A DNA stretch of 64,000 nt. Origin: Ovis canadensis (Eukaryota; Chordata; Mammalia; Artiodactyla; Bovidae). Every line of letters starts with the position of its first letter. Position 1 is the first letter of the stretch. The position numbers and the translations under genes were made by a program. The DNA is taken from positions 113,365,001 to 113,429,000 of the forward strand of contig NC_091246.1 of assembly GCF_042477335.2 (NCBI RefSeq), in the 5' to 3' direction. This document shows positions 1-64,000 of the stretch, one piece after another. Under the pieces are notes generated by a model, which saw nothing but the letters and a program-made list of their open reading frames with translations, had not been told where the DNA came from and made no database searches.

Positions 1-26
1 CTCCTGATGAAGAACACAGGCCTATG

Positions 27-32
27 GATGCT
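27..32. repeat. Left target-site duplication of LTR copy 1
   Basis: The 6-mer gatgct directly precedes the LTR and is repeated exactly at 1346-1351, directly after its terminal CA. Confidence 0.85.
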
Positions 33-1345
33 TGCCGGGAGCCAGCGTGAGGAATCCTGCCCGTGGTAAAGGTCATGAGGAAGGAAGCCTGACATACTCA
101 AAGGCATGATCTGGCTTCAGGGGTTCTCCTGGATTTTCCTGAGCATCTACCCCCTGAAACAAGAGTCTGCCTGCCTTATTGTACTGTGCTTTCCACTCTT
201 CTGAAATTAACAGGGGCTGTCTGTCACCACCTTTTTCTGGAAAAAGTTAACTTAGAGCTCCAATTAGTCTCCTGCATATGAAAAGAATGTTTCAGCTCAA
301 ATCCCTCTGATGGCTCTCTAACTTGCCTGACAGTTTTAACTACACTTGTGAATTGTTTATGGCCCCCCCAACCGTGAGAAGCACGAAGCTTAAAGCATCT
401 TAAAGATATAGAGCCTTTTCTAAAAGCTAAAAATTATATTGGTGATGGGTTTCATTTTTGAGTCAATGACTGCTGCCAGACCTCCATATTCTTTATCTTT
501 TAGGCACCTGGAGGATATTAATCAATGTAATCGGGATATAGAAAAAGGAATATAGTAGTTTTGATGTTAGCAACACTAGACTTTTGAGTTAATTAATTTT
601 CTCTGTTATAAATCACTGTACTCCTCTTTCCTTGTTATAAATTGTTGTGTCCTTGCTATGTAGGACTGTAACTTTATTTAGTGCTTTCTGAGAGTGGCAC
701 CAGACTTTGGGAAGAACAACACTGTTAAATAAGTTTTCTGGTTGACAGACCCTTATCAGAAAAGGGCCATAAAATGCTAATAGGCCTTCTGGCCAGAAGA
801 TGTAAATCACCTAAGACTTGTGTATACAGCTAGGTATGCAGAGAGAAAGCCTGGTCTCAATAAGAGTCAGAGCTGCTGTTGCTGCATAACTTTGTATTAT
901 CCGTTGATCTCTGTGTACAACCAAAAGTATAAAAAGCTTTCCTGAACAATAAAGGAGGGGCCAGTCACTGGGAAGACTGGTTTCCCCTGTGTGGTCTTTT
1001 CTCCTTCTCTTTTCTGGCTGAATTCTCATCTGGGGCGTGGAGGCTCACCATGTATAATTACTTGCCCTGGCTTCTAAGACCCACGTGAGAGGGAACCCAA
1101 GGCTGGGCACCCTCCACTATTCAAGCGGGCGCTGGTGGCCTACGTAGATGGTGCAAAACTCTTGTCTCGAGGTTTTATTAGCTCTCCGCATAAACCAAGT
1201 TATTTAGCCTCTTTTCTCCACTAAATTTTCCTACTATACTATTTTTTCCCTAATCTTATATTTCTAATTAAATAATTCTTTTCTAAGATGCCAATTCCGT
1301 CTCCCTTTCGAATTAACATGGATCCACCAGAGCTGGACCCCAGCA
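33..1345 (+). mobile_element. Solo LTR of an endogenous retrovirus, BTLTR1-like (copy 1)
   Basis: The element begins TG and ends CA. It is bracketed by a perfect 6-bp duplication, gatgct, at 27-32 and 1346-1351. A TATA-like box (gtataaaaagc) lies near 928 and an AATAAA signal at about 948-953, which sets the U3-R-U5 order on the plus strand. Its ends match two other LTRs in this window (27911-29187 and 52688-54305). No internal retroviral genes are attached, so this is a recombined solo LTR. A 6-bp duplication is usual for class II (ERVK/beta-like) elements. The family name is from memory; structure and boundaries are seen directly. Confidence 0.88.
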
Positions 1346-1351
1346 GATGCT
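1346..1351. repeat. Right target-site duplication of LTR copy 1
   Basis: This is an exact copy of the 6-mer at 27-32. Confidence 0.85.
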
Positions 1352-1476
1352 GACACAGTTAGGCCCGTGGAAAGAGTGTATGTTCTGAAAGTAACATCAA
1401 ATATCCATGAAACACCTGCTGAGTAGTGACTCTGGGTTTCTCTTCCAAGTATTTCTTAAATTATAATCTTCATATT
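1352..1476. other. Short unassigned intergenic stretch
   Basis: AT-rich sequence between LTR copy 1 and the first BovB fragment. I see no gene or repeat I can name. Confidence 0.5.
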
Positions 1477-2595
1477 CAGTTCAGTTCAGTTCAGTCACTC
1501 AGTCATGTCTGACTCTTTGCAACCCCATGAATCGCAGCATCCCAGGCCTCCCTGTCCATCACCAACTCCCAGAGTTCACTCATATTTACATCCATCGAGT
1601 CAGTGATGCCATCCAGCCATCTCATCCTTTGTCGTCCCCTTCTCCTCCTGCCCCCAATCCCTCCCAGCATCAGAGTCTTTTCCAATGAGTCAACTCTTTG
1701 CATGAGGTGGCCAAAGTACTGGAGTTTCAGTTTTACATTCATTCCCTCCAAAGAAACCCCAGGGCTGATCTCCTTCAGAATGGACTGGTTGGATCTCCTT
1801 GCAGTCCAAGGGACTCTCAAGAGTCTTCTCCAACACCACATTTCAAATGCATCAATTCTTCAGCGCTCAGCTTTCTTCACAGTCCAACTCTCACATCCAT
1901 ACATGACCACTGGAAAAACCATAGCCTTGATTAGATGGACCTTAGTTGGCAAAGTAATGTCTCTGCTTTTGAATATGCTATCTAGGTTGGTCATAACTTT
2001 TCTTCCAAGGAGTAAGTGTCTTTTAATTTCATGGCCGCAATAGCCATCTGCAGTGATTTTGGAGCCCCCCAAAATAAAGTCTGACACTGCTTCCACTGTT
2101 TCTCCATCTATTTGCCATGAAGTGATGGGACTGGATGCCATGATCTTCGTTTTCTGAATGTTGAGCTTTAAGCCAACTTTTTCACTCTTCTCTTTCACTT
2201 TCATCAAGAGGCTCTTTAGTTCTTTTTTTCTTTCTGCCATAAGGGTGGTGTCATCTGCATATCTGAGGTTACTAATATTTTCCCCAGCAATCTTGATTCC
2301 AGCTTGTGCTTCATGCACCCTGACATTTCACATGATGTACTCTACATATAAGTTAAATAAGCAGGGTTACAATATACAGCCCTGACATATTCCTTTCCCA
2401 ATTTGGAATCAGTCTGTTGTTCCATGTCCCATTCTAACTATTGCTTCTTGAGCTGCATACAGATTTCTCAGGAGGCAGTAAGGTACTCTGGTATTCAATT
2501 TCTTTAAGAATTTTCTACAGTTTGTTGTGATCTACACAGTCAAAGGCTTTGGTGTAGTCAATAAAGCAGAAGTAGATGTTACTCTGGAAGTTACT
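1477..2595 (-). mobile_element. BovB (RTE-type) LINE, 3' part
   Basis: In plus-strand reading this starts with the short ttcag-type tandem that ends BovB elements, then the conserved 3' UTR. The reverse-strand frame 1860-2318 reads as the C-terminal part of BovB reverse transcriptase, with YADD followed by a conserved KLNIQKTKIMASSPI stretch. The element is 5'-truncated and breaks off near 2592, where a second BovB end begins. The homologous BovB at 49526-51776 continues past that point, so the break is real. The frame is open only over the YADD-to-C-terminal part. Confidence 0.9.
1860..2318 (-). pseudogene. BovB reverse-transcriptase C-terminal fragment
   Basis: This 152-codon open remnant holds the YADD catalytic motif early on and the thumb-like region ending in VMYGCESWTVKKAER. 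It is homologous to 49900-50412. The N-terminal endonuclease and most of the RT domain are absent, so it cannot act as a retrotransposase. It is a relic within the LINE at 1477-2595. Confidence 0.85.
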
Positions 2596-2885
2596 TCAGT
2601 TCAGTTCAGTTGCTTAGTCGTGTCCGACTCTTTGCAACCCCATGAATTGCAGCACACCAGGCCTCCCTGTCCATCACCAACTCCTGGAGTTCACTCAGAC
2701 TCACGTCCATCGAGTCAGTGATGCCATCCAGCCATCTCATCCTCTGTCATCCCCTTCTCCTCCTGCCCCCCATCCCTCCCAGCATCAGTCTTTTCCAATG
2801 AGTCAACTCTTTGCATGAGGTGGCCAAAGTACTGGAGTTTCAGCTTTAGCATCATTCCTTACAAAGAAATCCCAGGGCTGATCTC
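2596..2885 (-). mobile_element. Second BovB 3' end, tandem or nested with the first
   Basis: A fresh ttcag tandem followed by about 270 bp of BovB 3' UTR repeats the opening of the element at 1477, in the same orientation. It interrupts the first copy at about 2592. I found no convincing target-site duplication. Confidence 0.85.
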
Positions 2886-3857
2886 TGGTTAGGAAATAGC
2901 TAGGTGTAGCTACAGTAGAATCAATCAATTTCATATGGAGTTATTTTAATTTTGTTCATATCTTGTGTTATACACAGGTGATTAGGGTGATGTTTTGATT
3001 GTTTTCATCGCTAGGGTGAACTTCTCAACTTTAACTGAAACATTTATATTATCCTCTAAAATTTGAGGGCAGTTTTAAAAAGTTATGAAACATTTTATGT
3101 TACTGAATTTTTTTGTAAACTGGAGGAATGCTAGACGGAAAGTTAATTAGTGATAATATGAATTTTAGTTTGGTAAGAGATGATAGTTGGAATTGAGGCC
3201 GAGACGTTTGCAAGCTATTTTTTTCTTGGTTATTCGATATAACTTGCAAAATGCCAGAGTAGCCATTTTTAATATAACAACTTGTCTCCTTTTAAAATGT
3301 GTATTCTTAAAGAGGATGATGGAGATAAGTAGAAAATAGTTTAATGTAGTGACTTAGTTTTCTCCAGCTGATCTGTTAATAAACCCAAAAGCCCAGTAAC
3401 TGTTTTGTCCAAAATGGTCTAATGACACTTGTTAAAACTTTTTCTACTGTGATTCGGTGGGATTCTGCAGGGCATTCTCATTCTGGGACCATTCACCATC
3501 CTTGCTTTAAGCAGGCAAGTGAGGATGTCAGTAACACAGTGAAAACCATGCATAGACCCTACATTTTTTGAAAAATAGATATTAATTGCAAATACTGATA
3601 ATGTGATTATTAATAGTGATAAACTATTTCCAGTGTACTTGACTATGATCTGTGTGTAGTCCCTTCATAGGTAAAATTGCTGTTTGCAGCATGTTGTCCC
3701 TTTCAGCTTTGTTTTAAAGTAGAAGAACTCACTGATTATTTTTCTTTCTTTCTGAAGAAAGACTTACGGTTCTATCTTAAGAAATTGACAACTTGGTTTT
3801 TCTTTGAATTTTCTTTTGCCTTTTGGCTGTTCTTTACACTGGTTACTAATCCCCATG
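2886..3857. other. Unassigned AT-rich intergenic DNA
   Basis: No gene, splice-bounded exon or recognisable repeat was seen. It may contain ancient, unrecognisable repeats. Confidence 0.5.
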
Positions 3858-4059
3858 TGTGCATGCTAAGTCATTTCAGTCGTGTCTGACTCTTTGTGAA
3901 CTTATGGACCGTATCCCCCAGTCTCCTTGTCTAAGGGATTCTCCAGGCAAGAATACTGGAGTGGGTTTCCATTTCCATCTCCCCAACCCAAGAATTAAAC
4001 TGTGGTCTCCTTGTCTCCTGCATTCCCTGAGAACCCCACTAATCCGCATGGCAGGCTAA
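3858..4059 (-). mobile_element. Bov-A2-type SINE
   Basis: The block opens with the catgctaagtc motif, then the cgtgtctgactctttg segment shared with the BovB 3' end, then the ctccaggcaagaatactgg segment typical of ruminant Bov-A dimers. It is read in antisense and somewhat diverged. The subfamily name is from memory. Confidence 0.8.
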
Positions 4060-4921
4060 TTCAGATTCGTGGTGCTGCCTTTTCTGCCTTTCTCGAGGAC
4101 TGCACTTCTGTTTTTTCACAATCCATTTTGTGAAACTGGCTTTCTCCACCTTCTTCTACTGGTGAAGAAACAGACATTCCTCTATGTGAATCTAGGTGCA
4201 GACGCTGCAGTGAGGCCTCAGAGTTTGTGGGTTCTTGGGGATCCTTGGTTCCTACAGTGTTTGTGTTGCCTCCAGAGAAGTCTGAGGTGCTGAGGTGCTG
4301 AGGCTGACCATCTGAAGTCTGTAGAGTGAAATCCAGAAGGACAGGCTGGAAAGGAAGTTAGAGAGTAATGTGCTTGCTCCAGAAGTTTGTAGCAGAAACG
4401 TTAATAAGAAGAGATCGTTTTCAGTTATCTTTTCTCCTTAGCTTCTCTCTCTTCATTTCCCTTTACTTATTTGATGCAACCCACCCCCACCACGGTGGTT
4501 TTTCTGGAGCCTCCTGGCATTTTATTCATATCTCTATCATGTGAATTACTTAGGTTTAGATCTGATCGGTATCTACTATCTGTCTTCTGTGTAGACTCCT
4601 AACATTTCAAGATCTTTGAATACAGTATATAATTGAATATTGAGTGAATAAATGAAGATCTTTTGTTGAAAAAGATATAAATATTAACAAAAGATCTTCT
4701 TAGCACATGAATGAAAGTATTATATTTGATGGAATTCTGTGTGTGCTGAAAGAGCCCGAGGACCATTTTAAGGGCTCCTCACCAAGCTTCAAAGGTTACT
4801 TGATAGATTTACAAAAAGAGAGACTTAATTTTAGTTTTGAATTTGTAGAGAACAGGGTCAAGGTGTGAAGAGTGACTTGATCATTCTTGGTGCATCTTTG
4901 GAAAATCAAGGCCGTTATCTT
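4060..4921. other. Unassigned intergenic DNA
   Basis: No gene or repeat I can support. There are short open frames only, without coding character. Confidence 0.5.
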
Positions 4922-5112
4922 CCTTTTTTTTTTTTTTAAAGTATATATGTTTATTTGGCTGTTCCTGGTCTTAGTTCCTGGTCTTTTGTCTTAGCACAAA
5001 AGATCTTCATTGCTACATGTGAGATTTTTAGTTCCTCAATCAGGGGTCAAACGTGGGCCCCCTGCATTGGGAACATGGAGTCTTAGCCACTGGACCACCA
5101 GGAAAGTCCCTT
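4922..5112 (-). mobile_element. tRNA-derived ruminant SINE (CHR/Bov-tA type)
   Basis: A T-run at 4922-4939 (the A-tail in antisense) leads into a body that ends with the ccaccaggaaagtccc motif, the antisense of the conserved SINE head. The order tail-body-head shows minus orientation. Exact subfamily is uncertain. Confidence 0.78.
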
Positions 5113-5137
5113 TCTTTCTTTGTTTCAATATGGTTTC

Positions 5138-5404
5138 CAAAAAAAATTAATTTCATTTATTCATTTCTGGCTGGGCTGGGTCTTTGTAACTTTGTGCAGA
5201 CTTTCTCTAGTTGTGGTGCTGGAGCTTCTCATTGCAGTGGTTTTTTGTTGTGGAGCATGGGCTCTAGATACTCTGGCTTCAATCATTGGAACTGTTGGAC
5301 TTACTTGTCCCTTGGAATGTGAGATCTTTCTGAACCAGGGGTCAAACTCCTGTTCCCAGCATTAGCAAGTCGATTCTTAACCACTGAACCACCAGGGAAG
5401 TCCA
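5138..5404 (-). mobile_element. tRNA-derived SINE, CHR type
   Basis: A second copy of the same general class, again ending in a ccaccagggaagtcc head motif at 5389-5403 in antisense. The body carries the gttgtggtgctggagcttc and gtggagcatgggctct blocks seen in cetartiodactyl CHR SINEs. It is separated from the previous SINE by about 25 bp. Confidence 0.78.
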
Positions 5405-5405
5405 A

Positions 5406-6132
5406 GTCCATTATCTTTCGTTAAAAATGTGAATGGTCAAGACATTGAACAGAGGACTGATTTTAGAAAAGCAATTTGGGCACAGAGAATCCTGGAGGAA
5501 AATATAGAAGGATAGCTGGTGGACAAATGATAAACTTTTTGGATAGGAATCCTAAGACCTGTGTTTACTTGCTGGCTGAAAGAATGGTAATCCACCTTGG
5601 TTCCAAAAATATATATATAAGCAGCTTATGAATGTGTGGGGTATACAAAAAGATGATAGAGTGAAATAGGTTAAATTGAAAGGAATTGAGTGTAGCACTG
5701 AGGTGAATCAGCATGCTGAAATGAATTTCAGAAGAACTTGCAATTTTTAAAGGTGGTTGACATTTATTCCTCAGGTTTAAGGTAGAAAGGGAAGTGGGAA
5801 CACAGCTGGATCATGCCCTGTGGCTGTGAGATGAAAAGCAATAGTCTCAGAAAGACAACTCTTCTGTCCTCTAGTATCCAAAAGAAGTGTTTCTATGGCT
5901 TCTAAATAAAGGAGCTTCTGTGGGATGAAACATAGTGTGAAGTACATTCTCAACTGATTTCCAGGTTTGCCCTAATGCTTGAATCCATGTTCACTTGAGG
6001 AAAAGCAGAGATTCTGTAAGGGGCCAGGGGATGTTATCTCTCACCCTGCCACCTGACTCAGGAATAAAATGCTCTCAAGCAGATCAACCATGTCTCCTGG
6101 CGATGATTTTCCATGTTCAGTTTTTGTTAAAT
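5406..6132. other. Unassigned intergenic DNA
   Basis: No gene or named repeat recognised. Low GC and no long frame. Confidence 0.5.
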
Positions 6133-6143
6133 CAGCTCGCATT

Positions 6144-7356
6144 CAGTTCAGTTCAGTTCAGTCACTCAGTTGTGTCAGACTCTTTGTGACCCCATGAACC
6201 GCAGCACACCAGGCCTCCTTGTCCATAACCAACTCCCAAAGTCCACCCAAACCCATGTCCATTGAGTAGGTGATGCTATCCAACCATCTCATCCTCTGTC
6301 GTCTCCTTCTCCTCCTGCCCTTAATCTTTTCCAGCATCAGCGTCTTTTCCAATGAGTCAGCACTTTGAATCAGGTGGCCAAAGTACTGGAGTTTCAGCTT
6401 CAGTATCAGTCCTTCCAATGAACGCCCAGGACTGATCTACTTTAGGATGGACTGGTTGGATCTCGTTACAGTCCAAGGAACTCTCAAGAGTCTTCTCTAA
6501 CACCACAGTTCAAAAGCATCAATGCTTCAGCACTCAGCTTTCTTTATAGTCTTACTCTCACATTCATACATGACCACTGGAAAAACCATAGCCTTGACTA
6601 GATGGACCTTTGTTGACAAAGTAATGTCTCTGCTTTTTAATATGCTGTCTAGGTGGATCATAACACTCCTTCCAAGGAGTAAGCGTCTTTTAATTTCATG
6701 GCTGCAGTCACCATCTGCAGTGATTCAAGAGCCCAGAAAAATAAAGTCAGCCACTGTTTCCCCATGTATTTGCCGTGAAGCGATGGGACTGGATGCCATG
6801 ATCATAGTATTCTGAATGTTTATTTGTAAGCCAACTTTTTCACTTTCTTCTTTCACTTTCATCAATAGGCTCTTTAGTTCTTCACTTTCTGCTGTAAGGG
6901 TGGTGTCATGTGTGTACCTCAAGTTATTGATATTTCTCCTGGAAATCTTGATTTCACCTCGATTCTGCACACAAGCATGGCTGAGAGGAGCCACACCCAT
7001 GCCCAAGTTCAGGGGCAGTGGCTGAGAGGAGCTACCCCAGGTCCAAGGTAAGGAGTAGCAGCTGTGCTTTGCTGGAGCAGCCGTGAAGCGATACCCCACA
7101 TCCAAGATAAGAGAAACCCAAGTAAAATTGTAGGTGTTGAGAGAGGGTATCAGAGGGCAGACAGGCTGAAACCGGAATCACAGACAACTAGCCAATCTGA
7201 TCACATGGACCACAGCCTTGTCTAACTCAATGAAACTAAGCCATGCCTTGTGGGGCCACCCAAGATGGACATGGTAGAGAGCTCTGACAGAGTGTGGTCC
7301 ACTGGAAAAGGGAATGGCAAACCACTTCAGTATTCGTGCCTTGAGAACCCCATGAA
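6144..7356 (-). mobile_element. BovB LINE with 5' inversion (twin-priming structure)
   Basis: The left part (6144-about 6965) is BovB 3' sequence in antisense, including an RT C-terminal relic on the reverse strand. From about 6966 to 7356 the sequence matches the BovB 5' region but in sense orientation: gagaggagc repeats, then the block ending in gaaccccatgaac. The two halves therefore face opposite ways. Imperfect 11-bp flanks, cagctcgcatt (6133-6143) and cagcttgcgtt (7357-7367), fit an old target-site duplication spanning both halves. This is what twin priming would produce. Confidence 0.8.
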
Positions 7357-7367
7357 CAGCTTGCGTT

Positions 7368-8023
7368 TCCTCTCAGATATGCAGGCTAATGCCTCTGTGT
7401 GAACATTCTTTGTTGGCAAAGAGGGACAGATCCAGACTACTAAATAATCAAATAAGCAGAATACAGGGTTGACCCCTTATAGGGAAATTACATTTTTGAC
7501 CCCATCTTCATTTGTGTAAGGACATGGCATACCAGACTAAAGACATCTACCGTTGGTTAGGCTGCTAATCATGTCATGGTATTTTCTTTCAATCAAATTG
7601 ATTAGATTTGAATCAAATTGATCATTAAAGAAGCTGTAATTTAGTAATTTTATGTAAGCAGATTTTTCATTAAAATGTAAAAGTTTTGAGATACTACTGA
7701 GTTCATTTTTAGAAGGTGAATTTTCTGTATTTTAAAGGGTATTTGATTTAGGTTCCATTCCTAGCAGAGTGGCATATCCTACCTTTTTTCTTCCTGTCCT
7801 CTTTACAAATGTAAATCTCATCCAGGTGTGTTTTGTTTTGTAAGTCACTGGCTTATTTGTGATGATAAAGAGATCATTTTTAAAGCATATTTGGAATTGT
7901 GGAGCACCCAAATATTTTTGTGAGTTTTTTTTTTAAATGGAACATTTAAATTTTTGTTAGGAATGTCCTTTCTCCCACTCTAGTTCAGACAGTAATGTTT
8001 TTTTAAAACCAGTTTCTTAGACT
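7368..8023. other. Unassigned AT-rich intergenic DNA
   Basis: No gene or repeat recognised. Confidence 0.5.
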
Positions 8024-8170
8024 TCTAGTTGGATGGCTTCACTGACTCAAAGGACATGAGTTTGAGAAAGTCCCAGGAGTTAATGATGGGCAGGGAAGCC
8101 TGGCATGCTGCAGTCCATGGGGTGGAAAAGAGCAGACCTGACTGAGTGGCTGAACTGAACTAAACTGAGT
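8024..8170 (+). mobile_element. BovB 3' end / Bov-A monomer
   Basis: About 147 bp matching the terminal BovB segment in sense. It begins gttggatggcttcactgac and finishes in the ctgaactgaac tandem. Too short to tell a truncated BovB from a Bov-A SINE. Confidence 0.82.
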
Positions 8171-9600
8171 TTCTTAATCCTTAGGAAGGGTGGGTGGAGG
8201 AGTTGGCAGTTTGAGATGTGCTCTTGAGTGCTCTCCCTGGGTCACTCCTAAAATACCTGTCCTGATGATGAAGAGGGACTGTCTACGGGTGCAGGGCTGA
8301 CAGAAGGCAGTTATGAAAAGCTACCCAATTCTGAGAGCAAGGGTGGAAGGCCAGTGCCCTGGTAGTTTGCATGAGGGGTCCACACTCTGAGGACACTGGA
8401 ACATGGCGGGTTTCTCCCCCACCTGCCCACCAGCTCCTGAATGGCCCGATGCTCAGAAGCCCTTCACTGGGCACAGCCCAGCCTGTGTCATCCCTCAGTG
8501 GACAGCCCTTTGTCATCCCTCGGTGGGCAGCCCTTTATGTGTTTTCATGCTTCCCTTTACTCCTTTGCTTCCCCTTCCTTCTTTTTCCTTCTTATTCTTT
8601 CTGTTTCCCTTCTCGACGTTTGTTTTGCTTTCTTCTCTTGGTTATTCTCATTCCCTGCCCTTACTTTGTAGTTATTCTGTGCATTTCTTTCTCCTTAAAA
8701 TCTGGACCCTCTAGAACTCCTGTGCTCTAGCTTATGATCTCGAAGAGAATATTTTGATGTATAGATTTCTCCTAGGCATCATAACTCACTGATTCAAGGA
8801 AGTAGTGAAAGAGGTGAGGGTGAGAGGATGAACTCAATTCAGATCGAAGTTTAGATGTAGGTGTTCAAAACAGTGGAATATTGATAACACTGTCTAGTTC
8901 TTTGTTTTGGTGAGGTGGTAATATCCTTTTTACCATCAGAATCCAGATGTTTGCTTTTTGGAGCAGACTGCATGACCTAGGACTATTTAAAAAACAAACA
9001 AATGGGAAACACTGCATGTGTCTCTAAGGGAAAGGCTATTTGTGACTCCCCTGGAGACCCTGTGGGCTCTGCCTGCATTGCCTGCATAGACAGACAATGA
9101 AAAGAAAATGTCTTCATTTCTACAAAGCCCCAGGGTCTCGTCTCAAGTCTGTTGTGTTTCAGAGGATTTGAAGATGACTAAAACCAGCAGAAAGCAGAAG
9201 TGTTCTAGAGCCTGGATTTGCTTTAATATTAACTGTCCTCGCTTTGATGTTAAAGATCTTTCTTCAAAAATGGCCAGGTTTTGTGTTGAGTTGAAAATAG
9301 AGATCTGTCAGTATAAGAGACAAATCTTTTGATTAACTTAGTGAAATATAGTATTTGGGAAAACTCTTGTGTGTTAAAGGTGCTTGTTAGTATTGTTGCC
9401 ACAGTGATACCTGTTGGTGAATGATTATGCCATGCTGTTCTCAGTGATTTTGTTCTGAAAGATGTACCCTGAGCTTAGGTGCAGCCCTAGCAATGGCATG
9501 GCGACCTGTGCCCTGCCCAGCGCCCACTCTCCTGGGGCTCCAGCTTTGCTTCCATGGTTTCATCATTCTTTGGTCTCACCTTTTGTCCCCTCCCACAACA
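8171..9600. other. Unassigned intergenic DNA with a pyrimidine-rich tract
   Basis: A C/T-rich stretch around 8540-8700 keeps several overlapping frames open by composition. I see no gene. The rest has no repeat I can name. Confidence 0.5.
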
Positions 9601-9745
9601 CTCAACAAATATTTCACACATCTACTGTGTGTCAGGCACTGTTCTAGGTGCTGGGGAGTCCACAAGGAAAAGAATCTGCAAAGTATCTGTCTTCATAGAG
9701 TTTGATTTAGTCAAGTAAGATAGAGAAATAAGTCGACAAACAAGT
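9601..9745 (-). mobile_element. L2 LINE 3' relic
   Basis: The run caacaaatatttcacacatc, followed by a ggcactgttctaggtgctgg core, is the antisense of the conserved L2 3' end. It is diverged, as expected for an element that predates placental radiation. Family assignment is from memory of the consensus. Confidence 0.7.
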
Positions 9746-10927
9746 GAATTCTATAGCATTTTGTTTGAGGATCGACTTTATGGAGAGAACAACAGGGAAT
9801 GGGGTGCTCTATGGAGCAGGGAGAGGGAGGGTGTGTGTGCAGAGATCCCCACGCACCCAGATCCCCTGGAGGGAGCAGGACTGTGTGCACCGGGCATCAG
9901 GAAGGCTAGTGTGGCCAGAGTGTGCTTAGCAGGTGGGGACGGCACAGAGGGCAGAGCGTCAGGAGAGACGCCCAAAGGAGGCTTGTGGGGCCCAGGTGGA
10001 GACCATGCTTTAATCCAAGTGAAATGAACTTTCAATGAAGGTTAACAATACACTGTATGATTTAAACCATGAATGCATTTTACTTTTTCTGTGCATTGTC
10101 ACATATGTGAACTAAAATGCTGCTAAGTTAGAAAAGTCTGAGGTATCCCCCAGAGTGACTGCTATGTGTTGTCAGGCATCTGGTCTGTGTGCCAGTCTGG
10201 AATCGGGAGAAGTGGGACAGTGGGGAGACATACATGTCTTTGTCTCCCTACCAGCTGTGTCTGGGCCTCAGTTCCTCACCAAGAAGCAAGGATGGATAGG
10301 AGAAGTCGTTCTCAGACTCCAATCCATGATCGCTGGTAGTTCCTGGAGGCTCTCTTCTGTCTTTATTTTTGTAACTTCCATGTAAGCTTCACAGAAAGCA
10401 TCCCCTAGCTTAAAGAACAGAAGGAAACAGCGTTGACTATCCCTTAGGTTTTCTAGTGTGAAGAAGCTGCAGTCCCATAGATTCTGTCTCAGATGACAAT
10501 CACTCAGTGTCTCTTAGCGAGGGCACATTATCTCTTATTGAAAGTGCAAGGTCAACTATCAACAGTCAGATAAGGTCTCCAGGACCCCATCCTTCCAGGC
10601 TAGGGAGTTGGCTTCCATCACTGTACAGACTTAAGAGAATAATATGAGCAGTGACTGTCTTAGCAGATACTTCCTGGCACAAAATAGAAACTAGCTATTG
10701 AGATAAGGAATCATGACTGAGGTGTAAAGAAGGGCATAGTGCTAATCTAATTTTAAAAATACCTAATGATATGAGCATGTCATTTTGTGTTTTACATGTA
10801 CTGAAAAGTGGTCATGTCCTCATAGCATGTATGTATAGTTGGAAAGCAGCCTGGATGTTTGGGTGCTTATTGTGGTTGAAGGTATATTGTAGTTAGTTTC
10901 ATTTTCTGGGCAAAGAAATGGGAAAAT
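9746..10927. other. Unassigned intergenic DNA left of the 5S-like units
   Basis: No gene or named repeat was seen. It ends where homology between the two 5S-containing units begins. Confidence 0.5.
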
Positions 10928-10994
10928 CAGGGGCAGGTGGGTTTTGCGGGGCCAGCTGTGCCTGGAGCCTGCAGACAAAAGGAGAGGGGAGGCA

Positions 10995-11115
10995 AAAGGA
11001 CCACAGCACCCGATATTCCCAAGCAGTCTCACATCCAAGTACTAACTAGGCCTGACCTTGCTTAGCTTCCAAGATCAGATGACATCGGGTCTGTTCAGGG
11101 TGGTAGGTTGTAGAC
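10995..11115 (-). rRNA. 5S rRNA pseudogene, copy 1
   Basis: The reverse complement of this 121-bp stretch follows vertebrate 5S rRNA from end to end, with roughly 18 differences by eye. Many are CpG-to-TpG/CpA changes and one is a deletion near the 5' end. The internal promoter region is altered at several bases. A TTTT run follows the 3' end on the minus strand, in the position of a pol III terminator. In life 5S rRNA is part of the large ribosomal subunit; this copy is probably dead. A diverged variant gene is less likely given the changes in conserved stems. Confidence 0.88.
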
Positions 11116-11970
11116 AGAGGCAGCTGCCACCAGGCACCCTGAAAGCCCTGTGCTGCATCTCCATTTTGCTCTGACCTGTCTGCTGTTCAGGAGAGCTGGG
11201 CACACTTCTCCCCTTACCGCAATCTGTACATGAGCCAAAGGACCCACCACCGAACCCCAGCCAGCCAGGGCCAGCAGCCCAGAGGCCGGCTGAAGCCACC
11301 CCACCCCCACACACTACCACCCCTGGCCATCACCTGGGCCTGGAAGACTTCTGGGACCCAGAGAAGGCAGGGGCTGGGGGGTGGGGGTTGGGTGAGGGGC
11401 CTGGAGGTCTCCGCACTCTCCCAGCCTGGGCCTCTCCATACCCGTCCCCGATAGGCTGTTCTAACCCCCACCATCCCATTCACTGCTCAGGGCCACGTGG
11501 CCCTGGAGGTGTCTGGCTTGGTGGACTGCACCTGCCTGTAAACCGAGGTCCTATGAGCCTGCTGTGAGCCAAAGCCCAGCCCAGCCCAGCCTGGAGTGCC
11601 CATCCTGCCTGGCACCTCCCTGGTGCCTAAACATTCCAGGAGCCACCAGCATGGTCGACTGGAGAACATCAGCCCTGCCCCTTCACCCTACAGAGGCCCC
11701 CCTTACCCCAAGCCCCATCCAAGCACAGGGCCTTACTGAGAGAATAGACGAGTGGCATGCAGGCACACGGACAGTCACTTGCACGCACCCACACCAAGTG
11801 AGACAGCCGGCCAGCACAATTTCATCAGCCAGAGCCAGAATCATAGCACCTGTGAGAGGCCAGGGCTGAAGGAAGGGACAGGAGGCCCAGTTTCAGGAGA
11901 CACAGAGCCAGAAAGAGAAGAAGGTTCAGAGACAGACTTGAAGATGGCGAGAGGGAGACCCGCAGTCATG

Positions 11971-12006
11971 CGCACACACCCACCCACACAGACACACACA
12001 CACACA
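11971..12006. repeat. CA-rich simple repeat in 5S spacer
   Basis: Alternating ca dinucleotides with cccaccc interruptions. This composition explains several overlapping open frames here. Confidence 0.8.
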
Positions 12007-12327
12007 GGGAGGCATAGACAGAGAGAGGGAGACACAGAGCCAGTGACTGAAGGGAAATGGGAGACAGACGGGAGAGAGGATGGTATCAGATCTGAAACAG
12101 ACATGCTGGCACAGACCGTGACACATCTCAGAGAGAGGCCATGGGGAAGTAGCAGCTTCCCCAAGGGAGGGGGCATCAGCCTTGGGCCGAACCCTGGCTG
12201 GATGCGGTGCCCTGGGCCTGGCAGTCACCCACAGGGTCCCCAAGACTTCTTCATAGCTGAGGTCTCAAAGGTCCCCTTCAGCTTGGCTACCTTAGGCAAG
12301 ACCCAGACCCCATCCCCAGGCCAGAGG

Positions 12328-12375
12328 GTGAGTGAGAGTGTGTGTGTGAGTGTGTCGGTGGGCGAGGGTGTGGTC
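12328..12375. repeat. GT-rich simple repeat in 5S spacer
   Basis: Imperfect gtgtgtgag/gtgtgtcggtg tract. Another GT-rich tract lies near 12530-12605. Confidence 0.75.
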
Positions 12376-13009
12376 AGGTCGACGAGATCCAGGTGGATAC
12401 CCAGAATGGGGTGTGGGTGTGGAGGTCGGGGGATGGGAAGCCTGTGTGATCCTCTTGATGCCCCTTGCTCTCTCTTTCTCCGTCTCTGATACCTGGGGTT
12501 TCTGGCTCTTGACCCATCTCGGAGGCAGGGTGTGTTTGTGTGTATTTGCGTCTGTCTGTCTCTGTGGGTGTGTGCCTGTGCACGGGCCCACAAGCACACA
12601 CAGTGTGTGAGGATGGGGCTAGGGATAGGGATGTGGCTAGTGATGGGGCAGCCTCTGGGATTGCCTGAGGCTTGCCAAGGGAGCCTCAGACAGAGACAGG
12701 ATGGTCATACGGGTTGCTGGGAGATGAATGCGGAGGGGCTCGTGGGCCACGCAGAGGCAACCCAGGTCTGTGTCAGGAGCCAGAGCCCATGCCACCCACC
12801 CAGGGAGGGGCTAGTGCTTTAGGGACCAAACAGTAGAGATGCCAGTACCTGCCAGGCCTGCTGGCTGGCTGGCTGACTGACCAGCCAGCTGGCCAATCTA
12901 AAGGCAGGCTTCAGCTCTGAGCATGGTGGGGTTCCAGGGGTCAGGGGCAAGTGGGTTTTGTGGTGCCAACCATGCCTGGGGCCCTGGGGCAAAAGGAGAG
13001 GGGAGGCAA

Positions 13010-13130
13010 AAAGACGACAGTACCTGGTATTGCCAAATGGTCTCACGGCCAAGTGTTAACCAGGCCCGACCCTGCTTAGCTTCTGAGATCAGATGAGATC
13101 AGGCCTGTTCAGGGTGGTATGGTTGTAGAG
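13010..13130 (-). rRNA. 5S rRNA pseudogene, copy 2
   Basis: Same 121-bp layout as copy 1, with about 20 differences from vertebrate 5S by eye. The box A region is well kept (agctaagcagggtcgggcc on the minus strand), but the downstream box C region has several substitutions and CpG sites are decayed. A T5 run follows the 3' end on the minus strand. Retention of box A plus terminator means low pol III activity cannot be excluded, but a working rRNA is unlikely. Confidence 0.88.
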
Positions 13131-13433
13131 AGAGGCGGCTGCCACCAGGTGCCCTGAAAGCCCTGCATTGCATCTCCGTTTCGCTCTGACATGCCTGCTG
13201 GTCAGGAGAGCTGGGTGCATTTCTCCCTATCTGCACCTACAGGACCCACCAGCTGAAGCCAATCCACCTCTGCACACCACCACCCCTGTCCAGCACCTGG
13301 ACCCAGAAGGCTTCTGGGACCCAGAGCAGGCAGCCGGGCTTTCTTGCAGGAGCTCGGGGTTTGGGTGAGGGGTCCTGAGTTCTCCTGCTCTCCCAGCCTG
13401 GGCCTCTCCAGGCCTGTCCCCGCTAGGTGACTC

Positions 13434-13446
13434 TTCCCCCCCCCCC
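13434..13446. repeat. Poly-C tract
   Basis: A run of about 12 C in the spacer of unit 2, absent from the equivalent place in unit 1. Confidence 0.8.
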
Positions 13447-14008
13447 ATCCATTCACTGCTCAGGGCCACTTGGCCCCCAAGGTGTCTGTCTTGGAAACCC
13501 ATAGCTGCCTGAGGCCCCTGATCCTCTGAGCCTCCTGTGGGCAGAGATGCAGCCCAGCCAGGACCCTGAGCGCCCATCCTGCCTGGCATCTGCACACTGC
13601 CCAACAAACAGGGAGCCACCAGAGTGGTCGACTGGAGAGCATCAGCCCAACCCTGTTGCCCTACCAAGGCCCCCCTTGCCCCACGCTGCCTGAAAAGTGC
13701 AGGGCCTTATTGAGAGAGCAGATGAGCAACATGCAGGAACACGGACAGTCACTCGCATGCACCCACCGCATGTGAGACAGCCAGCCAGAGCAAGTTCGTC
13801 AACCAGAGCCAGATTCAGCACCTGTGAGAGTCCAGGGCCAGAGGAAGGGAAGGGAGGCTCGGTTTCAAGAGACACAGAGCCAGAAAGAGACGGAAGTTCA
13901 GAGAGAGACTCAAAGATGGGGAGAGGGAGACAGACACTAGTGCACACACACAAACACGCACACAGAACACACACAAACAGGGAGGCATACACAGAGAGAG
14001 GGAGATAC

Positions 14009-17000
14009 AATTCCTGGAGTTCTTTCCAGTTTCAAGGTGAGACCAGCCTCCTCTTGAGGTGCAATGGGTACGTCGGGATTCCTTTCCAGACGAAGCATGG
14101 GAATGGACCCTCATCTCGAGATGAGGAGGGGAAAATGGGGCTCTTCTTGAGTTGCGGCAGGAAACTCGGTGTTCCTCTAGAGTGCAGACAGGTATGTCAG
14201 GGAACTTCTTGAGTTGCATAAAGGGTGTCAAGTACCATTTCGAGGCTTAAGTGGGAAGGTGGGATTTCCCTCGAGACACTGCAAGTGGACAAGGGCCTCA
14301 TCTCGCGTTGAGGGGAGAGTCTCCTGGTTTTTCTCGAGTTGCGGTAGGAAACATGGGGTTCCTCTCAAGTTAAGACGGGGTTCTCACAACCCACTCGTGT
14401 TGCTTCAGGAAAGTCAAGCCACCATTCGAGATGTGAAGGGCCTCTCGGAATTCTTCTCCAGTTGTTGCAGTGGCATAGGCCTTCATCTCGAGTTGAGGCC
14501 AGAACCTCAGAGTTCTCCAGTTCAGACATGGATCACGGGGTTCCTTTGGAGTTTCAACATGCGAGTCAGGCCTTGTCTCGTGTTGAGACATGGAACTCTG
14601 CTTTCCTCTCGAGGTGTCAAAGTCAGGCTTCCTGTTGAGTTGACGTAGGGATCTGGGGCTTTTTCTCCAGGTGCCACAGGGCTGTCACACCTCCCTTCGT
14701 GTTTTGAGTCGATCCTCAGGGTTACAGTCGATTCAGTGCAGGGGAATCAGGCTTATCTGGAGTAGATGGGGAAATCCAGGTCTTTTCGAATTGAGGCACA
14801 ACTCACTGCGATGCACTCGAATTTCAAGGTGAGATCAGCCTCCTCTAGATGTGCGACAGAAACGTGGGGATTCCTTTCTCGACGAAGGATGGGAATCGAC
14901 CCTCATCTCGATTTGAGGAGGGAGAATACGGGGCTCTTCTTGACTTGGGGCATGAAACTCGGTGTTCCTCTTTAGTGGGGACGAGTATCTCGGGGACCTT
15001 CCAGAGTTGCATAAAGGATGTCAAGAACCCTTTCACGTTCTAAGTGGGAACGTGGGATTTCTCTCGAGACCCTGCTCTGGAAAAGGGCCTCATCTCTCGT
15101 TGAGAGGAGAATCTTGTGTTTTTTCTCGAGTTGTGGCGGGAAGCTTAGGGTTCCTCTCGAGTTGCGATGGGGACCTCAGGGGCCTGCTCATGTTGCCACC
15201 GAGAAGTCAGATCTCTTCTCGAGGTGTGAAGGGCATATTGGCATTCCTCTTGACTCGCTGCCCGTGAAGAGGGCCATGTCTAGAGTTCAGTCGGGAGACT
15301 CAGTGTTCCTCTCCAGTGGCGATAGGGATTTTGGGCTTCCTGTCAAGGTTCAACTAGGGAGTCAAGCCTCGTCTGGTGTTGAGGTATGCAACTCTGCTTT
15401 CCTCTCGAGTTAAAAAGCGTGTGAATCCTCCTGTCAGTTTCAGGCTGGAATTTGGGCTTTTTCAAGAGGATCAGCAGTGGAGTCAGGCCTCCCATCATGT
15501 TGTGAGGGGATACTTAGTGTTCCATTGGTGCCGGTGCAGGGGAATCAAGACTTCTCTTGAGCTGAGGGGGAAGATGGTGTCCTTCTTCCTTGCAGCAGGA
15601 TCCGCGGGCTTCCACTCGAGATTCAATAGGTGAGACAGGCCTCCTCTTGTAGTTCGAGGGGCAGTTGGGTTTCCTCTTGAGTTGAAGCATGGAATGGGCC
15701 CTCTTCTCCAACGGAGATGCTAAACCCATGGCTCTTCTCGAGTTGTGGCAGGAATCTCGGGTTTCATCTCGTGTTGTGATGGGGACCTCTGGGCCCTCTT
15801 GAGTTGCATGAAGGGATTCAAACCTCCTCTTGAGTTCTGAGAGGGAACTCAGGATCGCTCTCTAGGCGTTGCAGGAAAACAAGGGCCTCAACTCGCATTG
15901 ATGGGGGAATCACACGGTTTTGCTCGAGTTGCTGAGGGAGTCTTGGGATTTCTCTCCAGTTACCATGGGGTAATCAGGGAGCCTCTCGTGTTACCTCAGG
16001 GAAGTCAAGTCTCCATTCGACTTACAAGAGGAGTGTGGGATTGCCTGGAGTCACAGCAGGGGAATCAGGCCTCCATTCTCATTGAAGGGGGAATCTCAAG
16101 GTATTTCTCGAGTTGCAGCAGGAAGTTTGGGTTCCCTCGAGTTGCGACGAGGTCCCAAGAGAGCCTCTCATGTTGTCTCTGGGAAGTCAGGAATCCTTTC
16201 ACATTGTGTGGGGCCTCTCGGGATTCCTCTCAAGTTGGTGCAGGGGACTAGGGCCTCATCTCGAGTTGAGACGGGAAACTCAGAGTTTCTCTCCAGTTCT
16301 GACAGGGATCTCAGTGTTCCTATGGATATTCAACTGGGGAGTCTGACGACGTCTTGTGTTGAGGCATGGAACTTTGCTTTCTCCTTGAGGTGTAAAAGGG
16401 GTGTCAGGCCTCCTGTCGAGCTGAGGTAGGGATCTGGGGCTATTTCTAGAGGTGCCACGGGGCTCTCAGTCTTCCCTTCATGTTGTGAGTTGATACTCGG
16501 GGTTACATTCGAGTTGTTGCAGGGGAAGCAGGCTTATCTGTAGTCGATGGTGACATCAGGGTCTTTTCGAATTGTGGGATGACCCCTGGAGTTCCTCTCG
16601 AGTTTCAAGGTGAGACCGGCCTCCTCTTGGGGTGCGACAGAAATGTCAGGATTCCTTTCCACACGAAGCAGGGGAATGGACTCCCCATCTCGAGATGAGG
16701 AGTGGAAAACGGGGTTCTTCTTGAGTTGTGGCGGGAAACTCAGTGTTCCTGTAGAGTGCAGACGGGCATGGTGGGGAAATTCTTGAGTTGCATACAGGGT
16801 GTCAAGTACCCTCTCGAGGCTCAAGAGGGAAGGGGGGATTTCTCTCGAGACACTGAAGCAGAAAAAGGCCTCATCCCGCACTGAGGGGACAATCTCCTTA
16901 CTTTTTTCTAGTTGCGGCAGGAAAAGCAGGGTTGCTCACGAGTTTCGATGGGGACCTCAGGGACCTACTTGTGTTGCTTCAGGAAAGTCAAGCACCATTT

Positions 17001-18675
17001 GAGATGCGAGGGGCCTCTCAGGATTCCTTTCCAGTCATTGCAGTGGCATAGGGCCTCATCTTGAGTTGAGGCAAGAACCTCAGGGTTCTTCTCCAGTTTG
17101 GACATGGATTACGGGGTTCCTATGGAGTTTCAACATGGGAGTCAGGCCTCATCATGTGTTGAGACATGGAAGTCCGCTCTCCTATCTAGGTGTGAAAGGG
17201 GTGTCAGGTCTCCTGTCGAGGTGACATAGGGATCTGGAGCTTTATCTCCAGGGGCCAAAGGGCTGTCACACCTCCCTTCGTGTTTTGAGTTGATCCTCGG
17301 GGTTACAGTCGAGTTGGTGCAGGGGAATCAGGCTTATCTGGAGTGGATGGGGAAATTGGGGTCTTTTCAAATTGAGGCCCAACTCCCGGGGATGTTCTCA
17401 ACTTTCAAGGTGAGACCGGCCTCCTCTTGACATGCAACAGGAACATCAGGATTTCTTTCCTGACGAAGGACAGGAATTGACCCTCATCTCGAGTTGAGGA
17501 GGGGGAACACGAGGCTCTTCTTGAGTTGGGGCATGAAACTCGGTATTCCTCTTGAGTGGGGACGAGTATCTTGGGGACCTTCTTGAGTTGCATAAAGGGT
17601 GTCAAGTCCCCTTTCGCGTTTCAAGAGGGAACGTGGGATTTCTCTCCAGAACCTGCTCTGGAAAAGGGCCTCATCTCTTGTTGAGGGGAGAATCTCGTGG
17701 TTTTTCTCGAGTTGCGGTGGGAAGTTTGGAGTTCCTCTCGAGTTGTGACGGGGACATCAGGGACCCTCTCGTGTTGCCACCGAGAAGTCAGGTCTCTTTT
17801 CAAGGTGTGAGGGGCACTTTGGGATTGCTCTCAAGTTGCTGCCAGCAAATAGGGCCGTGTCTAGAGTTCGGTGGGAGACTCAGTGTTCCTCTCCAGCAGC
17901 AACAGGGATCTCGGGCTTCCTGTCAAGGTTCAACTAGGGAGTCAGGCCTCGTCTGGTGTTGAGGCATGCAACTCCGCTTTCCTCTAGAGTTAAAAGGCAT
18001 GTGAGGCCTCTTGTCGATTTCAGGCCGGAATTTAGGCTTTTTCAAGAGGATCAGCAGTGGAGTCAGGCCTCCCATCATATTGTGAAGGGATACTCGGTGT
18101 TCCATTGGTGCCGGTGCAGGGGAATCAAGACTTCTCTCGAGCTGAGGGGGAAGACAGTGCCCTTCCTTGTAGCAGGATCCGCGGGCTTCCACTCGAGATT
18201 CAATAGGTGAGACAGGCCCCCTCTTGTGGTGTGAGGAGAAGTTGGGATTCCTCTCGAGTTGAAGTATGGAATGGGCCCTCTTCTCCAGTGAAGATGGGAA
18301 ACCCAGGGCTCTTCTAGAGTTGTGGCAGGAAACTCGGGTTTCATCTCAAGTTGTGACGGGACCTCTGGGCCCCCTTGAGTTGCGTGGAGGGAGTCAAGCC
18401 TCCTCTCGAGTTCTGGGAGGGAACTTGGGATTGCTCTCCAGGCACTGCAGGAAAAAAAGGGCCTCATCTCACGTTGATGGGAGAGTCACCTGATTTTGCT
18501 CCAGTTGCTGAGGGAGGCTTGGGATTCCTCTCCAGTTACCACGGGGTGCACAGGAATCCTCTTGTGTTACCTCAGGGAAGTCAAGTCTCCATTCGAGTTG
18601 CAGGGGGAGTATGGGATTGCTCTGGAGTCACAGCAGGGGAATCAGGCCTCCATTTGCATTGAAGGGGGAATCACG
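14009..18675 (+). repeat. 31-bp-subrepeat satellite array, forward (satellite I-like)
   Basis: The array is built from degenerate 31-bp monomers of the type ctcgagttgcgacggggac plus a tail ending ttcct. Consecutive ctcgag/ctcaag cores at 15127, 15158, 15189 and 15220 are 31 bp apart. The landmark caaggtgaga falls at 14033, 14825, 16606 and 17406, so spacing alternates 792, 1781 and 800, giving a higher-order period near 2,575 bp (83 x 31). XhoI-type CTCGAG sites and CpGs are frequent but partly decayed. It resembles the ruminant satellite I (bovine 1.715) family, which is known to have 31-bp subrepeats. Open frames here are coincidental. Confidence 0.9.
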
Positions 18676-21578
18676 GTTGTGGCAGTGTCATGGTTTTGAC
18701 TGGTGTCTCTGGTGCCGCTTTTGTCCTGGTTGCCACTGGTGTCTTGGATGTCATTTTGTCCTGGGTGCCAGTTATGTCTTGGCTGCCACTCTTGCCATGA
18801 GTGTAATGGGTGCAGCTCTTTTCTCAGGTCCCAATCTTGCCATTGTTGCAGCTCTTACCTTGGGTGTCATAAGTGCCGCTGGTGTCTTGGTTTTCATGAG
18901 TGCCGCTGGTGTCTCTGGTATCATAGGTGCCATTGATGTCACAGTTGCTGCTGGTGTCATGGGTGCCGCTGGGTTCTTGGGTGCCATCTTGTCCAGGGTG
19001 CCCTGGTGTCTTGGGTTCTGCCCTTATCCTGGGTGCCTTTCTTGCTGCAAGTGTCATGGGTGCAGCTGGTATCTCAGGTGCTGCTCATTTCCTGCGTGCC
19101 ACTGGTGTCTGGTTCCACTCTTGTCCAGGGTGCCCTGGTGTCTCGGGTGCTCCTATAGTCCTGGATGCCATTCTTGCCATGGGTGCTGTTCTTGCCACAC
19201 ATGTCATGGTGTGGCTGTTTTTTTCTGGTACTGCTCTTGCCCTGGGTGCTGCTGTTGTCTCTGGTGCAGCTCCTGCCATGTGTGCCACTAATGCTGCAAT
19301 TTTCACGAGTGTAGCTGTTGTCTCTGGTGCCACTCTTGTTCTGGGTGCCACTAGTGTCTCGGGGGCCAGTCTTGCCATGAGTGTCACAGAAGCGGCTGCT
19401 ACCTTTAGTGCCACTCTTGTGTGGGGTGCTTCTGGTGTCTCGGGGCTGTTCTTGCCATGTGTGCAGCTCTTGCCCTGAGTGTCAAGGGTGAGGCTGGTGT
19501 CTCTGTGCCGTACTTGTCCCCAGTTTCACTGGTATCTCGGGAGTCACTCTCTTCCTGGGTGCCGCTGGTCTCTTGGGTGCCCCCCTTGCCATGGTTTGCA
19601 GCTCTTGCTGGTAGTGTCACAGGTCCTGCTGGTGTCTCTTGTGCCGCTCTTGTCCTGGGTGCTGCTGGTGTTCTGGTTCCACTCTTGCAATGGGTGCTGA
19701 CTTATTGTGGGTGTCATGAGTGCAACTAGTGAATCGGATGCTGCTCTTCTCCTGGGTGCCACTGGTGTTTCGGGTATCACTCTTGTCACAGGTGCCAGTG
19801 TTGTCCCAGTTGTCACTCTTGTCATGGCTGTCCCTGGAGACTTTGGTGTCATTGGTGTCCCTAGTGCTGCTGGTGTCTCAGGTGCTGCTCTTGTCCCGGG
19901 TGCCACTGGTGACTCGGGTGCCCCTGTTTCCATGGGTGCCACTCTTTTCACGAGTGTCAGGAGTGCAGCTGTTATTTCTGGTCCTGCTCTTGACAAGGGT
20001 GCACCTCTTACCGTGGGTTTCATAAGTGCTGGTGGTGTCTCTGGTATCACAGGTGCCACTGATGTCACGGGTCCTGGTAGTGTCATGGGTGCCACTGGGT
20101 TCTTGGGTGCCATCTTGTCCAGCATTCCCCAGTGTCTTGGGTGCTGCTCTTGTCCTGGGGGCCATTCTTGCCATGGGAGCTGTTCTTATGGCAAGTGTCA
20201 CAGGTGGGGCTGGTGTCATGGGTTCCACTGGGATCTTGGGGGCCACTCTTATCCAGGTTTTCCCAGTGAGTGGTGTGCTCCTCTGTCCTGGGTGCCATTC
20301 TTGCCATTGGTGCCATTCTTGCCACAAGTGTCTCGGGTGTGGCTGGTGTCTCTGTTGCTGCTCTTTGCCTGGCTGCCACTGGTGTCTCTGTGACCATGCT
20401 TGTCCTGTGTGCCACTGGTGTGGCAGGTGCAACTATTGTGTTGGGTGCCGCTGGTGTCTCATGTGGCACTCTTGCCATGGAAGCCACTCTTTCCAAGAGT
20501 GTCAGGCGAGTGGCTGGTGTCTCTGGAGCCACTCTTGTCCTGGTTGCCACTGGTGTCTCGGGTTCTGCTCTGGCCGTGGGTGCTGCTATTGCCATGGGTG
20601 TCATGAGTGCTGCTGGTAATTCGGGTTCCACTCTTTTCTGGGTGCTGCTGGTGTTTTGGGTGATGCTCTTGCCACTGGTGCCGTGCTTGCCATGAGTTTC
20701 ACGAGTGTGGCTTTTGTCTCTGGTACTGCTCTTGTCTTGGGTGTCACACTCTCATGGGTTCCACTGGCATCCCAGGTGTCACTCTTGTCATGTCTCTCTT
20801 TGGTGTCTTTGTTTCTACTAGTCTCCCAGGTGTCTCTGTGTCACAGGTGCTCTTTCGATGGTTACCACTCTTGCCACAAGTGCCACAGGTGCCCTTGGTG
20901 TTTTAGGTACAGCTATTGCCATGTGTGCTGCTCTTGCTGTGGGTGTCATGAGTGCTGCTGGTGTCTTGGGTGCCGCTCTGTTCCCGGGTGCTGCTGGTGT
21001 TGTGGGTGCCCCTTTAGCGTGAGTGACATGGGTGCAGCTTGTGTCTCAGTTGCTGCTCCTGTCCTGGGTTCCACTAGTGTCTCGGGTGCCGCTGTTGCTG
21101 GGAGTGTTGTGGGTGCGGCTGGTAACTCGGGTGCTGCTTTTGTGCTGGGTGCTGATGTTGACTCAGGTGATGCTCTTGCCATGGGCCCCACCCTTGCCAC
21201 GAGTGTCACGGTTGTGGCTGGTGTCTCTGGTGCTGCTCTTGTCGTGGGTGCCACTGGTTTCTCGGCTTCTGCTTTGTCCTGGATGCCAGTGATGTCTCGG
21301 GTCTCACTCTTGCCATGGGTGCACCTTTTACCTTGGGTGTCATAAGTGCTGCTGGTGTCTTGGTTTTCATGAGTGCCGCTGGTGTCTCTGGTATCACAGG
21401 TGCCATTGATGTCACAGGTGCCGCTGGTGTCATGGGTGCCACTGGGTTCTCGTGTGCCATCTTGTCCAAGGTGCCCCAGTGTCTCGGGTGCTGCTCTTGT
21501 CCTGGGTGCCATTCTTGCCATGGGTGTGTTTCTTACCACAAGTGTCACGGGTGTGGCTGATGTCATGGGTGTTGCTGG
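18676..21578 (+). repeat. 18-bp minisatellite array, segment 1
   Basis: Two related 18-mers alternate: gtgccactcttgtcctgg and gtgccactggtgtctcgg (14 of 18 identical), forming a 36-bp dimer. The plus strand is strongly A-poor and T/G-rich. Because 18 is a multiple of three and the monomer lacks stops, several frames on both strands stay open for hundreds of bases. I do not recognise this family. The left edge is placed to within about 25 bp. Confidence 0.92.
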
Positions 21579-21597
21579 GGTCTCAGAGGCCACTCTT
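21579..21597. repeat. Left target-site duplication of the L1
   Basis: The 19-mer ggtctcagaggccactctt is repeated exactly at 24546-24564 on the other side of the L1. Confidence 0.92.
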
Positions 21598-21950
21598 CTT
21601 TTTTTTAAATTTTAACTTTATTTTACTTTACAATACTGTATTGGTCTTGCCATACATTAACATGAATCCACCACGGGTGTATACAAGCTCCCAATCCTGA
21701 ATCCCCCTCCCACCTTCCACCCCATAGCATCTCTCTGGATCATCCCCATGCACCAGCCCCAAGCATCCTGTATCCTGTATAGAACATAGACTGGCACTTC
21801 GTTTCTTACATGATAGTATGCATGTTTCAATGCCATTCTCCCAAATCATCCCACCCTCTCCCTCTCCCTCAGAGTCCAAAAGTCCGTTCTATACATCTGT
21901 GTCTCTTTTGCTGTCTCGCATACAGGGTCATATTACCATTTTTCTAAATT

Positions 21951-21952
<2 letters not shown>

Positions 21953-21992
<40 letters not shown>
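21953..21992. repeat. (AT)20 microsatellite inside L1
   Basis: Forty bases of pure AT alternation. Likely length-polymorphic. Confidence 0.97.
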
Positions 21993-21995
<3 letters not shown>

Positions 21996-22182
21996 AGTAT
22001 ACTGTATTGGTGTTCTTCTTTCTGGCTTACTTCACTCTGTATAATCGGCTCCAGTTTCATCCATCTCATTAGAAATGATTCAAATGTGTTCTTTTTAATG
22101 GCTGAGTAATACTCCATTGTGTATATCTTTCTTATCCATTCATCTGCTGATGGACATCTAGGTTGTTTCCATGTCCTGGCTA

Positions 22183-24182
22183 TTATAAACAGTGCTGCGA
22201 TGAACATTGGGGTACATGTGTCTCTTTCAATTCTGGTTTCCTCGGTGTGTATGCCCAGCATGGGATTGCTGGGTCATAAGGCAGTCCTATTTGCAATATT
22301 TTAAGGAATCTCCACACTGTTCTCCATAGTGGCTGTACTAGTTTGCATTCCCACCAACAGTGTAAGAGGGTTCCCTTTTCTCCACATCCTCTCCAGCATT
22401 TATTGCTTGTAGGCATTTGGATCGCAGCCATTCTGACTGGTGTGAAATGGTACCTCATTGTGGTCTTGATTTGCATTTCTCTAATAATGAGTGATGTTGA
22501 GCATCTTTTCATGGGTTTGTTAGCCATCCATATGTCTTCTTTGGAGAAGTGCCTATTTAGTTCTTTGGCCCAGTTTTTGATTGGGTCGTTTATTTTTCTG
22601 GAATTGAGCTGCGTAAGTTGCTTGCATATTTTTGAGATTAGTTGTTTGTCAGTTGCTTCATTTGCTATTGTTTTCTCCCATTCAGAAGCCTGTCTTTTCA
22701 CCTTACTTATAGTTTCCTTTGTTGTGCAGGAGCTTTTAATTTTAATTAGATCCCATTTGTTTATTTTTGCTTTTATTTCCAGTATTCTGGGAGGTGGATC
22801 ATAGAGGATCCTGCTGGGATGTATGTGGGAGAGTGTTTTGCCGATGTTCTCCTCTAGGAGTTTTATGGTTTCTGGTCTTACATTTAGATCTTTAATCCAT
22901 TTTGAGTTTATTTTTGTGTGTGGTGTTAGAAAGTGTTCCAGTTTCATTCTTTTACAAGTGGTTGACCAGTTTTCCCAGCACCACTTTTTAAAGAGATTGT
23001 CTTTACTCCATTGTATATTCTTGCCTCCTTTGTCAAAGATAAGGTGTCCATAGGTGTGTGGATTTATCTCTAGGCTTTCTATTTTGTTCCGTTGATCTAT
23101 ATTTCTGTCCTTGTGCCAGTACCATACTGTCTTAATGACTGTGGCTTTGTAGTAGAGCCTGAAGTCAGGCACGTTGATTCTTACAGTTCCATTCTTCTTT
23201 CTCAAGATTGCTTTGGCTATTCGATGTTTTTTGTATTTCCATACAAATCTTGAAATTATTTGTTCTAGTTCTGTGAAAAATACCCCTGGTAGCTTGATAG
23301 GGATTGCATTGAATCTGTAGATTGCTTTGCGTAGTATACTCATTTTCACTATATTGATTCTTCTGATCCATGAACATGGTATATTTCTCCATCTATTAGT
23401 GTACTCTTTGATTTCTTTCATCAGTGTTTTATAGTTTTCAATATATAGGTCTTTAGTTTCTTTAGGTAGGTATATTTCTAAGTATTTTATTCTTTGCAAT
23501 GGTGAATGGAATTGTTTCCTTAATTTCTTTTTCTACTTTCTCATTATTAGTGTATAGGAATGCAAGGGATTTCTGTGTGTTGATTTTATATCCTGCAACT
23601 TTACTATATTCATTGATTAGCTCTAGTAATTTTCTGGTGGAGTCTTTAGGGTTTTCCATGTAGAGGATCATGTCATCTGCAAACAGTGAGAGTTTTACTT
23701 CTTCTTTTCCAATTTGGATTCCTTTTATTTCTTTTTCTGCTCTGATTGCTGTGGCCAAAACTTCCAGAACTATGTTGAATAGTAGCGGTGAAAGTGGGCA
23801 CCCTTGTCTTGTTCCTGACTTTAGGGGAAATGCTTTCAATTTTTCACCATTGAGGATAATGTTTGCTGTGGGTTTGTCATATATAGCTTTTAATATGTTG
23901 AGGTATGTTCCTTCTATTCCTGCTTTCTGGAGAGTTTTTTTTTTTTATCATAAATGGATGTTGAATTTTGTCAAAGGCCTTCTCTTCATCTATTGAGATA
24001 ATCATATGGTTTTTATTTTTCAATTTGTTAATGTGGTGAATTACATTGATTGATTTGCAGATATTGAAGAATCCTTGCATCCCTGGGATAAAGCCGACTT
24101 GGTCATGGTGTATGATCTTTTCAATGTGTTGTTGGATTCTGATTGCTAGAATTTTGTTGAGAATTTTTACATCTATGTTCAT
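22183..24182 (-). pseudogene. L1 ORF2 (endonuclease/reverse transcriptase) C-terminal relic
   Basis: Three consecutive reverse-strand frames cover ORF2 in order. 23877-24182 holds the RT fingers/palm region (QVGFIPGMQ, then the [17 protein letters not shown] motif). 23462-23839 holds [15 protein letters not shown] and the catalytic FADD box. 22183-23499 holds the thumb and C-terminal region with a Cys/His-containing tail ([18 protein letters not shown]). One-base shifts near 23890 and near 23490 separate the frames. The endonuclease domain is lost by 5' truncation, so the product cannot work. In intact L1, ORF2 nicks DNA and reverse-transcribes its own RNA at the nick. Confidence 0.92.
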
Positions 24183-24545
24183 CAGTGATATTGGCCGGTA
24201 GTTTTCTTTTTTTGTGGCATCTTTGTCAGGTTTTGGTATTAGGGTGATGGTGGCCTCATAGAATGAGATTGGAAGTTTACCTTCCTCTGCAATTTTCTGG
24301 AAGAGTTTCAGTAGGATAGGTGTTAGCTATTGTGTAAACTTTTGGTAGAATTCAGCTGTGAAGCTGTCTGGACCTGGGCTTTGTTTGCTGGAAGATTTCT
24401 GATTACAGTTTCAATTTCCGTGCTTGTGATGGATCTGTTAAAATTTTCTATTTCTTCCTGGTTCAGTTTTGGGAAGTTGTACTTGTCTAAGAATTTTCCA
24501 TTTCTTCCACATTGTCCATTTTATTGGCATATAATCACTGATAGT

Positions 24546-24564
24546 GGTCTCAGAGGCCACTCTT
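24546..24564. repeat. Right target-site duplication of the L1
   Basis: Exact copy of the 19-mer at 21579-21597. Related sequence without an insertion is seen near 20240, 30507 and 40127. Confidence 0.92.
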
Positions 24565-27500
24565 ATCCAGGTTTTCCTGGTGACTCGAGTGCTCCTCTTG
24601 TCTCGGGTGTCATTCCTGCCATGGGTGTCATTCTTGGCACAAGAGTCTCAGGTGTGGCTGCTGCCTCTGTTGCCGCTGTTTGCCTGGCTGCCACTGGTGC
24701 CTCTGCTGCCTCTCTTGTCCTGGGTGCCACTGGTGTGTTGCGTGTCACTGTCTCAAGGGTGCCACTGGTGTCCCAGATGTCACACATGTCATGGCTGTCC
24801 CTGGTTTCTTTGGTGCTACTGGTGTCCTGGGTATCTCTGGTGTCACTGGTGCTGCTCATGCCATGGTTGCTGCACTTGCCACAAGTGCCAGTGGTGTCAC
24901 TTTGTCTCGGAGGCCTCTCTTGCTGTGGGTGCTGCTCTTGCCCTGTGTCAAGAGGGCTGCTGGTGTCTCGGGTGCTACTTTTTTCCTGGGTGCTGCTGGT
25001 GTCTCAGGTGTCACTCTCATGGGTGCCACTGGTTTCCTGTGTGTTACTCTCGTCATGGCTCTCTCTGGTGTCTTTGGTGCCACTGGTGTCCCAGGTGTAT
25101 CTGGTGTCAAAGCTGCTGTTCTTTCCATGGATGCCTCTCTTGTCACGGGTGCCATGGTTACCGCTGGTGTCTTGGTGAAGCTCCTGCCATGTGTGCCACT
25201 ATTGCTGCTAGTGTCACAGGTGCGGCTGTTGTTTCCGGTGCCGCTTTTGTCCTCGTTGCCACTGGTGTCTCGGGTGCCGCTCTTGCCATGAGTGTCACAG
25301 GAGCAGCTGCTACCTCGAGTTCTGCTCTTGTTTGGGATACTGCTGGTGTCTCGGAGGCCTTTCTTGCCATGGGTGCAGCTCTTACTGTGAGTGTTATGGG
25401 TGCGGCTAGTGTCACTTCTTCCACACTTGTCCCTGGTGTCGCTGGTGTCTTGGGTGTCGCCTTTGTCCTGAGTACCGTTGGTGTCTCGGGTGACGCTCTT
25501 GCCTTGGGTGCAATGCTTGCCGCAAGTGTCATGGGTGCAGCTGATGGCTTTGTTGCCGCTCCTGTCCTGGGTACCATTGGTGTCTCGGCTGCTGCTTTTT
25601 CCTAGGTGCCGCTGGTGTCTTGGGTGCCGCTCTTTCCATGGGTGTCACTCTTGCCGCGAGTGTCATGCATGCAGCTGGTCTCTCTGGTGCAGCTTTTGTC
25701 CTGCGAGCCACTGGTGTCCTGGGTGCTGCTCTTGTCCTGGGTTCCACTGGTGTCTCAGTTGTTGCTCCCTTACGGGTGCCGTTGATGTCTCAGGTACCAC
25801 TCTTGTCCTGGGTGCCGCTGGTGTCTTGGGTGCCTCTATTGTCATTGCTGCCCCTGGAGTCTTTCTTGCCACTGGTGTCCCAGGTTCCGCTTGTGTCTCT
25901 GTTGCTGCTCTTGTCCTGGGTGCTGCTGGTGTCTCTGTTTCTGCTCTTGCCCCATATGCCAATTTTGCCATGAGTGTCCCGGGTGCAGCTGGCGTCTCAG
26001 ATGCCGCTCCTGTCCTGGGTGCCACTCGTGTCCTGGGAACTGATTTTATCTTGGTGCCACTGGTGTCTCGGGTGCCACTCTTGCCATGTCATGTGTGCGG
26101 CAGCTACCTCAGGTGCTGCTCTTGTGTGGGGTGCTGCTGGTGTCTCCAAGGCCGTTCTTGCCATGGGTACCACTCTTAACGTGAGTGTCATGGGTATGGC
26201 TTGTGTCTTTGGTGCCGCTCTTGACTTAGATGCCACTGGTGTCTCAGGTGCCGGTCTTGTCCTGGGTGCCACTGTTGTGTCGGGTGCTGCTCTTGTCCTG
26301 GGTGCCACTGGTGTCTCAGTTGCCACTCTTGCCATCGTGCTGCCATTGCTCAGGTGTCACAGGTGCCACTGGGTCTCGGGTGTCACATGTGCAACTGGTG
26401 TCTTTGGTTTTGCTCTTGTTCTGGGTGCCACTCTTTCCTCAAGCGTCACAGGTGCCACTTTTGTGTTGGGTGCACTCTTGTTCCAGGTGTTGCTGGTGAC
26501 TTGGGTGCCAGTGGTGCCGCTGGTGTCTTGGGTGCCACTCTTGACCTGGGTGCCACTGATGTCTTGGGTGCCACTCTTGTCCTAGGTGCCCTTGGTGTCT
26601 TGAGTGCTGCTCTTTTCCTGGCTGCCATTCTTGCCATGGGTGCTGTTCTTGCCGCAAGTGTCATGGGTGCCACTCTTTTCCTGGTTGCTGCTGGTGTCTC
26701 GGGTTCCCCTCTGGCCATGGGTTCTGCTATTGCCGTGGGTGTCATGAGTGCTAGTGGTGATTCGGGATCCGCTCTTGTCCTGGGTGCTGCTGCTGTCTCG
26801 GGTGATGCTCTTGCCATGGGTGCCATGCTTTCTGCGAGTGTCACGGGTGTGGCTGGTGTCTCTGGTACTGCTCTTGTCCTGGGTGCCACTGGTGGCTTGG
26901 GAGCCACTCTTGACCTGGGTACAGATGGTGTCTTGGGTGCCATTCTTATCGTGGGTGCCCTTGGTGTCTCGGGTGCCGCTCTTGTCATGGATGCCTCTTC
27001 TGCTGCAAGTGTTATGGGTAGTGCTGGTGTCTCGGGTGCCACTCTTGTCCTGGGTACTGCTGGTGTCTCGGGTGCTGCTCTTGACCTGGGTACCGCTGCT
27101 GTGATGGGTGCCTCTCTTGCTGCGTGTGTTATGGGTGTGGCTGGTGTCTTTGGTGCTGCTCTTGTCCTGGGTGCCACTGGTGTCTCATGTGCCACTCTTG
27201 ACGTGGGTGTCATGAGTGCTGCTGATAATTCTGGTGCTGCTCTTGTCCTGGGGGCCACTGGTTTCTTGGGTGCCACTCTTGCCGTGGGTGCCCCTCTTGC
27301 CACAAGTGTCATTGGTGCAGCTGGTGTCTCAGGTGCCACTCCTTTCCTGGGTGCTACTGGTGTCCAGGGATGCCGCTCTTGTTCTGGGTGTCACTGAGTT
27401 CTCGGGTGTCACTCTTGCCATGGGTGCTGCTCTTGCCATGAGTGTCCCAGGTGCAGCTGTGAATCTGTTGCCGCTCTTGTTCTGGTTGCCACTTGTGTTG

Positions 27501-27910
27501 GATGTTACTCTCTCACGGGTGTCACTTTTGTCCTGGCTGTCCCTGGTGTCTTTGGTGTCCCTGGTGTCCCGGTTGTTTCTGTTGTCTCAGGTGCTGCTCT
27601 TGCCATGGTTGCTACTCTTGTGACGATGCCAAAGAAGCCGCTGGTTTCTTGGGTGCAGCTCTTGCCATGGGTGCTTCTCCTGCCACAAGTGCCACAGGTG
27701 CCACTGTGTCTCACATACCACTCTTGCCATGGGTAAGAGTGCCAAGAGCTACTGGTGTCTCGGGTGCCGCTCTTTCCCTGGGTGCCGCTGGCATCTCGGG
27801 TGTCACTGTCTCATGGGTGCCACTGGTGTCCTGGGTGTCACTGCTATCATGACTCCCCTGGTTTCTTTGGTGCCCCTGGTGTCCCGGGTGTATCTGATGT
27901 CACAGGTGCT
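24565..27910 (+). repeat. 18-bp minisatellite array, segment 2
   Basis: Continuation of the 36-bp dimer array beyond the L1. It includes a distinctive block at about 27495-27720 (containing gacgatgccaaagaagccg) that recurs near 38774-38950 and 45206-45440, marking a larger repeat period. Confidence 0.92.
27905..27910. repeat. Left target-site duplication of LTR copy 2
   Basis: ggtgct, repeated exactly at 29188-29193. Confidence 0.85.
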
Positions 27911-29187
27911 TGCTGGGATCCAGCCACGGTGGATCCAGGGAATTCGAAGGGGAGACAGCGTCAGCAATTAGGAAAGAATTATTTAATTAGAGATATAAAC
28001 AGATTAAGAAAGAATAGTGTAGTGGAGAAAATAGAGGAGAAAATAAGCTGAAATTCCTTGGTTTACATAGAAAGCCAATAAAGCCTCAAGACAAGGAACT
28101 TGCACCATCTGTGTAGGCCACAGGTGCCCACTTGAATAGCAGAGGGTGTCCCACCTTGGGCTCCCTCTCACGTGGTCTTAGAAGCCCAGGCAAATAAATA
28201 GACACAGTGAGCCTCTATGCCCCAGATGAGAATTCAGCCTGAAAAGGGAGAATAAGAAAAGAACGACATGGGGGAGCCAAGCATTGGAGCAAGACCCACA
28301 ACTTTATTTTCAAAGGCAGCTTATATAACCCAAGCTGTACATAAAGAAATAATGGAATACGCAGAATTATGCAAGGACAGCAGTCCTGGCCCTTATTGAG
28401 ACCAGGCTTTCTTTTTTGCATACCTTCCCGTAGACAAAAGGTCTCCGGTGATTTACATTATCTTCTGGCCAAGAGGCTTGTTAACATTTTTATGGCTCTC
28501 TTCCTAGATAAATGTCTATCAACCAGAAAACTCATTTTCCCCATCACCCTCAAAGTACTAAATAAGGTTACATTCCTGTAGAACAAAGGTGCAGTGGGTT
28601 ATAACAAAGAAAGTACTTAACTCAAAGATCTAATGTTGCTAATGCCAGGGCTACTACCTGTTTTTTTCTACATACCAACTATGTCAACAAATAAAAGATA
28701 TGAAAACTTGGCAGCAAGTATTGGCTCAACAATGAAACCCTTAATCAGTCCTATTCTAATGATTTTGACTCCTCAGAAGGCCCTACATTCCTAGGATGTT
28801 TTTTAAGCTTCCTGTTCCTCTCGTGGTCAGGAGGATGTAAACAATCACATGCATAGCTGTAAGAGTCTGGATAGAAGCTGTCAGGTAGGCTAGAAAGCCA
28901 TCAGAGGGGTTTTTGGATTGAAACACTCTTATTATGCCCAGGAGACTTATTATCCGAAGCTCTAAATTAACTTTTTCCAGAAAAAGGTGGTGAGGGGACA
29001 GCCCCCTGTTACTGTCAGAGGAGTTGGTGAAAGGCATAATGTAATAAAGCGGACAGACTCTATTTTTGGGGTGGATGCTCGAGAAGGTCCAGGGGGGTTC
29101 CCTCTAGGCCTGATCTCGCCTTTGCCTGTCAGCCCTCTTCCTCATGACCGTTGCAATGGGCGGGATTCCACATGCTGGCTCCCAGCA
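27911..29187 (-). mobile_element. Solo LTR, BTLTR1-like (copy 2), inside the 18-bp array
   Basis: The plus strand reads tgctgggatcc at the left and ctcccagca at the right, with exact 6-bp ggtgct duplications on both sides. On the minus strand the element is colinear with copy 1 (33-1345). The antisense polyadenylation signal tttatt is at 28303-28308 and a TATA-like ttatataacc at about 28321. Length is 1,277 bp. No internal region remains. Transcription from it would run leftward into the 18-bp array. Confidence 0.9.
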
Positions 29188-29615
29188 GGTGCTGCTCTTG
29201 CCACAGTTGCTGCTCTTGCCACCAGTGCCATGGGTGCTGCAGGTGCCTTGGGTGCAGCTCTTTCCACGAGTGTCACGGGTGTGGCTGTTGTGTCTCGTGC
29301 CGCTCTTGTCCTGGGTGCAACTGGTATCTCAGGTGCAAACCTTGCCGTGAGTGTCATGGGTGCAGCTGCCTCCTCTAGTGCTGCTTTTGTGCGGGGTGCT
29401 GCTGGTGTCTCAGAGCGCATTCTTGCCATGGGTGCCACTCATGCCCCAAGTGTCAAGTTTGTGGCTGGTGTCTCTGGTGCCACTCTTGTCCCCGGTGTCG
29501 CTGGTGTCTCGGGTGCCGCTCTTGTCCTGTGTGCCACTGGTATCTTGGCTTCTGCTCTTGTCCTGGGTGACATTGGTGTCTTGGGTGACGCCCTTGCTCT
29601 GGGTGCCACACTTGC
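29188..29615 (+). repeat. 18-bp minisatellite array, segment 3
   Basis: Short array piece between two LTRs. Its right part matches 39150-39310, which shows the sequence before the next LTR inserted. Confidence 0.9.
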
Positions 29616-30080
29616 TGTTATGCCCAGAGTCCGAGTCCACAAAACTGAGAGAATAAGACATCCATAGCAATGCAAAAGCATGAAGGGGTTTTATTTCTAG
29701 CTCAAGCTAGGGCTCCTGCCACATCCAATGCAGCTGAGTGGAGCAAGGATCCCCGAGCCCAGATTTACAGCAGTATTTGTAGGTTTTAGAACAGAGAGTT
29801 GGCAAGGGCTGATTAGCTGCAGGAGTGTCCTAGTATTTACTAATTGGCTAATCTTTATTGGCTGCAGGGGTTTCCTGGTATTTACTAATTGGCTAATCTT
29901 TATTGGCTGCAGAGGGATGTCTTTTACATCCTGATAAACTCAAACCAGGTTATGGGGAGTATGCTGATTAGCCAAGTCCTGGCATCCATGGGGATGACCT
30001 CACTGGGCAATGACTCAGCCTTTCCCGTGAATCCTACCTTAGTCCCTGAAGCCTATCATGGCATTTGTTAGGTCCCAACA
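29616..30080 (-). mobile_element. Short LTR of a second family (ERV1-like), minus orientation
   Basis: A 465-bp block of non-array sequence runs from TG at 29616 to CA at 30080. The flanks are ttgc (29612-29615) and ttac (30081-30084), a 4-bp duplication with one change; 4 bp is usual for gammaretrovirus-like ERVs. An antisense AATAAA (tttatt) is at about 29690-29695. An internal repeat of about 49 bp, with core atttactaattggctaatc, occurs twice near 29831 and 29880. The array copy near 39310 reads straight through this site, giving an empty-site comparison. Confidence 0.82.
29831..29928. repeat. Internal tandem duplication in the short LTR
   Basis: Two copies of a unit containing ggctaatctttattggctg, about 49 bp apart. 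U3 enhancer-type duplication is a plausible reading. Confidence 0.8.
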
Positions 30081-33000
30081 TTACCGCAAGAGTCACAGTG
30101 CAGCTGATGTCTCTGTTGCCGCTCCTGTCCTAGGTCCACTGGTAACTCTGCTGATGCTGTCCTGGGTGCCACTGGTGTCTTGGGTGCCACTCTTGCCATG
30201 GATGCCGCTCTAGCCATGAGTGTCACTGGTGTGGCTGGTAGCTTGGGTGCTGCTCTTGAGCTGGGTGCTGCTGATGTCTCTGGTGCTGCTCTTTTCCTGG
30301 TTGCCACTGGTGTCTCGGTTGCCACTTATGTCCTTGGTGCCACTGGTGTCTCGGGTGTCACTCTCTTCCTGGCTGCTGCTGGTGTCTCAGGTGCCACTAT
30401 TGTCCTCGGTGCTGCTGGTATCTTGGTTGCCTCTATTGCCATGGGTATACAGCTCTTGCTGCAAGTCTCACGGGTTCTGCTGATGTCATGGGTGCTGATG
30501 GGTTCTCGGAGGGCACTCTTATCCAGGTTTTCCTGGTGTCTCAGGTGCTCCTCTTGTCCTGGGTTCTGTTCGTGCCATGGTTTCCATTCTTGCGTCAAGT
30601 GTCATAGGTTCGGCTGGTGTCTCATGTGCTGCTCTTTCCCTGGCTGCTGCTGGTGTCAGGTGCCACTCTTGTAATGGGTGCCACTGGTGTCTCAGTTGCC
30701 GCTCTTGTCCTGGGTGCTGCTGTCGGGGTGAGTGCCATAGGTGCCAATAGTATCATTGGTGTCACTCTTGTCACAGATGCCACTGGTGTCTCGGGTGCCA
30801 CTCTTGCTTTGCGTGCTGATGTTGATCGGGTGTCACGGGTGCCGGTGGGGTCTCAGGTGTCCAGAGTGCCAGTGGTGTCTCGCATGCTGCTCTTGCATGT
30901 GTGCCACTCTTGCTGCGAGTGTCACGGGTGTGGCTGGTGTCTCTGGTTGCCACTGTTGCCATGGGTGATGCTCTTACTGTGGGTGTCATAAGCGCCCTTG
31001 GTGTTTCGGGTGTCAAGGGTGCTACTGGTCTCTGGTGTTACAGGTGACACTGATATCATGGGTGCTGCTAGTGTCATGGGTGCCCCTGGTATCTCGGGTG
31101 CCACTCTTGTCCTGGATGCCCTTGGTGTCATGGGCGTTGTTCATGTCCTGCCTGCCATTCTTGCCATGGGTGCCATTTTTGCCCCAAGCTTCAAAGGTGC
31201 AGCTGGTGTCCCTGGTGTGGCTCTTGGCCTGGGTGCCACTGGTGTCTAGGGTGCCACTCTTGTCCTGGTTTCCACTGGTGTCTTGGTTGCCTCTACTGGC
31301 ATGGGTTTACAGCACTTGCCACGACTCTCACGGGTGCTGCTGGTGTCATGGATGCCACTGTTATCTCGGGTGCCACTCTTGTCCTTGGTGCCCTTGGTGT
31401 CTCGGGTGTTGTTCTTGTCCTGGCTGCCATTGTTGCCATGGGTGCTGCTTTTGCCCCAAGTGTCACGGGTGCATTGGTGTCTCTGGTGCCGCTCTTGTTT
31501 TGGGAGTCGCTGGTGTTTGGGTGCCACTTTGGCCATGGGTGCTGGCTTGCCACGGGTGTCAGGAGTGCAGCTGGTGATTCAGGTGCCACTCTTGTCTAGG
31601 GTGCTGCTGATGTTTCAGGCATCACTCTTGCCACAGGTGCCAGTGATGTCCCAGGTGTCACTCTTGTCATGGCTGTACCTGGAATCTTTGTTGCCACTGG
31701 TGTCCCAGGTGCTGGTGGTGTTTCAGGTGCCACTCTTGCCATGGGTGCCACTCTTGTCAAGGGTGCCACTCTTGCCGTGAGTGTCACGGGTGCAGCTGGT
31801 GTCTCGGGTCCTGCTCTTGACATGGGTGCTGCCCTTACTGTGGGTGTTGTAAGTGCTGCTGATGTCTCGGGTGTCATGAGTGCCACTGGTTTTGCTGGTA
31901 TCACAGGGGCCTCTGATGTCACGGGTGCTGCTGGAGTCATGTGTGCTGCTGTGTCTCGGGAGCCATCTTGTTCAGGGTGCTCCAGTGTCTTGGGTGCTGC
32001 TCTTGTCGTGGGTGCCATTCTTGCCGTGGGTGTCATTCTTGCCATGTATGCCTTTCTTGCCGCAAGTGTCATGGGTGAGGCTGGTGTCTTGGGTGCCTCT
32101 CTTTTCTTGGGTGCCACTGCTCTCTCGGGTGTCACTCTCTCATGAGTGCCACTGGTGTCCTCAGTGTCACTGTTGCCATTTCTCTCCCTTGTTTCTTTGG
32201 TGCCACTGGGCTCCACGTATATCTATTGTCATAGGTCCTGTTCTTGCCATGGGTGCCACTCTTGCCATGAGTGCCACGTGTGTGGCTGGTGTCCTGGGTG
32301 CTGCTGGGGTCTTGGTTGCCACTTTTATGTAGAGTGCCCTGGTGTCTTGGGTGCTCCTCTTGTCCTGGGTGCCATTCTTGCCATGGGTGCCATTCTTTCC
32401 ACAAGTGTCATGGGTGTGGCTGTTGTCTCTTGTACCAGTCTTTTCCTGGGTGCCACTTGTGGCTCGGGTGCTGCTCTTGCCCTGGGTGCTGCTGATGTCT
32501 TGGTTGCAGCTCCTAACATGCGTGCCGCTATTGCCATGAGTATCATGAGTGTGGCTGTTGTCTCTGTTGCCACTATTGTCCTGGGTGCCACTGGTGTCAC
32601 AGGTGCCACTTTTACCTGGATTCCACTGGTGTTTCAGGGGGCACTTTTGCCATGAGTGACACAGGAGCAGCTGCTACCTCGAGTGCCACTCTTGTGTGGG
32701 GTGCCAGTGTTGTCTCAAAGGTCATTCTTGCCATGGGTGAAACTCTTGCTGTGAGTGTCACAGGTGCGGCTGGAGTCTCTGGTACCACTCTTGCCCTGAG
32801 GGTAATGGGTGAGGCTGGTACCTCGGGTGCCACTCTTGAGTGGGTGCCACTGGTGTCTCTGGTGGCCATCTTGTCCTCTGTCCCGCTGGTGTCTTGGGTG
32901 ACGTTCTTGTCCTTGATGCCACTGATGTCTCGTGTGTCGCACACTCCCTGGGTGCCACTGGTGGCTCAGGTGCTGCTCTTAACCTGGGCGCCACTGGTGT

Positions 33001-36000
33001 CTTGGGTGCTTCTCTTGTAGCGAGTGTCACAGGTGTGGCTGGTGTCTCTGATGGCACTCTAGTCCCGGGTGCCACTGGTGTCTCGGGTGCCGCTCTTGTC
33101 CCGGGAGCTGCTGGTCTCTGGTGGCACTCTTTACCTGAGTGCTGCTGGTGTTTCAGGTGCTGCTTTTGTCCTGGGTGCAGCTCTAAGGGCGAGTGTCACA
33201 GGTGCCCATAGTATCATTGGTGTTGCTCTTATCAAGGGTGCCACCAGTATCTTGGGTGCTGCTCTTTCCTTGCATGCTGATGTTGATTGGGTGTCACGGG
33301 TGCCGCTCTTGCTGCAAGTGTCACGGGTGCAGCTGGTGTCTCAGGTTGCCACTCTTGCCATGGATGATGCTCTTACCACAGGTGTCATAAGTGTCATTGG
33401 TATTTTGGGTGTTAAGGGTGCCACTGGTCTCTGGTGTTACAGGTAACTGATATCACAGGTGCTGCTGGTGTCATGGGTGCCACTGGTATCTCAGGTGCCA
33501 CTCTTGTTCTGGGTGCCCTTGGTGTCTTAGGTGCTGTTCTTGTCCTGGCTGCCATTCTTGCCATGGGTGCCATTTTTTCCCCAAGTGTCACGGGTGCAGC
33601 TGGTGTCTCTGGTGCTGCCCTTGTCCTGGGTGCCGCTGTTGTCTCGGGTGTAGCTTTAGTCCTGGGAGCCGCTGGTGTCTCGGGTGCAACTCTTGACTTG
33701 GGTGTCATGAGTGCTGCTGGTTTTTCTGGTGCTGTTTCTCTCCAGGGCTCCACTGGGGTCTCGGGTGCCACTATTCTGGATGCCGCTGGTGTCTCGGTGC
33801 CCCTATTGCCATTGGGTTTGCAGCTCTTGCCGTGAGTGTCACGGTTCCCGCTGGTGTCTCTTGAGCCACTTTTCTCCTGGGTGACGCTGGTGTTCAGGTG
33901 CTGCTCTTGACATGGGTGCTGACTTTCTGTGGGTATCATGAGTGCACCTGGTGAATTCAATGCTGCTCTTGTCCTGGGTTTCACTGGTGTCTCTGGTGCC
34001 ACTCTTGCCCTGGGCGCTGCTCTTGCCTCGAGTGTCATGGGTGAGGATGGTACATCAGGTGCTGATTTTCAGCTGGGTGCCACTGGTGTCTCTTGTGCCA
34101 CTCTTGTCCTGGGTGCCACTGGTGTTTTGTGTGCCGTGCTTGTCCTTGGTGCCACTGGTGTTGGGAGTCGTGCTCTTCCTGGGTGCCGAAGGTGTCTCGG
34201 CTATTGCCATGGTTTTGCAGCTCTTGCCATGAGTGTCATGGGTCCTGCTGATGTCTCATGTGCCACTCTTGTCCTGGGTGCTGCTGGTTTTCGGGTGCCA
34301 CTCTTGCCATGGGCGCTGACTTGCCATGGGTGTCATGAGTGCAGCTGGTAATTCGGGTGCCACTATTGTCTAGGGTGCCACTGGTGTTTTGGGTATCACT
34401 CTTGTCACAGATATCAGTGGTGTCACGGTTGTCACCCTTGTCATGGCTGTCCCTGGAGTCTTTGTTGCCACTGGTGTCCCAAGTGCTGCTGGTATTTCAG
34501 GTGCTGCTGGTGTCTCGGATACAACTATTGCCATGGGTGCTGCTCTTGCCATGGGTGCCACTCTTGCCACGAGTCTCACGGGTGCGGCTGGTGTCTCGGG
34601 TCCTGCTCATACCGTGGGTGCCATAAGAGCTGCTGATGTCTTGGATGTCATGGCTGCCACTGGTTTCACTGGTATCACAGGGGCCACTGATGTCACGGGT
34701 GCTGCTGGAGTCATGGGTGCCCCCGGGGTCTTAGGAGCCATCTTGTCCAGGGTGCCCCAGTGTCTCGGGTGCTGCTCTTGCCATGGGTACCACTCTTGCC
34801 ACGAGTCTCACGAGTGCGGCTGGTGCCTCTGGTCCTGCTCTTGGCATGGGTGCTGTTCTTACCGTGGGTGTCGTTAGTGCCGCTGATGTCTCGGATGTCA
34901 TGTGTGCCACTGGTTTTCACTGGTTTTGCTGGGCCACTGATGTCACAGGTGCTGCTGGTGTCATGGGTGCCACTGGGGTCTCGGGAGCCATCTTTTCCAG
35001 GGTGCCCCAGTGTGTCCCAGGTGCTGCTCTTGTCCTGGGTGCTATTCTTGCCATGGGTGCCTTTCTTGCCACAAGTGTCATGGGTGTGGCTGGTGTCTTG
35101 TGTTCCACTCTTTTCCTGTGTGTCCTGGGTGTCAGGTGTCACTCTTGTCAGGGGTGTCGCTGGGTTCTCAGGTGCCACTCATGCCCTGTGAGTGTCATGG
35201 GTGTGGCTGGTATCTCTTTTGCCACTCTTGTGCTGGGTGCTGCTGGTGTCTCGGCTGTCACTCTCTCACGGTGCCACTAGTGTCCCTGGTGTCACTCTTG
35301 TCATGGCTGTCTCTGGTGTCTTTGGTGCCCCTGGTGTACTGGGTGTCTCTGGTGTCAAAGGTGCTGTGGTTGCTATGGTTGCCACTCTTGCTACAAGTGC
35401 CACAAGTGCCACTGTGTCTTGGGTGCTGCACCTGCCATGATTGATGCTCTTTCCATGGGTGTCATGAGTGCTGCTGGTGTCTCAGGTGCCCCTCTTTTCC
35501 TTGGGTGCTGCTGGTGTCTCGGGTGCTGCTATTGTCCTGGCTGCTGCTGGTATCTCAGGTCCCGCTTTTGCCATGGGTGCCGTTTTGCTGTGAGTATCAC
35601 AGGTTCTGATGATGTCTCAGCTGCCGCTCTTGTTCTGGGTGCCTGTGGGTTCTCAGTCGCGCTTTTGCCATTGGTGTCGCTTTGCCGCGAGTGTCATGGG
35701 TGCTGCTGGCATCTCAGGTGCCACTCTTGCCGTGCGTGCTTCTGTTGCTCAGGTTTCACAGGTGCCGATGGTGTCTCAGTTGGCGCTCTTGTTCTGGGTG
35801 CCCCTGGGTTTTTGGGTCCCTCTTTTGCCATTAGTTCCTCTTTGCTGTGAGTGTCAAGGGTGTAGCTGTTGTTTCTTGTACCGCTCTTTTCCTGGGTGAC
35901 ACTTGTGGCTCAGGTGCTGCTTTTATCTGGATTCCACTGGTGTTTTAGGGGGCACTCTTACCATGAGTGACACAGGAGCAGCTGCTACCTCGAGTGCCAC

Positions 36001-39000
36001 TCTTGTGTGGGGTGCCACTGGTGTCTCAATGGCCGTTCTTGCCATGGGTGAAACTCTTGCCGCGAGTGTCACAGGTGCGGCTGGTGTCTCTGTTGCCACT
36101 CTTGTCCTGGGTGCCACTGGTGTCACAGATGTTGCTTTTACCTGGATTCCACTGGTGTTTCAGGGGGCACTCTTGCCATGAGTGACACAGGAGCAGCTGC
36201 TACCTCGAATGCCCCTCTTGTGTGGGGTGCCGCTTTTGTCTCAAAGGCCGTTCTTGCCATGGGTGAATCTCTTGCTGCATGTGTCATGGGTACGGCTGGT
36301 GTCTCTGGTACCACTCTTGCCCCGGGTGTAATGGATGAGGCTGGTACCTTGGGTGCTGCTCTTGAGTGGGTGCCACTGGTGTCTTGGGTGCCCCTCTTGT
36401 CCTCAGTGCCGTGGGTGTCTCTGGTGCCACTCTTGTCCTGGGTGCCCTTGGTGTCTCGGGTGCTGCTCTTTTCCTGGCTGCCATTCTTGCCATGGGTGCT
36501 GTTTTTGCTGCAAGTGTCATGGGTGCAACTTGTGTCATTGGTGCCGCTCTTGCCATGGGTGCCGCTCTTGCCACAAGTGTCATGGGTGCAGCTGTTGTCT
36601 CCGGTTGCCACTCTTATGGGTTGTGCTCTTGCCATGGGTGTCAGAAGCTCTGCTGGTGTCCTGAGTGCCACTGGTGTTTCAGGGGATGCTGATTTAATTG
36701 GTACCACTGTTGTCTCAGGTGCGCTCGTGCCATGGGTGCTGCTCTAGCCGTGGGTGTCAATAGTGCTGCTGGTGTCACTGGTGCTGCTCTTGGCCTGGGT
36801 GCCGGGGGTGTCTCAAGTGTAGCTCTTGTCCTGGGAGCCACTGGTGTCTCTGGTGCCACTGTTGTCTTGGGTTCCACTCGTGCCTTGGTTGCCTCTACTG
36901 GCATCGGTTTGCAGCACTTGCTGTGACTCTCATGGGTGCTGCTAGTGTCATGGGTGCCACTGTTATCTCGGGTGCCACTCTTGTCCTGGGTGCCCTTGGT
37001 GTCTCGAGTGTTGTTCTTGTCCTGGCTGTCATTCTTGTGATGCGTGCTGCTTTTGCCCCAAGTGTCATGGGTGCATTGGTGTCTCTGGTGCTGCTCTTGC
37101 CGTGGGTGCTGCTCTTGCTTTGAGTGTCATGGGTGAGGTCGGTACATTGGCTGCCACTTTTCAGCTGGGTGCCACTGGTGTCTCTTGTGCCACTCTTGTC
37201 CTGAGTGCCACTGGTGTTTTGGGTGCTGTGCTTGTCCTTGGTGCCAGTGGTGTCTCAGGTGTCGTGCTCTTCCTGGGTGCTGCAGGTGTCTCGGGTGCCG
37301 CTATTGCCATGATTTTGCAGCTCTTGCCGTGAGTCTCATGGTTCCCACTGATGTCTCATGTGCCACTCTTGTCCTGGGTGCCACTGGTTTTCGGGTGCCA
37401 CTCTTTCCATGGGTGCTGACTTGCCATGGGTGTCATGAGTGCAGCTGGTGATTCGGGTGCCACTCTTGTCTAGGGTGCTCTGGTGTTTCGGGTATCACTC
37501 TTGTCATAGGTGCCAGTGGTGTCGCGGGTGTCACTCTTGTCATGGTTGTCCCTGGAGTCTTTGTTGCCACTGGTGTCCCGGGTGGTGCTCTTGTTTTGGG
37601 TGTCACAATTGCCATGAGTGCCACCCTTGCCACGAGTGTTACAAGTGCGGCTGGTGTGTCTCGGGTCCTGCTCTTGCCACGGATGCTGCCCTTACCATGG
37701 GTGTCATAAGTGCCACTGATGTCTCGGGTGTCATGAGTGCCACTGGTGTCGTTGGTGTCACAGGGGCCACTGATGTCATGGGTGCCAAGGATGTTTCGAG
37801 TGTCACTCTTGTCACAGATGCCAATGGTGTCCTGGTTGTCTCTGTTGTCTTGCTATCCCTGGAGTCTTTGTTGCCACTGGTGTCCTGGGTGCCGCTGATG
37901 TTTTGGGTGCCGCTCTTGTCATGGCTGCTGCTGGTGTCTCCTTTGCCACTCTTGCCATTAGTGCCACTCTTGCCACAAGTGTCATGGGCGTGGCTGGTGT
38001 CTCGGGTCCTGCTCTTACCATGGTTGTCATTAGTGCCGCTGATGTCTCGGGTGTCATGAGTGCCACTGATCTCGCTGGTATCACAGGGGCAACTGATGTT
38101 ACAGGTTCTGCTGGAATCATGGGTGCTGGTGGGGTCTTGGGAGCCATCTTGTCTAGGGTGCCCCAGTGTCTCGGGTGCTGGTCTTGTCCTGGGTGCCACT
38201 GGTGTCTCGGGTGCCACTCTTGTCGTGGGTGCCCTTGGTGTCTTGGGTGCTCCTCTTTTCCTGGCTGCCATTCTTGCCATGGGTGCTGTTCTTGCTGCAA
38301 GTGTCAGGGTTGTGGCTGGTGTCTCTGCTTGCCATTCTTCCCGTGGGTTGTGCTCTTACCGTGGGTGTCAGAAGTGCTGCTGGTGTCTCGGGTGTCCTGA
38401 GTGCCACTGGTGTTTCGGGTGTTACAGGTGCCACTGATGTAATGAGTGCTGCTGATTTAATGGGTGCCACTGGTGTCTCGGGTGCCACTCTTGTCCTGGG
38501 TGCCCTTGGTGTCTTGTCCTTGGGTGCTGCTCCCATCCTGGGTGCCATCCTTGTTATGTGTGCCATTCTTGCCGCAAGTGTCATGGGTACAGCTGTTGTC
38601 TCGGGTGCTGATCTTTTCCTGGGTGCCACTGGTGTTCAGGGTGCTGCTCTTGTTCTGGGTGTCACTGTGTTCTTGGGTGCCACTCTTGCCATGTGTGCCG
38701 CTCTTGCCATGAGTGACACGGGTGCAGCTGGTGAATCTGTTGCTGCTCTTGTTCTGGGTGCTCGTTTTGTTGGGTGTTACTCGCTCACAGGTTCCACGGG
38801 TGTCCTGAGTGTCACTTTTTTCGTGGCTGTTCCTGGTGTCTTTGGTGTCCCTGGTGTCCCGGTTTTCTGTTGTCTCAGGTGGTGCTCATGACATGGTTGC
38901 CTCCCTTGCAACGATGCCAAGGAAGCCGCTGGTTTCTTGGTTGCAGCTCTTGCCATGTGTGAAGCTATTTCCACAAGTGTCATGGGTGTGGCTGGTGTGT

Positions 39001-42000
39001 CTCATGCCACTCTTGTCCTGGGTGCCACTGGTGTCTCAGGTGCAAACCTTGTGAGTGTCATGGGTGCTGCTGCTACCACGGGTACCACTCTTGTGCGGGG
39101 TGCTGCTGGTGTCCCAGAGGCCATTCTTGCCATGGGTGCTGGTCATGCTGTGAGTGTCAAGGGTGTGGCTGGTGTCTATGGTGGCACTCTTCTCCGCAGT
39201 GTCACTGGTGTCTCGGGTGCCGCTCTTGTCCTGTGTGCTGCTGGTATTTTGGCTTCTGCTCTTGTCCTGGGTCCTATTGGTATCTCGGGTGACACTCTTG
39301 TTTTGGGTGCCACACTTACCGCGAGTGTCACTGGTGCAGCTGATGTCTATGTTACCGCTCCTGTCCTAGGTCCACTGGTGACTTGGCTGATGCTTTGTCC
39401 TGGGTGCCATTGGTGTCTTGTGTGCCACATGTGCCATGGGTGCTGATGATGTCTCAGGTGCAGCTCCTGCCATGTGTGCCACTGTTGCCACGAGTGTCAC
39501 AGATTCGACTTGTGTCTCATGTGCCACTCTTTTCCTGGGTGCCACTGGTGTTGGGTGCCACTCTTGTCATGGGTGCCTCTGGTGTCTCGGTTGCTGCTCT
39601 TGTCCTGTGTGTCACTGGGTTGTCAGGTCCCCTTTTGCCATGGTTGCTGCTTTGCCATGAGTGTCAATGGTGCAGCTGGTTTCTCTGTTGCCTCTCTTCA
39701 CCTGGGGGCTACTCTTAGGGTGAGTGTCACTGGTGCCAATAGTGTCATTGGTGTCGCTCTTGTCACCAGTGCCACTGGCATCTCGGGTGCTGCTCTTGCC
39801 TTGTGTGCTGATGTTGATCGGGTGTCATGGGTGCCACTATTGTCTTAAGTGTTCCGTATGCCACTGGTGTCTTGGGCACTGCTCTTGTGTTGGGTGCCAC
39901 TGGTGTCTCGGAGACCATTATTGCCGTGGGTGCCATGCTTGCCACGAGTTTTACGGGGGTGACTGATGTCTCTGTTGCCGCTCCTGTCCTGGGTGCCACT
40001 GGGACTTGGCTGCCACTTGTTCCCTGGTGCTGCTGGTGTCCTGGGTGCCTCTATTGCCATGGATTTGCAGCTCTTGCCATGAGTCTCATGGGTTCTGCCG
40101 ATGTCATGGGTGCCACTGAGTTCTCAGGGGCCACTCTTCTCCAGGTTTTCCCAGTGTCTCGTGTTCTCTTCTTGTTCTGAGTTCTGTTCTTGCCATGGGT
40201 GCCGTTCTTGTGTCAAGTGTCACGGGTTCAGCTGGTGTCTTGTGTGCCGCTCTTTTCCTGGGTGCCCTTGGTGTCTCTGGTGTTGTTCTTGTCCTGGCTG
40301 CCATTCTTGCCATGGGTGCCATTTTTGACCCAAGTGTCACGGGTGCACCTGGTGTCTCTGGTGCCGCTCTTGCGCCTGGGTGCTGCCGGTGTCTCAGTTG
40401 TAGCTCTTGTCCTGGGAGCCACTGGTGTCTCGGGTGCCACTCTTGTCCTGGATTCCACTGGTGTCTAAGGTGCTGCTCTTGACTTGTGTGTCATGAGTGC
40501 TGCTGGTTTTCCTGGTGCTGTTTTCCTCCTGGGGTCCACTGGTGACTCGGCTGACACTTTGTTCTGGGTGCCATTGGTGTCTCTGGTGCCGCTCTTGCCA
40601 TGGTTGCCACTCTTGCCGCAGGTGTCACAGGTGTGGCAGGTATCTCGGGTGCTGCTCTTGAGCTGAGTGCCGTGGGTGTTTCTGGTGCCTCTCTTTTCCT
40701 GGGTGCCACTGGTGTCTCGGGTTCCTCTCTTTTCCTGAGTGCCACTGGTGTCTCGGGTGTCGCTCTCTTCCTGGCCGCCACTGGTGTCTCGGGTGGCGCT
40801 ATTGTCCTGGGTGCCGCTGGTACTTGTGTGCCTCTATTGGCATGGGTTTGCAGCTCTTGCCGCAAGTCTCACGGTGCTGCTGGTGTCATGGTTGCCACTG
40901 TTATCTCGGGTGCCACTCTTGTCCTGCGTGCCCTTGGTGTCTCGGGTGTTGTTTTTCTCCTGGCTGCCATTCTTGCCATGTGTGCCATTTTTGCCCCAAG
41001 TATCACGGGTGTAGATGGTGTCTCTGGTGCTGCTCTTGTCCTGGGTGCGGCTGTTGTCTCTGGTGCTGCTCTGGTCCCGGGTTCCACTGGTGTCTCAGGT
41101 GCTGCTCTTGACTTGGGTGTCATGAGTGCTGCTGTTTTTCTGGTGCTGCTTCTCTTCAGGGCTACACTGGGGTCTTGGGTGCCGCTTTTGTTCTGGGTGT
41201 CACTGGTGTCTCGGGGCCCCTATTGCCATGGACTTGCAGCTCTTGCCGCAAGTGTCATGGTTCCCGCTGGTGTCTCTTGAGCCACTTTTGTCCTGGGTGA
41301 TGCCATTGTTTGGGTGCTGCTTTTGAAATGGGTGCTGACTTGCTGTGGGTATCATGAGTGCACCTGGTGAATTGGGTGCCACTCTTGCCCTGGGTGCCGC
41401 TGGGTTCTCGGGTGCTGCTCTTATCATGAGTGCCCCTTTGCCACGAGTGTCACGGTTGCAGCTCGTATCTCTGATGCGACTCTTGTCCTGTGTGCTGTTG
41501 GTGTCTTGGGTATCACTCTTTTCATGGCTGTCCCTCATGTCTTTGGTGCCCCTGATGTCCCAGTATCTCGGGTGTCACAGATGCTGCTCTTGCCAATGTT
41601 GCCGTCTTGCCACAAGTGCCATGGGTGCCACTGTGTGTCGGGTGCTGCTCTTGCCATGTGTGCTGCTCTTGCTGTGGGTGTCATGAGTGTTGCTGGTATC
41701 TCTGGTGACCCTCTTTTCTTGGGTGCCACTGCTCTCTCAGGTATCACTCTCTCATGGGTGCCACTGGAGTCCCCAGTGACACTGTTGCCATTTCTCTCCC
41801 TTGTTTCTGTTGCCTCGTGTATATCTGATGTCACAGGTGCTGTTCTTGCCATGGGTGACACTCTTGCCACGAGTGCCACCTGTGTGGCTGGTGTCCTGGG
41901 TGCCGCTGGGGTCTCGGTTGCCACTCTTATCTAGAGTGTCCCAGTGTCACAGGTGCTCCTTTTGTCCTGGGTGCCATTCTTGCCATGGGTGCCATTCTTT

Positions 42001-45000
42001 GCATAAGTGTCATGGGTGAGGCTGTTGTCTCTTGTACCAGTCTTTTCCTGGGTTCCACTTGTGGCTTGGGTGCTGCTCTTGCCCTGGGTGCTGCTGATGT
42101 CTCAGGTGCAGCTCCTACCATGTGTGCCGCTATTGCTGCGAGTATCATGAGTGTGGCTTTTGTCTCTGTTGCCACTCTTGTCCTGGGTGCCACTGATGTC
42201 ACAGGTGCCACTTTTATCTAGATTCCACTGGTGTTTCAGGAGGCACTCTTGCCATGAGTGACACAGGAGCAGCTGCTACCTCAAGTGCCACTCTTGTGTG
42301 GGGTGCCACTGTTGTCTCAAAGGTCGTTCTTGCCATGGGTGAAACTTGCTGTGAGTGTCACGGGTGCAGCTGGTATCTGTGATACTGCTCTTGCCCCGAG
42401 TTTAATGGATGAGGCTGGTATCTCGGGTGCCACTCGAGTGGGTGCCGCTGGTGTCTCTGGTGGCCGTCTTGTCCTCAGTGCCACTGGTCTTGGGTGACCT
42501 TCTAGTCCTTGATGGCACTGGTGTCTCGGGTGTCGCTCACTCCCTGGGTGCTGCTGGTGTCTCAGGTGCCGCTCCTGCCCCAGGTGTAATGGATGAGTCT
42601 GGTAACTTGGGTGCCACTCTTGAGTGGGTGCCACTGTTGTCTTGGATGCCCCTCTTGAGTGTTATGGTGGTCTCGGGTGCCACTCTTTTCCTGGGTGCCC
42701 TTGGTGTCTCGGGTGCTGCTCTTTTCCTGGCTGCCATTTTTGCCATGGGTGCTGTTCTTGCCACAAGTGTCATGGGTGCAGCTGGTATCGTGGGTGCCAT
42801 TCTTGCCATGGGTGCCACTTTTGCCCCAATTGTCATGGGTGCACCTGGTGTCTCTGGTGTGGCTCTTGGCCTGGGAACTGCTGGTGTCTCAGGTGCCGCT
42901 CTTTTCCTGGGTTCCACTGGTGTCTAAGGTGCCACTCTTGACTTGTGTGTCATGAGTGCTGCTGGTTTTCCTGGTGCTGCTTTTCTCCTGGGGTCCACTG
43001 GTGACTAGGCTGATGCTTTGTCTGGGGTTCCACTGGTGTCTCTGGTGCTGCTCTTACAATGGGTGCTGCTCTTGCTGTGAGTGTCACGGGTGCGGCAGGT
43101 ATCTTGGGTGCTGCTCTTGAGCTGGGTGCCACTGGTGTCTCATGTGCCGCTCTTTCCTGGGTGCCAGTGGTGACTCATGTGTCACTCTCTTTCTGGCCAC
43201 CACTGGTGTATCGGGTGCCACTATTGTCCTCGGTGCTGCTGGTGTCTTATGTGCCTCTATTGGCATGGGTTTGCAGCTCTTGCTGCGAGTCTCAAGGGTG
43301 CTGCTTGTGTCATGGGTGCCACTGTTATCTCGGGTGCCACTCTTGTCCTGAGTGCCCTTGATGTCTTAGGTGTTGTTCTTGTCCTGGCTGCCATTCTTAC
43401 CATGGGTGCCATTTTTGCCCCAAGTGTCATGGGTGCAGTTGGTATCTTGGGTGTAGCTCTTGTCCTGGGAGCCGCTGGTGTCTTGGGTTCCCCTCTTGTC
43501 CTAGGTTTCACTGGTGTCTCAGGTGGCGCTCTTGATTTGGGTGTCACGAGTGCTATTGCTTTTTCTGGTGCTGCTTCTCTCCAGGGCTCCACTGGAGTCT
43601 TGGGTGCCACTCTTGTCCTGGATGCCACTGGTGTCTTGGTGCCCCTATTGCCATGGGTTTGCAGCTCTTGCCACGGGTGTCACGGTTCCCACTGGTGTCT
43701 CTTGAGCCGCTTTTGTCCTGGGTGATGCTGGTGCTCAGGTGCCGCTCTTGACATGGGTGCTGATTTGCTGTGGGTATCATGAGTGCACCTGGTGAATTGG
43801 GAGCCGCTCTTGCTCTGGGTGTCGCTGGTGTCTCTGTTGCCACTCTTGCCCTGGGTGTGGCTCTTGCCTTGAGTCTCACGGGTGAGATTGGTACCTCACA
43901 TGCCACTTTTCAGCTGGATGCCACTGGTATCTCTTGTGCCACTCTTTCCTGGGTGCCGCAGGTGTCTCGGGTGCCACTATTGCCGTGGTTTTGCAGCTCT
44001 TGCCACGAGTCTCATGGGTCCCGCTGATGTTTCATGTGCCACTCTTGTCCTGGGTGCTGCTGGTGTTCAGGTGCCACTCTGGTCTTGGGTGCTGACTTGC
44101 CATGGGTGTCATGAGTGCAGCCGGTGATTTGGGTGACACTCTTGTCTAGGGTGCCACTGGTGTTTCGGGTATCACTCTTGTCACAGGTGCCAGTGGTGTC
44201 ACGGGTGTCACTCTTGTCATGGCTCTCCCTGGAGTCTTTGTTGCCACTGGTGTTCCAGGTTCCACTGGTGTTTCAGGTGCCACCTTTTCCATGGGAACCG
44301 CTCTTTCCATGGGTGCCGCTCTTGCCATGAGTGTCATGGGTGTGGCTGGTGTCTCGGGTCCTGCTCTTGCCATGGGTGCTGCCCTTACTCTGGGTGTCAT
44401 AAGTGCTGCTGATGTCTTGGGTGTCATGAGTGCCACTGGTTTTGCTCGTTTCACAGAGGCCACTGATGTCATGGGTTCCGTGGGTGTTTCGGGTATCACT
44501 CTTGTCACAGATGCCAGTGGTGTCTCGGGTGTCACTCTTGTCCTGCTGTCCCTGGAGTCTTTGTTGCCACTCGTGTCCTGGGTGCTGCTTTTGCCATGGG
44601 TGCCCCTTTGCTGTGAGTGTCATAGTTGTAGCTCATATCTCTGCTGCCACTCTTGACCTGGGTGCTGCTGGTCTCATGGGTGCCACAGTTGTCCTGAGTG
44701 CCCTTGGTGTCTCAGGTGCTGCTCTTTTCCTGGTTGCCATTCTACCATGGGTGCTGTTCTTGCCAAAAGTGTCACGGGTGCAGCTGGTGTCTCTGGTTGC
44801 CGCTCTTCTCAAGGGTTGTGCTCTTACCATGGGTGTCAGAAGTGCTTCTGGTGTCTCAGGTGTTACAGGTGCCACTGGTGTAATGGGTGCTGCTGATTTA
44901 ATGGGTGCCATTGGTGTCTCGGGTGCCACTCTTGTCCTGGGTGCCCTTGGTGTCTTGGGTGCTGCTCCTGTCCTGGGTGCCATCCTTGCTATGGGTGCCA

Positions 45001-46260
45001 TTCTTGCCGTAAGTGTCACGGGTGCAGCTGGTGTCTCGGGTGCCGCTCTTGTCCTGGGTGCCACTGGTGTCCAGGATGCCACTCTTGTTCCGGGTGTCAT
45101 TGTGTTCTCGGGTGCCACTCTTGCCATGGGTGCTGCTCTTGCCATGAGTAACTTGGGTGCAGCTGGTGAATCTGTTGCTGCTCTTGTTCTGGGTGCCCCT
45201 TGTGTCGGGTGTTGCTCTCACGGGTGCCACTGGTGTCCTGGGTGTCACTATTGTCATGGCTGTCCCTGGTGTCTTTATTACCACTGGTGTCCAAGTTGTT
45301 TCTGTTGTCTCAGATGCTGCTCTTGCCATGGTTGCCACCCTTGCGATGATGCCAAGAAGCTGCTGGTTTCTTGTGTGCAGCTCTTGCCATGGGTGCCTCT
45401 CCTGCCACAAGTGCCATGACTGCCACTGTGTCTCACGTTCTGCTCTTGCTGTGGGTGCTGCTTTGGCCATGGGTGTCAAGAGTGCTGCTGCTGTCTCGGG
45501 TGCTGCTCTTTTCCTGGGTGCCAATGGTGTCTCGGGTGTCACTTTCTCATGGGTGCCACTGGTGTCCTGGGTATCACTGTTGTCATGACTCCCCTGGTTT
45601 CTTTGATGCCCCTGGTGTCCTGGGTGTATCGGCTGTCACAGGCTCTTGCCATGGCTGTCACTTTTGCCACGGATGCTGCTGGTGTCTCGGGCACAGCTCC
45701 TGCCATGTGTGAAGCTATTTCCACAAGTGTCATGGGCGCAGCTGGTGTGTCTTGTGCCACTCTTGTCCTAGGTGCCACTGGTGTCTCAGGTGCAAAACTT
45801 GTCGTGAGTGTCAAGAGTGCGGCTGCTACCTCAGGTGATGCTCTTCTGTGGGGTGCTACTTGTCGCAGAGGCCATTCTTGCTATGGGTGCCAGTCATGCT
45901 GCTAGTATCAAGGGTTTGGCTGGTGTCTCTGGTGGCACTCTTGTCCCCAGGGTCACTGGTGTCTCGCGTGCTGCTCTTGTCCTGTGTGCTGCTGGTATCT
46001 CGGCTTCTGCACTTGTCCTGAGTGCCATTGATGTCTCCGGTGCACTCTTGCTTTGGGTGCCACACTTACTGCGAGTGACACTGGTGCAGATGATATCTCT
46101 GTTACCACTCCTGTCCTAGGTCCACTGGTGACTTGGCTGACGCTTTGTCCTGGGTGCCACTGGTGTCTCGGGTGCTGCTTTTGTCATGGGTGCCACTCTT
46201 GCAACGAGTGACACGGGTGCTGCTGATGTTTTGGGTGCAGCTCCTGCCATGTGTGCTGCT
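30081..46260 (+). repeat. 18-bp minisatellite array, segment 4 (largest, uninterrupted)
   Basis: 16.2 kb of the 36-bp dimer array without transposon insertions. Variant blocks recur at long range. One containing ggagcagctgctacctcgag occurs near 32665, 35973 and 36190. One containing gatgttgatcgggtgtca or gatgttgattgggtgtca occurs near 30822, 33277 and 39808. The tract at about 37.4-39.4 kb recurs at 44.1-46.1 kb with offsets rising from about 6.44 to 6.75 kb. No single frame is open throughout and no start, splice or signal features suggest a gene. Confidence 0.92.
37400..46130 (+). repeat. Large higher-order duplication within the 18-bp array
   Basis: Matching landmarks fix two copies. tgttacaggt followed by ctgctgatttaatgggtgcc occurs at 38420 and 44861 (offset 6,441). 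ctgtcctaggtccactggtg occurs at 39361 and 46111 (offset 6,750). The offsets differ by whole small repeats, as expected from slippage inside the array after duplication. The first copy is about 37.4-39.5 kb, the second about 44.1-46.13 kb. Confidence 0.75.
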
Positions 46261-47669
46261 ATCTTGCGTTGAGGGGAGAATCTCCTTGCTTTTCTAAAGT
46301 TGTGGCAGGAAAAGAGGGGTTGCTCTCGAGTTGCACCAGGGACCTCAGGGAACCACTAGTGTTGCTTCCGGGAAGTCAAGCTGCCATTCGAGATGTGAGG
46401 GGCCTCTTGGTATTTCTCTCCTATGCAGAGGCATAGGGCCTTATCTCGAGTTGATGCCGGAACCTCAGGGTTCTTCTCTAGTTAGGACATGGATCATGGG
46501 CTTCCTATGGAGTTTCAACAGGGGAGTCAGGCCTCGTCTCGTATTGAGACAAGGAGGTCCGCTTTCCTCTCGAGGTGTCAAAGGGGTGTCAGGCTTCCTG
46601 TCGAGTGGACGTAGGCATCTGGGGCTTTATCTTCAGGTGCCAAAGGGCTGTCACACCTCCTTTCGTGTTTTGAGTGGATCCTTGGGCTACAGTCGAGTCA
46701 GTGCAGAGGAATCAGGCTTATCTGGAGTGGATGTGGACATTGGGATCTTTCCGGATTGAGGCACGACACCCGCGGATGAGCTCAACTTTCAAGGTGAGAC
46801 CAGCCTCCCCTTGACGTGCGACAGGAAGGTCCGGATTCCTTTCCTGGTGAAGCACGGGAATCGACCCTCATTTCGAGTTAAGGAGGGGGAACACGTGACT
46901 CTTCTTAAGTTGGGGCATGAAACTCGGTATTCCTCTCGAGTGGGGACGAGTATCTCAGGGACCTTCCTGAGTTGCATAAAGGGTGTAGAGTACCTTTTCG
47001 CGTTTCAAGAGGGAATGTGGGATTTCTCTCGAGATCTTGCTCTGGAAAAGGGCCTCATCTAGCATTGAGGGGAGAATCTCGTGTTTTTTCTCGAGTTGCA
47101 GCAGGAAGCTTAGGGTTCCTCTCGAGTTGCGATGGGGACCTCAGGGACCTGATCATGTTGCCGCCGAGAAGTCAGGTCTCTTTTTGAGGTGTGAGGGGCA
47201 CTTCGAGTTTCCTCTCGACTCACTGCTGGTGAAGAGGGCCGTGTCCAGAGTTCAGTTGGGAGACTCAGTGTTCCTCTCCAGCAGCGACAGGGATCTCGGG
47301 TATCCTGTCAAGGTTCAACTAGGGAGTCAGGCCTCGTCTGGCGTTGAGAAAAGCAACTCTGCTTTCCTCTTCACTTAAAAGGGGTGTCAAGCCCCCTGTT
47401 GAGTTCAGGCAGGAATTTGGGCTTTTCCAAGAGGATCAGCAGTGGAGTCAGGCATCTCATCATGTTGTGAGAGGACACTCAGTATTCCATTGGAGCCGGA
47501 GCAGGGAAATCAGGATTTCTCTCTAAATGAGGGGGAACTCGGTGTCCTTTTACCTTGCAGCAGGATCCGGAGGCTTCAATACGAGATTCAATAGGTGAGA
47601 CAGGCCTCCTCTTGTGCGAGGGGAAGTTGGGATTCCTCTTGAGTTGAAGCAGGGAATGGGCCTTCATCT
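46261..47669 (+). repeat. 31-bp satellite, forward, right of the 18-bp array
   Basis: Resumes mid-unit at a gttgaggggagaatctcc block equivalent to about 16876 in the left array. It stays colinear with 16880-18290 to the inversion point; the caaggtgaga landmark is at 46790. Confidence 0.9.
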
Positions 47670-47680
47670 CCAGATGAAGG
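47661..47680. repeat. Palindrome at the satellite inversion junction
   Basis: Nine-base arms ccttcatct and agatgaagg are separated by cc. To the left the satellite reads forward (compare 18240-18300). Immediately to the right it reads as the reverse complement. Confidence 0.85.
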
Positions 47681-49525
47681 AACTCCAGGGGTCGTGCCAC
47701 CATTCCAAAAGACAACCAAATGTCTCAGTCAACTTCAGATGAACCTGATTTCCCTGCATTGCCACGACTGTCACTGTGAGTATCGACTCACACCACAGTG
47801 ACACATGTGACAGCCCTGTGGCACCTCGAGGGAAAGACACAGATCCCCGTGTCAACTCGCTGGGAAGCCTGACACTGCTTCTACACCTCGGGAGGAAAGC
47901 GGACTTGCATGTCTCCATTCGAGACGAGGCCTGACTCCCCTGTGGAGACTCCAGAGGAACCCCAAGAAGTATGTCAGTGCTGGAGAGGAAAACTCAGGTT
48001 CGGGCCTCAGGTCCAGACGAGGACTTAGGACCCGGCACCGACTGGAGAGGAATCCCGAGAGGCCCCTTGCGACTCGCATGGAGACTGGCCTTTCCTGAGG
48101 CTACACAAGCGGGTCCCTGAGGTCCCAGTAGTAACTCGAAAGGGACCTGCTGCAACTTGAAAAAAACCAGGTGATTCTCCCCTCCAGGAGAGATGAGGCC
48201 GTTTTCTGCTGCGGTCTGTCGAGCGAAATCACACCTTCCCTCTGGCACCTCGAAAGGGTCCTTCACACCCTTGCTGCAACTCAAGAAGTTCCCCGACATA
48301 CCCGTCTCCACTCGAGAGAAACACCCGTCTCCCACCACAACTCAAGAGGAGGCCCGTTGTCCCCTCCTCAGCTCGAGATGAGGGTTCCTTTCCCTGCTTC
48401 ATTGGGAAAGGATTCCCGGCGTTCCCGTCACATGTCAAGAGGAGGTGCTCTCAAAAGGAAAGTCGAGAGGAACTCCAGGGGTCCTGCCACCATTCCAAAA
48501 GACCCCCAGATGTCTCATCCACTCCATATGAACCTGATTTACCTGCACTGCATCGACTGTCACCCCAGGTATCAACTCACACCATGGTGGCATGTGTGAC
48601 AGCCCTGTGGCACCTCGAGGGAAAGCCACAGATCCCTGTGTCAAGTCGACGGGAAGACTGACACTGCTGCTACAGCTCGGGAGGAAAGCAGACTTGTATG
48701 TCTCCACTCGAGACGAGGTCTGACTCCCCTGTGGAGACTCCAGAATAACCCCAAGATGCATGTCAGCACTGGATAGGAAACCTCAGGTTCTGGCCTCAGC
48801 TCCAGATGAGGACTTAGGACCCAGCATCGACTGGAGAGGAATCCCGAGAGGCCCCTTGCAACTCGCATGGAGACTGGCCTTTCCTGAGGCCACACAAGCG
48901 GGACCCTGAGGTCCCCATAGTAACTAAAGAGGGACCTGCCACAACTCGAGAAAAACAGGAGATTCTCCCCTCCAGGCGAGAAGAGGCCCTTTTCCGCTAT
49001 GGCATGTCGAGCGAAATCACACCTTCCCTCTTGAACCTCGAAAGGGTCCTTCACACCTTTGCTGCAACTCAAGAAGTTCCCCGACATACCCGTCTCCACT
49101 CGAGAGAAACACCCGTCTCCCACCACAACTCAAGAGGAGGCCCGTTGTCCCCTCCTCAGCTCGAGATGAGGGTTCCTTTCCCTGCTTCACTGGGAAAGGA
49201 TTCCCGGCGTTCCCGTTGCATGTCAAGAGGAGGCTCTCTCAAAAGGAAAGTCGAGAGGAACTCCAGGGATCTTGCCACCATTCCAAAAGTCCCCCAAATG
49301 TCTCAGTCGACTCCAGAGGATCCTGATTTCCCTGCACTGCCTCGACTGTCACCACGAGTATCGACTCACACCACAGTGGCCCGTGTGACAGCCCTGTGGC
49401 ACCTCGAGGGAAAGCTACAGATCCCTGTGTCAACTCACCGGGAAGACTGACACTGCTGCTACAGCTCGGGAGGAAATTGGACGTGCATATCTCCACTCGA
49501 GACGAGGCCTGGCTCCCCTGTGGAG
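47670..49525 (-). repeat. 31-bp satellite, inverted, ~790-bp units
   Basis: Reverse complement of the forward family. The landmark ccattccaaaag falls at 47700, 48490 and 49278, a period of 788-790 bp. The reverse complement of one unit aligns with 14190-14800, so both orientations share the same basic unit of about 25.5 subrepeats. Confidence 0.9.
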
Positions 49526-51776
49526 TTCAGTTCAGTCGCTCAGTCGTGTCCGACTCTTTGCGACCCCATGAATCGCAGCATGCCAAGCCTCCATTTTCAT
49601 CACCGTCTCTCGGAGTTCACTCAGACTCACGTCTATCGAGTCCGTAATGCCATCCAGCCATCTCATCCTCGGTTGTCCCCTCTCCTCCTGCCCCCAATTC
49701 CTCCCAGCATCACAGTCTTTTCCAGTGAGTCAACTCTTCCCATGAGGTGGACAAACTACTGGAGCTTTAGCTTCAGCATCATTCCTTCCAAAGAAATCCC
49801 AGGGTTGATCTCCTTTGGAATGGACTGATTGGATCTCCTTGCAGTCCAAGGGACTCTCAAGAGTCTTCTCCAACACCACAGTTCAAAGGCATCAATTCCT
49901 CAGCGCTCAGCCTTTTTCACAGTCCAACTCTCACATCTGTACATGACCACAGGAAAAACCATAGCCTTGACTAGACAGACCTTAGTCGGCAAAGTAATGT
50001 CTCTGCTTTTGAATATACTATCTAGGTTGCTCATAACTTTTCTTCCAAGGAGTAAGCATCTTTTAATTGCATGGATGCAGTCACCATCTGCAGTAATTTT
50101 GGAGCCCCCCAAAATAAAATCTAACACTGTTTCTACTGTTTCCCCATCTATTTCCCATGGAGTGATGGGACCAGATGCCATGATCTTTGTTTTCTGAATG
50201 TTGAGCTTTAAGCCAACCTTTTCACTCTCCTGTTTCACTTTCATCAAGAGGCTTTTTAGTTCCTCTTCACTTTCTGCCATAAGGGTGGTGTCATCTGCAT
50301 ATCTGAGGTTATTGATACTTTTCCCGGCAATCTTGATTGCAGCTTGTGTTTCTTCCAGCCCAGGGTTTCTCATGATGTACTCTGCATAAAAGTTAAATAA
50401 GCAGGGTGACAATATACAGCCTTGACGAACTCCTTCTCCTATTTGGAACCAGTCTGTTGTTCATGTCCAGTTCTAACTGTTGCTTCCTGACCTGCATACA
50501 GATTTCTCAAGAGGCAGGTTAGGTAGTCTGGTATTCTCATCTCTTTCAGAAATTTCCACAGTTTATTGTGATTCACACAGTCAAAGGCTTTGGCATAGTC
50601 AATAAAGCAGAAATAGATGTTTTTCTGGAACTCTCTTGCTTTTTCCATGATCCAGCGGATGTTGGCAATTTGATCTCTGGTTCCTCTGCCTTTTCTAAAA
50701 GCAGGTTGAACATCAGGATGTTCACGGTTCACGTATTGCTGAAGCCTGGCGTGGAGTATTTTGAGCATTACTTTACTAGCGTGTGAGATGAGTGCAATCA
50801 TGCGGTAGTTTGAACATTCTTTGGCATTGCCTTTCTTTGGGATTGGAATGAAAACTGACCATTTCCAGTCCTGCAGCCACTGCTGAATTTTCCAAATTTG
50901 CTGCCATATTGAGTGCAGCACTTCTACAGCATCATCTTTCAGGATTTGAAACAGCTCAACTGGAATTCCATCACCTCCACTAGCTTTGTTCGTAATGATG
51001 CTTTCTAAGGCCCACTTGACTTCACATTCCAAGATGTCTGGCTCTTGAATAGTGATGACATCATCATGATTAGCTGGGTCGTGAAGATCTTTTTTGTACA
51101 GTTCTTCCATGTATTCTTGCCACCTCTTCTTAATATCTTTTCTTTCTGTTAGGTCCATACCATTTCTGTCCTTTATCGAGCCCATCTTTGCGTGAAATGT
51201 TCCCTAGGTATCTCTAATTTTCTTGAAGAGATCTCTAGTCTTTCCCATTCTGTTGTTTTCCTCTATTTCTTTGCATTGACCGCTGAAGAAGGCTTTTTTA
51301 TTTCTTCTTGCTATTATTTGGAACTCTGCATTCAGATGCTTATATCTTTCCTTTTCTCCATTGCTTTTCGCCTCTCTTCTTTTCACAGCTATTTTGTAAG
51401 GCCTCCCCAGAGGGCCATTTTGCTTGTTCGCATTTCTCTTCCATGGGGATGATCTTGATCCCTGTCTCCTGTACAATGTCACGAACCTCATTCCATAGTT
51501 CATCAGGCACTCTATCTATCAGATCTAGGTCCTTAAATCTATTTCTCACTACAACTCTATAATCATAAGGGATTTGATTAAAGTCATACCTGAATGTTCT
51601 AGAGGTTTTCCCTACTTTCTTCAATTTGAATCTGAATTTGGTAATAAAGGAGTTCATGATCTGAGTCACAGTCAGCTCCTTGCCTTGTTTTTGTTGACTG
51701 TGTAGAGCTTCTCCATCTTTGGCTGCAAAAATATAATCAATCTGATTTCGGTGTTGCCCATCTGGTGATGTCCATG
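49526..51776 (-). mobile_element. BovB LINE inserted in the inverted satellite, 5'-truncated
   Basis: Antisense BovB begins with the ttcag tandem at 49526 and ends near 51776 inside the region 5' of the RT domain; full-length BovB is about 3.2 kb. Removing it rejoins the satellite almost exactly: landmark 49278 to 52300 becomes about 770 bp, and a separate ~21-bp deletion near 51931 accounts for the shortfall from 790. I see no target-site duplication beyond a few bases, so the integration may have been atypical at its 5' end. Confidence 0.93.
49900..51669 (-). pseudogene. BovB reverse transcriptase relic
   Basis: Reverse-strand frames in order. 51340-51669 and 51204-51503 are the linker between endonuclease and RT. 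50439-51185 covers RT fingers and palm, with WSVFIPIPKKG, RKGRGTRDQI and FIDYAKAFDCVNH. 49900-50412 carries SPCLFNFYAEYIM, the catalytic YADD and the C-terminal region. Frame changes near 50430 and between 51185 and 51340 break the reading frame. The endonuclease is absent. In a working RTE-type LINE this protein copies its RNA at a nicked target site. Confidence 0.92.
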
Positions 51777-52681
51777 GGACTCCAGAGGAACACCAAGATC
51801 CATGTGAGCACTGGAGAGGAAACCTCAGGTTCCGGCCTCAGCTCCAGACGAGGACATAGGCCCCAGCACTGACTGGAGAGGAATCCTGAGAGGCCCCTCA
51901 CAACTCGCATGGAGACTGGCCTTTCCTGAGGTCCCCATCGTAACTCGAGAGGGACCTGCCGCAACTCGAGAAAATCCAAGAGATTCTCCCCTCCAGGCGA
52001 GATGCAGCCCTTTTCCACTGTGGCATCTCGAGGGAAATCACACCTTCCCTCTTGGACCTCAAAAGGGTCCTTCACACCCTTGCTGCAACTCAAGAAGTTC
52101 CCCGACATACCTGTCTCCACTCGAGAGGAAGCACGAGGGTCCCGCCACAACTCAAGAGGAGCCCTGTTGTCCCCTCCTCAACTTGACATGAGGGTTCCTT
52201 TCCCTGCTTCGTTGGGAAAGGTTTCCCGGTGTTTCCATCGCATCTCAGGAGGAGGCACTCTCAACAGGAAAGTCAAGAGGAACTCCAGGGTGCATGCCAC
52301 CATTCCAAAAGACCCCCAAAATGTCTCAGTCCACTCCAGATGAACCTGATTTTCCTGTATTGCTTCGAGTGTCACACTGAGTATCGACTCACACCACGGT
52401 GGCACGAGTGACAGCCCTGTGGCACCTTGTCGGAAAGCCACAGATCCCTGTGTCAACTCAACGGAAAGCCTGACAATGTTGCTACTGCTCGGGGGGAAAG
52501 CGGATGTGCGTGTCTCCACTTGAGACGAGGCCTGACTACCCTCTGGAGACTCCAGAGGAACCCCAAGATCCATGTCAGCACTGGAGAGGAAACCTTGTGT
52601 TCCGTCCTTAGCTGCAGAGAAGGACATAGGACCCTGCACCGACTGGAGAGGAATCCCGAGAGGCCCCTTGCAACTCGCATG
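51777..52681 (-). repeat. Inverted 31-bp satellite between BovB and LTR copy 3
   Basis: Continues the same 790-bp unit interrupted by BovB; landmark ccattccaaaag is at 52300. A small deletion of about 21 bp sits near 51931, removing the block between ctttcctgag and gtccccatcg. Confidence 0.9.
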
Positions 52682-52687
52682 GAAACT
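52682..52687. repeat. Left target-site duplication of LTR copy 3
   Basis: gaaact, paired with gagact at 54306-54311; one mismatch. The satellite consensus at this place reads gagact. Confidence 0.75.
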
Positions 52688-54305
52688 TGCTGGGGGCCAG
52701 CATGAGGAACTCCACCCATGGCAAAGGTCGTGAGGAAGGAGGCTTGGCAAATGTAAAGGCATGATCAAGCCTCAGGAAACCCCCTGTTCCTGAGCATCTA
52801 CCCCAAAACCAGAGTCTGTTTTATGCTCTCAGCTACACCTCTGACTTTACGGGGGGCTCTCCCCCATAACCATTTCTCTTGGAGAAGGAGTTAACTTGCA
52901 GCTCCAAGTCAATAAAAATTCCTGGGCGTGACAAGAGTGTTTCAGCTTATGGACTGCTCTGAAGGTTATCTAGCCGACCTGTATAGGTTTGTCCGGCCAC
53001 ATGTGATTGTTTACAGCCTCCCAATCTGAGAGGAACGAGATGTTTTAGACTTACTAAAGGCAAATTCTTTTGGGGAGTTGGAAATTATTATTATAGTGGG
53101 TTGGTTAGGAATTATATTGGTGAAGGGTTCTTCATTTGTCGTGCCAATGATTGCTGCTAATTCCCTACCCTGGGTGTGACAAGGGTGTTTCAGGTCAAAC
53201 CTCTCTGCTGACCCACTAGCTTGTGTGACAGGATTATCCATACTCCTGCCACTATGCACATGATTGTTTACTACCTCTCAACCATAAACAGCACAGAGTT
53301 TTGGAGTATTTTGAAAGTCTTAATTAGCATAGGGCTTTTCTCATTGTTGAGTCAATGATTGCTGCCAGGCCTCCATATCGTTAGCACCTGGGAATATATT
53401 AATCAATGTATTTGGAATATAGAAAAGGAAATATAGTAGTTTTTGAGGTTAGCAATACTAGACTTTTTGAGTGAATGAATTTTCTCTTTTGTAATAGATC
53501 ACTGTACTTTGTTATAAATCACTGTGTCCTTGCTATGTAAAATGTAACTTTATCACTATCTTAAGACTAAATAGATCTTAAGGGGAACATTGGTGAAAGG
53601 ATTTTCATTTGTTGGGCTGATGTTTGCTGCTAAATCTCCATGTTCCCTACCCTTATAATGAATATAACTAGTATACAGGAGAAATAAGTATTAACCTTTA
53701 AGCATATAGGCGAAATAAGTATTAACCTTTAAGATTAATCATGTTAATCTTGGGTTAAATAAATTCCTTTCTGGATTGTAACTCACTACACCCTCACCCT
53801 ATAGGAATGCAACTGTATTTGGAGGGTGGTGCCTGGTTTAAGAAAAACACCCTTGGAAAAAATAAGTTTTTTGTTATCAGAATGAAAGGATCATAAAATG
53901 TCAGTAGATCTCATGGCCAGAAGATGATGTAATATCCCTAAGACCTTCTTTTTTTTAAATACATTTATGTGAAGCACCTGATTTTGATAAAGGTCAGGAA
54001 TGCTGACTCCCACGTGACTCTGTATTCATCCCTATGTGTAACAAAAGGTATATAAGCAAACCCCAAAATAAAGAAATCGGATCAGTTTCTGGAAAGACTG
54101 ATACCCCCATGTCGCTTCCTTCTTGCTCCCCGTTTCTCTGGCTGAATTCCAAGTTATTCAGCCTCTTTTTCTCCACTAATTTTTCTACTACACTATCCGT
54201 TTCTAATCTCTCTATATCTCTGTAATTAAATATGTATTTTTCCAAGGATGCCGACGCCGTCCCCACCTTCGAATTCCATGGATCCACCAGGGCTCGACCC
54301 CGACA
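52688..54305 (+). mobile_element. Solo LTR, BTLTR1-like (copy 3), with duplicated U3
   Basis: Runs from TGCTGG at 52688 to CA at 54305 between near-identical 6-bp flanks. A TATA box (tatataa) lies at 54049-54055 and AATAAA at 54067-54072, so the orientation is plus. It is 1,618 bp, some 300 bp longer than copies 1 and 2. The extra length is explained by repeated U3 segments: tgacaag plus a gtgtttcag block at 52929 and 53177 (offset 248), and a third partial copy of the tcatttgt-to-tgctgctaa segment near 53600. No internal genes. Confidence 0.9.
52929..53420. repeat. Tandem duplication in the U3 of LTR copy 3
   Basis: Two diverged copies of a ~248-bp segment, each with gtgtttcag, gattgttta and gattgctgc in the same order. 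LTR copies 1 and 2 carry a single version. Confidence 0.75.
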
Positions 54306-57300
54306 GAGACTGGCCTTTCCTGAGGCCACATTAGAGGGTCCATGAGATTCCTGTCGTAACTCGAGAGGGACCTGGTGCAACTCGAGAAAAACCAGGAGAT
54401 TTTCCCCTCCAGGCAAGATGAGGTCCTTTTCCGCTGCGGCGTCTCGAGGGAAATCACATCTTCCCTATTGAACTTCGAATGGGTCCTTCACACCCTTGCT
54501 GCAACTCAAGAAGTTCCCCATCATAGGCATCTCCACTTGGGAGGAACACCGAGGGTCCTGCCACCACTCAAGAGGAGCCCTGTTGTCCCCTCCTCAGCTC
54601 CAGATGAGGGTTCCTTTCCCTGCTTTATCGGGAAAGGTTTTCAGGTGTTGCCATCGCATTTCAGGAGACAGTCTCAACAGGAAAGTCGAGAGGAACTCCA
54701 GGGGTTGTGCCACCATTCCAAAAGACCCCCAAAAGTCTCAGTCCACTTCAGATGAACCTGATTTCCCTGCACTGCTTTGACTGTCATCATGAGTGTAGAC
54801 TCTCACTGCGGTGGCACATGAGACAGCCCTGTGGCACCTCGAGGGAAAGCCAGAGGTCCCTGTGTCAACTCAACGGGAAGACTGACACTGCTGCTACAGC
54901 TCGGGTGGAAAGCAGACGTCCATGTCTCCAGTCCTGACGAGACCTGAGTCCACTGTGGGGACTCCAGAGGAACGCCAAGATCCATGTCAGCACTGGAGAG
55001 GAAACCTCAGTTTCAGGCTTCAGCTCAAGATGAGGAATTAGGATCTGACACCAACTGGAGAGGAATTCTGAGAGGCCCCTTGCAACTCGCATGGGGACTG
55101 GCCTTTCCTGAGGCCACACGAGTGGGTCCCTGAGGTACCCATTGTAACTCAAACGGAACCTACTGCAAAGCGAGAAAAACCAGGAGATTCTCCCCTCCAG
55201 GCGAGATGAGGCCTTTACATATGCGGTGTCTCTAGGGAAATCACTCCTTCGCTCTTGAACCTTGAAAGGGTCCTCCAAACACTTGCTGCAACTCAAGAAG
55301 GTCCCCAACATACCCGTCTCCACCCGAGAGGAACACCGAGGGTTCTGCCACAACTCAAGAGGAGCCCCGATATCCCCTCCTCAGCTCGAGATGAGGGTTC
55401 CTTTCCCTGCTTCATCAGGAAATGATTCCCGGGGTTCCCATCACATCTCAAGAGGAGGCACTCTCAACAGAAAAGTCGAACGGAACTCCAGGCGACAAGC
55501 CACCATTCCAAAAGACCCCATAATGTCTCAGTACAATTCAGATGAACATGATTGACCTGCAGTGCCTCGACTGTCACCCCGAGTATCGACTCACACCACC
55601 GTGGCACGTGTGACAGCCCTGTGGCACCTCCAGGGAAAGACACAGATCCTTAGGTCACCTGGACAGGAAGCCTGATACTGCTGCTCCCGCTCGGGAGGAA
55701 AGCAGACGTGCATGTCTCCCCTAGAGACGAGGCCAGACTCCCCTGTGGAGACTCCAGAGGAACCCCAAGATCCATGTCTGTACTGGAGAGGAAACCTCAG
55801 GTTCTGGCCTCAGCTCCAGATGAAGACTTAGGACCCAGCAACGACCGGAGAGGAATCCAGAGAGGCCCCTGGCAACTCACATGGAAACTGGCCTTTCCTG
55901 AAGCCACACGACCGGGTCCCTGAGGTCCCCATTGTAACTCGAGAGGGACCTGGTGCAACTCGAGAAAAACCAGGAGATTCTCCCCTCCAGGCTAGATGAG
56001 GCCCTTTTCCGCTGCGGTGTCTCGAGGGGAATCACACCTTCCCTCTGGCACCTCGAAAGGTTCCTTCACACCCTTGCTGTAACTCAAGATGTTCCCCAAC
56101 ATACCCATCTCCACTCGAGAGGAAAACCGAGGGTCCCACCACAACTCTAGAGGAGCCCCGTTGTCCCCTCCTCAGCTCGAGATGAGGGTTCCTTTCCCTG
56201 GTTTGTTGTGAAAGGATTTCCAGTGTACTCGTCGTATCTCAGGAGGAGGTGCTCTAAACAGGAAAGTCGAGAGGAACTCCAGCAGTCTTGCCACCATTCT
56301 AAAGACCCCCAAATATATCAGTCCACTCCAGGTGAACCTGATTTCCCTGCACTGCCTCGAGTGTCACCCAGAGTATTGACTCACACCACGGTGGCATGTG
56401 TGACAGCACTGTGGCACCTCGAGGGAAAGCCAAAGATCCCTGTGTCACCTCGCCAGGAAGCTGACACAGCTGCTACAGCTCGGGAAGAAAGCAGACGTGC
56501 ATGTCTCCACTTGAGATGAGGCTTGACTCCGCTGTAGAGACTCCAGAGGAACCCGAAGATCCATGTCAGCGCTGGTGAGGAAACATCGGGTTCTGGCCTC
56601 GGCTCCAGACAAGGACTTAGGACCCGGCGCCGACAGGAGAGGAATCAGAGAGGCCCCTCGCAACTCTTATGGAGAATTGCCTTTCCTTAGGCCACAGCAG
56701 CGGGTCCCTGAGATCCCTGTCGTAACTCGAAAGGGACCTGCTGCAACTCGAGAAGACCAGGAGATTCTCCCCTCCAGGCAATATGAGGCCCTTTTCCACT
56801 GTGGCGTCTCAAGGGAAATCACACCTTCCCTCTTGCACCACCAAAGGGTCCTTGACACCCTTGCTGCGACTCAAGAAGTTCCCCGACATACCTGTCTCCA
56901 CTCGAGAGGAACACCGAGGGTCCAGTCACAACTCAAAAGGAACCCCGTTGTCCCATCCTCACCTTGAGATGAGGGTTCCTTTCCCTGCCTCGTCAGGAAA
57001 GGATTTCCGGAGTTCCTGTCCCATCTCAGGAGGAGGCGCTCTCAACAGGAACGTTGAGAGGAACTCCAGGGTGCATGCCACCATTCCAAGAGACTCTCAA
57101 ATGTCTCAGTCCACTCCAGATGAACATGATTTGCTTGAATTGCCTCGACTGTCACCCCGAGTATTGACTCACACCACGGTGGCACGTGTGACTGCCCTGT
57201 GGAACCTCGAGGGAAAGCCACAGGTCCCTGTGCCAACTAGACGGGAAACCTGACACTGCTGCTACAGCTTGGGAGGGAAGCGGACGTGCATGTCTCCCCT

Positions 57301-58475
57301 TGAGACGAGGCCTGACTCCCCTGTGGAGACTCCAGAGGGACCCCAAGATCTATGTCAGCACTGGAGAGGAAACCTCAGGTTTCAGCGTCAACTCCAGACA
57401 AGGACTTAGGACGTGGAACCGACTGGAGAGGAATCCCGAGAGGCTCCTCGAAACTCGCATGGATACTAGCTTTTCCCGAGGCCACACGAGCGGGTCCCTG
57501 AGGTCCCCGTCGTAACTCAAGAGGGTTCTGCCACAACTCGAGTAAAACCAGGAGATTCTCCCCTCCAGGCTAGATGAGGCCCTTTTCCTCTATGGTGTCT
57601 CCAGGGAAATCTCACCTTTCCTCTTGGACTTCGAAAGGTTCCTTCACACCCTTGCTGAAACTCAAGAAGTTCCCAGACATACTCGTTCCCACTTGAGAGG
57701 AACACCTAGGGTCCCGCTACAACTCAACAGGAACCTGTTGTCCCCTCCTCAGCTCGAGATGAGGGTTCCTTTCCGTGCTTCGTCGAGAACGGATTCCCGG
57801 CATTCCTGTTGTGTCTCAGGAGGAGGTGCTCTTAAAATGAAAGTTGAGAGGAACTCCTGGGATCGTGCCACCATTCCAAAAGACAACCAAATGTCTAGGT
57901 CCAATCCAGAGAAACCTGACTTCCCTGCACTGCCTCCACTGTCACCCTGAGTTTCGACTCACACCACGGTGGCAGGTATGACAGTCCTGTGGCACCTTGA
58001 GGGAGATCCACAGGTCCCTGAGTCAACTCGACAGGAATCATGACATTGCTGCTACCGCTCAGGAGGAAAGCGGAAGTGCATGTCTTCACTCGAGACGAGG
58101 CCTGACTCCCCTGTGGAGACTGCAGAGGAACCCCAAGATCCACGTCAGCACTGGAGAGGAAACCTCAGGGTCCAGCCTCAGCTCCAGATGAGGACTTGGG
58201 ACCCGGCACCGACTGGAGAGGTATCCCGAGTGTCCCCTCGCAACTCGCATCGAGACTGGCCTTTCCTTAGGGCACACCAGCGGGTCCCTCAGTTCCCCGT
58301 TGTAACTCGAGAGGGACCTACCACAACTCGAGAAAAACAAGGAGAATATCCCCTCCAGGCGAAAGGAGGCCTTTTCTGCTGCAGCTTCTCCAGGGAAATC
58401 ATACCTTCCCTCTTGAACTTCGAAAGGGTCCTTCACACCCTTGCTGCAACTCAAGAAGTACCCCGACATACCCCG
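54306..58475 (-). repeat. Inverted 31-bp satellite, older 790-bp subarray
   Basis: Landmarks at 54713, 55503, 56294, 57081 and 57872 give spacings of 790, 791, 787 and 791. Units carry the gactcccctgtggagactcc variant. Neighbouring units differ at many places, so homogenisation is not recent. It ends at a chimeric joint near 58476. Confidence 0.9.
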
Positions 58476-61400
58476 AGCCGAGGACTGACTTCCCTGGGGA
58501 GACTCCAGAAGTACCCCAAGATCCATGTCAGCACTGGAGAGGAATCCTCAGGTTCCGGCCCCGAATCCTCACAAGATCGTGTGCCCCGGCATCGACGGGA
58601 GAGGAATCCCGAGAGGCCCCCTTGCAACTCGCATGGGGACTGGCCTTTCTGCGGCCACCAGGGCGGGTCCCTGAGGTCCCAGTCGTAAGTCCAGACCACC
58701 TGCCGCAACTCGACAAATTCAAGGAGGTTCTCCCCACCAGCCGAGATGAGGCCCGTTTCCGCTGAGGCGTCCCGAGGCTAATCACACCTAACCTCTGGAA
58801 CTTCTAAAGGGTCCTTCACACCCTTGCTACAACTCAAGAAGTTCCCCGACATACCCGTCTCCACTCGAAACGAAGCAAGGCCGTCCCCCCACATCCAGAG
58901 TAGCCCCGTTTCCGCCTCGTAGCTAGAGATGAGGGATCCTTTTCCTGCATCATCGGGAAAGAATTCCCGGCGTTCCCGTCACATCTCAAGTGGAGGCGCG
59001 CTCCACCGAAACGGCGAGAGGAACTCCAGGGTCGTGCTACGATTCCAAGAGACACCAGATGTCTCATTCCATTCCAAAGAAACCTGTTTTTCCTACACTG
59101 CCTCGACTTTCACGCCAAGGATCGACTCACACCACAGTGGCATGTGGGACAGCCCTGTGGGAAAGCCTCGTGGGAATGCCTCGAGGGAAAGACACAGACC
59201 CCTAGATCCACACGATGGGAAGAGTGACACTGCTGCTACAGCTCGGGAGGAAAGCGCACTCGCAGGCCCCCACTCGAGACGAGGACTGACTCCCCTTGGG
59301 AGACTCCAGAAGTACCCCAAGATCCACGTCAGCACTGGAGAGGAATCCTCAGGTTCTGGCACCGACTCCACATAAGGTCTTAGGCCCCGGCATCGACGGG
59401 AGAGGAATCCCGAGAGGCCCCCTAGCAACTCGCTTGGGGAATGACCTATCCTGAGGCCACCAGAGCAGGTCCCTGAAGTCCCCATCCTAACTGGAGAGTA
59501 GCTGCCGCAACTGGAGAAAATCCAGGAGGTTCTCCCCTCCAGGCGAGAAGAGGCCATTTCCGCTGAGGCTTCTAGAGTCTAATCACACCTAAACTCTGGA
59601 ACTTCGAAAGGGTCCTTCACACCCTTGCTGCAACTCAAGAAGTACCCCGACATACCAGTCTCCACTTGAGAGGTAGGACGAAAGTCCCGCCCACAGCCAG
59701 AGGAGCCCCGTTTCCGCCTCGTAGCTCGAGAGGTCTCCAGAGGAGGCGCTCTCCACAAGAAAGGCGAGAAGACCTCCAGGGTCGTGCCACCATTCCAAGA
59801 GTCCCCCAGATGTCTCAGTCCATTACAGAGGAAGCTCTTTTCCCTGCACTGCCTCGACTTTCACGCCGAGGATCCACTCACACCACGGTTGCACGTGGGA
59901 CAGCCCTGTGGGAAAGCCTCCTGGGAAAGCCTCGTGGGAAAGCCTGGAGGGAAAGCCACAGATTCCTTGATCCACGCAATGGGAAGCTTGACACTGCTGC
60001 TACAGCTCGGGAGGAGAGCGCACGTGCATGCCCCCGCTCGAGACGAGGACTGACGCCCCTGGGGAGACTCCAGAAGTACCCCCAGATCCATGTCAGCACT
60101 GGAGGGGAATCCTGAGTTTCCGGCCCCGACTCCACACAAGGTCTTAGGCCCCGGCACTGACGGGAGAGGAATCGTGTGAGGCCCCCTAGCAACGCCAATG
60201 GGGACTGGCCTTTCCTGAGACCACCAGGGCGGGTCCGTGAGGTGCCAGTCGTAAGTCCAGACCACCTGCCGCAACTCGACAAATTCAAGGAGGTTCTCCC
60301 CACCAGCCGAGATGAGGCCCGTTTCCGCTGAGGCGTCTCGAGGCTAATCACAGCTAACCTCTGGAACTTCCAAAGGGTCCTTCACACCCTTGCTGCACAT
60401 GAAGAAGTCCCCCGACATACCCGTCTCCACTCAAGAGGAAACACGAGGGTCCCGCCCACATCCAGAGGAGCCCCGTTTCCGCCTCGTAGCTCCAGAGGAG
60501 GGACCCTTTCCTTGCTTGGTCGGGAAAGAATTTTCGGTGTCCCATCGCATCTCAAGAGGAGGCGCTCTCAACAGGAAAGGCGAGAGGAACTCCAGGGTCG
60601 TGCCACCATTCCAAGAGTACCCCAGATCTCTCAGTCCATTCCAGAGGAACCTGTTTTCCCTGCACTGCCTCGACTTTCATGCCGAGGATCGACTCACACC
60701 TCGTTGGTTCGTGGGACAGCCCTGAGGGAAAGCCTCGAGGGAAAGCCAGAGATCCCTTGATCCACGGGACGGGAAGCGTGACACTGCTGCTACAGCTCGG
60801 GAGGAAAGCACGGGTGCATGCCCCCACTCGAGCCGAGGACTGACTTCCCTGGGGAGACTCCAGAAGTACCCCAAGATCCATGTCAGCACTGGAGAGGAAT
60901 CCTCAGGTTCCGGCCCCGAATCCTCACAAGATCGTGTGCCCCGGCATCGACGGGAGAGGAATCCCGAGAGGCCCCCTTGCAACTCGCATGGGGACTGGCC
61001 TTTCTGCGGCCACCAGGGCGGGTCCCTGAGGTCCCAGTCGTAAGTCCAGACCACCTGCCGCAACTCGACAAATTCAAGGAGGTTCTCCCCACCAGCCGAG
61101 ATGAGGCCCGTTTCCGCTGAGGCGTCCCGAGGCTAATCACACCTAACCTCTGGAACTTCTAAAGGGTCCTTCACACCCTTGCTACAACTCAAGAAGTTCC
61201 CCGACATACCCGTCTCCACTCGAAACGAAGCAAGGCCGTCCCCCCACATCCAGAGTAGCCCCGTTTCCGCCTCGTAGCTAGAGATGAGGGATCCTTTTCC
61301 TGCATCATCGGGAAAGAATTCCCGGCGTTCCCGTCACATCTCAAGTGGAGGCGCGCTCCACCGAAAAGGCGAGAGGAACTCCAGGGTCGTGCTAAGATTC

Positions 61401-64000
61401 CAAGAGACACCAGATGTCTCATTCCATTCCAAAGAAACCTGTTTTTCCTACACTGCCTCGACTTTCACGCCAAGGATCGACTCACACCATGGTGGCATGT
61501 GGGACAGCCCTGTGGGAAAGCCTCGTGGGAATGCCTCGAGGGAAAGACACAGACCCCTAGATCCACACGATGGGAAGAGTGACACTGCTGCTACAGCTCG
61601 GGAGGAAAGCGCACTCGCAGGCCCCCACTCGAGACGAGGACTGACTCCCCTGGGGAGACTCCAGAAGTACCCCAAGATCCACGTCAGCACTGGAGAGGAA
61701 TCCTCAGGTTCTGGCACCGACTCCACACAAGGTCTTAGGCCCCGGCATCGACGGGAGAGGAATCCCGAGAGGCCCCCTAGCAACTCGCTTGGGGAATGAC
61801 CTATCCTGAGGCCACCAGAGCAGTTCCCTGAAGTCCCCATCCTAACTGGAGAGTAGCTGCCGCAACTGGAGAAAATCCAGGAGGTTCTCCCCTCCAGGCG
61901 AGAAGAGGCCATTTCCGCTGAGGCTTCTAGAGTCTAATCACACCTAAACTCTGGAACTTCGAAAGGGTCCTTCACACCCTTGCTGCAACTCAAGAAGTAC
62001 CCCAACATACCGGTCTCCACTAGAGAGGTAGGACGAAAGTCCCGCCCACAGCCAGAGGAGCCCCGTTTCCGCCTCGTAGCTCGAGAGGTCTCCAGAGGAG
62101 GCGCTCTCCACACGAAAGGCGAGAAGACCTCCAGGGTCGTGTCACCATTCCAAGAGTCCCCCAGATGTCTCAGTCCATTCCAGAGGAACCTGTTTTCCCT
62201 GCACTGCCTCGACTTTCAGGCCGAGGATCGACTCACACCACGGTGGCACTTGGGACAGCCCTGTGGGAAAGCCTCGTGGGAAAGCCTCGTGGGAATGCCT
62301 CGAGGGAAAGCCACAGATCCCTTGATCCACGCGACGGGAAGTGTGACAGTGCTGCTACAGCTCGGGAGGAAGGCGCACGTTCATGCCCCTACTCAAGACG
62401 AGGACTGAGTTCCCTGGGGCGCCTCCAGAAGTACCCAAAGATCCATGTCAGCACTGGAGAGGAATCCTCAGGTTCCAGCACCGACTCCACACAAGGTCTT
62501 AGGGCCCGGCATCCAGGAGAGAGGAATCCCGTGAGGCCCCCTAGCGACTGGCATGGGGACTGGCCTTCCCTGAGGCCACCAGAGCATGTTCCTGTGGTCC
62601 CCGTCGTAAGTCGAGAGCAGATGCCGCAACTCGAGAAAATCCAGGAGGTTCTCCCCTCCAGGCGAGATGAGGCCAATTTCCGATGAATCGTCTCGGGGCG
62701 AAGCACACCTATCCTCTGGAACTTCCAAAGGGTCCTTCAGACCCTTGCTGCAACTCAAGAAATTACCCGATATACCCGTCTCCACTCCACAGGAAGCACG
62801 AGGGTCCCGCCCTCATCCAGAGTTGCCCCATTTCCGCCTCTCAGCTCGGGAGGAGGGATCCATTCCTGCTTGGTCGGAAAAGAATTCCCGGAGTTCCCGT
62901 TGCATCTCAAGAGGAGCCGCTCTCCACAGGAAAGGCGAGAGGAACTCCAGGGTCGTGCCAGCATTCGAAGAGTCCCCCAGATGTCTCAGTCCATTCCAGA
63001 GGAACCTGTTTTCCCTGCACTGCCTCGACGTTCACGCTGAGGATCGACTCACACCACGGCGGCACGTGGGACAGCCCTGTGGGAAAGCCTCGTGGGAATG
63101 CCTCGAGGGAAAGACACAGACCCCTTGATCCACGCGACGGGAAGCGTGACCCTGCTGCTACAGCTCGGGAGGAAAACGGAAGAGCACGCCCCCACTCGAG
63201 ACGAGGACTGACTCCCCTTGGGAGACTCCAGAAGTATCCCAAGATCCATGTCAGCACTGGAGAGGAATCCTCAGGTTCTGGCCCCGACTCCACATAAGGT
63301 CTTAGGCCCCGGCATCGACGGGAGAGGAATCCCGAGAGGCCCCCTAGCAACTCGCTTGGGGACTGACATATCCTGAGGCCACCAGAGCAGGTCCCTGAAG
63401 TCCCCATCCTAACTGGAGAGCAGCTGCCTCAACTCGAGAAAATCCAGGAGGTTCCCCCCTCCAGGCGAGATGAGGCCATTTCCGCTGAGGATTCTAGAGT
63501 CTAATCACACCTAACCTCTGGAACATCGAAAGGGTCCTTCCAACACTTGCTGCAACTCAAGAAGTACCCCGACATACCGGTCTCCACTTGAGAGGTAGGA
63601 CGAAAGTCCCGCCCACAGCCAGTTGAGGCCAGTTTCCGCCTCCTGGCTCGAGAGGTCTCCAGAGGAGGCGCTCTCCACACTAAAGGCAAGAAGACCTCCA
63701 GGGTCGTGCCACCATTCCAAGAGTCCCCCAGATGTCTCAGTCCATTACAGAGGAAGCTCTTTTCCCTGCACTGCCTCGACTTTCACGCCGAGGATCCACT
63801 CACACCACGGTTGCACGTGGGACAGCCCTGTGGGAAAGCCTCCTGGGAAAGCCTCGTGGGAAAGCCTGGAGGGAAAGCCACAGATTCCTTGATCCACGCG
63901 ATGGGAAGCTTGACATTTCTGCTGCAGCTCGGGAGGAGAGCGCACGTGCATGCCCCCGCTCAAGACGAGGACTGACGCCCCTGGGGAGACTCCAGAAGTA
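58476..64000 (-). repeat. Inverted 31-bp satellite, younger higher-order subarray
   Basis: Landmarks at 59040, 59790, 60605, 61395, 62145, 62961 and 63712 give spacings of 750, 815, 790, 750, 816 and 751. The trimer 750+815+790 is 2,355 bp (about 76 subrepeats). 58480-59820 and 60835-62175 are almost identical, with roughly a dozen differences by eye. 59560-60090 and 63482-64000 are also near-identical at offset 3,922. Units carry the gacttccctggggagactcc/agaagtacc variants and more intact CpGs than the older subarray. The array runs off the window. Confidence 0.9.

What the first reader, a model, noticed from the sequence alone, without database searches (positions are those of the whole stretch)
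18676..46260. A 27.6-kb block of an 18-bp/36-bp minisatellite that matches no family I know
Seen: alternating 18-mers gtgccactcttgtcctgg and gtgccactggtgtctcgg tiling about 23 kb once transposons are removed. Known: the ruminant satellites I can name have 23-, 31- or 46-bp subrepeats or unrelated longer units. Inference: this may be an undescribed pericentromeric satellite, or a local expansion of limited range.
Basis: partly seen in the sequence, partly recalled or inferred. Interest (0 to 1): 0.8.

Follow-up and report, generated by a model that had tools for sequence, protein, structure and literature searches.

The report
Sheep centromere-edge 18-base repeat family
A 23-kb block of a worn 18-base repeat sits at the edge of a sheep centromere; it is a small, apparently unreported family of non-coding repeats found at two centromere edges, and it may have grown from a short repeat near a gene exon.

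Summary
In detail: 22.9 kb of a diverged 18-bp repeat (9-bp sub-period, two unit classes) fill window 18.68-46.26 kb, interrupted by an L1-like and two LTR-like inserts. The genome (probably Ovis; bighorn inferred) places the window at the p-arm edge of the C2 centromere. Genome-wide patterns put 90 of 93 exact matches (145 of 149 with up to one mismatch) in three arrays: this one, a 4.6-kb array 15 kb outside the window, and a 35.7-kb array on C22 directly between satellite I and non-satellite DNA. The 4.6-kb array is also present in domestic-sheep and argali-hybrid assemblies, inside "hypothetical proteins". It is not the 22-bp or 31-bp caprine unit and shows no coding frame. The same repeat, scoring like the satellite itself under a model trained on the satellite, occurs as a 0.4-kb array beside a thrombospondin-1 (ADAMTS-type) exon on C18, with ~1-kb relatives in duplicated fragments on C9. 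I propose that this old minisatellite seeded the satellite; that step is inferred, since the C2/C22 arrays lack its flanks. No listing or passage I saw reports it, but Repbase/Dfam could not be searched. New member of a known kind.

The parts
18676..21597 (+). 18-bp array, first piece
   Evidence: model score 0.45-0.62 per base in pieces wholly inside; units
21598..24545 (-). L1-like insert (poly-T end on the left) with a 19-bp target-site duplication of array sequence
   Evidence: identical 19-mer at 21579-21597 and 24546-24564 and nowhere else on the + strand of the window; L1 label is by eye
24546..27910 (+). 18-bp array, second piece
27911..29187 (.). solo-LTR-like insert, TG...CA ends, GGTGCT on both sides (a common word of the array, so weak as a target-site duplication)
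   Evidence: read by eye; not tested against a repeat library
29188..29615 (+). 18-bp array, third piece
29616..30080 (.). second LTR-like insert, TGTT...AACA ends, with an internal 45-bp x2.2 repeat
   Evidence: by eye, not tested against a repeat library
30081..46260 (+). 18-bp array, main piece, with loose multi-kb internal duplications (offsets clustering near 2.4-3.5, 6-6.8 and 9.6-9.9 kb in the spliced array)
14020..18675 (+). left flank: satellite I-like DNA with a ~2,580-bp higher-order repeat (about 88% over the 600 bp compared)
46262..47689 (+). right flank: same satellite and same orientation as the left flank (84-85% identical)
47690..64000 (-). satellite I-like block in inverted orientation, ~789-bp monomers, with other repeats inserted

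Best explanation
This is a non-coding pericentromeric satellite of the sheep lineage, a low-copy family of at least three arrays (22.9, 4.6 and 35.7 kb) at, or about 30 kb outside, the boundary between centromeric satellite I and the chromosome arm on C2 and C22. It grew from a 9-bp motif to an 18-bp unit and then to a loosely alternating 36-bp pair. The two large arrays then grew by duplication of blocks hundreds to thousands of bases long within each locus, while point mutation, CpG loss and TE insertion eroded them. Its likely seed is the homologous minisatellite next to an ADAMTS-type TSP1 exon, carried by duplicated fragments on C18 and C9. Its likely role is none beyond inert pericentromeric DNA. 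Shown: position, copy number, lack of an open frame, more similarity within than between the two large loci, presence in other sheep assemblies, a homologous minisatellite. Inferred: the growth history, the seeding step, heterochromatic state, lack of function and the species name.
For: Position: window = C2:113365001-113429000. Single 2-kb samples show satellite I at C2 113.48-114.0 and 117.0 Mb, a 22-bp satellite at 114.7, a 702-bp satellite at 115.2 and 116.0, and none of these at 118.5 and 120 Mb. On C22 the contig starts with telomere repeats, satellite I is seen at 4.0, 9.0, 14.0 and 15.6 Mb, the array lies at 15.7528-15.7885 Mb and the 46 kb fetched beyond it are not satellite. Genome-wide pattern: 93 exact matches, 90 in the three arrays, backwards-pattern control 0; with up to 1 mismatch 148 forward + 1 reverse, 145 forward in the arrays. 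Mean best-match identity of 108-bp windows 0.80 and 0.82 within the two large loci against 0.73-0.74 between them. CpG o/e 0.26-0.27. Stops in all six frames of each long piece. Other sheep: proteins P0001, P0002 and P0003 map piece by piece and in order onto C2:113.344-113.356 Mb through the 4.6-kb array, mostly at 90-100% (lowest listed there 86-88%). Seed: the C18 minisatellite scores 0.51 per base under the C2-trained model (satellite arrays or 6-kb pieces of them 0.43-0.59; five control sequences -0.30 or lower on both strands), with both unit classes and CpG o/e 0.63; shared body and TSP1_ADAMTS domain E 1.9e-13.
Against: No piece of the C18/C9 body or right flank, apart from a SINE and repeat units, matched the fetched flanks of the C2 or C22 arrays, and a genome search with part of the body gave 19 matches, none on C2 or C22 (a lower bound). 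So descent rests on unit similarity alone, and the reverse direction is possible. C9 units fit less well (0.27-0.29 per base). The small array is no more similar within itself (0.74) than to the large ones (0.78-0.79), so locus-private duplication is shown for the large arrays only. One translated stretch reaches 25.9 bits for the Pfam collagen model, below its cut-off of 27.2. Chromatin state, transcription and CENP-A were not testable, and lack of function is an argument from absence.
Confidence: 0.8

Rival explanations
1. It is a satellite family already catalogued in Repbase or Dfam under a ruminant name, simply not discussed in papers.
For: Library-based repeat masking would cover it silently; Repbase and Dfam were not searchable here.
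Against: Goat centromere units are 816, 702 and 22 bp (passages); bovine satellites named in the passages I saw have 23- or 31-bp sub-repeats, or 73 bp on the cattle Y; the unit shows no relation to the 22-bp unit or a 31-bp motif; the terms 18 bp/36 bp were absent from the main texts where I searched them.
Confidence: 0.25
2. The C2/C22 satellite and the C18/C9 minisatellite arose independently, or the satellite was the source and seeded the exon-linked arrays.
For: No shared flanks; C9 arrays fit the satellite model less well than C18.
Against: The C18 array fits the satellite model as well as the satellite does, in both unit classes and in register. Array and body occur together in copies about 69-84% alike, so the minisatellite is old, and the C18 copy keeps more CpG.
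Confidence: 0.45
3. It is a decayed or active repeat-coding gene (mucin- or collagen-like).
For: 18 and 9 are multiples of three; open stretches up to 390 codons; three annotated 'hypothetical proteins' run through the 4.6-kb array; a collagen match just under the Pfam cut-off.
Against: Stops in every frame of each long piece at 7-46 per 1,000 codons and no protected frame (the 4.6-kb array was not counted); many 17- and 16-bp units break frame; the three proteins have no Pfam family and are pieced from many short stretches.
Confidence: 0.03
4. The array is a functional boundary element that limits spreading of centromeric chromatin.
For: It sits directly between satellite I and non-satellite DNA on C22 and inside the outermost satellite on C2.
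Against: Large arrays were found on two chromosomes only, units are not conserved (66% within class), and four single-strand pieces fold no better than shuffles.
Confidence: 0.05
5. Assembly artefact.
For: Repeat-rich centromere edges are hard to assemble.
Against: No Ns in the 264 kb compared; 854 of 1,026 full units are distinct and no 108-bp window of the big array has a copy above 96.3%; an L1-like insert has an exact target-site duplication; the 4.6-kb array recurs in annotated proteins of three other assemblies.
Confidence: 0.02

Closest known systems
Caprine SatIII (22 bp) and bovine 23-bp satellites
   Same: Short-unit satellite near the centromere; the goat paper places SatIII near centromere ends (PMC11579321, passages)
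   Different: Unit 22-23 bp; the 22-bp unit sampled on C2 shows no sequence relation to the 18-mer
Satellite I (816-bp caprine; 31-bp sub-repeats in cattle 1.715 and muntjac satellite IA, from PMC2760882 passages)
   Same: Adjacent to the array; satellite I-like DNA forms its flanks
   Different: Unrelated sub-repeat; 118 Mb on all goat autosomes and X (PMC11579321, passages)
Degenerate 18-bp minisatellite beside a TSP1_ADAMTS exon on C18 and its duplicates on C9 (this genome)
   Same: Same 9/18-bp unit and strand skew; C18 has both unit classes
   Different: 0.4-1.3 kb, embedded in a ~1.0-1.6-kb body absent from the C2/C22 flanks
Bighorn centromeric HOR with 20-bp monomer (PMC12747268, passages)
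   Same: Short-unit centromere repeat, perhaps of the same species
   Different: 20 bp plus dinucleotides, 31.12 Mb of the genome, higher identity between copies

Membership tests
Satellite DNA (pericentromeric) | Long head-to-tail tandem arrays of a short non-coding unit | tested here: met
Satellite DNA (pericentromeric) | Location next to the centromere | tested here: met
   the two large arrays abut satellite I-like blocks; the small one is about 30 kb outside
Satellite DNA (pericentromeric) | Heterochromatic, late-replicating or H3K9me3-marked | not testable with these tools
   only indirect: CpG o/e 0.26-0.27
Caprine SatIII / bovine 23-bp satellites | 22-23-bp unit of related sequence | tested here: not met
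   unit 18 bp; 11 of 60 shuffles of the 22-bp unit align as well; the 23-bp unit itself was not tested
Satellite I / 1.715 (31-bp sub-repeat) | 31-bp sub-repeat of related sequence | tested here: not met
   15 of 60 shuffles of a 31-bp motif read by eye from the flanks align as well; the flanks, not the array, belong here
Exon-linked (ADAMTS-type) minisatellite family | Same 18-bp unit in register, both classes | tested here: met
   C18; C9 copies are almost all of the second class and score 0.27-0.29
Exon-linked (ADAMTS-type) minisatellite family | Shared body or right flank beside the array | tested here: not met
Repeat-coding gene | One reading frame kept open | tested here: not met
   (three long window pieces and C22; the 430-bp third piece has one stop-free frame)
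Named ruminant satellite in Repbase/Dfam | Hit of the 18/36-bp consensus to a library entry | not testable with these tools
   libraries not available

The most novel reading that the evidence does not exclude
A satellite family caught with its seed still in the genome: an old minisatellite beside an ADAMTS-type TSP1 exon was copied without its flanks to two centromere edges and expanded from tens to about two thousand units. Argali may still carry the array at the end of an unfused 2p homologue (MJT46 contig of 120 Mb), which would date it relative to the sheep chromosome-2 fusion.
Probability: 0.4. Interest if true: 0.6.

Novelty: new member of a known kind. Interest (0 to 1): 0.42.

Why it matters
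Where satellites come from is mostly unknown because seeds are overwritten (general knowledge, not from a call). Here a plausible seed, intermediate-length copies (C18 about 9 to 25 units, the 9 by eye; C9 about 50-70) and full arrays (up to about 2,000 units) sit in one genome, so the model 'minisatellite becomes pericentromeric satellite' can be tested across ruminant assemblies. The array also marks a centromere edge on sheep chromosome 2, a fused chromosome, and it already appears in sheep annotation as hypothetical proteins.

Tried and rejected
Shared junction: I first thought that the C2 and C22 arrays join satellite I at the same monomer phase; direct alignment ended at about phase 178 (C2 left, some 15-20 bp before the array), 0 (C2 right) and 69 (C22), so I dropped it. 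A clean empty site: the flanks resume about 787 bp further along the 2,580-bp repeat, so it is not a simple insertion. Recent local slippage: unit identity hardly changes with distance (same class 0.669 two units apart, 0.65-0.67 further off). Secondary structure: four pieces, none folds better than shuffles. Other collections: a degenerate 36-mer pattern has 0 exact matches in viral contigs and genome contigs, but it has only 1 in the window itself, so this is a weak test; plasmids gave one match of 105 bp at 76% in Priestia (E 2e-9), which I take as chance. Minus-strand frame protein search: none. All three protein searches scored only the roughly 8,000 candidates sharing most words, so silence about other species means little. 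Muntjac paper '36-bp' lead: a probe length. Argali karyotype papers: nothing useful in the listings. Locating the four further matches: its list stopped before them; three outside places came. Whether the C18 exon lies in a complete ADAMTS/ADAMTSL gene: the family search did not complete.
Full report
OBSERVATION. The block is real. A two-class repeat model trained on the array gives 0.33 to 0.67 nat/base in 250-bp pieces wholly inside the array and -0.27 to -0.51 in pieces wholly outside it; 60 Markov-shuffled pieces reach at most -0.11. Autocorrelation peaks at 18 (0.51), 36 (0.48) and 9 (0.42) over a mean of 0.28. With the L1-like and two LTR-like inserts left out the array is 22,883 bp and about 1,303 units, 942 of them exactly 18 bp, others mostly 17, 9, 16 or 27 bp. 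The class consensuses are GTGCCRCTCTTGTCMTGG and GTGCCRCTGGTGTCTCGG; a unit is followed by the other class with probability 0.68. Full units are 77% identical to their class consensus and 66% to each other within a class; 862 of 1,034 are distinct in that run. The L1-like insert has an exact 19-bp target-site duplication of array sequence at 21,579 and 24,546, so it landed in an existing array.

WHERE IT IS. The window is C2:113365001-113429000 of a 2.974-Gb assembly of 42 contigs. Of 15 samples of 2 kb on C2 from 113.46 to 120 Mb, 8 match satellite I (113.48-114.0 and 117.0 Mb), 1 is a 22-bp satellite, 2 a 702-bp satellite and 4 none of these, including the last two (118.5 and 120 Mb). These lengths are the goat SatI/II/III lengths 816/702/22 (PMC11579321, passages). 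The array is therefore at the p-arm edge of the C2 centromere. It is embedded in plus-strand satellite I-like DNA (14.02-18.68 and 46.26-47.69 kb), after which the satellite is inverted. The size of C2 (255.7 Mb, a fused chromosome), the 2.97-Gb total, and 94.6-100% identity of the exon-like pieces outside the array to an Ovis aries protein (P0003) fit the Bighorn-T2T assembly (2.97 Gb, submetacentric chromosome 2; PMC12747268, passages); this identification is inferred.

THE FAMILY. A genome-wide degenerate pattern gave 93 exact matches: 64 on C2, 26 on C22, 3 elsewhere, backwards-pattern control 0; 64 and 26 agree with the local count. A longer pattern with up to one mismatch gave 148 forward and 1 reverse, of which 145 forward lie in the arrays; the other four were not located in that cut list. 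A 129-bp probe gave 161 matches; those listed are all on C2 and C22. The three arrays are the window's; C2:113,345,830-113,350,450 (4.6 kb, 264 units), about 15 kb outside the window and about 30 kb from the first satellite I-like DNA; and C22:15,752,770-15,788,492 (35.7 kb, 2,006 units, no insert seen), directly between satellite I and non-satellite DNA. All three are on the plus strand of their contigs. By 108-bp windows, best matches average 0.80 within the big C2 array and 0.82 within C22 but 0.73-0.74 between them: blocks duplicate within these two loci and are not recently exchanged. The small array does not show this (0.74 within itself, 0.78-0.79 to the large ones). Its best gapped alignments to each large array (66-67%) exceed those between the large ones (61%).

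OTHER SHEEP. A protein search with a translated array stretch found one annotated protein, and a second search with that protein two more: MJG53_003138 and MJT46_004516 (Ovis ammon polii x Ovis aries, contigs of 257.9 and 120.3 Mb) and R6Z07F_002708 (Ovis aries, 256.3 Mb). Their pieces map in order to C2:113.344-113.356 Mb, through the 4.6-kb array, most at 90-100% identity with the lowest listed pieces there at 86-88%; weaker or shorter matches fall in the other arrays, as expected for a repeat. They have no Pfam family and are best read as spurious gene models over satellite DNA. The small array is thus present in other sheep assemblies. The 120-Mb contig may be an unfused 2p homologue; that is a guess. 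A third protein search, with a minus-strand frame, found nothing.

THE POSSIBLE SEED. The three matches elsewhere are C9:36.840 Mb, C9:36.948 Mb and C18:37.058 Mb. All three carry 18-bp arrays preceded by a shared ~1.0-1.6-kb non-repeat body (C9 copies 82% alike, C18 to C9 about 70%). The C18 body holds a TSP1_ADAMTS domain (Pfam E 1.9e-13, above cut-off); exon limits and the host gene were not established. A genome search with 841 bp of the body found 19 matches (a lower bound), on C18, C9, C25, C15 and C11, some of them under 70 bp, none on C2 or C22. Of 7 body copies examined, 4 have an array that the satellite model recognises clearly (L049, L050, L051, L055), 2 have a short weak one (L052, L053) and the C25 copy has none. 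The C18 array scores 0.51 per base under the model trained on C2, like a 6-kb piece of the big C2 array (0.52) and above a 6-kb piece of C22 (0.43); C9 arrays score 0.27-0.29; five control sequences score -0.30 or lower on both strands. C18 has both unit classes (8 and 17 units), whereas C9 units are almost all of the second class (48 of 53 and 64 of 73). CpG o/e is 0.63 on C18, 0.42-0.53 on C9 and 0.27-0.28 in the satellites. I read this as an old exon-linked minisatellite that supplied units to the centromere edges. Against it: neither body nor right flank is found beside the C2 or C22 arrays, so the reverse direction or independent origin is not excluded.

FUNCTION. No frame is kept open in the three long window pieces or C22 (7-46 stops per 1,000 codons; the 430-bp third piece has one stop-free frame). 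A collagen model match stays below its cut-off. Four pieces fold no better than shuffles, units are not conserved, and large arrays were found on two chromosomes only. Inert pericentromeric DNA is the best supported reading.

KNOWN OR NOT. The unit is unrelated to the 22-bp unit and to a 31-bp motif read by eye from the flanks. Ten paper searches (several held tens to hundreds of papers of which only the best 6-20 were listed) and find-passages in PMC11579321, PMC12747268, PMC12663436, PMC11436988, PMC13024017, PMC10887555 and PMC2760882 (the terms differed, '18 bp' being searched in all but the last) show no 18/36-bp ruminant satellite; a search for a 15-base piece of the unit found 0 papers. 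I read passages only, no whole paper; supplements, Repbase and Dfam were not seen.

Noticed in passing
window 10998-11115 and 13012-13130, minus strand: Two diverged 5S rRNA copies 2.0 kb apart beside the centromere (Rfam 57.5 and 64.9 bits); the surrounding sequence looks duplicated by eye.
   Followed up: no
window 47,690: The satellite I-like DNA switches strand here: plus on the left (14.0-18.7 and 46.3-47.7 kb), minus on the right to about C2:113.452 Mb; an inversion boundary.
   Followed up: partly
window 14,020-18,675: Satellite I-like DNA with a ~2,580-bp higher-order repeat (about 88% over 600 bp), not a whole multiple of the ~790-bp monomer.
   Followed up: partly
C2:113,344,134-113,356,275 (loci L012-L014): Annotated sheep hypothetical proteins (MJG53_003138, MJT46_004516, R6Z07F_002708) run through the small satellite array; likely spurious gene models.
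   Followed up: yes
C18:37.057, 37.089, 35.69-35.70 Mb; C9:36.83-36.95 Mb; C25:20.78 and 21.26 Mb: A low-copy family of duplicated fragments (TSP1_ADAMTS-exon region on C18) with, in 6 of 7 copies examined, a minisatellite of variable length downstream.
   Followed up: partly
C22:1-2000 (L044) and samples to 15.6 Mb: Contig starts with (CCCTAA)n and 4 of 4 samples from 4.0 to 15.6 Mb are satellite I, so C22 looks acrocentric with a very long satellite block.
   Followed up: no
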